Shown here piece after piece: positions 1-36,508 of a DNA stretch of 36,508 nt; position 1 is the stretch's first letter; every line of letters begins with the position of its first letter. The stretch is from the NCBI GenBank assembly GCA_934370925.1, contig CAKRNG010000019.1:1-36508 (forward strand), written 5' to 3'. The translations under genes were made by a program, and so were the position numbers. Source of the DNA: an uncultured Lacticaseibacillus sp. GTDB lineage: Bacteria; Bacillota; Bacilli; Lactobacillales; Lactobacillaceae. Under the pieces are notes generated by a model that made no database searches, had not been told where the DNA came from, and saw only the letters and a program-made list of their open reading frames with translations.

Positions 1-1450
1 CAAAATGACCTAAAGGGCATTTTGCATTGACCAATTTTTTATCGAGAGATGTTGTCTCAAATCTTGACCTAAATCCATACTCTTCTTCATACGAATATGA
101 CATTGCTTTAAACAAGTAGTTTATTCTATTCAACGCTTTTCTTATCTGCTTCTTTTGAGAATCATTTTTTTGACTAATAAGATTGAGTAGCTGATTCAGA
201 TCATTCTCAATACTCTTAATCTTACCAGAATCACTAATTCCTGAGACTTTCACTGTTATCTGGCCAGAAATATGATTTTTACTGAGATAACAAACTCGTC
301 CAACTTGAAACTGTTTTTCTCCCATAAATCGTTGTACAAATGAATCATCATAAACCAAGACTGCACCCTGGGCATTATCTGCATACTGCTTCCACATGGG
401 CAGACTATTCAAAGCTGTAGTTGCCGATGAAACATATACAAAGGACTGTGAATAATCTTGATCATCAATATCAAGTAATTCCAATTTGTCTAGCAGTTCT
501 CGCCCTTCCATCGGGTCATTCATTTGACGAGAATTTGTCAAACGAAGAAAAGACCCTTTTTCTTCTTGATTGATTAATAGGCCTATTGTTTTAAGCGGGC
601 AATAGTGTCCAAGTTCAGTGTCCTTGTCCCATTCGGAAACAATCAACTGTTCTCTAATCTTAGTAATTAACTCGGACACGGGATCTTTTTCAAATAATCC
701 TACAAGTGCAGCTACCTGATTTGCCTTATCACCCAAAACTGCTGTCATAACCTCAATAAGGTAATCATGATTATAGTCAGTCAACTTACCGGCATTATCA
801 ATTAACCACTCAAACAAATCATCCGTAAGATTTTGATCTGCCTTCAAAATCTTCACAATCTGATTCTGCTTCGTTTTACCCAGATAATCAATAATCTTGA
901 GAATCGCCCCTACGTTATCCTCAGATACAAACTTTAAAAATTCACTCCCAGGCTTCAATTTCTTACCGAATTCGTATTCACTCGTCAGCTTGATGATATC
1001 GAACACGCGTTTCGCATCATCCCCTCTGAGTAACGACCATTCAACTCCTTTTTGCACTTCTAACTCCGCTATCTTTGCGGGTTCGAGGGTACTAAAATCA
1101 TTAAACTGAGCAAGAACATCAGGGACTTCGTCTAAATTATTAAGTGCTTTTATCAGCTTTTTATAATATTCAATTGACATTCCAAGAGAATAAAAATCAT
1201 TTCCGACATTCTCTACTAATTCTTTTTTTATATAGCTAGATGTACATCTATCACTATTCGCAGATTCATCTAGTTTCGGCGTATAAATTTTTATTCCTCC
1301 TAAGGGTTCATCGCCGAATGCCACGTCAAAATATGTCTCGTACCCGTAATCATTCCAATTATCACAAAATAAATAAAATTCATTACTATTTTTCCCACGG
1401 GGATTCTTCCAATCTTTTGGAGGATTGGGACTGATGTTAATTTTTTTCAT
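1..1450 (-). CDS. DUF2971 family protein, partial (runs off the left edge)
   Basis: The frame opens at ATG 1450 and stays open to base 1, so at least 483 codons are present and the C-terminus is missing. The start has AAGGA six bases upstream and lies 20 nt after the stop of the upstream gene, so the two look co-transcribed. The first ~270 residues match nothing I recognise. From about residue 279 the protein resembles DUF2971: HYCPLKTIGLL, then NDPMEGR near residue 311, then PMWKQYADNAQGAVLVYDDSF split over about 348-368, then EEYGFRSRFE near the edge. DUF2971 proteins often occur in sporadic, defence-like loci, but their activity is not established to my knowledge. Base composition is AT-rich like its neighbours and unlike the rest of the window. 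The domain call is recognition from memory; the defence role is inference. Confidence 0.75.
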   Translation of the reverse strand, partial: MKKINISPNPPKDWKNPRGKNSNEFYLFCDNWNDYGYETYFDVAFGDEPLGGIKIYTPKLDESANSDRCTSSYIKKELVENVGNDFYSLGMSIEYYKKLIKALNNLDEVPDVLAQFNDFSTLEPAKIAELEVQKGVEWSLLRGDDAKRVFDIIKLTSEYEFGKKLKPGSEFLKFVSEDNVGAILKIIDYLGKTKQNQIVKILKADQNLTDDLFEWLIDNAGKLTDYNHDYLIEVMTAVLGDKANQVAALVGLFEKDPVSELITKIREQLIVSEWDKDTELGHYCPLKTIGLLINQEEKGSFLRLTNSRQMNDPMEGRELLDKLELLDIDDQDYSQSFVYVSSATTALNSLPMWKQYADNAQGAVLVYDDSFVQRFMGEKQFQVGRVCYLSKNHISGQITVKVSGISDSGKIKSIENDLNQLLNLISQKNDSQKKQIRKALNRINYLFKAMSYSYEEEYGFRSRFETTSLDKKLVNAKCPLGHF

Positions 1451-1470
1451 GATATCCTTCCCCACAATCG

Positions 1471-3318
1471 TTAAATTGCAATGTCAGTTGGTGTTACAAG
1501 TCTGAGTACTGGTTTTTGGTGTGCTTCAGTCACACATTGTGCCCAAGCAGAAAGTTTGGCTTTCACCAATATAGATCCAAGATTCGTTAATTTAAAAACA
1601 TGTTCTTGTACCTGTTTGGTATTGTTGACTGCAAAACGCGGTTTGTTATCAGAAGCCTTTATAGGATATACCCAGACAATCACATTTCTCTTTACAGAAA
1701 GTGCTTTTTTCATTTTCTGTGCATTTCCCAAATAGGATTCAATTTCTTCTAAATCGTACGCATTTCTGTTATTAATGATTGACAACGCTAAAACACTCTG
1801 ATCCAGGCTATACAAAGTTTCAGACGTTCGCTCACCCAACTTCATCGTTAAGAGTTCGCCTGTATTCTCTGCATATAAATCTGCCAACTCAACTCCCGGA
1901 CCATTGTATGAGAAGCTCTTGCTATTCGGCTTCGCAAAGTGTCTGTGTATCTTCTTGAATGAATCAATTTTTGAGCCGACGAGCGCATCCATGTAGTCTT
2001 CTTCACTTCCGTTTTTACTTTTAGAACCTAGATGATGTTGAAATTTAAGAGCCGAGTACTCTTCGCTATATGCGATTTCAATATCGGCCAACGATGCATT
2101 AATTAATTCGAAAAATTCAGCATTAAATGTACCCCACTCACCGTTTTGCATCACATAAGGTTTGCCGTCTACAGCAATTTCAGCGGATAAAAAGTCTGTA
2201 ACATCATACGAATTAACCTCTCCGGATTGATCCTCACAATCAATTCGGACATTATCAATAGTTTTGTCAAGATGTCCTTTCAGCAATTTGGAATCACCCT
2301 CTAAAATATCTCCTTCTTTTATTTCATCAACACTTGCTCTCGTTTTACGCTTATCTCCATTGATATATAGGGTGATTTTAACCATTTCGTCAAGAAACAC
2401 AATGTGGTTACCAATTACAGAGACTAATAATAGTGACACTGCTTCTTCAAAATTAACTGTCTTTACTTCTCCCGATACGTTACTAACCGACACACTCATT
2501 GAATTAGGGTTATCTTGATTTTTCAAAATACTCGTTAACCTCGTATCAAGTTCTCTTTCCTTCAAAGAATCATTAACGTATGTTATTCGCGGAAAAGTAC
2601 TCAGGATTTCCTTACTATGCATCAATTCGTCTATGTCTCGAATAACCTGACAAAGACTATCTTCAAAAGGCTTATTCTCACTATCGCTTACGAGTAAACT
2701 AACACCCGTAGCACAAGTAATCGTTTTTCCGTATCGCTTCACATCTTTTGGATGTCCTGTAATCGACGAGTAAGCCTCCGATGGTAACGCCACATTCCGA
2801 CTTGCCCTTCGATAATTAGTAATAGCCAATGCCTTATCTTGGCCAAAATAATTAACCTGCTTTTTGATGACATCCGTCTCCAAAATTTCACGTTCAGCAA
2901 AATTAATTCCAAAATCCTTACTTGTAACAGATTCAATCTTGCGAAAACCTTGTCCGAATGGAATTAAGTAAACTGATTCCTTACTCTTAGTTTCCTGTTT
3001 TAGCAAGAGTATCGTATCTACATTACCACCAAGAGTCGGTTCAAATTGGTGATATTCTGTCTGCTTCTGTCTACTGAAGAAATTGTGGAGTACATTCTGC
3101 TGATATGAGGATTTACGATTTTTAATTTTAGCCAGAGGTTGCACCGTTATCTTAGTAACCCTTTTTTCATCCAGTAAATCCGTATGTGTAATAACAAAAC
3201 TCGAAAGTGTATAGTAAACATCTGGTTGAGGATCCGTGCTGCCATCATATTCCTGACCACCCAACTGCGTTATTGTCTCATCCCAGTCAAACTTGGACTG
3301 GTATATCGTTATATTCAT
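1471..3318 (-). CDS. DUF6119 / TIGR04141 family sporadically distributed protein
   Basis: A 615-residue protein. I chose ATG 3318 rather than the in-frame ATG 60 bases upstream because GGAG sits about ten bases before it. Features that match the DUF6119/TIGR04141 family are IPFGQGFRKIE followed by FGINFAEREI (about 125-150), the QASRNVALPSE-like segment (here RRASRNVALPSEAYS), GVSLLVSDSENK, the MQNGEWGTFNAEFFELINASLADI block (variant of the family's DGKWYEVD region) and GVELADLYAENTGELLTMKLG near residue 500. The biochemical function is unknown to me; the family is known for patchy distribution and for lying near restriction or other defence genes. It is followed 20 nt later by the DUF2971 gene and preceded by a short hydrophobic peptide ORF and a divergent Rgg-type regulator. 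Family call fairly firm, role inferred. Confidence 0.75.
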   Translation of the reverse strand: MNITIYQSKFDWDETITQLGGQEYDGSTDPQPDVYYTLSSFVITHTDLLDEKRVTKITVQPLAKIKNRKSSYQQNVLHNFFSRQKQTEYHQFEPTLGGNVDTILLLKQETKSKESVYLIPFGQGFRKIESVTSKDFGINFAEREILETDVIKKQVNYFGQDKALAITNYRRASRNVALPSEAYSSITGHPKDVKRYGKTITCATGVSLLVSDSENKPFEDSLCQVIRDIDELMHSKEILSTFPRITYVNDSLKERELDTRLTSILKNQDNPNSMSVSVSNVSGEVKTVNFEEAVSLLLVSVIGNHIVFLDEMVKITLYINGDKRKTRASVDEIKEGDILEGDSKLLKGHLDKTIDNVRIDCEDQSGEVNSYDVTDFLSAEIAVDGKPYVMQNGEWGTFNAEFFELINASLADIEIAYSEEYSALKFQHHLGSKSKNGSEEDYMDALVGSKIDSFKKIHRHFAKPNSKSFSYNGPGVELADLYAENTGELLTMKLGERTSETLYSLDQSVLALSIINNRNAYDLEEIESYLGNAQKMKKALSVKRNVIVWVYPIKASDNKPRFAVNNTKQVQEHVFKLTNLGSILVKAKLSAWAQCVTEAHQKPVLRLVTPTDIAI

Positions 3319-3350
3319 AATAGTTAGCTCCAATGCAAATTTCAGTACGT

Positions 3351-3388
3351 ACAATTGAATTAAATAGCAATTTATCAATTGTTTTTTT
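3351..3388 (+). promoter_or_regulatory. A/T-rich inverted repeat with T tract (terminator or operator)
   Basis: ACAATTGA at 3351-3358 is repeated inverted as TCAATTGT at 3375-3382 and is followed on the + strand by a run of T. It lies between the small peptide ORF and the DUF6119 gene. It could insulate the regulator from upstream + transcription, or serve as an operator for the minus-strand operon. The stem is only 8 bp and A/T-rich, so either reading is weak. Confidence 0.35.
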
Positions 3389-3409
3389 GGACATAAGTCA
3401 TCTTTTCTA

Positions 3410-3529
3410 CTAAGCTTGATTCATGGTGCTGTTCACAGTGACATTATTAACATTCAACATTTCAGTTCCGCCAACTGTAAGTCCACCGGATAGAACAACG
3501 ACAACAATAATTTCTACAATTTTCTTCAT
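3410..3529 (-). CDS. Short hydrophobic signal-like peptide (candidate Rgg pheromone precursor)
   Basis: A 39-codon ORF beginning MKKIVEIIVVVVLSGG, then LTVGGTEML and a polar Asn/Thr-rich tail ending MNQA. GAGG lies about eight bases upstream of the ATG. The basic start, acidic residue and Val/Ile-rich core resemble short hydrophobic peptides (SHPs) that are encoded divergently from Rgg regulators in streptococci and related bacteria; the long polar tail after the GG is unlike a classical SHP, whose C-terminus is the active octapeptide. The ORF lies between the Rgg-type gene (start codons only 25 nt apart, opposite strands) and the DUF6119 operon, which it precedes in the same direction. Coding status and pheromone role are inference from position and composition. 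Confidence 0.5.
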   Translation of the reverse strand: MKKIVEIIVVVVLSGGLTVGGTEMLNVNNVTVNSTMNQA

Positions 3530-3554
3530 AATATATACCTCGGAGTGATTTTTT

Positions 3555-4430
3555 ATGTTTGGACAGTTTGGAGCAGGATTCAAAAAAATTCGGAATAATA
3601 AAAACTATAGTCAGAGTCTGCTTACTGATGACACAATTTCAAAGGCTTCAATTTCACGCTTCGAAAATGGTAAACAGGACTTAGGCATAGAGAAGACTAA
3701 TTCACTTTTAGAAAAAATGAGCAGCTCCATGGACGAACTACTTTGCGAATTCAATTCACAAAACAGCCGGGCAGACTCTATCTACGTCACAGTAAATCAA
3801 GCTTATTTGGCCACTGATTCTAAACAATTGAAGAAATTGTTTGAACAGCAAGAACATGTCTACTCTGAGCGTCCTAGCCTACAGACATTCCTAAATAAAT
3901 GCTTGATAGCAAACTTTTATGCCGATTTAACTAACGACATTTTGGTAACAAAAAATGATCTTCAACGACTGTACGGACTATTGCTGAATTACTCTGATTG
4001 GACATCTGCCGAAATTGCCACTTTCACCAATAGTTCCGTCTTGTTAACAGACTACGAAAACTTCACGATTGCTTGCGAACTTGCAAAGCAAATTGAAACA
4101 ATACAGAAAACAAATTATCCAAACTACATCGACTGTTGGGCTGCAATACTCAATGCATTTTTGATTTTAATCGAACGTAATGTTCTATATGCTCAACAAT
4201 TAAGAAAGATAATCTGTGAAATTGTCCTCCCTTCGAATTCAATTAACGTTTCACTTCGTCGCTATTTTCTAATTAGTCTGCTGGATGCTAAGACTTCTGA
4301 TACTAGCAGCAGTTCCTTTCAAAATGACGCCAAAACGATAATCAATTTACTTAGACGAATTGGTAACGAAGCACAAGCAGACTCATACGAAATCGCATAC
4401 AACGACATCCTCTCGGCAGAAAGCCTATGA
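3555..4430 (+). CDS. Rgg/GadR/MutR-type transcriptional regulator
   Basis: A 291-residue protein with GGAG nine bases before ATG 3555. Residues 1-65 form an XRE-type helix-turn-helix (FGAGFKKIRNNKNYSQ, then ISKASISRFENGKQDL), and the remaining ~225 residues are an all-helical region as in the TPR-like C-terminal domain of Rgg proteins, which binds short peptides. The length matches the Rgg family (about 280-300). It is divergent from a short hydrophobic peptide ORF with 25 nt between the two start codons, so their promoters must lie inside each other's transcribed region. By analogy with Rgg-SHP pairs I infer that it controls the peptide gene and the DUF6119-DUF2971 operon. Family call firm; target and ligand are inference. 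Confidence 0.85.
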   Translation: MFGQFGAGFKKIRNNKNYSQSLLTDDTISKASISRFENGKQDLGIEKTNSLLEKMSSSMDELLCEFNSQNSRADSIYVTVNQAYLATDSKQLKKLFEQQEHVYSERPSLQTFLNKCLIANFYADLTNDILVTKNDLQRLYGLLLNYSDWTSAEIATFTNSSVLLTDYENFTIACELAKQIETIQKTNYPNYIDCWAAILNAFLILIERNVLYAQQLRKIICEIVLPSNSINVSLRRYFLISLLDAKTSDTSSSSFQNDAKTIINLLRRIGNEAQADSYEIAYNDILSAESL

Positions 4431-4530
4431 TAATTTTATCGTTAAACTGATATTCCAACGCCATTGTTACATATTTGGAACGATTTAACTTAACCTTAAA
4501 TCACACGTCTTCAAATAGATGATTCTAACA

Positions 4531-4576
4531 AAACGCGCGACACTGTAATCTTTCTCGATTGCAGTGTCGCGCGTTT
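4531..4576. terminator. Strong intrinsic terminator between regulator and membrane protein
   Basis: A 15 bp stem, AAACGCGCGACACTG paired with CAGTGTCGCGCGTTT, with a 16 nt loop. T residues follow on the + strand and A residues precede it, so it can end the regulator transcript and the oncoming minus-strand transcript of the membrane protein gene. Confidence 0.85.
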
Positions 4577-4652
4577 GTCTTACATTTACTTATGCTAGAG
4601 TCGTTGCGTTCATAATTTCCGCAATTTCACGCTCTATCCTATTTTTCAAACC

Positions 4653-5318
4653 TTAATTTCCATATCTTTCATATGCACAAAACGCCACATACCCCTGCTG
4701 CTTCGCCTGAGTCAACGTCATCGCCTTGCCACCACCATATCGTTGCAATCCGCGACAGTTAGGGTCTTTGTGGTACCGCCCTGGAATTCGGCTATTCACA
4801 TATACGGTCTCCGAATCAGCGGTCGATGGTACCGGTTTGTACTCATAGTTACGCCGCCCCGTATTTGCACCGGAACGGCCCGGATTATGCGTCGTTGTCG
4901 AACTGCTGGACGAATAGGTTGATGATGACTCATACACTGTGGCCTCTGATTCATCATCCTCAGTAGCTGTGTCTACCTCTTCTGTATCGTCAGTGCTCTC
5001 TGTATCCGTATAGTCAGATGATGTAGTGTCTTCTTCACTATCATCCGTGTTTTCACTATCCTCATACGTTTCATCATCGGTATCGTCGGATTCATCACCC
5101 CAGTAGTCCTCGTCATCATCCTCATCGCTTGAGGATGATGACGAGGACGTTTCAACACTGCTTGTATTAATCCCTCTCTGAACCACAACGCCCGAAACCG
5201 TTACAAGTATTAGAACGATGAGTGCTATCCCCATTTTTTCAGCATGTTTATCAACCTCATCCAAAAAGGCAAATAATACAAACCACGAAAAGATAACTAT
5301 TACCCAAAAAGCAATCAA
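4653..5318 (-). CDS. Membrane protein with acidic low-complexity linker and His/Cys C-terminal motif
   Basis: A 221-residue protein starting at TTG 5318, chosen because GGAGGGGG lies six bases upstream. Two hydrophobic segments occupy about residues 2-19 and 30-48. Residues ~53-165 are almost entirely Ser, Thr, Asp, Glu and Tyr, a long acidic disordered linker. The last 50 residues hold a compact motif, RYHKDPNCRGL (H183, C188) followed by LTQAKQQGYVAFCAYERYGN (C214). This pattern (YH-x4-C, then a short helix, then GY-x-x-C) is a small C-terminal domain seen on many Gram-positive membrane proteins; in most of them the end is CxxC, whereas here only one Cys is left. Function unknown. It is monocistronic, followed by a convergent terminator. 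Confidence 0.7.
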   Translation of the reverse strand: MIAFWVIVIFSWFVLFAFLDEVDKHAEKMGIALIVLILVTVSGVVVQRGINTSSVETSSSSSSSDEDDDEDYWGDESDDTDDETYEDSENTDDSEEDTTSSDYTDTESTDDTEEVDTATEDDESEATVYESSSTYSSSSSTTTHNPGRSGANTGRRNYEYKPVPSTADSETVYVNSRIPGRYHKDPNCRGLQRYGGGKAMTLTQAKQQGYVAFCAYERYGN

Positions 5319-5489
5319 ATCAATTCCCCCTCCAAAGATTCACAACCTTAAGAGTTTACCAAAGACGAAAAGGCTTGTGAATGGCATGAAAGTGGTGCCC
5401 CTCATGAACAGATTGCGCTAACTATCTCTCCCTGCCCATCCTAAACGCAACTTTGGGTCAAAAGTGCATATAAGACACAGGACATATTT

Positions 5490-5585
5490 TTTAAATAGGC
5501 GCAGGAATCGCGGTATACCTTGCGCCAGTAAGGACGAACCAGTTATCGCAATTGCCGTTCTTCAATCTCTGCGCCTATTTTTTAA
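5490..5585 (-). ncRNA. Structured intergenic element with 12 bp closing stem
   Basis: AAATAGGCGCAG near 5493 and CTGCGCCTATTT near 5579 form a perfect 12 bp closing stem around about 70 nt. Inside, a second TGCGCC at about 5521-5526 can pair with the first arm instead, which gives two mutually exclusive hairpins. On the minus strand the motif AAGGTATACCGCG precedes the distal arm and faintly recalls a T-box, but the conserved T-box sequence is not complete. The membrane protein gene lies 170 nt downstream on that strand. It may be a small RNA or an attenuator. The rest of 5319-5785 shows no gene I can support. Confidence 0.35.
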
Positions 5586-5785
5586 TATTACCTGTATCGT
5601 ATATGACCGCTCAGTCGGCAATCACGTCCTGGATCATCGAACATCCCCCTATCCGCCCCAAAGCATCCTTTTAGTCGTTCAACGCAGCGTTTACCACGTC
5701 AAAACAACGAATAAAGCAAACGGTGGTGGGCCGGGATGCCGCTGATTCACTGTAAAATGCGTCTAAAAGACTACATTTCACACAA

Positions 5786-5831
5786 AAGGGCACCATTTCA
5801 GCAACACGACGTTTGCTGAAATGGTGCCCTT
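5786..5831 (-). terminator. Intrinsic terminator of the McrBC-like locus
   Basis: A stem of about 19 bp with AAGGGCACCATTTCAGCAA on one arm and its complement on the other, 7 nt loop. On the minus strand it is followed by TTTTGTG. It sits 14 nt after the stop of the nuclease gene. Confidence 0.85.
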
Positions 5832-5844
5832 CCAATGTCCTTCT

Positions 5845-7651
5845 CTAAATCTCCGCCATCAACCGCGTCCGCGCGCCAATCGTCGCCAGATGCTGCATCA
5901 CATACTCGGTTAGCGTCACGTTCGCGGTTCCCGGCTTGGTTTCGATATAAAACACGTTGGCCTCCGTGTCATCACTCACCTTCGTCTCACTGCCCGTGAT
6001 GTTATTCGGGTAAAGGACCAGCAAGGCTTCGACCGGCCGCATTTGCCGGAGCAGCGCATTCTCATCGTGGAGCGGGGATCGTGGGGCGTTGACGTACGCA
6101 GAGAATTGCCACTGCAGACTGCTCTTTCCCTCGCTCAGGCCATTCAAGATGCTCGTCAGTCGTTTGTACTTCGCATCCATCAACAGGCTACCCAGATACC
6201 GCGCCTCCTTGTCGAACACATCGAGGCGGATGTCTGGCTTATTTTGCGCCGCCAGCATCATCAGTGGCCGATGAAGCGTTACTTGCGCGCGACCGTGGGG
6301 AAGCGGTTCGTTGTACGTCAGATTGAGGTCGAGGTCGTCACCAACTAGGTGAACCTGCGTGCCTGCCGTCAGAAACGGGAGTGGTTGCCCCGCCTGCCGG
6401 TCGTCATAGAGCCACCCCGAAACCGGATTGAAGCCAATTTCGGTGAGTATCTTGAGCACTTGCACGTACGTCCAGATTTCGTACAACTGCGCCGTTTGTT
6501 TCCAGTAACGGTGGTAACTAGCATCCACCTCATAACTAGCCGTTTTGTGGAAAAGCACCATGTAAATACGGTAGAGCAGATTGTACGAGGGATTCAGCAT
6601 CAACGCCTTGGGAAGCGCCATGTTGCTTGGCATCGTGGCATTCTTGAGGAAGTCGTCGGCCAAGACCACTTGGATATATCGGTTCAGGCGACTTAAGCGC
6701 GTCGTCACATCTTGCAGTTCCGTCAACGTGCTTGTATATGCGTTTGCTTCATAGCGTTGCTCGCTTAGACTTCGCCGATTAGCGTAGGTACTGGCCTCAT
6801 CGTGGTTGTGCTTGACCTCAGCCACCACACCCGCCACGTACACCATCTGTGTGCGGCACAACTTGCCCAGGCGCATCAGGAAGAACTTCAGCCAGCGATT
6901 CTCCTCCACATCGTACTGCAAGTAACGGTGTGGGGGCGTAAAGCATCCCCTGCTTATCCGGCCGTTCGCTGACCTTGCGCATCGTGATTTGATCAATCTC
7001 CCCCCTTCCTCCCGCTGGAATCCAGGTGTAGGTTTTGTCAATCCGGTACTTTGCGTTGTTTCGTAGCGCCTCGACCGCATACCGAATCTTGGCCTCATTG
7101 CTCAACAAGTACGTTGTTTCATCATCCAGTAATGCTGCGACAGATTTTCCCGGTTGATCCCGCACCCGTCCGCGCGCAGCTCGCGTATAATCGCGCGCGA
7201 GGCCCTTCACCATCTGTTCGACGTCTGCGCGCATCGTCTGCCATTCTGGGGTGGACAGGTCCTTTGGGCGTACCCGCCAGTAGCCGTACTTCGTGGTGGT
7301 CGCCGTCACGTGCACCTTCACCGTGTAGTACCCCGGGATAAGTGGGACGTCTTGGGCACTCGGTCGTTCTCGCCCGTGCTCGAATGAAAAGAGCGTATAT
7401 GGACGGTTGAACGCGAATCGCTGCACGTCCTGACTGGCATCCGCGAGTCCGTAATCTTCAAGTTCGGGTAACTCAAACACACCGGTTCCAGTATCGCTCA
7501 TAACCGCAATCTGCAACTCAGCATACTCAATCACGGCAGGAATTACGGCATCGTCCAGCGTCCCTAAACAGTCAGTATCGTAAAGTGGCACTGGCAATTG
7601 TTCATGTGGCTGGTTGTTCCGATGCGTTATTAGCTTACATTGTAAATCCAT
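5845..7651 (-). pseudogene. DUF2357/DUF524-type McrC-like nuclease, frameshifted
   Basis: Two overlapping frames make one protein. The first frame runs from ATG 7651 (GGGAG nine bases upstream; it overlaps the stop of the NTPase gene by 17 nt) to the tract around 6932-6936. The second continues to stop at 5845. The join falls in a run of five C on the coding strand (GGGGG at 6932-6936); six C would restore MLYAPHRYLQYDVEENRWLKFF. The N-terminal part is DUF2357-like. The C-terminal part has the ENRWLK segment and an LDVFDKEARYLGSLLMDAKYKRL stretch that matches the PD-(D/E)xK nuclease core (D...DAKYK). In McrBC-type systems this subunit cuts DNA when loaded by the McrB-like NTPase. Whether the frameshift is real or an assembly slip in a homopolymer cannot be told here. 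Confidence 0.75.
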
Positions 7652-9473
7652 ATAGTTTCAGCTCCCGCGCCTTTTGCTTAATCACGGCCCTTGATGCGTC
7701 GAACTGGCCCAGTGTCGCGTACTTATCCAGTACCGCGAGTAATTCCCCGGCATTGTCCTCGCTAGCACCGATTAAGTCACGCAACTGTTCCTCGGATCCG
7801 CGGATTTTGGTCAGCACGCGCTGTACCAGTTGCAGGTCGAATGCCTGATTCCGCGTGACCCCCTGCTCGATTTCTGGCAGTGCCTTCAGGAAGCTTTCGA
7901 TTTGGCGCACAATCCGCCACCCAATCCCAAGATTCCGGTCAGTTTGATTCAGCGCCACGTGCATGTCCCACAACAATGACTTCTCCATCTTCGTTAGCGG
8001 TGTGGCCTTCTCGTAGTCAACCAAGCCGTGATAATCCGACACGGTCATGTTGTTCACGGTATTGTCACTCGCACTGAGCGTATCCCCGCCATCCTCGTGT
8101 TCCTGATTGAACGGGACGATGTGGAGCGAGATAACGTTCGAGCGGTCCAGCACCTTGTCCGAGAACTGGAAGGTCGATTCATCTGTGTTCACGGTGCCCA
8201 CAAAGAGGACATTATCCCCGATTTTGATCTGATCTGGATACACTGTGCTGTTGTACAGGCGACTGGCAAGCTGCTGGTTGTATAACCGCACGGCACGACT
8301 GCTCTCTGGCTTCTCAAGGACGGAGAGGAACTGGGAGAAGTAATGTTCGACGCGCGCGAGGTTCATTTCGTCGAACACGACAATGTAGAGCGACTCTGGA
8401 TTCTGACTGGCCGCAATCAGGGTTTCCACCAATTCACTATCTCCTGGCCGTTACACACTGTTGACCATGTCTGCATAGCCGAGTAAATCTGAATCATCCG
8501 CCCAGAACGGCCGCACGGGAACGAAGCACAACCGGCCAGAATTACTGTCCGTATGGTCCACGAGTCCCAGCGTCCGCGCATACGCAGTCACCAGCTTCGA
8601 CTTCCCCGTCCCACTCAAACCGGACAGGATGACCAACCCGCGACTCTCCATCGCGGTGTGGAAGTTAATCAGGTCAGTGACATCGAAGTGCAGGTTCATC
8701 AACCGCGTCTGGTTAATGAATTGCCGCATGAATTTCGCCTGCTTGGAGTTATCCGTGCCGAAGACTTGATTGCTGATGGCCGGCTTAGCAGGCGCCGCCG
8801 TCACAACAATTGATGCTTGGGCAGGCTTGCTACTGACGGGTTCTACCGCAGTCGATTCACTAACACCAACCACATCCGTTGCCCGGCGTGCGTACTTGTC
8901 GAAGATGTCACTTGGAATATAAGCGATGTCCTCGTTGTGCAAATGAATGAGGTTTTCCAGCCAGTCTGCGTCCTCAATGGTCACGGTCGTCTTCTGGAAC
9001 TGTGCGCCCGGTTTCGGGGTGAAGGAGAAACCACGGTCGCTCTTATGTTGCTGATCGATGCCAAAGAAGATGTCCATCGTCACATCGTCGCGACGCCAGA
9101 TGACGGCTTCAGGCGCCTCATCATCGGATGCTGGCCACGGTGCGAGGTTGCCGACTATCTTCCCCTTAATCAGTGCGTCCTCGAATTCATTCTCATTGCG
9201 GGGGCGATTGTATTCCCTTGAAAACTCGAACATCGGCACACGGATAAGCTGGGTCATGCGTGTATCCACATTTTCGTTCTGTGTCATCACCTCAACGTCA
9301 TATGCCACGACGTACATCCGTTCCGTTTCGGAATTATAGTTGAAGCTGGGGGTGGTGATGAACCACTTATCCTTGAAGAAGTTATAAGCCAGGTCCTTCC
9401 GTTTCTCATGATCCGGGTTCGTCTCGTCATCGAAGAAGTTCACGCGGGAGTTATTGTTCACGAATACGTTCAT
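7635..9473 (-). pseudogene. McrB-like AAA+ NTPase interrupted by an in-frame stop
   Basis: The reading frame is continuous from ATG 9473 to stop 7635 except for one TAA at 8451-8453 (codon 341). Reading through gives LLGYADMVNSV-(Y)-RPGDSELVETLIAASQN, the expected McrB sequence with Tyr at the stop. Walker A is GLSGTGKS (residues 285-292), Walker B is LYIVVFDEMNLARVEHYFSQF, and the McrB-type NTxD signature is GTVNTDES. The ~240 N-terminal residues would be the target-recognition part. Without readthrough the product has Walker A but no Walker B. A second start at TTG 8432 has no convincing ribosome-binding site. The ATG at 9473 also lacks a Shine-Dalgarno site, and a stop lies eight codons upstream, so the 5' region may have been altered as well. 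The partner nuclease overlaps its 3' end. Confidence 0.8.
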
Positions 9474-9557
9474 TTGGGGGATAAATTCGTCTTATCAATC
9501 GACTGCGGATACTCAGTACAAGGGAAGTCGTATCGCTAAGGTGTGACCACAATATGC

Positions 9558-9739
9558 AAATAAGGTAGAGGCTGCGCCAGAAGTCCAAAGCGCACGAACG
9601 TTACATCCAGTCGCGCGCCAGAAGACTGCCCCCTAACATACAAAGCAGGCCTGGTAGAAATCCTAAGTTCGGGATTTCCACCAGGCCTGCTTTGTATACC
9701 GGGGCCAAACCGTCTTCTGGCGCAGCCTCTGCCTTATTT
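9558..9739. mobile_element. MITE-like element, copy A
   Basis: Terminal inverted repeats of 26 bp with one mismatch: AAATAAGGTAGAGGCTGCGC... from 9558 and its complement ending at 9739. The interior has a long hairpin whose arms begin ATACAAAGCAGGCCTGG (9638 onward) and contains another GCGCCAGAAG motif. No ORF of note. A second copy lies at 30811-30974 with about ten differences over 162 nt. It sits between prfC and the broken McrB-like gene, on the upstream side of the latter. No transposase of matching ends is in the window, so it would be mobilised in trans, if at all. Confidence 0.7.
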
Positions 9740-9783
9740 ATTTTCATACGCGGTTTTACCCGCGCCATATTGATAGCTGAATC

Positions 9784-11361
9784 TTACAGTTTAGACGTCA
9801 ACGTTACATCTGGATACTTGTCCGCAAACCAGCGCTCTGCAAATGCGTTTTCGAACAGGAACAGCGGATCGCCGTGGACGTCCTTCACCAGCAAGTTACG
9901 GCTGGAGGACATCTTCTCGTCGAGCTGTTCGGGGTCAATCCAGCGGGCGGTGCGGCTGCCGATTGGGGTCATTTCAACTTCGGAGTTGTATTCGTTCTGC
10001 ATCCGGAACTTGAAGACTTCAAACTGCAACTGACCCACAGCGCCCAGGATGTATTCATCCGTGCTGTACGTCCGGTAGAGCTGGATGGCACCTTCCTGCA
10101 CCAGCTGCTGCATCCCCTTGTGGAAGCTCTTCTGCTTCATCACGTTCTTCGCGGTGACGCGCATGAACAGTTCAGGCGTGAACTGTGGGAGTGGCTCGAA
10201 TTCAACGGCACCCTTCCCGGCGTAAATTGTATCGCCAATCTGGAAGTTCCCCGTATCGTACAGCCCCACGATGTCCCCCGCCACGGCCGTCTTGACCGTT
10301 TCCCGGGAGTCCGCCATGAATTCGGTGGAGTTCGACAACCGGATGGACTTGCCTGTCCGGTTCAGCGTCACGTCCATCCCCCGTTCGAACGCACCCGACA
10401 CGATGCGGACGAACGCAATACGGTCACGGTGCGCAGGGTTCATGTTCGCCTGAATTTTGAAGATGAAGCCGCTGAAGCGTTCGTTGGTTGGCTCTACCTT
10501 GGTTTCGCCCACCGTCTTCTTGGCGCTTGGTTCTGGGGCCATTTCGACGAAGCTGTCCAGGAAGGTTTCCACCCCGAAGTTCGTCAGCGCGCTCCCGAAG
10601 AAGACGGGCGTCTGGTCCCCGCGCAGCACCTTGTCCATGTCGAACTGGTTCCCAGCGTCCGTGAGCAGCTCCACGTCGTCCAGGGCGGCACGGTAGGTAC
10701 TTTCCTTGGCGATTGGGTCATCTGCTGGCAACTTGCCGTCTGCGTCAAGTGCGGCGAAACGCTGGTCTTCGGTTTCTGGTCGGTAGCGTTCAATCCGGTT
10801 GTTCTTCCGGTCGTAGAGGCCTTCCAGCACCTTCCCGGAACCGATTGGCCAGTTCATTGCGTAGCCCTCGATGCCGAGGAGTTCTTCGAGTTCCGCAATC
10901 AGGTCGAGGGGTTCCCGGCCGTCACGGTCCAGCTTGTTCATGAAGGTGAAGATGGGAATGCCACGCTTCTTCACGACTTTGAACAGCTTCTTGGTCTGCG
11001 CTTCAATCCCCTTGGCGGAGTCGATCACCATGACGGCGGCGTCAACGGCCATCAGTGTCCGGTACGTGTCTTCAGAGAAGTCTTCGTGCCCGGGGGTGTC
11101 GAGGATGTTGATGCGCTTGCCGTGGTAATCGAACTGGAGCACGGAACTCGTGACGGAGATTCCACGCTGCTTTTCGATTTCCATCCAGTCAGACTTGGCG
11201 AAGTGACCGGACTTCTTCCCCTTAACGGTCCCGGCTTCACGAATCACCCCCCCGAACAAGAGGAGCTGTTCGGTGATGGTCGTCTTCCCGGCATCGGGGT
11301 GAGAGATGATGGCGAAGGTGCGCCGCTTGGCAACTTCAGCCTGTAGTTCTTTCTTATCCAT
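9784..11361 (-). CDS. prfC: Peptide chain release factor 3 (RF3), translational GTPase
   Basis: A 525-residue protein, the usual RF3 length. GTPase motifs are SHPDAGKT (about 20-27), the switch [10 protein letters not shown] and NKLD. The later part has the RF3-type domain II and the C-terminal block [25 protein letters not shown]3 uses GTP to remove RF1 or RF2 from the ribosome after peptide release. GAAAGGAACC precedes ATG 11361. It is monocistronic: a hairpin lies upstream at 11523-11549 and the MITE-like element lies downstream. The opposite strand carries a long accidental open frame, as is common over GC-biased conserved genes. Confidence 0.95.
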
Positions 11362-11522
11362 GTTTTTAGGTTCCTTTCAGGCAGACCCGGGCCGCGGACG
11401 GTCGGGCCTACGCGTTGATAACGGTAATACAGTGCGGTTCATGTTGATTGTATTTTACATTGGTTGATTGTCCCTTAACTTATGATCGAATCGATATAAA
11501 GAATCCATATTCCAGTGTACAC

Positions 11523-11549
11523 AAAAAAGTCCGGCGCTGCCGAACTTTT
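11523..11549 (-). terminator. Short intrinsic terminator upstream of prfC
   Basis: On the minus strand AAAGTTCGGC-AGC-GCCGGACTTTTTT forms a 10 bp stem with a T run. It would stop the small transcript starting beyond the 16-codon ORF at 11690-11740 and so separate it from prfC. The flanking stretches 11362-11522 and 11550-11689 show no gene. Confidence 0.65.
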
Positions 11550-11689
11550 ACTGGATTTTTGCGTTTCGGTTGGTTGTTTTTCGGTGTGACCAATTGCGGT
11601 TAGGCTCCCGTACCCGCATTTCCGTCCCCAAATCGCCACACACTCATCCCCAAGCCTTCACAATCCCGTCACAACTGCCCTGTACTGTA

Positions 11690-11740
11690 TTAGACATAGA
11701 GATGAGCCACCCAGAACTCATCTTCCAACTTCTTCTTCAT
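11690..11740 (-). CDS. 16-residue micro-ORF, copy A of a dispersed element
   Basis: ATG 11740 is preceded by GGAGGAG at ideal distance, and the frame reads MKKKLEDEFWVAHLYV then TAA. The same ORF, with Phe for Leu, recurs 19 kb away at 30672-30722 on the other strand, again with GGAGGAG. The two copies differ at two of 51 bases, one synonymous and one giving Leu/Phe. Upstream are two hairpins with conserved loops (see 11762-11826), downstream a ~60 nt stretch also shared with copy B. I do not recognise the peptide. It has no membrane segment. It could be a leader peptide, a small regulatory peptide, or a by-product of a conserved RNA. Confidence 0.5.
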   Translation of the reverse strand: MKKKLEDEFWVAHLYV

Positions 11741-11761
11741 AATTTCTCCTCCAATAAAATA

Positions 11762-11826
11762 GCGCACCAGCCCCCAACTGATGCGCACCCCTTACAGAAG
11801 CCAACGTCGCCCAGGACGTTGGCTTT
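11762..11826 (-). ncRNA. Two-hairpin leader of micro-ORF, copy A
   Basis: Read on the minus strand, hairpin 1 (11799-11824) has AGCCAACGTC and GACGTTGGCT around the loop CTGGGC. Hairpin 2 (11762-11786) has GCGCATCAG and CTGGTGCGC around TTGGGGG. GGAGGAG and the micro-ORF follow. In copy B both loops are identical while the stems change in step, which supports an RNA structure. Read on the plus strand, hairpin 1 is followed by T-rich sequence and could act as a terminator instead. 11827-11974 shows nothing further. Confidence 0.55.
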
Positions 11827-11974
11827 ATGTTTGCTTCGTGTTAGGAATATAATGCACACATCAAGACAGTGCCTTATATTTCTAACATTTAGGTCACCGT
11901 CTAATTAAGCACAGCCTCGTGCAAGGCCACATTAACACCAAATCACCATCACAAATCGTTCACAATTAGTCCGT

Positions 11975-12200
11975 GTCAACCACACCCGACTGAAGTCAGA
12001 TGCTTGTAAGAGCGCCACCTCGTAGTGGCACGACTACAATTTGCTTAGATACAGCGATCGCCTGCAAGCGGGTCTTACGTGCTAATTACCAAAGCCTTTA
12101 TAGTCCGCAGGTTGCCAGACGGACTGTAATTTTTCAGTTAGTGGCTAATCCCTTCGCCAAAATATTTTTTGCAGCATTATGGTCGCGAACGTGATACGCG
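11975..12200 (-). ncRNA. Likely omegaRNA region at the right end of the IS
   Basis: TnpB guides are known to come from the 3' end of tnpB plus the right end of the element. Here this region holds hairpins AGTCCG...CGGACT (near 12090-12115) and GCCAC...GTGGC (near 12025-12040) and the right-end CTGACTTCAGTC. The guide would be the 16-20 nt just outside the right end, roughly 11955-11975 read on the minus strand. Boundaries are inference. Confidence 0.45.
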
Positions 12201-13378
12201 CCACATTTTGGACACGTCCACTGACGGTCACCCAGTGTAAGTTTTTGGGCGCCACTCATTACAAAGCCGCACTCGCTACATGTCTGGGTTGTGTTACGCG
12301 GATTGACGACCACAAACTTGTGCGCGTACAGATCAGCTTTATACGCGAGCATTCCTAGGAATATCCGCCAGCCAACATCGGCAATACTCATCGCGAGCGC
12401 GTGATTACGCAACATATTCTTGCTTCTCAACTCTTCTGCTACTACCAAATCGTGGTTCTTGATAAGTGTAGTGGACACAATGTGGAGAAAAGCGCGACGT
12501 CGGTTAGCGACATCACGTTGTATGTTGGCCACAAGCACCCGTTGCTTCTGATAATTTTTGGCATCACGAAGCAGACGGCGCTCCTTTTTTGCTCGCAGCG
12601 CACGGCGAGCTAACTTGCGCTGTTGCTTGGCTAACTTTCCTTTGACAGCTCGATAGTAACGCGGATTGGCGATAACATTACCGTCAGAATCCGTCAAAAA
12701 GTTGTCGGTATTGAGGTCAATACCGACTGCTGGATGGTTATTTTGGCTCGTTTCAACAAATGGTGTATCAGAACCTAACTGCATTGACAGGTAGTAACGA
12801 CCAGTCGCGTCACGGCGCACGGTGATTGTACCGACACGAATGTCATCGGCATGACTAAATAATCGCTTTTGCGAACCCGAAACCCGAAGTTTTCCCAGTC
12901 CGCTGATTGTAACGTGCTTGGTATCGATAAATCGGTTAGAACCGCTCATTATTCCAGCTGCGGACTTGGTGTAACGGGTCGGCAACTGATAGCTACCGTC
13001 ATCGTGTTTGCAGTGGAACACGGGTACACCGGCGCGATGCACTTGCCGGAACAGTCGCCAAGCACTCTGATAAGCTCGCCGGGCTTGGTCAATCACATCA
13101 GTACCAACACCGGTTCCGGCAAGCCAAGGATGGATTGCAAACAACATTTGCGTGTTGTTTTTCCGCCGTTTCAAATAAGCAATGCGGTCTTGCACAATGG
13201 TGATAGGTGTTTGCACTTTCTGGAGGGAATACAACTCCTTGTCAATCGCTACCATTTCGTTGTAAGCAAACCGGCTGGCGTTGATATTATTGTCAATCGC
13301 GCGCTTTTGTTCAGCGGATGGGAAGATACGCATTTTCAACCCATAGTGGTAGTTCAAATTGGTCATTTCCTTAGCCAT
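12134..13378 (-). CDS. tnpB: TnpB, RNA-guided RuvC-like endonuclease of IS200/IS605
   Basis: 414 residues from ATG 13378, chosen because AGGAGGTG lies just upstream; an in-frame ATG 54 bases earlier lacks a site. RuvC-like catalytic residues are visible: D221 in GIDLNTDNF, E315 in VVAEEL and D399 in RDHNAAKN. The zinc-binding pair CSECG (about 367-371) and CPKCG (389-393) is complete. TnpB proteins of this type cut DNA guided by an omegaRNA next to a motif matching the left-end flank and help the element persist after excision. It is divergent from tnpA, with start codons 92 nt apart. All expected motifs are there, so it is probably active. Confidence 0.93.
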   Translation of the reverse strand: MAKEMTNLNYHYGLKMRIFPSAEQKRAIDNNINASRFAYNEMVAIDKELYSLQKVQTPITIVQDRIAYLKRRKNNTQMLFAIHPWLAGTGVGTDVIDQARRAYQSAWRLFRQVHRAGVPVFHCKHDDGSYQLPTRYTKSAAGIMSGSNRFIDTKHVTISGLGKLRVSGSQKRLFSHADDIRVGTITVRRDATGRYYLSMQLGSDTPFVETSQNNHPAVGIDLNTDNFLTDSDGNVIANPRYYRAVKGKLAKQQRKLARRALRAKKERRLLRDAKNYQKQRVLVANIQRDVANRRRAFLHIVSTTLIKNHDLVVAEELRSKNMLRNHALAMSIADVGWRIFLGMLAYKADLYAHKFVVVNPRNTTQTCSECGFVMSGAQKLTLGDRQWTCPKCGAYHVRDHNAAKNILAKGLATN

Positions 13379-13470
13379 GTCGTGACACCTCCTTTCATCC
13401 TGATTATACAGCGCATGGTATACTTTGAGCAACGGTATGTATAGTAAATACAGTGTGGAGGCTAATACTT

Positions 13471-13917
13471 ATGGTGGAAAATAATGAAATTTATGAACGT
13501 GGTTATGTCTATAACTTTCACTACCATCTGGTTTGGGTGACTAAATATCGACGTGAGATATTTGTTACGCCGGAGCTGGTCTCAGATATGCTTAAGATTC
13601 TGCAGACAACGGCAAACGACAACGATATTACTGTGGAACAAGCAGAAGTTATGCCCGATCACGTCCACATGCTTTTGAGTTTTAAACCAAAATACGCGCC
13701 AGCTACCGTTGTCAAGATTTTGAAAGGCGCATCAGCACGGACGTGGTTTGTTGCTCATCCTGAAACCAAAAAATCACTCTGGGGCGGGCATCTATGGGCC
13801 CCCAGCTATTACATGGGAACGTTAGGCGATATGTCAAAAGAGACCATCGCTAACTATATTCAAAATCAGCGAACAGAAAGGGGAAAGGCGGGACGTCCAA
13901 GCAAAAACGCTAACTAG
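13471..13917 (+). CDS. tnpA: TnpA, HUH Y1 transposase of IS200/IS605
   Basis: 148 residues from ATG 13471, with GGAGG ten bases upstream; this start is preferred to the GTG/ATG 18 bases earlier. The HUH metal site is PDHVHMLL (H64, H66) and the nucleophile is Y129 in ETIANYIQNQ. The length fits the family (about 130-155). TnpA excises and inserts the element as single-stranded DNA by recognising hairpins at each end. It is divergent from tnpB within the same element. Confidence 0.93.
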   Translation: MVENNEIYERGYVYNFHYHLVWVTKYRREIFVTPELVSDMLKILQTTANDNDITVEQAEVMPDHVHMLLSFKPKYAPATVVKILKGASARTWFVAHPETKKSLWGGHLWAPSYYMGTLGDMSKETIANYIQNQRTERGKAGRPSKNAN

Positions 13918-14084
13918 TATTAGCAAATGCGGACTTTCCTCCGCTGGCTAAAGTCAGAGGTTTCTCGCCTAAAATTGTAATGATAATCCTTGAGATAGAT
14001 AGCGATTCGCGATAGCTTCTTCTCGCTTGTTGCACTCTTCAGCAACACACCCACCCCACCGTCTCCCAGGGCGTGTGGGGGGTT

Positions 14085-14121
14085 AAAAGGGCCTCATTCC
14101 AACCCGGAATGAGGCCCTTTT
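14085..14121. terminator. Bidirectional intrinsic terminator
   Basis: AAAAGGGCCTCATTCC pairs with GGAATGAGGCCCTTTT around a 5 nt loop. It lies 26 nt after the stop of the AlbA_2 gene on the minus strand. Confidence 0.9.
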
Positions 14122-14146
14122 GCATCTAGTTCGTTTCGTCTACCAG

Positions 14147-14566
14147 TTATTTCACCACAATATCCGCATCGTCTCGGCGTACATACTTTTGGTTGTTGTA
14201 CCGCACAATCTGCTTGCTTTGCGGGACGTGTACTTGTAAGACAATCCGGTTGTCCAGCTGGTACGCATTCACGGACAGCGACATCCCCGGCTGGAACTTC
14301 GCCGACGTCACAACCGCGGTGAACGCCGCACGCATCCGCGCGACATGCGCAGCGTTGATGCCCAGCACCCGGCCAGCGTCGTCCACACCGAAGTAGATGT
14401 TCCCGCCAAGTCGATTTGCGAAGGCACTGACGGTTTCATACACACTCTCTGGCACCTGCCCGCGTCCGTCACGCCCCAGCGCTGCCTTGAACTCCACACG
14501 GTTCGTTTCGTGACCCCGCGCAATCTCGGCATGCAGGTCAGCGGGCAATTCTTCAATTTGCATCAT
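14147..14566 (-). CDS. Small AlbA_2 (Schlafen-like) domain protein
   Basis: 139 residues from ATG 14566; AGGAGGT is six bases upstream (a second ATG follows at once). The protein is essentially one AlbA_2 domain: ETNRVEFKAALG, then SVYETVSAFANRLGGNIYFGVDDAGRVLGI. In larger proteins this fold is joined to a helix-turn-helix or ATPase-like region, often described as a transcriptional regulator or putative ATP-dependent helicase. Here nothing follows, and the protein ends cleanly with QKYVRRDDADIVVK 26 nt before a terminator, so a natural stand-alone form is more likely than truncation. Nucleic-acid binding is inferred. 14567-14738 holds no gene. Confidence 0.75.
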   Translation of the reverse strand: MMQIEELPADLHAEIARGHETNRVEFKAALGRDGRGQVPESVYETVSAFANRLGGNIYFGVDDAGRVLGINAAHVARMRAAFTAVVTSAKFQPGMSLSVNAYQLDNRIVLQVHVPQSKQIVRYNNQKYVRRDDADIVVK

Positions 14567-14738
14567 TGCTGACCTCCTATTCGCCGCAATCCCCCGTGAC
14601 GCCACACCCGCCGCGTATCCGGTTTTGCCCAGTGGAAAAACGCAAAGGATGTGTCCGTAACCACCTAAACATCAAAATGCCTCAAGTGTGACGTGCATGC
14701 ACCAAACGACGGGGCACGGTCGATCTGCTTACTTTCCC

Positions 14739-15860
14739 CTAAGACGCCTCATCGTCCGCAGCTACTTTCCCCGCGTCCTTCCTGCGCCGAATCAAAAATA
14801 GCTGCCAGAAGTAAATGAAGATGGTTTTGAGCACCGCGTACACCGGAATCGCCAGCACCGTGCCGATCACCCCGTACAGGTGGCTGACCACCAGCAGGAT
14901 AATCACAATCGTCAGCGGGTGCACGTCCAGCGAGCGGCCAATAACGTTCGGGTAGATGAAGTTCCCGTCAATCAGGTGCACCACCACCGTGATTGCCAGC
15001 ACAAACGCCACCTGCTTCCAGCTAATCGTGCTGGCGAGCAACACTGACGGCACTGCGCCGATGTACGGCCCCAGGTACGGAATCAGCTGCGTCACCATCG
15101 CAATCAGCGCCAGCAATAACGCGTTCGGCTGCCCGATGATGGTGTAACCTGTGCCCATAAAAACGCCGACGAATAGGCATTCCAGCGCCTGTCCGCTGAT
15201 GTAATGGGACAACGTGTCGTCCATGCGCGCGAACGCCACGCCGACTTCTTCGCGATACCGTTCCGGGAACAGTCGCTGAATCGACGGCACGAACTTCTTC
15301 CCGTCCTTCAACATGAAGAAGAACACCATCGGAATCGTGATGAGGGAGAAGAACAGCCCCGCCACAGACCCCACTAAGTTCGGAATGCCGTCCGCAAACG
15401 ACTTGAAGATACTCGTTGCCATCTTCGCCGCACTCAACTTATTGACATATTTGCCGATATTCAACTCTTGATACCACGCGTAATGGCTGGCTTTTGCCGC
15501 GGACACCTGAATATCCGTCACCAGCTGCGGAAGCGCATTGACCATCTGCGTCACCTGGTGCACCACTTTCGGCACCAGCGTCACCAGTCCAAGCGCAATC
15601 AGCCCCAGCAGTACCACCATCAGAATCGGCACGCTAATCTGCCGCTTAATGTGCAGGCGCGTGTTCAGCATTTTAATGAACGGGTTGAACATATAGTAAA
15701 GGAACAGCGCGGCGACAAGTGGAATCAGCCATGTCGAGAAAAACGCCACGACCGGCTCAAAGATGAACGAAATCTCGCTGAGGCCCATAATGATTAAGAC
15801 AATCACCAGCACCTCCACCGACCAGAACATCAGTTTTGACTTTCTTAGCTTTTCGAACAT
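14739..15860 (-). CDS. AI-2E family transporter (PerM/YdiK-like permease)
   Basis: 373 residues from ATG 15860, chosen because GGGGAG lies six bases upstream; the ATG 30 bases earlier has none. The layout is that of the AI-2E family: two close N-terminal hydrophobic segments, a third near residue 75-95, a long soluble stretch (VPKVVHQVTQMVNALPQLV), then a cluster of segments from about residue 190 with GPYIGAVPSVLLA and LDVHPLTIVIILLVVSHLYGVIGTVLAIPVYAVLK near the end. Family members are annotated as AI-2 exporters or Na+/H+ antiporters; the substrate cannot be told here. Monocistronic, divergent from the GNAT gene across a repeat-filled gap. Confidence 0.88.
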   Translation of the reverse strand: MFEKLRKSKLMFWSVEVLVIVLIIMGLSEISFIFEPVVAFFSTWLIPLVAALFLYYMFNPFIKMLNTRLHIKRQISVPILMVVLLGLIALGLVTLVPKVVHQVTQMVNALPQLVTDIQVSAAKASHYAWYQELNIGKYVNKLSAAKMATSIFKSFADGIPNLVGSVAGLFFSLITIPMVFFFMLKDGKKFVPSIQRLFPERYREEVGVAFARMDDTLSHYISGQALECLFVGVFMGTGYTIIGQPNALLLALIAMVTQLIPYLGPYIGAVPSVLLASTISWKQVAFVLAITVVVHLIDGNFIYPNVIGRSLDVHPLTIVIILLVVSHLYGVIGTVLAIPVYAVLKTIFIYFWQLFLIRRRKDAGKVAADDEAS

Positions 15861-15931
15861 TTTTGACTCCCCGGTTACTTTTTTCTCCATTCTACACTAG
15901 CCTCGGCGGGGGCGGTAGGTTTGGCTGCTTT

Positions 15932-16454
15932 GTTCCCTCGCTTCGCATCGGGGCCGCTGCGTCCGCTGTTTTAGTGGCAACGGTTGATCGGCCCGCCTCG
16001 GTTATTCGAGATCATCTCACCGATACGCGCCCACCTGTATTCCGACTCGGTGGACACGCTGCTCATTGCGGTGCCCGCAATGAGTTAAGGGGCTAGTCGT
16101 CTGCCCGCTTTGCCTGTTTTCGCCACGTCTCGTCGCTGGCTGACGTGGCCCAAATCGAAAAGACACCACTGACAAATTGTTCGTGCGCTAAGTAACAGCG
16201 TTGAGATAGATGAGCACGGTTAAATCCATGTCAAAACTAACTGCGCAATCGGGTGAACCTGATGCTCATGACGGGGCACCCGTCATGAGTTGCGTGTCCA
16301 AGGGGGCGAAATGCCAGTGGGAAGGACTTGGTAACGCCATCCGCGGTTAACGCAAAGGGCCGATCAACCGCTGCCACTAAGCTAGTGGAGGCAGCGCCCC
16401 CGAAGCGATAGCGAGGGACCCCCGTCACTATCCGAAAGCGGCAGCGAGGGAACA
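15932..16454. repeat. Composite dispersed repeat 1 (divergent gap)
   Basis: Left unit 15932-16099 runs from GTTCCCTCGCTTCGC to CTAGTCG, with a TTGC-type palindrome at 16062-16084 and an A-type inner segment. Right unit 16265-16454, inverted, has a TGAC-type palindrome (CTCATGACGGG...) and a B-type inner segment, and carries the extra outer tail CGAAAGCGGCAGCGAGGGAAC. No gene ends here: the permease starts at 15860 and the GNAT gene at 16515, so both tails stop 60-70 nt short of the start codons. 16100-16264 shows no terminator hairpin as clear as in the other copies. Confidence 0.85.
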
Positions 16455-16514
16455 CCGTAACCACAAAAAATGCGGTACAATAGGCGTAACTTTTCTGTAA
16501 ACGGGGCGAAGAAT

Positions 16515-17555
16515 ATGGAACCAACTTACATGCGCCAAGCAACGATGGCGGACTTGGATGAAATTATGACGATTATCGATGGTGCGAAGGCACAACTGGC
16601 CGCTGCCGGGAGTCCGCAGTGGCAGGATGGCTACCCGAATCGTGACACGTTGACGCGTGACCTCGAAGCAGAAGCCGTTGTTGTCCTCATGAGCAACGGC
16701 CGAATTGCGGGCACCGCAAGCCTTATTGTCGGCGTGGAACCGACTTACGCAACGGTTTATGACGGCGAGTGGGCAGCACCCACTGCCGCCTACGCCACGA
16801 TTCACCGTATCGCCATTAGCCGCGACTTCGCAGGTGCACACCTTGGTCGGATTTTCTTCGCCACCATCCTGACACACCTCTACGCACAAGGACTTCGTTG
16901 GGTGCGGCTGGATACGCACCGCCAAAACCGCGCCATGCAACATCTGGCCACCACGTTTGGCTTCAGCCACCGCGGCACCATCCGCATTGACCATGGCGAA
17001 GACCGCGACCGACTGGCTTACGAGGTGAACCTCGGGGACAACGGCACCTTGGTTCGAACCGCCACCGAGGCTGATTTACCCCAAATGCTCGCCATCCTCA
17101 ACGAGGCAAAAGCGCAAATGCTTGCGGGCGGCAACAACCAATGGCTCGGCGATTATCCGAACGCTGCCGTCCTCAACGACGACATTGCACGCGGCGCCGC
17201 CAAAGTTCTGCTCGTCCACGGACAAGTTGCCGGCACCGCTAGCGTCATCGTGGGCATCGACGCCGATTACGCGGGGGGCGATTGGCGCGACGACGTGTCC
17301 CCTTACGCCGCCATCCACCGTGTCGCTATCGCCCGCGCATATGCCGAAAGCCATCTCGGCCGCCTCTTCTTCGACACCCTCATCAGCGACGCGCTGGCAA
17401 CGGGCGTGCACCACTTCCGCATCGACACCAGCGTCCACAACGGCGCCATGCAACACTTGGCCCTCGCGCTAGGGTTCGAAAGCCGCGGCCTCCTCAACAT
17501 CTACCGCGCCCCCAACATGGACACCACCTGGCCCATCTTCGAGCTCGCGCTTTAA
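16515..17555 (+). CDS. Tandem GNAT-domain N-acetyltransferase
   Basis: 346 residues from ATG 16515, with GGGGCGAAG just upstream. The protein is an internal duplication. Domain 1 (about 5-165) has ATMADLDEIM, YATIHRIAISRDFAGAHLG and MQHLATTFGFSHRG; domain 2 (about 180-340) has ATEADLPQML, YAAIHRVAIARAYAESHLG and MQHLALALGFESRG. Each includes the acetyl-CoA-binding V-A-I...G-x-x-L-G-R segment and the C-terminal GF(S/E)xRG. Single-domain relatives are common; two complete copies in one chain are less so. The substrate is unknown. A composite repeat starts 4 nt after the stop. Confidence 0.85.
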   Translation: MEPTYMRQATMADLDEIMTIIDGAKAQLAAAGSPQWQDGYPNRDTLTRDLEAEAVVVLMSNGRIAGTASLIVGVEPTYATVYDGEWAAPTAAYATIHRIAISRDFAGAHLGRIFFATILTHLYAQGLRWVRLDTHRQNRAMQHLATTFGFSHRGTIRIDHGEDRDRLAYEVNLGDNGTLVRTATEADLPQMLAILNEAKAQMLAGGNNQWLGDYPNAAVLNDDIARGAAKVLLVHGQVAGTASVIVGIDADYAGGDWRDDVSPYAAIHRVAIARAYAESHLGRLFFDTLISDALATGVHHFRIDTSVHNGAMQHLALALGFESRGLLNIYRAPNMDTTWPIFELAL

Positions 17556-17559
17556 CGGT

Positions 17560-18071
17560 GTTCCCCCGCTGGCGCTTCGGGTGGTTGCGGTGTTCCCTCG
17601 CTTCGCATCGGGGGCGCTGCGTCCACTGGTTTAATGGCAGCGGTTGATCGGCCCATTGTCCCGACTGCGGATGGCGTTACCAAGTCTCTCCCACTGGCAT
17701 TTCGCCCCCTTGGACACGGCACTCATTGCGGGGTCCCGCAATGAGCTAAAGGGCTAGCCGTCCGCGTTCTCTGCCTGTATTTGCGATGTGTCAACGCTTG
17801 ATCACGTGGCCTGCACCAAACACTCTTAGCGCAACGTAAAAACCGCCACCCAATTTTTGAGTGACGGTTTTATATTGCTTCAATCTATAAACAGTGGAAA
17901 ATGTATTGCCTCAAACTCATGACGGGGCACCCGTCATGAGTAGCGTGTCCACCGAGTCGATATACATGTGGGTAAGAGTCGGTGAGATGATCACCCGAAA
18001 TCGAGGCGGGCCGATCTACCGCTGCCACTAAACTAGCGGACGCAGCGCCCCCGAAGTGATAGCGAGGGAAC
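17560..18071. repeat. Composite dispersed repeat 2 (convergent gap)
   Basis: Left unit 17560-17760 has an extra outer tail, a B-type inner segment and a TTGC-type palindrome (17722-17745) and ends CTAGCCG. The spacer holds a terminator hairpin. Right unit 17916-18071, inverted, has a TGAC-type palindrome (17916-17940) and an A-type inner segment. The tails lie 4 nt after the GNAT stop and 14 nt after the PTS IIA stop, so the composite fills the entire convergent gap. Confidence 0.9.
17838..17872. terminator. Central terminator of composite 2
   Basis: AAAAACCGCCAC and GAGTGACGGTTTT form the stem, T run on both strands. It can end both convergent transcripts. Confidence 0.8.
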
Positions 18072-18085
18072 AACAAGGCCCAAGT

Positions 18086-18412
18086 CTACAACCGACTGTA
18101 GATGAGGTTGTAGAGTGAGACGAATTCGCGCGATGTGTCTAGGATGGCGTTGGCGTCGGTGAGGTGGGTTTCGGCGTGGACAAGGAGGAGGGAGAATTCT
18201 GGACCCTCGCCGCGTGCTTCGAGGCTTAGGAGGTGGTTGTGCGCGAGTTGGCCACCCTTGATGGCGTTTTGCGCGCGGTCAAGCCACTTGGATGCCTGCT
18301 CGAAATCCTGTTCCTTGGCGGCTTCGATGGCGGCCAATGCGGCTTCCCGGGCCGTGGATGTTGCGCTAATGATGTCCATGACGCTACTTGGATTATCTTC
18401 TGGAATGTTCAT
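18086..18412 (-). CDS. PTS lactose/cellobiose-type IIA component
   Basis: 108 residues from ATG 18412, GAGG about seven bases upstream. The all-helical PTS IIA(Lac/Cel) pattern is present: ISATSTAREAALAAIEAAKEQDFEQA, then GGQLAHNHLLSLEARG, then LLLVHAETHLTDA, where the family's phosphorylated His lies in the VHAxxHL segment. It takes a phosphate from HPr and passes it to a IIB. No IIB or IIC is nearby. The gene follows the DEAD-box helicase by 22 nt and seems to share its transcript, so it may be a distant part of a PTS or a regulatory IIA. Confidence 0.85.
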   Translation of the reverse strand: MNIPEDNPSSVMDIISATSTAREAALAAIEAAKEQDFEQASKWLDRAQNAIKGGQLAHNHLLSLEARGEGPEFSLLLVHAETHLTDANAILDTSREFVSLYNLIYSRL

Positions 18413-18433
18413 GTTAAACCTCACTTTTCGCGT

Positions 18434-19792
18434 CTAATCAACGCGCTTTTTGTTCTTTGGCTTGCCCTTGCTCTTCTGGTTGCGCGCCCGGTTCTTCTTG
18501 TGTGGCTTGCGCGCGGATTCATCATCGGCAGGCTTTCCACCAAAGCGGGATTGCCCACCGCGCGCCTTGTCGTCACGCTTAGGGTCGGCACCAGGACGTG
18601 GGCCATTCTTGGAAAAACGGGATGCCTTTTGTCCCCCTGCGTCACGCTTGGTTCGCGGCGCATTCTCAGCTAGCTTCTCGGGGTCGATAACGGGCTTTTC
18701 CGTGCTCAAGCCATCGCTGACCACGTAGGCCCGCTTGATGTCATAGTCACTTGCCAGGTGGCGCAGGTTCCGCAAATCGTGGTCATCCCCCATCGTGATG
18801 ACCAATCCCGGATTCCCCATTCGGCCCGTCCGCCCCGCACGGTGAATGTACGTGGTGGCGTTCCGTGGCACTTCAAAGTTAATCACCGCGGGCAGCTTAG
18901 GAATATCCAGCCCACGTCCGGCCAAATCGGTCACCAGTAGTAATGTGATTTTACCCTTCCGGAACAATGCGAGTGCCTGTTTCCGCGCCATGGACCGGTC
19001 GTTCCGGTCGAGGACGGCGAAGCTCACTTTTTGATGCCGGAGAATCCCAGCAACGCGGGTCAAACTTGTATTCTTATTGAAGAACACGAGCGCCGAGAAC
19101 TTCGGCTGTCGCGCCAACCGTCCCAGCCATTCCACCTGGTGCTCGCGTCCACCCTGCAAGAAGTAATGCTCAACGGGTCCCTGCGTCTTGTCGATTGGCC
19201 GCACGTCAATCACGCGGGCATCGCTGCCGAACCACTTGGACAATTCACGCAAAATTGGGCTACTCGTTGCGGAGAAATAGGTCATCTGCACGTCTGCGGG
19301 GGCATCTTGCACAATCTCGCGCACCTGGTCAAGCCCTGGCTGCCGGAGCAATTCGTCCGCTTCATCCACCACAATGGTCTGGAGGCGGCCCAAACGGACT
19401 TTGCCATCCGAAATCAATTCCAGCAAACGACCCGCTGTTGCCACGATGACTTCGGGGTGCTTCTTCAGTTGTTCCTTCTGCCGTGCCACGTTCGCATTCC
19501 CGGTCACCGCCATAATGCGCACGCCAATCGCCTGTGCGTAGGGGATCAACACGTCGCGTGTCTGGATGGCTAGTTCCTGCGCGGGTGCCAGAATCAGCAG
19601 CTGCAGCCCGTCATCCGGCACAATCTTGGTCAAGAGTGGCAACCCAAACGCAAGGGTCTTCCCTGATCCTGTCGGCGCCAACCCAATAATATTTTCATCC
19701 CGTGCCAGTGGTTCCGCAACCGCCGTCTGAATCGGCGTTTCTTCAGTGAACCCCGCCCGTTCCCAGACCTCAGCGAACTTATCTGCAATCAC
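18434..19792 (-). CDS. DEAD-box RNA helicase
   Basis: 452 residues from GTG 19792 with GGAGG eight bases upstream. The motifs in order are Q-like ETPIQ, motif I APTGSGKT, Ia LAPAQELA (usual PTRELA), II VDEADEL, III SAT, V DLAGRGLDI and VI HRAGRTGRMG. The ~80-residue C-terminal tail is rich in Lys, Arg, Gly and Asn, as in RNA-binding tails of Csh-type helicases. It should unwind structured RNA in ribosome assembly or mRNA decay, often in cold stress. Which paralogue it is cannot be fixed. It is followed by the PTS IIA gene. Confidence 0.93.
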   Translation of the reverse strand: MIADKFAEVWERAGFTEETPIQTAVAEPLARDENIIGLAPTGSGKTLAFGLPLLTKIVPDDGLQLLILAPAQELAIQTRDVLIPYAQAIGVRIMAVTGNANVARQKEQLKKHPEVIVATAGRLLELISDGKVRLGRLQTIVVDEADELLRQPGLDQVREIVQDAPADVQMTYFSATSSPILRELSKWFGSDARVIDVRPIDKTQGPVEHYFLQGGREHQVEWLGRLARQPKFSALVFFNKNTSLTRVAGILRHQKVSFAVLDRNDRSMARKQALALFRKGKITLLLVTDLAGRGLDIPKLPAVINFEVPRNATTYIHRAGRTGRMGNPGLVITMGDDHDLRNLRHLASDYDIKRAYVVSDGLSTEKPVIDPEKLAENAPRTKRDAGGQKASRFSKNGPRPGADPKRDDKARGGQSRFGGKPADDESARKPHKKNRARNQKSKGKPKNKKRVD

Positions 19793-19873
19793 AGCATTTC
19801 CTCCATTTTCGTAACATCTATCTACCCGCCATTATCCCTGTTTTGTGTGCGGGCGGTCAAGTACGGCCTCGTT

Positions 19874-20655
19874 GTTCCCTCGCTGGCGCTTTCGGGAAGT
19901 GACGTTATTCCCTCGCTATCGCTTCGGGGGCGCTGCGTCCGCTAATTTAGTGGCAGCGGTTGATCGGCCCGCCTCGATTTCGGTTGATTATCTCACCGAT
20001 GCTTGCCCACCTGTACTCCGACTCGGTGGACACGCTGCTCATGACGGGTGCCCCGTCATGAGTTTGGGGCAATACATTTTCCACTGTTTATAGGTTGAAG
20101 CAACGTAAAATCGCCACTCAAAAATTGAGTGACGATTTTTACGTTACGCTAAAAATGTTTGGTATCGGCCACGTGATCAAACGTTGCCACATCGCAAATA
20201 CTGGTAAAAAACGCGGACGACTAGCCCTTTAGCTCATTGCGGGTCCCCGCAATGAGTCCCGTGTCCAAGGGGGCGAATTGCCAGCGGGAAGACTTGGTAA
20301 CGCCATGCACAGTCAGGGCAAAGGGCCGATCTGCCGCTGCCACTAAGCTAACGGACGCAGCGCCCCCGATGCGAAGCGAGGGAACAACGTAGCCAAAACA
20401 GTAGGCCACGTAATCAAACGTTGCCACATCGCAAATACAGGCAGAGAACGCGGACGACTAGCCCTTTAGCTCATTGCGGGTCCCCGCAATGAGTCCCGTG
20501 TCCAAGGGGGCGAATTGCCAGTGGAAAGACTTGGTAACGCCATCCACAGTCAGGGCAAAGGGCCGATCTGCCGCTGCCACTAAGCTAACGGCTGCAGCGC
20601 CCCCGATGCGAAGCGAGGGAACCCCGTCACTTCCCGAAAGCGCCAGCGAGGGAAC
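19874..20655. repeat. Composite dispersed repeat 3 with a tandem-duplicated right arm
   Basis: Left unit 19874-20062 has the extra outer tail, an A-type inner segment and a TGAC-type palindrome. The spacer carries a terminator. Two right units follow in the same inverted orientation, 20218-20385 and 20455-20655, both B-type with TTGC-type palindromes (CTCATTGCGGG). They are a direct duplication with a 237 nt period that includes the preceding GGCCACGT segment. The last tail ends 14 nt after the stop of the Gfo/Idh gene. The left tail begins 82 nt from the helicase start codon. This composite has the opposite polarity to composites 1 and 2. Confidence 0.88.
20106..20141. terminator. Central terminator of composite 3
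   Basis: TAAAATCGCCACTCA and TGAGTGACGATTTTTA pair; relative to composites 2 and 4 a C-G pair low in the stem is replaced by T-A, a compensated change. Confidence 0.8.
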
Positions 20656-20669
20656 CCCCTAACTCAACC

Positions 20670-21650
20670 TTAGTCCGCCGCAAAACGGATGCCGGATGCG
20701 GTGCGGACTTGGGTCATGAGGGTGTGGACTTGGGTCGCTAGTAGTAGCTTTTCGTCTCGGGCTGCTGTGTCGTCCGTGTTGATGGCGTTCGCAAAGTACG
20801 CGGCTTCGCGGATCATTGGGTTCGCGTCTTGTTCGCCGGCGAGGTCGACGGTGCTCTCCGCTGTCGTGTAGTCGATGCGCTGGATGCTTTCCGGTGCGTC
20901 AATCGTGAGCGTGTCGCGGCCCGTGTAGATTTCGGATGGGAGGTAACTCTGCGTTGTTTTACCCGTAATCAGGTTGACCGCGTAGTCTGGATAGTCCAGG
21001 TGCAGCACGCCCGAACCATCGATGCCCGTGCGCAGAATCTGTGGGCTGTAGTTGGCCTTTTCCGGCACCCCGAACCAGCTGATGGCCGCGTACACGAGGT
21101 AAACGCCGAGGTCTTCCAGCGCGCCGCCCGCAAACTTGGTGGTGAACACGTTCGGGTCCTTCCCCGCCAAGAACGCATCGTACTTGGACGAATACTTCAT
21201 ATAAGTGAGCGTTGCGCCGCTGATTGGGTGCGTGTGGGTGAACTCGCTGACTTTCTGGAAGTTCGGCTCGTACAGGTGCCGCGCCGCCTCGAAGATGAAT
21301 AGGTCTGGGCGGTCCTTCAACGCCGCTTTAATCGCCGCCATCTGGTTGATGTTGGTCACCATTGGCTTCTCCACGATGACGTGCTTCCCGGCGCGCAATG
21401 CGGCGGCAGCTTGTTCAGCGTGCAGGCTGTTTGGGCTGGCAATGTACACCACATCGAAGGCAGGTGATTGGAAAAAGGTGTCCAGGTCAGTGAACAGTTG
21501 CGCGTCACTGCGCGTCTCGTCCGCAAACTTCTGCGCGGTTTCCTCGCGACGGGAATAAATCGCCGTCAACTCGTATTCACCAGTTTCCCGCGCCGCCGCC
21601 ACAAATTGTGCGGTAATCCAGTTCGTCCCAATAATCGCTAAACGTAACAT
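20670..21650 (-). CDS. Gfo/Idh/MocA family NAD(P)-dependent oxidoreductase
   Basis: 326 residues from ATG 21650, with GGAGG nine bases upstream; an ATG 27 bases earlier overlaps that site and is rejected. The N-terminal Rossmann fold begins LRLAIIGTNWITAQFVAAA, has VVYIASPNSLHAEQA and the family's EKP motif in HVIVEKPMVTN. The C-terminal domain carries GGALEDLGVYLVYAAISWFG. Members oxidise or reduce sugars, inositols or related compounds; the substrate cannot be read from the sequence. Monocistronic; the repeat tail starts 14 nt after its stop. Confidence 0.92.
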   Translation of the reverse strand: MLRLAIIGTNWITAQFVAAARETGEYELTAIYSRREETAQKFADETRSDAQLFTDLDTFFQSPAFDVVYIASPNSLHAEQAAAALRAGKHVIVEKPMVTNINQMAAIKAALKDRPDLFIFEAARHLYEPNFQKVSEFTHTHPISGATLTYMKYSSKYDAFLAGKDPNVFTTKFAGGALEDLGVYLVYAAISWFGVPEKANYSPQILRTGIDGSGVLHLDYPDYAVNLITGKTTQSYLPSEIYTGRDTLTIDAPESIQRIDYTTAESTVDLAGEQDANPMIREAAYFANAINTDDTAARDEKLLLATQVHTLMTQVRTASGIRFAAD

Positions 21651-21986
21651 TTTATATTCCTCCATAATTCGTTTCAATAAGCGTCCATGTCGCCGGTGTC
21701 CTTATTAATTGTAACAGCTTTCATAACAGACTTACCACCTTTCCTGCCAGTTTCGTGGTGGGCAAAAGGAAACAGATGTCCCTTTTTTCGCACCGTTGCT
21801 CGGCTTGCTTCACGTTAGATTCCGTTGCGACTAACCGCCAATCCGCCATTCACAGGTGCCGCAAGCGATATTGGCACTGCCTGACCCAAAATTATTCGCA
21901 TTATTTCATTTAAAAATTCTTATGCTTTCAGAGATGTTTTCGTAACACGTTTCTTATAAAAAAGTCACCAGCATTTTCGTTACAAG

Positions 21987-21995
21987 TGCTATGAT
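21987..21995 (+). promoter_or_regulatory. Extended -10 promoter for the DUF4828-like gene
   Basis: TGCTATGAT fits TGn-TATAAT with one change; no good -35 lies at the right distance. It would give a leader of about 320 nt that contains both copies of the 120 nt tandem repeat. 21651-21986 shows no gene. Confidence 0.45.
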
Positions 21996-22060
21996 GAAAC
22001 TATTAATTAATGAGCGTTTTTTTAGTGAATGTGTGGTGTCGTGATTGCGACGTTGCATGA

Positions 22061-22302
22061 TTCGTAGTCGAGCTTTGCAAAACAGAAGCTTCCGGTTAAC
22101 CCGAAACAATCGCTGGGGAAGTGCACCCCACCGCTTGTTTCACGTTAATCCTCACCTTCTACCCGTTTTGCGCCGCTCTGTTCGTAGTCGAGCTTTGCAA
22201 AACAGAAGCTTCCGGTTAACCCGAAACAATCGCTGGGGAAGTACACCCCACCGCTTGTTTCACGTTAATCCTCACCTTCTACCCGTTTTGCGCCGCTCTG
22301 TT
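22061..22302 (+). repeat. Tandem 120 bp repeat, structured leader
   Basis: 22061-22180 and 22181-22300 are identical except one G/A. Each unit has GTAGTCGAGCTTTGCA, then a hairpin AAACAATCGCTGGGG...CCCCACCGCTTGTTT, then ACCCGTTTTGCGCCGCTCTG. A diverged relative lies at 36407-36508, where the same positions can fold (GGTGGT/ACCACC). Because 120 is a multiple of three, the frame stays open through it, but there is no start with a ribosome-binding site, so I read it as untranslated leader of the following gene. Confidence 0.8.
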
Positions 22303-22320
22303 AATTTAAGGGGGTCCAGC

Positions 22321-22686
22321 ATGGCAAGCAAACTTTCTGCAGCGTTGAATGTATTTTCCAAGAATTTTGGACACAAACATGAACCACAGCCCAATCCAGC
22401 GCTGGCGCTTGCCGACCTCTACCGCGGTGATTTCGCGTTTATGGACAAGACGACCAACCGCCGTCACAGTCTCCGCGTCTCCGCCAAGCTTGACATCTCC
22501 ATCGACGGCAAGCGATTGCCCGGCAAAATTGTCGGCATCACCACCGACGCGCTGACATTTCTTGACCACTTCGGCTACGAACTCATCATCACCTGCATGG
22601 ACGGCCTCCCGACCACCGTCTATGATGAAGCCGAAAACGAAACCTACCCCATCCTCTACCCTGAGTTAGAAGAGGATGACGAGTAA
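22321..22686 (+). CDS. Small acidic protein, DUF4828-like
   Basis: 121 residues from ATG 22321, with GGGGG about seven bases upstream. An earlier in-frame TTG would add the translated tandem repeat and is rejected. The N-terminal ~35 residues are Ala/Lys/Pro-rich; the rest is beta-rich (GDFAFMDKTTNRRHSLRVSAKLDISIDGKRLPGKIVGITTDALTFLDHFGYELIITC) and resembles the DUF4828 proteins of lactic acid bacteria, known to me only as a conserved small family. It ends in PELEEDDE. No role known. The duplicated structured leader suggests post-transcriptional control. A composite repeat starts 4 nt after the stop. Confidence 0.6.
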   Translation: MASKLSAALNVFSKNFGHKHEPQPNPALALADLYRGDFAFMDKTTNRRHSLRVSAKLDISIDGKRLPGKIVGITTDALTFLDHFGYELIITCMDGLPTTVYDEAENETYPILYPELEEDDE

Positions 22687-22969
22687 TGTTGTTCCCTCGC
22701 TGGCGCTCTCGGGAAGTGATGAGGTTCCCTCGCTAACGCTTCGGGGGCGCTGCGGCCGTTAGTTTTGTGGCAGCGGTCGATCGGCCCTTTGACCTGACTG
22801 TGGATGGTGTTACCAAGCCTTTCCCACTGGCAATTCGCCCCCTTGGACACGGAACTCATTGCGGGGTCCCGCAATGAGCTAAAGGGCTAGTCGTCCGCGT
22901 TCTCTGCCTGCATTTACCAAGTATCAACGCTTGATCACGCAGCCTGCACCAAACATTCTTAGCGCAGCA

Positions 22970-23003
22970 TAAAACCGCCACTCATTTTTGAGTGACGGTT
23001 TTA
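22970..23003. terminator. Central terminator of composite 4
   Basis: TAAAACCGCCACTCA pairs with TGAGTGACGGTTTTA around a short T-rich loop. Confidence 0.82.
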
Positions 23004-23109
23004 TGTTGCTTCAATCTATAAACAGTGGAAAATGTATTACCTCAAACTCAGGACGGGGCACCCGTCCTGAGCAGCGTGTCCAATGTGAAGCGAGTGGACA
23101 ACGCGGCCA

Positions 23110-23148
23110 ATAAAAAAACGTCATCCATATTTCAGGATGACATTTTTA
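23110..23148. terminator. Second terminator-like hairpin in composite 4
   Basis: ACGTCATCC and GGATGACAT pair around ATATTTCA, with A run before and T run after; useful on both strands. Confidence 0.7.
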
Positions 23149-23390
23149 GTAAGCGCGAGGCCCAAGTTAGCAAGCGTTGCCACATCGCGAATACAGGCGG
23201 AGATTGCGGATGACTAGCCCCTTAACTCATTGCGGGGCACCCGCAATGAGCTGCGTGTCCACCGAGTCGTTACTCAGGTGGGCTCATGTCGGTGAAATGA
23301 TCGCGCATCACCGAGGCGGGCCGATCAACCGTTGCCACTAAACTAACGGCCGCAGCGCCCCCGATACGTTAGCGAGGGAACACCATAACC

Positions 23391-25019
23391 CTACTTAACG
23401 ACAACATGCGAGTAATTGCGGATGCTGTTGGGGCCGTATTTGAGTCCCTTGACGCTGGTGTTCGTGAGGTGCGCGGTGCCCCATTGGTAAAGAGGAACGA
23501 CGCCCATGTCCTTCGTTAAGGTCTGGTTGGCTTCAAGAAGGTCGGACCAACGTTTTGACACATCTGCGGAATCCGTGGTGTCGGACGCGTTGATGAGTTT
23601 GTCATACGTTGCCGAATTCCAGTTACCCGAGAAGTTTTCCGTTTTGCTTTCGAAGAGGCTCAGGAAGTTGATTGCGTCTGGGAAGTCGGCGACCCAGTTC
23701 CGCAGCATCATGCCGTAATCGAACGAACTGCCCAGTGACAGCCACGTTGCGGTTGGGACGGCCTTGTTCGTAATTTTGACCTTCAGATTGCCCGTTGCCA
23801 ACTTTTCAATCGAATTCTGCAGGTATTCCACCAGGCTCTTGGTCGAATCCTGGTCATTCGAGAGGAGCGTGAAGTCCAGCGTGGTGACGCCTGCTTCTGC
23901 CATCCCCTCCTTGAACAGCTTCTTGGCCTTCGCCAAATCATAGCTCGTGTATGATTCGACGCCCTTCGCAGACTCGGTGCCGAAGTCTTTGCCCGTCTTC
24001 TCGTTGTAGAACATCCCCGTTGGTACCATCGTCTTGGCCACCGTGGACCCATCCCCGAGCACGTTGTTGATGAACGACTTGCGGTTGAGGCACAGCGAAA
24101 TTGCCTGGCGAATCTTCGCGTTCTTGAAGACAGGAACCGCCTTCGTGTTGAACTTCAGGTAGCTGACAGTTGGCTGCTTGACGATGTTGTAATCCTTATT
24201 CCCCTTCGACTGCTGGGCGTAAGTTCCGGTCAGCGAAACATCGTCCAGCTTGCCCGAATTGTACAGGTTCATGGCGGTTGAACTGTCCTTCACGACCTGA
24301 TACTTAATACTCGTGAGGTTCTGGTGCTTCGCGTTCCAGTACGTCGCATTCTTCGTCTCCGTCCACGCGTTGTTCGAACTCGACCAGTTCTTCAACGTGT
24401 ATGGGCCGTTCGAGTGCAGGTACTTGGAGGACGTGGCGTACTTTTTGCCGACCTTCTCCACGTAAGACTTTTCAACCGGGTTAAAGACTGGCAACGTCAG
24501 CATGCTCTCGAAGTACGGCATCACGCGGTCCAGCTTCACGACCAGCGTGTACTTGCCCTTCGCGGTGATGCCCAGCGTGCTGGCGTCCTTCTTGCCAGCG
24601 ATGATGTCATCCGCGTTCTCAATCCCGCTGAAAATGTAGGCGTAGGCGGATTTAGTGGACGGCTTCACGACCCGCTTCCAGGCGTATTCGAAGTCGGACG
24701 CGGTGACTTCTTTACCGTCCGTCCATTTCGCGCCGTGGCGAAGGTGAAACGTGTAGGTTTTCTGATCTTTCGAAACGGTGGCCTTCGCTGTCGCCATATC
24801 GGGCTTGAGTTTACTCCCGTCGTAGCGGAACAAGCCGGCGAACGTATCGGTTTGGATCTGCAGCGAAACAAAGTCAGTGGCCTGCGCCGAATCCATGCTG
24901 GCAATGACATCCGACGCCATCATCTTGATGCTCTGCGTTTTCTTCGCGCTGGCCTTGTTCCCACACGCCCCCAAAACGAGTAGTGATGCGATTCCTAATA
25001 CAAGTGCGCCCTTCTTCAT
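23391..25019 (-). CDS. Oligopeptide-binding lipoprotein, SBP family 5 (OppA-like)
   Basis: 542 residues from ATG 25019 with GGGAGGG upstream; an ATG 30 bases earlier is less well placed. The signal peptide MKKGALVLGIASLLVLGAC ends in the lipobox LGAC (16-19), so Cys19 would be lipidated and the protein anchored outside the membrane. The SBP_bac_5 fold is clear: YTFHLRHGAKWTDGKEVTASDFEYAWKRV, the KIRQAISLCLNRKSFI segment and GMMLRNWVADFPDAINFL. It should capture peptides (or pheromones) for an Opp ABC transporter; no Opp permease or ATPase gene is nearby, so it is an orphan binding protein. Monocistronic. Confidence 0.93.
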   Translation of the reverse strand: MKKGALVLGIASLLVLGACGNKASAKKTQSIKMMASDVIASMDSAQATDFVSLQIQTDTFAGLFRYDGSKLKPDMATAKATVSKDQKTYTFHLRHGAKWTDGKEVTASDFEYAWKRVVKPSTKSAYAYIFSGIENADDIIAGKKDASTLGITAKGKYTLVVKLDRVMPYFESMLTLPVFNPVEKSYVEKVGKKYATSSKYLHSNGPYTLKNWSSSNNAWTETKNATYWNAKHQNLTSIKYQVVKDSSTAMNLYNSGKLDDVSLTGTYAQQSKGNKDYNIVKQPTVSYLKFNTKAVPVFKNAKIRQAISLCLNRKSFINNVLGDGSTVAKTMVPTGMFYNEKTGKDFGTESAKGVESYTSYDLAKAKKLFKEGMAEAGVTTLDFTLLSNDQDSTKSLVEYLQNSIEKLATGNLKVKITNKAVPTATWLSLGSSFDYGMMLRNWVADFPDAINFLSLFESKTENFSGNWNSATYDKLINASDTTDSADVSKRWSDLLEANQTLTKDMGVVPLYQWGTAHLTNTSVKGLKYGPNSIRNYSHVVVK

Positions 25020-25152
25020 AGGCAATCCCTCCCTGATCCATCCACTCACACGCCAAGACGACTAACCCAAACCTTGACCCATGAGCCGCAACGAGCACGG
25101 GTTAATCAAAACAAATGGTAATCTCGTTTCGTTCTAAAAACCCTCTAATTAG

Positions 25153-25182
25153 ATATTAATCCCGCGCATCTAATCCTGACAA
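25153..25182 (-). promoter_or_regulatory. Candidate promoter of the oppA-like gene
   Basis: On the minus strand TTGTCA (25177-25182) and TAATAT (25153-25158) are 18 nt apart. It would give a leader of about 125 nt. 25183-25455 shows no gene. Confidence 0.45.
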
Positions 25183-25455
25183 GTCACGAAAAAGCTTGTG
25201 AATTTTACATTTCCAGAGCATTTATGTTAGCTAACGTCACAAATTGAACGATTTCAGGGAAGCTAACCCCACATTATCCGCCAAATTCCGCTTAATCTCA
25301 TAAACAGATGTTCAAATTAAGCAGACACAAGCCAATTATTCCTCATTTTATCGGGTAGAATAGCTCCCAAACAAAATAAAAATGTCAGCAATTTTTTTGA
25401 ATGAAAAAAATTCACAAATCCATGCAGGCAACGCATGGCAGTTTACCTACGCAAA

Positions 25456-25484
25456 AACCCATCATCAAAAACCAATGATGGGTT
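25456..25484 (-). terminator. Intrinsic terminator downstream of the GH25-like gene
   Basis: AACCCATCAT and ATGATGGGTT pair and are followed by TTTT on the minus strand. It would end a transcript from the GH25-like gene after about 560 nt of repeat sequence. Confidence 0.7.
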
Positions 25485-25505
25485 CACGTGTCAGCTATTC
25501 AAAAT

Positions 25506-26036
25506 TACCACCATTAAACTAGTGGCAGCAACGCCCCGATGCGTTAGTGAGGGTCCCGCGCCCTTCCTTCTCAAGCACGAAACAAGCCAAAATGTGTCTA
25601 GAAAGGAAGATGGCACATAATTTTCCAAAACAGCTTTAGAAACTCATTGCGGGTGCCCCGCAATGAGCAGCGTGTCCACCGAGCCGAAATACAGGTGGGT
25701 AAGTGTCGGTGAGATGATCAACCGAAACCGAGGCGGCCGATCAACCGTGACCACCAAACAAGAGAGGTTAGCGCCCCCGATGCGTTAGCGAGGAATCACC
25801 GAGGCCAAATAGCAGGCAACGGTAGCGAACGTTGACACAAAGCAAAGACGGAGAGAGCGAGCAACCGACTAGCCCCTTAACTCATGACGGGGTACCCGTC
25901 ATGAGTAGCGTGTCCAAGGGGGCGAAATGCCAGTGGGAAGGACTCGGTAACGCCATCCACAATCAATACGATGGGCCGATCAACCGCTGCCACTAAACTA
26001 ACGGAAGCAGCGCCCCCGATGCGATAGCGAGGGAAC
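25506..26036. repeat. Array of three inverted repeat units (one partial)
   Basis: 25506-25555 holds only the outer tail of a degenerate unit. 25643-25796 is an A-type unit with a TTGC-type palindrome. 25866-26036 is a B-type unit with a TGAC-type palindrome but the ACTAGCCCC flank that elsewhere accompanies TTGC; it is the single exception to that pairing. All three face the same way. The last tail ends 10 nt after the stop of the GH25-like gene. Confidence 0.82.
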
Positions 26037-26046
26037 CCAGTAACTA

Positions 26047-26775
26047 TCACATCCCGTCAAAACTACTTTGGGTGTTGGTGAAGACGACGGTGCGGTATGT
26101 GCTTCCGTCACCGCCTGGAATCTTCGCGGCGGTTGCGTACTGCCAGAACGTCCCTTTTTTACCCGCACGCGTGCTGGAACTGATGACCATGCGGGGGGCG
26201 TCGGGACTAACCGTTTTGACCTTCGCCAACATTTCTTGCGTGCCGATAAGCATCACCTTTGCGTCATAGTGAATGCGAAGTGCGCTAACAAAGGCAGTCA
26301 GTTTCTTGGTGAGCTTTGCGGTGCTAGGGACGGTTGTATAGGCAGAGACCTCGACACCGATTGGCAAGTCGCCAATATCGTTTCCCACGTTTTTAAAGAA
26401 CGCCGCCGCTTGTCTGGTGGGCGTACTGGTGAAGCTGAAGTAGTGGTAGACGCCCACGCGCATGTCGCTCCCCTGCGCCTGGCTGTAGTTGGTGGCGAAG
26501 TTATCGTCGAAGTAGCTCGCCCCCTCTGTCGCTTTGAGGTAAACGAACTGCACGCCGACCTTCTGGAGCTTGGTGTAATCTTGCGTGCCGTCCGTCTGGC
26601 TGATGCGCACACCAAGGACGGGGTACGTCTTCGTGTTCGGCCGCGGATTCCGCAACTGCCACCACGCAATCAGCGCAATGATGACCGCAAGCACGCAAAT
26701 AACCACGCCGGCAATCAGCCATCGACGCCGCCGCACAAACGTATCCTGATAAATGGGTCGAACGCGTCGCCGCAT
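26047..26775 (-). CDS. Membrane-anchored GH25 (lysozyme-like) protein with altered catalytic residues
   Basis: 242 residues from ATG 26775, AGGGGG nine bases upstream. A basic N-terminus and one membrane segment (about 19-42) precede a GH25-type domain: PVLGVRISQTDG, VQFVYLKATEGASYFDDNFATNYSQAQ, MRVGVYHYFSF and TRQAAAFF. In active GH25 muramidases the first motif is GVDxS and the second is DxE (as in PVLDVE). Here the Asp of the first is Arg, and the second reads GVEVS. The fold looks kept but the catalytic acids are not, so it may bind the wall rather than cut it. Alignment by eye. Confidence 0.75.
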   Translation of the reverse strand: MRRRVRPIYQDTFVRRRRWLIAGVVICVLAVIIALIAWWQLRNPRPNTKTYPVLGVRISQTDGTQDYTKLQKVGVQFVYLKATEGASYFDDNFATNYSQAQGSDMRVGVYHYFSFTSTPTRQAAAFFKNVGNDIGDLPIGVEVSAYTTVPSTAKLTKKLTAFVSALRIHYDAKVMLIGTQEMLAKVKTVSPDAPRMVISSSTRAGKKGTFWQYATAAKIPGGDGSTYRTVVFTNTQSSFDGM

Positions 26776-26924
26776 GTGGTCATCCCCCTTCCGTCTGTTT
26801 TCTTTTCTTTAATCTTACACATGCGCCCCATTCGCAACAAGGGGGATGATGCGGAATCACGCTGGTTCACTCCCGCCACTTTTTACGCGCCGGTACGACT
26901 TTAGACTGATTTTAATTTTACGTC

Positions 26925-26953
26925 TTGCCATACAATAAAAACGGGGTAATAAT
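26925..26953 (+). promoter_or_regulatory. Candidate promoter of the nfeD-like/SPFH operon
   Basis: TTGCCA (26925-26930), 17 nt, then AATAAT (26948-26953). The ribosome-binding site starts at 26961, so the leader would be very short. 26776-26924 shows nothing else. Confidence 0.45.
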
Positions 26954-26975
26954 TCTCGCAAGGAGAGTGGTTGAC

Positions 26976-27170
26976 ATGCTTGATGAACGCCTCATTGGGG
27001 CAACATTTACCCTACAATCATCTGAATTGACGGGGTACGTGACGCTATATGGAATTCATTATCATTACCGTGTCGTTGGGGCTGCCATGACGGGCGACTT
27101 GGTGGTCGTTGAGCAAGTGACGCCACTCGAACTGCTCGTCCGCCGCGCAACGGATCAGCTTTTGTTTTAA
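26976..27170 (+). CDS. NfeD-like OB-fold protein (minimal form)
   Basis: 64 residues from ATG 26976, with AGGAGAG upstream; an upstream in-frame ATG lacks a site. The sequence LIGATFTLQSSELTGYVTLYGIHYHYRVVGAAMTGDLVVVEQVTPLELLVR matches the small C-terminal OB-fold of NfeD proteins (G-x-x-G-V-x-x-x-G-x-x-Y ... G-D-x-V-V-V-x-x-V ... L-x-V). The membrane and protease parts of long NfeD proteins are absent. NfeD and SPFH/stomatin proteins are usually encoded together and interact; an SPFH gene follows by 71 nt, which supports the call. Confidence 0.7.
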   Translation: MLDERLIGATFTLQSSELTGYVTLYGIHYHYRVVGAAMTGDLVVVEQVTPLELLVRRATDQLLF

Positions 27171-27241
27171 CTTTGGAGTTTGGGTTATTCGTGGGTGCGC
27201 CACATCCGCGAAAATAGTTTCCTTTGAAGGAGGAATTCATT

Positions 27242-28180
27242 ATGTTCGCTGCATCAATTGTTTCCACGCTAAGCACCATTGCCATTGTTTTCGTTGTCAT
27301 TCTACTCGTTCTGATTTTCCTGACCCGCTGCCTCGCTATTATTCACACTGGGGAGGTCGGCATCGTGGAACGTCTTGGGAAATACACCCAGACGCTTGAA
27401 CCTGGGTTGCATGTCGTTCCCCCATTCATCTACCGCATCACCGAAATCGTCAACATGAAGCAGATTCCGCTGAAGGTTGAAGAACAGGAAGTCATCACCA
27501 AGGATAACGTTGTGGTACGGATTTCCGAAACCATCAAGTACCACATCACGGACGTCCACGCCTACGTGTACGAGAACAAGGATTCCGTGCTTTCCATGAT
27601 TCAAGACACCCGTGCCAACCTGCGTGGGATTATCGGGAACATGGAACTGAACGATGTACTGAACGGAACCGAATCCATCAACACGACCCTTTTCACTCAG
27701 ATTTCAAGCACGACTGCTGGTTACGGGTTGAACGTCGACCGGGTCAACATCGACTCCATTCAGGTCGATGAAACCATCCAGGAATCCATGAACAAGCTGC
27801 TCCGTGCTTCCCGTGAACGTGAAGCCAACATTATGGAAGCTGAAGGGCACAAGCAGGCCGCAATTGCGAAGGCTGAAGGTGAAAAGCAAGCCGCAATTCT
27901 GGAAGCCGAAGCCAACAAGCAGACCCAGATTCTGGAAGCACAAGGACGTGCGGAAAGTCAGCGTCTCGTCGCCGAATCCGTTAAGGACCAAATCGACAGC
28001 ATCAACGCCGGTCTCGTCAACAACGGCGACCTCTACCTGCAATACAAGAACGTCCAGGCACTCGAAGCCTTGGCAAAGGGCGATTCCAACACCATCGTTA
28101 TGCCAAGCACCGCCGTTGATTCTCTCGGCCAACTCCCCGCAGCAGCCGCCGTCATGAATCAGGTTGGCGGGAAGAAGTAG
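27242..28180 (+). CDS. SPFH domain protein (stomatin/flotillin-like, HflK/C-related)
   Basis: 312 residues from ATG 27242, AAGGAGG upstream. One N-terminal membrane segment (about 6-28), then the SPFH domain (EVGIVERLGKYTQTLEPGLHVVPPF, QEVITKDNVVVRISETIKYHI, LRGIIGNMELNDVLNGTESIN), then an Ala/Glu/Lys-rich coiled coil from about 185 to 250 with repeated AEGxKQAAI(A/L)(K/E)AE blocks. Such proteins form large rings that organise membranes and control proteases. With the NfeD-like gene it forms the classic NfeD-stomatin pair. A composite repeat starts 3 nt after the stop. Confidence 0.92.
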   Translation: MFAASIVSTLSTIAIVFVVILLVLIFLTRCLAIIHTGEVGIVERLGKYTQTLEPGLHVVPPFIYRITEIVNMKQIPLKVEEQEVITKDNVVVRISETIKYHITDVHAYVYENKDSVLSMIQDTRANLRGIIGNMELNDVLNGTESINTTLFTQISSTTAGYGLNVDRVNIDSIQVDETIQESMNKLLRASREREANIMEAEGHKQAAIAKAEGEKQAAILEAEANKQTQILEAQGRAESQRLVAESVKDQIDSINAGLVNNGDLYLQYKNVQALEALAKGDSNTIVMPSTAVDSLGQLPAAAAVMNQVGGKK

Positions 28181-28183
28181 TTG

Positions 28184-28653
28184 GTTCCCTCGCTTTGCAT
28201 CGGGGGCGCTGCGTCCGTTAGTTTAGTGGCAGCGGTTGATCGGCCCATCGCATTAATTGTGGATGGTGTTATCGCGTATTTCCCACTGGCATTTCACCCC
28301 CTTGGACACGTTGCTCATTGCGGATGCCCCGCAATGAGTTAAGGAACTAGTCGGTCGCTCAGCCTGCCCTCGTTCAGGATTGATGAACGCTGGCTGACGA
28401 GGCTGGGACCAGTACAACGCAACGAACGTAAAAACCGTCAGCTATTTATGGCTGACGGTTTTTATATTCCTCCATGTTAACCACCGAGAACCCGAAACTC
28501 ATGACGGGGCACCCTTCATGAGCAGCGTGTCCACCGAGTCGGAATACAGGTGGGTAAGTAGCGGTGAGATGATCAGCTGAATTCGAGGTGGGCCGATCCA
28601 CTGTTGCCACTAAACAAACGAATGCAGCGCCGCCGATGCGTTAGCGAGGCATC
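28184..28653. repeat. Composite dispersed repeat 5
   Basis: Left unit 28184-28353 is B-type with a TTGC-type palindrome and ends CTAGTCG. After the central terminator the inverted right unit 28498-28653 is A-type with a TGAC-type palindrome (one arm has CTTCATG, a broken pair). The left tail starts 3 nt after the SPFH stop. The right tail stops 72 nt before the NUDIX start codon. Confidence 0.88.
28429..28464. terminator. Central terminator of composite 5
   Basis: AAAAACCGTCAGC pairs with GCTGACGGTTTTTA. Upper stem CAGC/GCTG replaces CACTCA/TGAGTG of composites 2-4. Confidence 0.82.
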
Positions 28654-28724
28654 CCCGTAAAGGCTTCCATCCGCAACTGTTTTGGGGTACGCTGAATGTA
28701 ACTATTTTCAGGAGGGTACGAAAA

Positions 28725-29189
28725 ATGCCAGATTATATTCACACGGTGCGGAAACTGACGGGACACATTCCACTTATCCTGAACGCTGCGGGCGGGGTTG
28801 TTTTGAATGACCGCCGTGAAGTCCTGTTGCAAGAACGCGCAGATGGTGGTTGGTGCGTTCCTGGGGGCTACCTCGAATTCGGGGAAAACTTCCGCGAAGC
28901 CGTCGTCCGTGAAATGAAGGAAGATGCGGGCCTCGACGTGGTGATTGAACGCAGCATCGGCCTCTTTGACGACCACTACTACATGCACTATCCAAACGGC
29001 GATGTCGTCATGAACATCGCGGAAGGCTTCCTCGTACGACCAGTCGGCGGCTCCTTCGCCGATGCTGCCGCCTGGGAAACCAAGCAACTGAAGTACTTCC
29101 CAATTGACCAGCTGCCACCCATCATTTTCGAACAAAATATCGACATGGTCCTCCGCGTCCACGACCTGCTTCGGGCTGGCGCTATTTAA
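28725..29189 (+). CDS. NUDIX hydrolase
   Basis: 154 residues from ATG 28725, AGGAGGG upstream. The Nudix box is GYLEFGENFREAVVREMKED followed by AGL, which fits GX5EX7REUXEEXGU except that the second Glu of EE is Asp. It is preceded by the usual beta-strand (GGVVLNDRREVLLQERADGGWCVPGG). The enzymes hydrolyse a nucleoside diphosphate linked to another group; the length and GGWxxPGG are typical of small housekeeping forms with unknown substrates. A repeat starts 5 nt after the stop. Confidence 0.93.
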   Translation: MPDYIHTVRKLTGHIPLILNAAGGVVLNDRREVLLQERADGGWCVPGGYLEFGENFREAVVREMKEDAGLDVVIERSIGLFDDHYYMHYPNGDVVMNIAEGFLVRPVGGSFADAAAWETKQLKYFPIDQLPPIIFEQNIDMVLRVHDLLRAGAI

Positions 29190-29194
29190 CGGAA

Positions 29195-29682
29195 GTCCCT
29201 CGCTTCGCATCGGGGGCGCTGCGTCCGCTAGCTTAGTGGTAACGGTTGATCGGCCCGCCTCGATTTTGGTCGATCATCTCACCGCTACTTACCCACCTAC
29301 CTGTATTCCGACTCGGTGGACACGCGACTCATTGCGGGTGCCCCGCAATGAGCTAAGGGGCTAGTCGATTGCTTACTTTGCCTGTATTCACGATTTGGCA
29401 ACGCTAGCTAACGAGGCCATCACCGTTACAGCTTATTGAACCTAAAAACCGCCAGCTATATGTCAGCTGACGGTTTTATATTGTCGTAATTGTCACCATA
29501 AAGTACGAACGGATGAACCTGAAACTACTCATGACGGGGCACCCGTCATGAGTCGCGTGTCCACCGAGTCGTCAGTCAGGTGGCAAAGGTTGGTGAAATG
29601 ATCAACCGTCACTGAGGTGGGTCGATCAACCATAACCACGCCACCAATGTATGCAGCGCCCCCGATGCGAAGCAAGGAAACT
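29195..29682. repeat. Composite dispersed repeat 6 (convergent gap)
   Basis: Left unit 29195-29367 is A-type with a TTGC-type palindrome and a small duplication (CCCACCTACCTGTATTCC). A central terminator follows, then the inverted right unit 29528-29682, A-type with a TGAC-type palindrome. Tails lie 5 nt after the NUDIX stop and 6 nt after the GNAT stop. Confidence 0.88.
29443..29479. terminator. Central terminator of composite 6
   Basis: AAAAACCGCCAGCT pairs with AGCTGACGGTTTT. Confidence 0.82.
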
Positions 29683-29688
29683 CCCTAC

Positions 29689-30201
29689 CTAAAGCACTTT
29701 CCCAAGAATAACTAAATCTTGAAGGGTGCCGGAGAAGGACATGACGGCTGGTAGTTTTCCCCACTGTTCATAACCGAGGTGGGCAAAAAGTGCAAGACTG
29801 ACCGCGTTGGCGCCGATGATGAGGGACGTGATGACGGCGATGTCTGCCTTGGGTGCCTCTTTTTCCGCCCACCGAACTGCCGCTGTGCCAACATGATGAC
29901 CCTGCGCTCCGTGGTCGATGTAGATACTGATTTCGGCGGTGCGATCGTATGCCGCACGCCCCTTGAACTGGGACAAGGAAACCCAACCCACAACTTCACC
30001 GTTCAATTCAGCCACCCACATTGGCCATTTTTTCGGGGTGTGCGCCCAGAACCAATCCTCACGCGCCGCCACCGTCACGGGCGCTGTATCCGCCGTCACT
30101 GTATGGCTCGCAATATTCTGATTATAAATTGCCACAATGCGCGGCAAATCTTCATGTTCTGCAAGCCGAAACGTTACTTCTTCATTCGTTATGGTGCTCA
30201 T
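29689..30201 (-). CDS. GNAT N-acetyltransferase, phosphinothricin-acetyltransferase-like
   Basis: 170 residues from ATG 30201; GAGGGG is very close to the start. The pattern is that of the PAT/MnaT group: FRLAEHEDLPRIVAIYNQNIASHTVTADTAPVT, WPMWVAELNGEVVGWVSLSQFKGRAAYDRTAEISIYID, GHHVGTAAVRWAEK, and IIGANAVSLALFAHLGYEQWG. Such enzymes acetylate small amines or amino acid derivatives such as methionine sulfoximine; the substrate is not certain. It is flanked by composite repeats on both sides. Confidence 0.87.
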   Translation of the reverse strand: MSTITNEEVTFRLAEHEDLPRIVAIYNQNIASHTVTADTAPVTVAAREDWFWAHTPKKWPMWVAELNGEVVGWVSLSQFKGRAAYDRTAEISIYIDHGAQGHHVGTAAVRWAEKEAPKADIAVITSLIIGANAVSLALFAHLGYEQWGKLPAVMSFSGTLQDLVILGKVL

Positions 30202-30291
30202 TCCCCCCTCTAAAAATCCAGAATTTATTCTACCACCTTGTTTGCGGCGACCCTATCCCTTTTGCCAGCTTTTCTTCCAACTGGGTTCGTT

Positions 30292-30463
30292 GTTCCCTCG
30301 CTGTCGCTTCGGGGGGCGCTGCATCCGCTAGCTTAATGGCGACGGTTGATCGGCTCGGCTCGATTTCGGTGGATCATCTCACCGACATTTCCCCACTCGT
30401 ATAACGATTCGGTGGACACGCTGCTCATTGCGGGTGCCCCGCAATGAGTTAAGGGGCTAGTCG
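30292..30463 (+). repeat. Dispersed repeat unit (left arm of a disrupted composite 7)
   Basis: Forward A-type unit from GTTCCCTCGCTGTCGC to CTAGTCG, TTGC-type palindrome. It begins 91 nt from the GNAT start codon. Its partner arm is the truncated unit at 30975-31085; between them lie the micro-ORF element and MITE copy B. 30464-30581 shows nothing further. Confidence 0.85.
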
Positions 30464-30581
30464 GCTACACACTTTACCTGATTTTACTAAGTACTACCGC
30501 TCGCCAACGAAGCCCACCCGTAAATTCATGGTCATTGATTACTGGACAAACAAAATGCGGTCAGTGCGAAATACATAAAAC

Positions 30582-30650
30582 AAAGAAGCCAACATCCTGG
30601 GCGATGTTGGCTTCTTTAATAGGGGGCGTTTCAGTTGGGGGCTGAAACGC
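30582..30650 (+). ncRNA. Two-hairpin leader of micro-ORF, copy B
   Basis: Hairpin 1 (30582-30617) has AGCCAACATC and GATGTTGGCT around CTGGGC; hairpin 2 (30626-30650) has GCGTTTCAG and CTGAAACGC around TTGGGGG. Loops match copy A exactly while stem pairs change together (ACATC/GATGT for ACGTC/GACGT; GTTT/AAAC for GCAT/GTGC). GGAGGAG and the micro-ORF follow. On the minus strand hairpin 1 is followed by TTCTTTGTTTT and could also terminate transcription. Confidence 0.55.
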
Positions 30651-30671
30651 GATTATATTGGAGGAGTAATT

Positions 30672-30722
30672 ATGAAGAAGAAGTTTGAGGATGAGTTCTG
30701 GGTGGCTCATCTCTATGTCTAA
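30672..30722 (+). CDS. 16-residue micro-ORF, copy B of a dispersed element
   Basis: MKKKFEDEFWVAHLYV then TAA, with GGAGGAG at good spacing before ATG 30672. It matches copy A at 11690-11740 except Phe for Leu at position 5 and one synonymous change. The ~55 nt after the stop (TACAATACAG, GTGTGACG, TTGTGA) are also related in the two copies. The MITE-like element begins 88 nt downstream. No known peptide recognised. Confidence 0.5.
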   Translation: MKKKFEDEFWVAHLYV

Positions 30723-30810
30723 TACAATACAGTCGAGGTGTGACGAATTTGTGATGATGTCGCGAGAAGAATGTGGTGTTTTAATTACGAAATAGATAAG
30801 GCGCATATGT

Positions 30811-30974
30811 AGGGGGTGCGCCATAAGTCCAAAGCACACGAACGTCACATCCAGTCGCGCGCCAGAAGACTGCCCCCTAACATACAAAACAGGCCTGGTA
30901 AAAATCCTAAGTTCGGGATTTCCACCAGGCCTGCTTTGTATACCGGGGCCAAACCGTCTTCTGGCGCAGCCTCC
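30811..30974. mobile_element. MITE-like element, copy B
   Basis: About 162 nt shared with copy A (9568-9729), including the inner hairpin ACAAAACAGGCCTGG...CCAGGCCTGCTTTGT. The right terminal repeat CTTCTGGCGCAGCCTC is intact. The left end has drifted (GGGGGTGCGCCATAAG). Its right end joins a dispersed repeat unit exactly where that unit's palindrome should be. Confidence 0.7.
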
Positions 30975-31085
30975 AGCGTGTCCACCGAGTTGAAATACAG
31001 GTGGGCTAATATCGGTGGGATGATCCACCGTCAACGAGGCGGGCCAATCTACCGCAGCCATTAAACAAACATTCGCAGCGCCCCA
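30975..31085 (-). repeat. Truncated dispersed repeat unit fused to MITE copy B
   Basis: Inverted A-type unit beginning at AGCGTGTCCACCGAG; its palindrome is missing and replaced by the MITE-like end, and the outer tail is cut after CAGCGCCCC. It stops 83 nt before the signal peptidase start codon. Confidence 0.8.
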
Positions 31086-31167
31086 CCCCGCCTCCGCTAT
31101 TTAAAATAAAGAACGGTTGTGCTAAATTGAGACTAACATGTGAGAACGCTGGGGGCGACTGGAATTT

Positions 31168-31881
31168 ATGGAAGAATCGATGAAGCGGCCGAGAAAGCCA
31201 AAGAAGAAAACACTTAGTTGGTGGCAGCTCGTTATTTTCGCCGTTGTTGTTTTCCTAGCGACACTGTTCATCATGAATTTCGTCGTCAGCAAAAATTACG
31301 TGACGGGTCCTTCCATGGAACCCGGACTGCACACGGGGGACCACATGCTGGCGTTGCGACACAAGAAGGTTAAGCGGAATGATATCGTGGTTCTCTACGC
31401 ACCCGACGAAGCCTCTTCCGAATACGTCTCAAGTCATCACGTGAAGGCAGAAAATTTGAGCTACGTTGGTAATGGCAAACTTTACAACGGTAGCTCGCTC
31501 GTCCCACTGACCGACCGCGAATTGTACATCAAGCGCGTGATTGGGCTCCCCGGCGATACCATCCGTAGCTATCACGATAAGCTGTACGTGAACGGCAAGC
31601 GTGTGCCGCAGTCGTACTTGACGGCCAGCTTCAGCAAAACCGCCTTGCGTGAACACAATAAAAAATACGACGAAAACGAAAAATATTTCACAAAGGACTT
31701 TTCACTCAAAACACTCGCCGCTACCCGCAGCGTCCGCGTGCCGGCAAACACTTACTTCGTCCTGGGTGACAACCGGGTCGTATCACACGACAGCCGTTCA
31801 TTCGGGTTCCTTCCCGCCGCAAACATCCAGTCCGTTGTCATCCTCCGCTACTGGCCGCTTGGGAAGATTACGACCTACTAG
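31168..31881 (+). CDS. Signal peptidase I
   Basis: 237 residues from ATG 31168 (ATG 31180 is an alternative with GGAAG upstream). A Lys-rich N-terminus and one membrane segment (about 18-40) anchor it. The catalytic Ser is in GPSMEPGL and the catalytic Lys in LYIKRVIGLPGD. The late conserved box is FVLGDNRVVSHDSRSFG. It removes signal peptides from exported proteins on the outer face of the membrane. An extra ~45-residue hydrophilic stretch sits between the two conserved halves (TASFSKTALREHNKKYDENEKYFTKDF region), as in many lactobacillar forms. Monocistronic. Confidence 0.93.
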   Translation: MEESMKRPRKPKKKTLSWWQLVIFAVVVFLATLFIMNFVVSKNYVTGPSMEPGLHTGDHMLALRHKKVKRNDIVVLYAPDEASSEYVSSHHVKAENLSYVGNGKLYNGSSLVPLTDRELYIKRVIGLPGDTIRSYHDKLYVNGKRVPQSYLTASFSKTALREHNKKYDENEKYFTKDFSLKTLAATRSVRVPANTYFVLGDNRVVSHDSRSFGFLPAANIQSVVILRYWPLGKITTY

Positions 31882-31910
31882 TTGGTGACTCATGCGACTA
31901 TTCGTTACGT

Positions 31911-32349
31911 GGTCACGGTTGACCGACCCACCGCATTAATGTTTGCTGTTGTTACCGAGGTTGCCCCACGCCATTTTCGACTCGGTGGACACGCTGCTCA
32001 TGACGGTGCCCCGTCATGAGTGTCTGGTTCATCCGGTTGTCTCTTAACAACTAAGATTGCGGCAACATAAAACCGCCAGCTGAAAAATAGCTGGCGGTTT
32101 TTTACGTTCAGTGAGATGTACGATGCTGGCCGCGTTAGCTAACGTTGCCAAATCGCGAATACAGGCAAAGTAAGCAATCGACTAGCCCCTTAACTCATTG
32201 CGGGGCACCCGCAATGAGCAGCGTGTCCACCGAGTCGAAATACAGGTGGGCAAGTGTCGGTGAGATGATCAGCCGAAATCGAAGTGGGCCGATCAACCGT
32301 AGCCACTAAGCAAACGTCCGCAGCGCCCCCGATGCGATAGCGAGGGAAC
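31911..32349. repeat. Composite dispersed repeat 8 with degenerate left arm
   Basis: Left unit 31911-32020 lacks the outer tail and mixes A- and B-like inner sequence but keeps CTCGGTGGACACGCTG and a TGAC-type palindrome. After the terminator comes the full inverted right unit 32179-32349, A-type with TTGC-type palindrome. Its tail ends 8 nt after the metallophosphatase stop. Polarity is opposite to most other composites. Confidence 0.83.
32069..32104. terminator. Central terminator of composite 8
   Basis: AAAACCGCCAGCT pairs with AGCTGGCGGTTTTTT; the mismatch near the base seen in composites 2-6 (C opposite A) is here a C-G pair. Confidence 0.85.
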
Positions 32350-32357
32350 TCCCCAGC

Positions 32358-33158
32358 CTAGGCACGCGTCTGCAAACGGTCGATCATGCGGCCGGTTTCC
32401 TCATCAAAGACAGCAATGTTCCCCTGATTCTCTGCCAAACCGGAATGAACGCCGCCATCAATGAAGTAACGGGGCATTTCGTCGTCGTAGTGAACGGCAA
32501 GGATGGGACAGTGCGGGAACTTCGACTCGATATAGGTCTCATCGCCATCATAGCGTCCTTTGATGAGCCCGGTCGGTGTATGCCCCGTCACCAGCGTGTA
32601 ATCGAATGGGTTGTGGGCAAAAATAGGCTCCGAACGATCACTACGGTAAATGTAATCCTCCCGAATCCAAATCCGGTCCATCGCACTCGTGTCACGCAGA
32701 GGGTCGGCTTTGCTGAGGTCGAGGCCTGCGTGAATGAAAAACAATTTACCGTACACACAAATCGTGGATAGACCCGCGATGAATGTTGCCACATCCTGAT
32801 AACGATCAATCATAATGTGCCGACTTTCATCACTCTCTGGTGGCAACTTTTCCCCCGTCGCAGCCGTAACCATCGCCATCGTGGTCTCATCCCCGCCATT
32901 CATAAACCAAGCGTCCTGATTCGATTCATCCTGCAGGTAGTCGAGCAACATCTGATCATGATTGCCTAATATTGCATAGGCGCGCCCATCCGCAACCTGC
33001 CGCATAATCGTCCGCAACACCTCTGCCGCATGTGGGTGACCATCAATGTAGTCACCGCAAAAAACGGTCACTGCATCCGGATACTTCGCCTGCATCCGTC
33101 GCAAGTGCCCGAGAACGGTCATGCTCCCATGAATATCCGAAACTGCAATGACTGTCAT
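32358..33158 (-). CDS. PPP-type metallophosphoesterase / protein phosphatase-like
   Basis: 266 residues from ATG 33158, GGGGG about six bases upstream. The metal-binding motifs are in order: VSDIHGS (about 7-13), FCGDYIDGH, LGNHDQM, FFIHAGLD and VTGHTPTG, so the two-metal site is complete. This matches the PPP-type phosphatase/ApaH-like group, which removes phosphate from proteins or splits dinucleoside polyphosphates; the length fits bacterial members. The substrate is unresolved. Monocistronic, repeat-flanked on both sides. Confidence 0.9.
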   Translation of the reverse strand: MTVIAVSDIHGSMTVLGHLRRMQAKYPDAVTVFCGDYIDGHPHAAEVLRTIMRQVADGRAYAILGNHDQMLLDYLQDESNQDAWFMNGGDETTMAMVTAATGEKLPPESDESRHIMIDRYQDVATFIAGLSTICVYGKLFFIHAGLDLSKADPLRDTSAMDRIWIREDYIYRSDRSEPIFAHNPFDYTLVTGHTPTGLIKGRYDGDETYIESKFPHCPILAVHYDDEMPRYFIDGGVHSGLAENQGNIAVFDEETGRMIDRLQTRA

Positions 33159-33223
33159 CTTCTACCCCCTACTCAATAGCTCTATGTTACCACGTTGTTT
33201 GTGGAAGCGCTATTTATCTATAA

Positions 33224-33771
33224 CCTTGCTGGCGCTTTCGGGAAGGTACGGTGTTCCCTCGCTTCGCATCGGGGGGCGCTGCATACGTGGGTGTAGTGGC
33301 TACGGTCGATCGGCCCACCTCGCTTACGAACAATCATCTCACCGACACGCCCCCACCCGTATTCCGACTCGGTGGACACGCGACTCAATGCGGGGCCCCG
33401 CATTGAGCTAAGGGGCTAGTCGGCCACTCGCTCTGCCTGATTTCGCCAACTACTTCCGCTAGATTAACGAGGCCTAAATGCAAGTCAACTCCACTACCAA
33501 TCGTCTATCAATAACCGTCACAACGATACGATTAGCCGAGCACGATTACATCCATGTTAAATCTAACGAAGCAATCGGGTGACCCCCTTGCTCATGACGG
33601 GACACCCGTCATGAGTTCCGTGTCCACCGAGTCGAAATACAGGTGGCCAAATATCGGTGAGATGATCAACCGAAATCGAGGTGGGCCGATCAACCGTGAC
33701 CACTACACCAACATCCGCAGCGCCCCCGAAGCGATAGCGAGGGACCACCGTGGCCTACTGAAAGCGCCAGC
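33224..33771. repeat. Composite dispersed repeat 9 (last in the window)
   Basis: Left unit 33224-33422, with the extra outer tail, is A-type; its palindrome is TCAATGCGGGGC...GCATTGA, a fourth stem variant that stays fully paired. Inverted right unit 33591-33771 is A-type with a TGAC-type palindrome and a shortened extra tail. Its inner flank (CATGTTAAATCTAACG...CAATCGGGTGA) resembles that of the right unit of composite 1. The left tail is 66 nt from the phosphatase start codon. 33423-33590 has no clear central terminator. Confidence 0.86.
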
Positions 33772-33773
33772 AA

Positions 33774-33808
33774 TAAAAAATCCCATCCGCTATGTGCAGG
33801 ATGGGGTT
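33774..33808 (-). terminator. Intrinsic terminator of the glycosyltransferase gene
   Basis: On the minus strand AACCCCATCC and GGATGGGATT pair around a 10 nt loop and are followed by TTTTATTG. It lies 36 nt after the stop and directly abuts the last repeat unit. Confidence 0.82.
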
Positions 33809-33843
33809 AGATTGGTATTTTCATCAGTTTATATCTACTTTCG

Positions 33844-34953
33844 TTATGCGGTTTGGATCATTTCTGCATCTGCGTTGCCGAGGAGTTGTTGCCACTGTGC
33901 GGTGATGTGGTCGATTTTGAAGTCCTGCGCCCGTGCCAGGGACTGGTCTGCGTAGTATTCACGGGCGATTTTGTTGGTGGCTAACGCGTTCAGGCGGGTA
34001 ATGAAGTCGGGCACGTTCTGCGGTTGCGTTAAGATGCCGTACTCGCTTACCCCCAGGAATTCTGCGCTACCGGTGTTCGCCATGGCGACGACGGGGAGCC
34101 CGGCCGCCATCGCTTCACCAATGACCAGCGGCATCCCCTCCCAGCGCGAGGTTGAAACGAAGATGGATGCCCCAGCATAGTGCTGTCGAAGCTCATCATC
34201 CTTCAGGGCACCGCGGTAAATGATGCGGTCCTGCACGCCATACGCCACCTGCATCGCCCAGAAGTCAGCCATGGCTTCTGGTGTTCCTGAACCCGCAATG
34301 GCAATCTGCCATCCCGGCTGCAGATAATGTGCGGCTTGAAGCAACAAATCAATCCCTTTATGGTTAATATCAATTCGCGCGGTGAACGCGATAATTCGGC
34401 TGTCTAAATCTGCCCGTCCACTCGGCGTGAGTGTCATTGGGTTATAAATCTTCGTGGTTTGCGGATTGAAGCGCTCGTAGTCACGTAAATCAGCATCCGT
34501 CAGTACCACGAGCCGGTCAACTGCCCGCAACCCTGCGACAAATTCATCTTGCATGTGGGCGTAATAATCATTCATATACGTCTGGAAATTGTTGTGCATC
34601 CATCCGACCAAAGTGACGTCGGGCAGGGCACGTTTGAGAATGGGCGCGAAACTAGTAAGCAGCCCTGCCGGTAGAATCACCGTCTCCACCGCAAGCGCGC
34701 GAATGTTGCGAATCATATCGCCAATCTGATCGCGATACAACTCATACGGGTGCGTCCCGAAAAAGTTCGCTAACGTCGGGGAGGTGGGCGGCTGGGCAAC
34801 TAGCAACGGTGCGCCCAAGTCGAAGTACGCCGGTGCATCCGCAAGCGAGTAGTACCAAACGTCATTCGTTGCCGCAAGTGAGTTCCCCAGCACCGTCGAC
34901 GCCCGCTTCACGCCATCCATCTTCACATTCTCTAAGCCAATCATGATACGCAT
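33844..34953 (-). CDS. Glycosyltransferase family 4 (GT-B fold)
   Basis: 369 residues from ATG 34953 with GAGG about nine bases upstream. The C-terminal half carries the GT4 features IIAFTARIDINHKGIDLLLQAA, WQIAIAGSGTPE and the E-x7-E motif in SRWEGMPLVIGEAMAAGLPVV, which binds the nucleotide sugar. The N-terminal half (LENVKMDGVKRASTVLGNSLA) lacks the glycine-rich loop of some members. A role in teichoic acid, glycolipid or exopolysaccharide synthesis is possible; acceptor and sugar are unknown. Monocistronic, with its own promoter and terminator. Confidence 0.9.
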   Translation of the reverse strand: MRIMIGLENVKMDGVKRASTVLGNSLAATNDVWYYSLADAPAYFDLGAPLLVAQPPTSPTLANFFGTHPYELYRDQIGDMIRNIRALAVETVILPAGLLTSFAPILKRALPDVTLVGWMHNNFQTYMNDYYAHMQDEFVAGLRAVDRLVVLTDADLRDYERFNPQTTKIYNPMTLTPSGRADLDSRIIAFTARIDINHKGIDLLLQAAHYLQPGWQIAIAGSGTPEAMADFWAMQVAYGVQDRIIYRGALKDDELRQHYAGASIFVSTSRWEGMPLVIGEAMAAGLPVVAMANTGSAEFLGVSEYGILTQPQNVPDFITRLNALATNKIAREYYADQSLARAQDFKIDHITAQWQQLLGNADAEMIQTA

Positions 34954-35262
34954 CGAATCATCCTCTCTGGTTTAGGCTCACGTTGACTCATATACCAATG
35001 TGCCAAAAATATTATTTTCATTCGTCACATCAATTAAAAAGCCAAACGTAAGCACTGTTCTTTTAATTGCCGTTCGTCTATATTCTGACCTCCTACTTTT
35101 AGTTAGTTAAAATGATACCCGCTTGAATCCCACTTTGTCAAACATCTTGATCAAAAAAGTTATTTTGGCCCTTTTTTTAAAGAAATAAAAATGAATCACA
35201 CATCGCTTATAACACGAAGTTATGATTCCATTCGTTACAATTGTAAAGATAGTAGACCAATT
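34954..35262 (-). other. Intergenic leader of the glycosyltransferase gene
   Basis: 309 nt without a gene. On the minus strand a strong promoter (35112-35141) is followed by about 150 nt of leader. It contains an AGGAGG at about 35089-35094 with no start codon at the right distance, and an A/T-rich hairpin AATTAAAAG...CTTTTTAATT (about 35033-35070). These may control translation, but the evidence is thin. Confidence 0.4.
35112..35141 (-). promoter_or_regulatory. Promoter of the glycosyltransferase gene
   Basis: On the minus strand TTGACA (35136-35141), 18 nt, then TATCAT (35112-35117). Confidence 0.65.
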
Positions 35263-36243
35263 TCACTTTTTGAACAATCGGCCGAACCATTTTTTAAAGA
35301 ATCCGCGTCGCACCTTGGCCTGACCCGATTCGTACGCACCACATTCAGCATTAATCACCGCGCCGAGCAACAGGAGCATCGCTGAGAAGTTCAGCCACAG
35401 GAGTAGCACCATGAACGACCCAATCGTGCCGTATGAATTATACTTTGTACCGAAATAGGTCATATAAAGGGAGAACAGTTGCGCCAACGCCATCCATGTA
35501 ATCACGGTGAACAAGCTCCCCGGAATCACCGTTCGGAACTGTAACTTCACATCGGGCATAAAGGCGTTGATAACCAGCACCGCGACGATTAATGCGACCA
35601 GTGCGACTGGCCACCTTAACGCATTAAACGTGCCAATCCACCCCGTGTCCAATCCCAGAAGTGGTACCAGCCATTCCAGAAATTGCGTCCCGAACGTAAA
35701 GGCAATCATCACCAATGCCAGCGCCGCCACCACAACCAGGATGACAACCATGCCCAAAATACGGCTGACCAAGAAATTACGTTTGCGCGCCACATTATAG
35801 ATATCGTTATAAGACGTTTTCAGTTCACTAATTCCGATTGTCGCGGCCCAAAGCGTGGCCACCGCCCCAATTGACAGCACACCACCGCTCGTTGACGTCA
35901 GCAGATTCTGAATGATGGGATCCAGCCACTTAAGAATGCTTGCGGGAATGAGTTGGTTCAGGTATCCCGCAATCGATTCGTACCGCAACCCGAACACCGG
36001 CAAGAGATTCCCCGCCGTAATCAGGATGGGAAACAGACTGAGCACCGTGTAGTAGGTCAACGATGCCGCACGACTCGACACATTCGCCTGTCCATACCGT
36101 TTCAACGCACGCTGAATCACGACCAGAAGCTTCAAATGACCAGGTGCTTCAACTTCTTCCAGTGGTTGCGGTTGTTCATCGATTATTTTCAATTGGCGCT
36201 GCAACCCACTGATACCATTGCGCGCGTGCCCACGTTTCGTCAT
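35263..36243 (-). CDS. YihY/BrkB-family inner membrane protein
   Basis: 326 residues from ATG 36243, AAGGAGG upstream. Family signature segments are SRAASLTYYTVLSLFPILI (about 57-75), LWAATIGISELKTSYNDIYN and the last pair VITWMALAQLFSLYMTYFG and YGTIGSFMVLLLWLNFSAMLLLLGAVINAE. Six hydrophobic segments can be counted. The C-terminus is strongly basic (KVRRGFFKKWFGRLFKK). The family was once called ribonuclease BN by mistake; its true function is not settled. Upstream, 36244-36406 shows no gene. Confidence 0.92.
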   Translation of the reverse strand: MTKRGHARNGISGLQRQLKIIDEQPQPLEEVEAPGHLKLLVVIQRALKRYGQANVSSRAASLTYYTVLSLFPILITAGNLLPVFGLRYESIAGYLNQLIPASILKWLDPIIQNLLTSTSGGVLSIGAVATLWAATIGISELKTSYNDIYNVARKRNFLVSRILGMVVILVVVAALALVMIAFTFGTQFLEWLVPLLGLDTGWIGTFNALRWPVALVALIVAVLVINAFMPDVKLQFRTVIPGSLFTVITWMALAQLFSLYMTYFGTKYNSYGTIGSFMVLLLWLNFSAMLLLLGAVINAECGAYESGQAKVRRGFFKKWFGRLFKK

Positions 36244-36406
36244 CGCAATCCCTCCTTCCTCTCTATTTCCATTCTAACAAGTTGCCCCAGTCGAGCGAAA
36301 GCGATTTCTTGAATTATTGGATGACAAATCGTCACTTACCTTTTGTAATTTATGCCAAAAGCCTTTAAACTGAGGGGATGTGCCATATATCAAGGGTACA
36401 CGGTTC

Positions 36407-36508
36407 CACCCGTTTTGCGCCGCTCTGTTTTTAGTCGAGCTCTGCATCCCAGCTTTTTCCGCTTAGCCCAGAATCGACTGCGGTGGTGAACCACCTCCGT
36501 CAATTCTA
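36407..36508 (+). repeat. Diverged copy of the 120 bp structured unit, cut by the window edge
   Basis: ACCCGTTTTGCGCCGCTCTG, then TAGTCGAGCTCTGCA, then an AGCTTTTTCCGCTTAGCCC segment and a hairpin with GGTGGT/ACCACC and outer arms AGAAT/ATTCT. Order and spacing match the units at 22061-22302, where the hairpin is TGGGG/CCCCA with AAACAA/TTGTTT. The unit continues past the window. Confidence 0.6.

Follow-up and report, generated by a model that had tools for sequence, protein, structure and literature searches.

REPs are described as palindrome-bearing units which lie between genes in inverted orientation, form mosaics, show complementary changes in their palindromes and occur as tandem duplicates (PMC2817692, PMC3116915); in the cited passages the single REP unit is a palindrome of 20–40 nt with a GTAG-like foot (PMC3733652, PMC2817692). 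The BOX, RUP and SPRITE elements of Streptococcus pneumoniae are characterized, in the cited part of the source, by mosaic modules (boxA/B/C), terminator-like repeats and over-representation between convergent genes (PMC3049150). Bacterial MITEs are described in the same part as AT-rich elements with uniform arms, target duplications and a parental IS (PMC3049150).

The repeats identified in the window (the whole 36,508-nt stretch of DNA that was analyzed, from a bacterium with tested proteins nearest to Lacticaseibacillus) resemble each of these systems in part. With BIMEs and REPINs (REP doublets moved by RAYT), as far as the cited passages describe them, they share inverted palindromic units, intergenic location, mosaic structure, complementary changes and tandem duplicates, and the alternating inverted orientation of units within mosaics is also found here. 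The likeness to BIMEs proposed in the initial annotation thus holds for the architecture (inverted palindrome-bearing units, mosaic exchange, intergenic location), but does not establish membership, since the unit is approximately 158 nt long rather than 20–40 nt, its palindrome has no foot of the GTAG type given in those passages, and no REP-associated transposase (RAYT) was found in the window. The composites, of approximately 460–530 nt with a core hairpin and outward-facing tails, also differ from BIMEs and REPINs, as does the host, a Firmicute, from the species of the cited passages. The BOX, RUP and SPRITE elements are similar in their Firmicute host, mosaic modules, terminator-like repeats and preference for convergent gaps, as partially described in the cited source; the repeats analyzed here differ in forming inverted doublets with long arms and a central hairpin (a distinction of description, not of sequence) and in their density. 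Like bacterial MITEs, they are short, apparently non-coding (no signal of selection on an ORF was detected), have inverted ends and lack a transposase, but no target duplications were found, the units are not AT-rich and the arms are non-uniform, in contrast to the elements of the cited part. Integron attC sites are palindromic sites placed right after the stop codons of successive genes, which recalls the present arrangement; however, the genes here lie in both orientations, in an order largely common to relatives, and composites also occupy divergent gaps.

Repeat units and their modules

A sequence-only profile (R1), built from the 19 full units, yielded 23 matches at E≤0.001 in the window, 19 of them full-length (about 154–159 nt each) and four partial. 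They span positions 15933 to 33745, with none in the first 15.9 kb or the last 2.7 kb, which bears out the initial estimate of about 23 copies restricted to 15.9–33.8 kb. The 19 model-building copies match R1 by construction; an iterated nhmmer search started from one single unit recovered all 23 places again and, on the opposite strand, additional rows limited to the palindrome. The weakest of the 23 matches is the partial unit at 25507–25553 (E 5.4e-4), and a 24th row (16248–16291, E 0.009) is a palindrome read in reverse. The locations of all units are given in Table 1.

The full units have a G+C content of 55–63% and a mean pairwise identity of 77% (64–97%), and the tail carries GTTCCCTCGCT. 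The single inner layout initially described proved to comprise two types, of which GTGGACACG marks type X and TTGGACACG type Y. Modules have been exchanged between copies: three pairs of modules were each seen in all four two-way combinations among the 19 full units, and of six full-length pairs that were compared, four combine arms of different inner type. Long similar stretches running through arm and core link copies in different gaps, i.e. 17689–18074 and 19904–20289 (inverted; 386 nt at 90%), the regions at 17853 and 22984 (99 nt at 95%), and those at 29296 and 32120 (inverted; 131 nt at 92%). No concerted evolution within pairs was seen in the outer 66 columns, where identity was 0.840 within the own pair (six pairs) and 0.832 with other pairs.

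Table 1. Units and core hairpins of the repeat family in the window.
Position	Strand	Feature	Location
15932–16087	+	Full unit, inner X, palindrome A, extension to about 16165	Divergent gap AI-2E/GNATx2
16264–16420	-	Full unit, Y, B, extended tail to 16461	
17592–17748	+	Full unit, Y, A, extension; extended tail from 17557, 1 nt past GNATx2 stop	
17833–17877	no strand	Core terminator-like hairpin of composite 17592–18071	
17914–18071	-	Full unit, X, B	Convergent gap GNATx2/PTS_IIA
19907–20064	+	Full unit, X, B, extended tail from 19873	Gap DEAD/GFO
20101–20145	no strand	Core terminator-like hairpin	
20230–20385	-	Full unit, Y, A, extension	
20467–20622	-	Direct duplicate of 20230 (95% over 224 nt), extended tail to 20663	
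22724–22881	+	Full unit, Y, A, extension, extended tail from 22690	Convergent gap DUF4828/SBP5
22964–23008	no strand	Core terminator-like hairpin	
23045–23106	-	Partial unit: palindrome CTCAGGAC...GTCCTGAG plus TTGGACACG	
23223–23381	-	Full unit, X, A, extension	
25507–25553	-	Partial unit, tail only	
25641–25796	-	Full unit, X, A, no extension	
25878–26036	-	Full unit, Y, B, extension; adjoins GH25 stop	
28184–28341	+	Full unit, Y, A, extension; adjoins Band7 stop	
28425–28469	no strand	Core terminator-like hairpin	
28496–28652	-	Full unit, X, B	
29194–29355	+	Full unit, X, A, extension	Convergent gap Nudix/GNAT2
29439–29483	no strand	Core terminator-like hairpin	
29527–29680	-	Full unit, X, B	
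30292–30451	+	Full unit, X, A, extension	Divergent gap GNAT2/SPase
30974–31084	-	Partial unit, cut at GTGTCCACC beside second repeat family	
31893–32021	+	Partial unit without tail, hybrid inner segment, B	Convergent gap SPase/MPE
32062–32110	no strand	Core terminator-like hairpin	
32191–32349	-	Full unit, X, A, extension	
33253–33410	+	Full unit, X, palindrome CTCAATGC...GCATTGAG, extension, partial extended tail from 33222	Gap MPE/GT4
33589–33746	-	Full unit, X, B, partial extended tail to 33773	

Composites and gene boundaries

Nine inverted pairs with outward-facing tails account for 18 of the 23 units, the resulting composites lying in both relative orientations. Five units remain outside the pairs: three (25508, 25641, 25878) form an array in one orientation, one (20467) is the direct duplicate and one (23223) is an additional unit in reverse orientation. 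The initial description of inverted pairs around a terminator therefore applies in part, since five units are unpaired and a terminator-like core hairpin is enclosed by only six of the nine pairs. These six are all the inverted pairs into which a gene directly ends (z -3.3 to -9.5). The core is absent from both uninterrupted pairs without such a gene end (z 0.6 and 0.9), namely 15932–16420, located in a divergent gap, and 33253–33746, where a terminator-like hairpin of GT4 itself intervenes; this association involves few cases (six versus two) and was recognized only in retrospect. A generic terminator scan lists just three of the six cores. GH25 ends directly into the array 25508–26036, which has no core and is followed by a terminator-like hairpin beyond it.

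Within the 18-kb stretch, units occupy 10 of the 14 gaps, including all four convergent ones, so the claim that they fill the intergenic regions is accurate except for the remaining four gaps. Gene 3′ ends facing a unit lie 0–14 nt from it in 11 of 12 cases, compared to 53–88 nt for seven of eight 5′ ends. No preference for a particular stop codon as target was found, as the 11 close stops include TAG, TAA and TGA. REPs of E. coli reportedly also occur close to stop codons. Without their composites the convergent gaps would measure just 3–19 nt, while three orthologous convergent gaps measure 81, 91 and 250 nt; simple insertion therefore fails to explain these sites, and loss or replacement of the native spacer is needed.

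The units may well represent, at about an even chance, a new lineage-restricted, BIME/BOX-like family of non-autonomous mosaic mobile elements, whose core hairpin is predicted to terminate transcription of flanking genes and has probably replaced native terminators. Composites would have been inserted, with no detectable duplication of the target, by an enzyme encoded elsewhere that recognized the conserved ends, the palindrome or both, only insertions between genes would have survived, and inner segments, palindromes and cores would have been reshuffled by homologous exchange between copies. For genes that ended into a composite, termination would have passed to the core hairpin and the native spacer and terminator would have been lost, which is proposed as the reason why the unit now abuts the stop codon. 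A broader and distinctly more tentative proposal is that, in a chromosome segment of this Lacticaseibacillus lineage, a mobile repeat took over the layout of the gaps between genes: bidirectional terminator composites could have replaced native 3′ ends gene after gene, stop codons running straight into the repeat, with one family setting the transcript boundaries of an 18-kb block.

The same placement may be read as that of host-maintained boundary modules, i.e. units that have lost, or never had, the nature of transposons and are instead selected 3′-UTR hairpins and bidirectional terminators which insulate neighboring genes and spread from gap to gap by recombination. The occupation of every convergent gap of the stretch, the proximity to stop codons, the presence of cores where a gene ends into a composite, and the retention of mostly full-length units (19/23) despite the loss of the spacer are consistent with this reading. 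It is nevertheless rather unlikely, as composites are present in two divergent gaps where no gene ends, the direct duplicate and truncated copies resemble mobile-element debris, no conserved fold exists outside the palindrome, and the conservation of blocks could also be explained by transposase sites.

Transposition, coding potential and RNA structure

Inverted arms, the absence of a coding signature, a size within the MITE range and the occurrence of composites in both relative orientations would suit a classical MITE of approximately 460–530 nt with TIRs of approximately 160 nt, derived from one DDE insertion sequence of the same genome. However, 14 end-pair trials revealed no target-site duplication (the longest shared flank words were 2–6 nt, at inconsistent offsets), lone units, the direct array and the A/B swap indicate that the modules are not locked as two termini, the inner types of the two arms often differ, and the G+C content of the units departs from the AT-richness described for MITEs. 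Such an origin is accordingly considered unlikely. No transposase with matching ends was found in the window; the only one recognized is an IS200/IS605 tnpA/tnpB pair (12134–13917), whose TnpA scored 141.8 bits as IS200/IS605 (cut-off 55) and 45.3 as RAYT (cut-off 80). This IS605-type element was rejected as the parent, as neither it nor its surroundings contain an R1 match.

In one sense frame, the unit contains hardly any stops (two in 684 codons, with 16–35 in the other five frames). A protein-coding repeat was rejected, there being no clear codon-position bias (0.181, 0.192 and 0.209 at positions 1, 2 and 3 in X units). Pfam analysis of three unit translations gave no match, and a profile of eight translated units, which sees only ORFs reported by gene callers, identified the window's own ORF as the sole database protein. 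A test for an even spread of changes (rate heterogeneity) gave an outcome which varied with the way of counting them.

The palindrome has the form CTCANNN(C)GGG..CCC(G)NNNTGAG. Its cells are paired in 99.0% of cases (91.8% in shuffles) and 15 of them are two-sided (5.3 in shuffles), but few independent compensatory events are proven, because the number of pair types (3) is no higher than in shuffles (3.0). The two-sided changes might suggest that the units form a multi-copy family of structured RNAs or riboregulators that is co-transcribed with the adjacent genes. This is very improbable: the fold of the unit without its palindrome does not surpass that of column-shuffled alignments (z +0.2 to -1.9), so that a conserved RNA structure outside the palindrome was rejected, and template switching can also keep palindromes perfect. 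Rfam covariance models identified no family, the only match being sub-threshold (mir-BART19, 27 of 100 bits) and outside the units; membership in a known Rfam family, which would have contradicted the initial annotation, was thus not observed.

Distribution in relatives

The profile search of related Lactobacillaceae suggested initially was performed with R1 and gave no match in 397 genomes of the family, nor in 395 of the order (a sample which may or may not include S. pneumoniae), neither sample containing a positive-control genome. Among 30 genomes of the genus, also without a positive control, a single chance-like row (E 5.5e-4) was obtained, which by eye resembles a coding region. BLAST of a composite against the seven nearest genomes produced rows at E≥0.30 only. 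Plasmid and phage searches with one 761-nt composite gave no match; in viral contigs, a 19-base pattern yielded nine loci, none matching R1 at E≤0.001 (best L017, E 0.007), and two other patterns yielded none. Literature searches, which covered open-licence papers, revealed no such repeat family in Lactobacillaceae.

An assembly artefact or chimaera, suggested by the abrupt boundary at 15.9 kb, is extremely improbable, as the copies differ at 3–36% of positions and lie between different genes whose order is largely common to relatives, and an ORF that extends from the GH25 end into unit 25878 occurs on three contigs (the longest of 52,232 bases), which perhaps derive from one sample and one of which is perhaps the window's own.

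Comparison of orthologous gaps, also envisaged in the initial annotation, revealed empty sites: units are absent from 10 such gaps without a visible intervening gene, which cover four of the 10 occupied ones (GFO/DEAD in five relatives, Nudix/GNAT2 in two, Band7/Nudix in two and SPase/MPE in one). Since the examined relatives do not carry the repeat, a before-and-after comparison of 3′ ends is possible, and if the units are indeed mobile elements turned terminators, the long-standing question of whether a selfish repeat can become the transcription terminator of host genes would become testable. The core hairpin in the SPase/MPE gap was also considered as a possible ancestral terminator of that gap, given that the gap of hulanensis contains a similar-looking hairpin; in L. 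sharpeae, however, another gene appears to intervene at this site.

Repeat copies and mosaic structure

A profile model (R1), built without structure from 19 full units, gave 23 matches in the window at E≤0.001, spanning positions 15933–33745 only, in line with the approximately 23 copies of the initial annotation. The copies comprise 19 full-length and 4 partial units; the same 23 places, with palindrome-only rows in addition, were recovered by iterative nhmmer seeded with a single unit. Mean pairwise identity of the full units is 77% (range 64–97%). Each runs from a tail (GTTCCCTCGCT) through blocks TCGGGGGCGCTGC and GATCGGCCC, an inner segment (type X or Y) and TGGACACG to a palindrome CTCA...TGAG (type A or B). 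An extra tail copy of ~33 nt lies outside the first tail in 7 of the 19 (partial in two, units 33253 and 33589, named by start coordinate), and a further conserved extension of ~70 nt (GGGGCTAGTCG...) is found in 12.

Nine inverted pairs, tails outward, take in 18 of the 23 units. The earlier description of inverted pairs holds for these, although only six of the nine enclose a terminator-like hairpin, and does not extend to five other units: the direct duplicate 20467, the extra unit 23223 and the same-orientation array 25508/25641/25878. When inner segment, palindrome and extension (present or absent) were compared among the 19 full units, all four combinations occurred in each of the three comparisons, and the family is therefore a mosaic. 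Each of the eight inverted pairs keeping both palindromes has one A-like and one B-like palindrome. The array pair 25641/25878 also has one of each, but swapped relative to the extension. This pattern may be explicable by shared ancestry, and both duplicated units (20230/20467) carry palindrome A.

Standard pairs make up 99.0% of 208 cells of the palindrome stem, with 15 two-sided changes versus 5.3 in shuffles. Since these changes are confined to three pairs, a single block change makes up most of them, and the pair-type count is not above shuffles, they point to few independent events. No conserved fold was seen outside the palindrome (z +0.2 to −1.9). A coding function was rejected: the sense frame is nearly open, yet lacks a coding signature.

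Window coordinates of the features discussed (L. hulanensis pair: locus coordinates)
Feature	Position	Remark
Second repeat family	9560–9740; 30850–30975	
IS200/IS605-type element	12134–13917	tnpB, minus strand
tnpA gene	13453–13917	plus strand, divergent from tnpB
Uninterrupted pairs lacking the central fold	15932–16420; 33253–33746	z 0.6; z 0.9
GNATx2 gene	16515–17555	
Tandem duplication	22061–22300	echo at 36404–36469
SBP5 gene	23391–25020	
Same-orientation array	25508–26036	
16-codon ORF	30672–30722	
Partial unit	30974–31084	junction region 30960–30985
L. hulanensis tandem pair	8314–8411	locus L002

Position relative to genes and the central hairpin

In a gap map based on gene calls made for this analysis, with the starts of AI-2E, PTS_IIA, SBP5 and other genes assigned by the analyst, units occupy 10 of the 14 gaps from AI-2E to GT4: 4/4 convergent, 4/6 tandem and 2/4 divergent. 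None was found in 11 other mapped window junctions (two being ORF overlaps), a list predating recognition of tnpA. Of the 12 gene 3′ ends that face a unit, 11 are 0–14 nt away, extended tails being counted where present; the exception, GT4, is 70 nt away, with its own terminator-like hairpin between. Seven of eight gene 5′ ends lie at 53–88 nt, and SBP5 at 487 nt. All three kinds of stop codon are represented close to units.

Six inverted pairs enclose a hairpin that broadly follows the pattern AAAAYCGYCA...TGRCGRTTTT (z −3.3 to −9.5), and in all six a gene runs directly into the composite (the pair and whatever lies between) at its 3′ end; a generic terminator scan picks up three. The two uninterrupted pairs with no gene ending directly into them show no such fold, and the ninth pair (30292/30974), located in a divergent gap, is broken by another element. 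This association (6/6 versus 0/2) was spotted post hoc and is suggestive only. A counter-case is GH25, which ends into the same-orientation array; the array has no such core, and a terminator-like hairpin lies beyond it. A terminator role is predicted for the central hairpin from its sequence.

Orthologous gaps, distribution and origin

Empty orthologous sites had been proposed as a sign of mobility. Ten gaps without a visible intervening gene, covering 4 of the 10 occupied window gaps, were examined in relatives, and none contained a copy: GFO/DEAD (L002–L005, L097), Nudix/GNAT2 (L003, L006), Band7/Nudix (L003, L097) and SPase/MPE (L002). This count leaves out GFO/DEAD in L001, where other sequence takes up 1 kb, and gaps with apparently intervening genes (Nudix/GNAT2 in L001 and L097, Band7/Nudix in L001, SPase/MPE in L096). 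Without their composites, the four convergent window gaps retain 3–19 nt, compared with 81 (L002), 91 (L003) and 250 nt (L006) in three comparable gaps as printed (a few end codons included), where terminator-like hairpins were seen by eye. Insertion alone is therefore insufficient, and loss of the native spacer is also required.

GNATx2 and SBP5 each have units on either side; no match was found for GNATx2 at the matching position in L002, or for SBP5 in L001 and L002. The flanking repeats may mark gene gain.

Since the helicase is 78% identical (best segment) to those of Lacticaseibacillus sharpeae and L. hulanensis, the signal peptidase 68% identical to that of L. sharpeae, and the order of several neighbour genes is common to them, the block probably represents ordinary chromosomal DNA from a species of Lacticaseibacillus. 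The repeat-bearing stretch begins abruptly at 15.9 kb; in two relatives RF3, which in the window lies left of this edge, has the same orientation as the helicase at a distance of ~29 kb, which places the left part within the same broad region.

Across 30 genus genomes R1 gave a single row (E 5.5e-4, by eye inside a coding region), and it gave none in 397 family and 395 order genomes under stricter filters; these searches included no genome known to carry units as positive control. BLAST of one composite against the seven nearest genomes gave rows only at E≥0.30. Plasmid, phage and Rfam searches gave no match, and membership of a known Rfam family, raised initially, was not borne out. For a profile of eight translated units, the sole match was the ORF of the window itself, present on three contigs. 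Within the genomes searched, the family appears lineage-specific.

The data fit a non-autonomous mosaic family that was disseminated in the form of composites and swapped modules between copies. Clustering of REPs around their transposase is described in PMC2817692, and a tnpA/tnpB pair (the latter of the RNA-guided nuclease family) is located 2 kb to the left of where the units begin; the IS200/IS605 element sequence contains no units, and its TnpA scores under the RAYT cut-off.

Other repeats and small features

The second repeat family forms a long hairpin, of 27 bp in the piece that was folded, whose loop region AATCCCGAACTTAGGATT is fixed and whose stem varies strongly yet stays paired; it had no Rfam match at gathering score. 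Its loop pattern (≤2 mismatches) was tallied in 14 of 30 genus genomes, with up to 48 (G006), 33 (G009) and 27 (G027) copies, versus one match overall for the reversed control. Several retrieved copies (e.g. L067, L068, L069, L077) lack the long-hairpin fold and may be chance or decayed. The partial unit 30974–31084 stops at the edge of this family, which occupies the expected place of palindrome and core.

Upstream of GFO there is a tandem duplication of 120 nt that includes TAGTCGAGCTTTGCAAAACAG, with an echo upstream of BrkB; the GFO gene of L. hulanensis is likewise preceded by a tandem pair of its own, which includes GAGCTCGACTA. These sequences are perhaps a shared operator. A 16-codon ORF with a ribosome-binding site good by eye follows two hairpins in the GNAT2/SPase gap.
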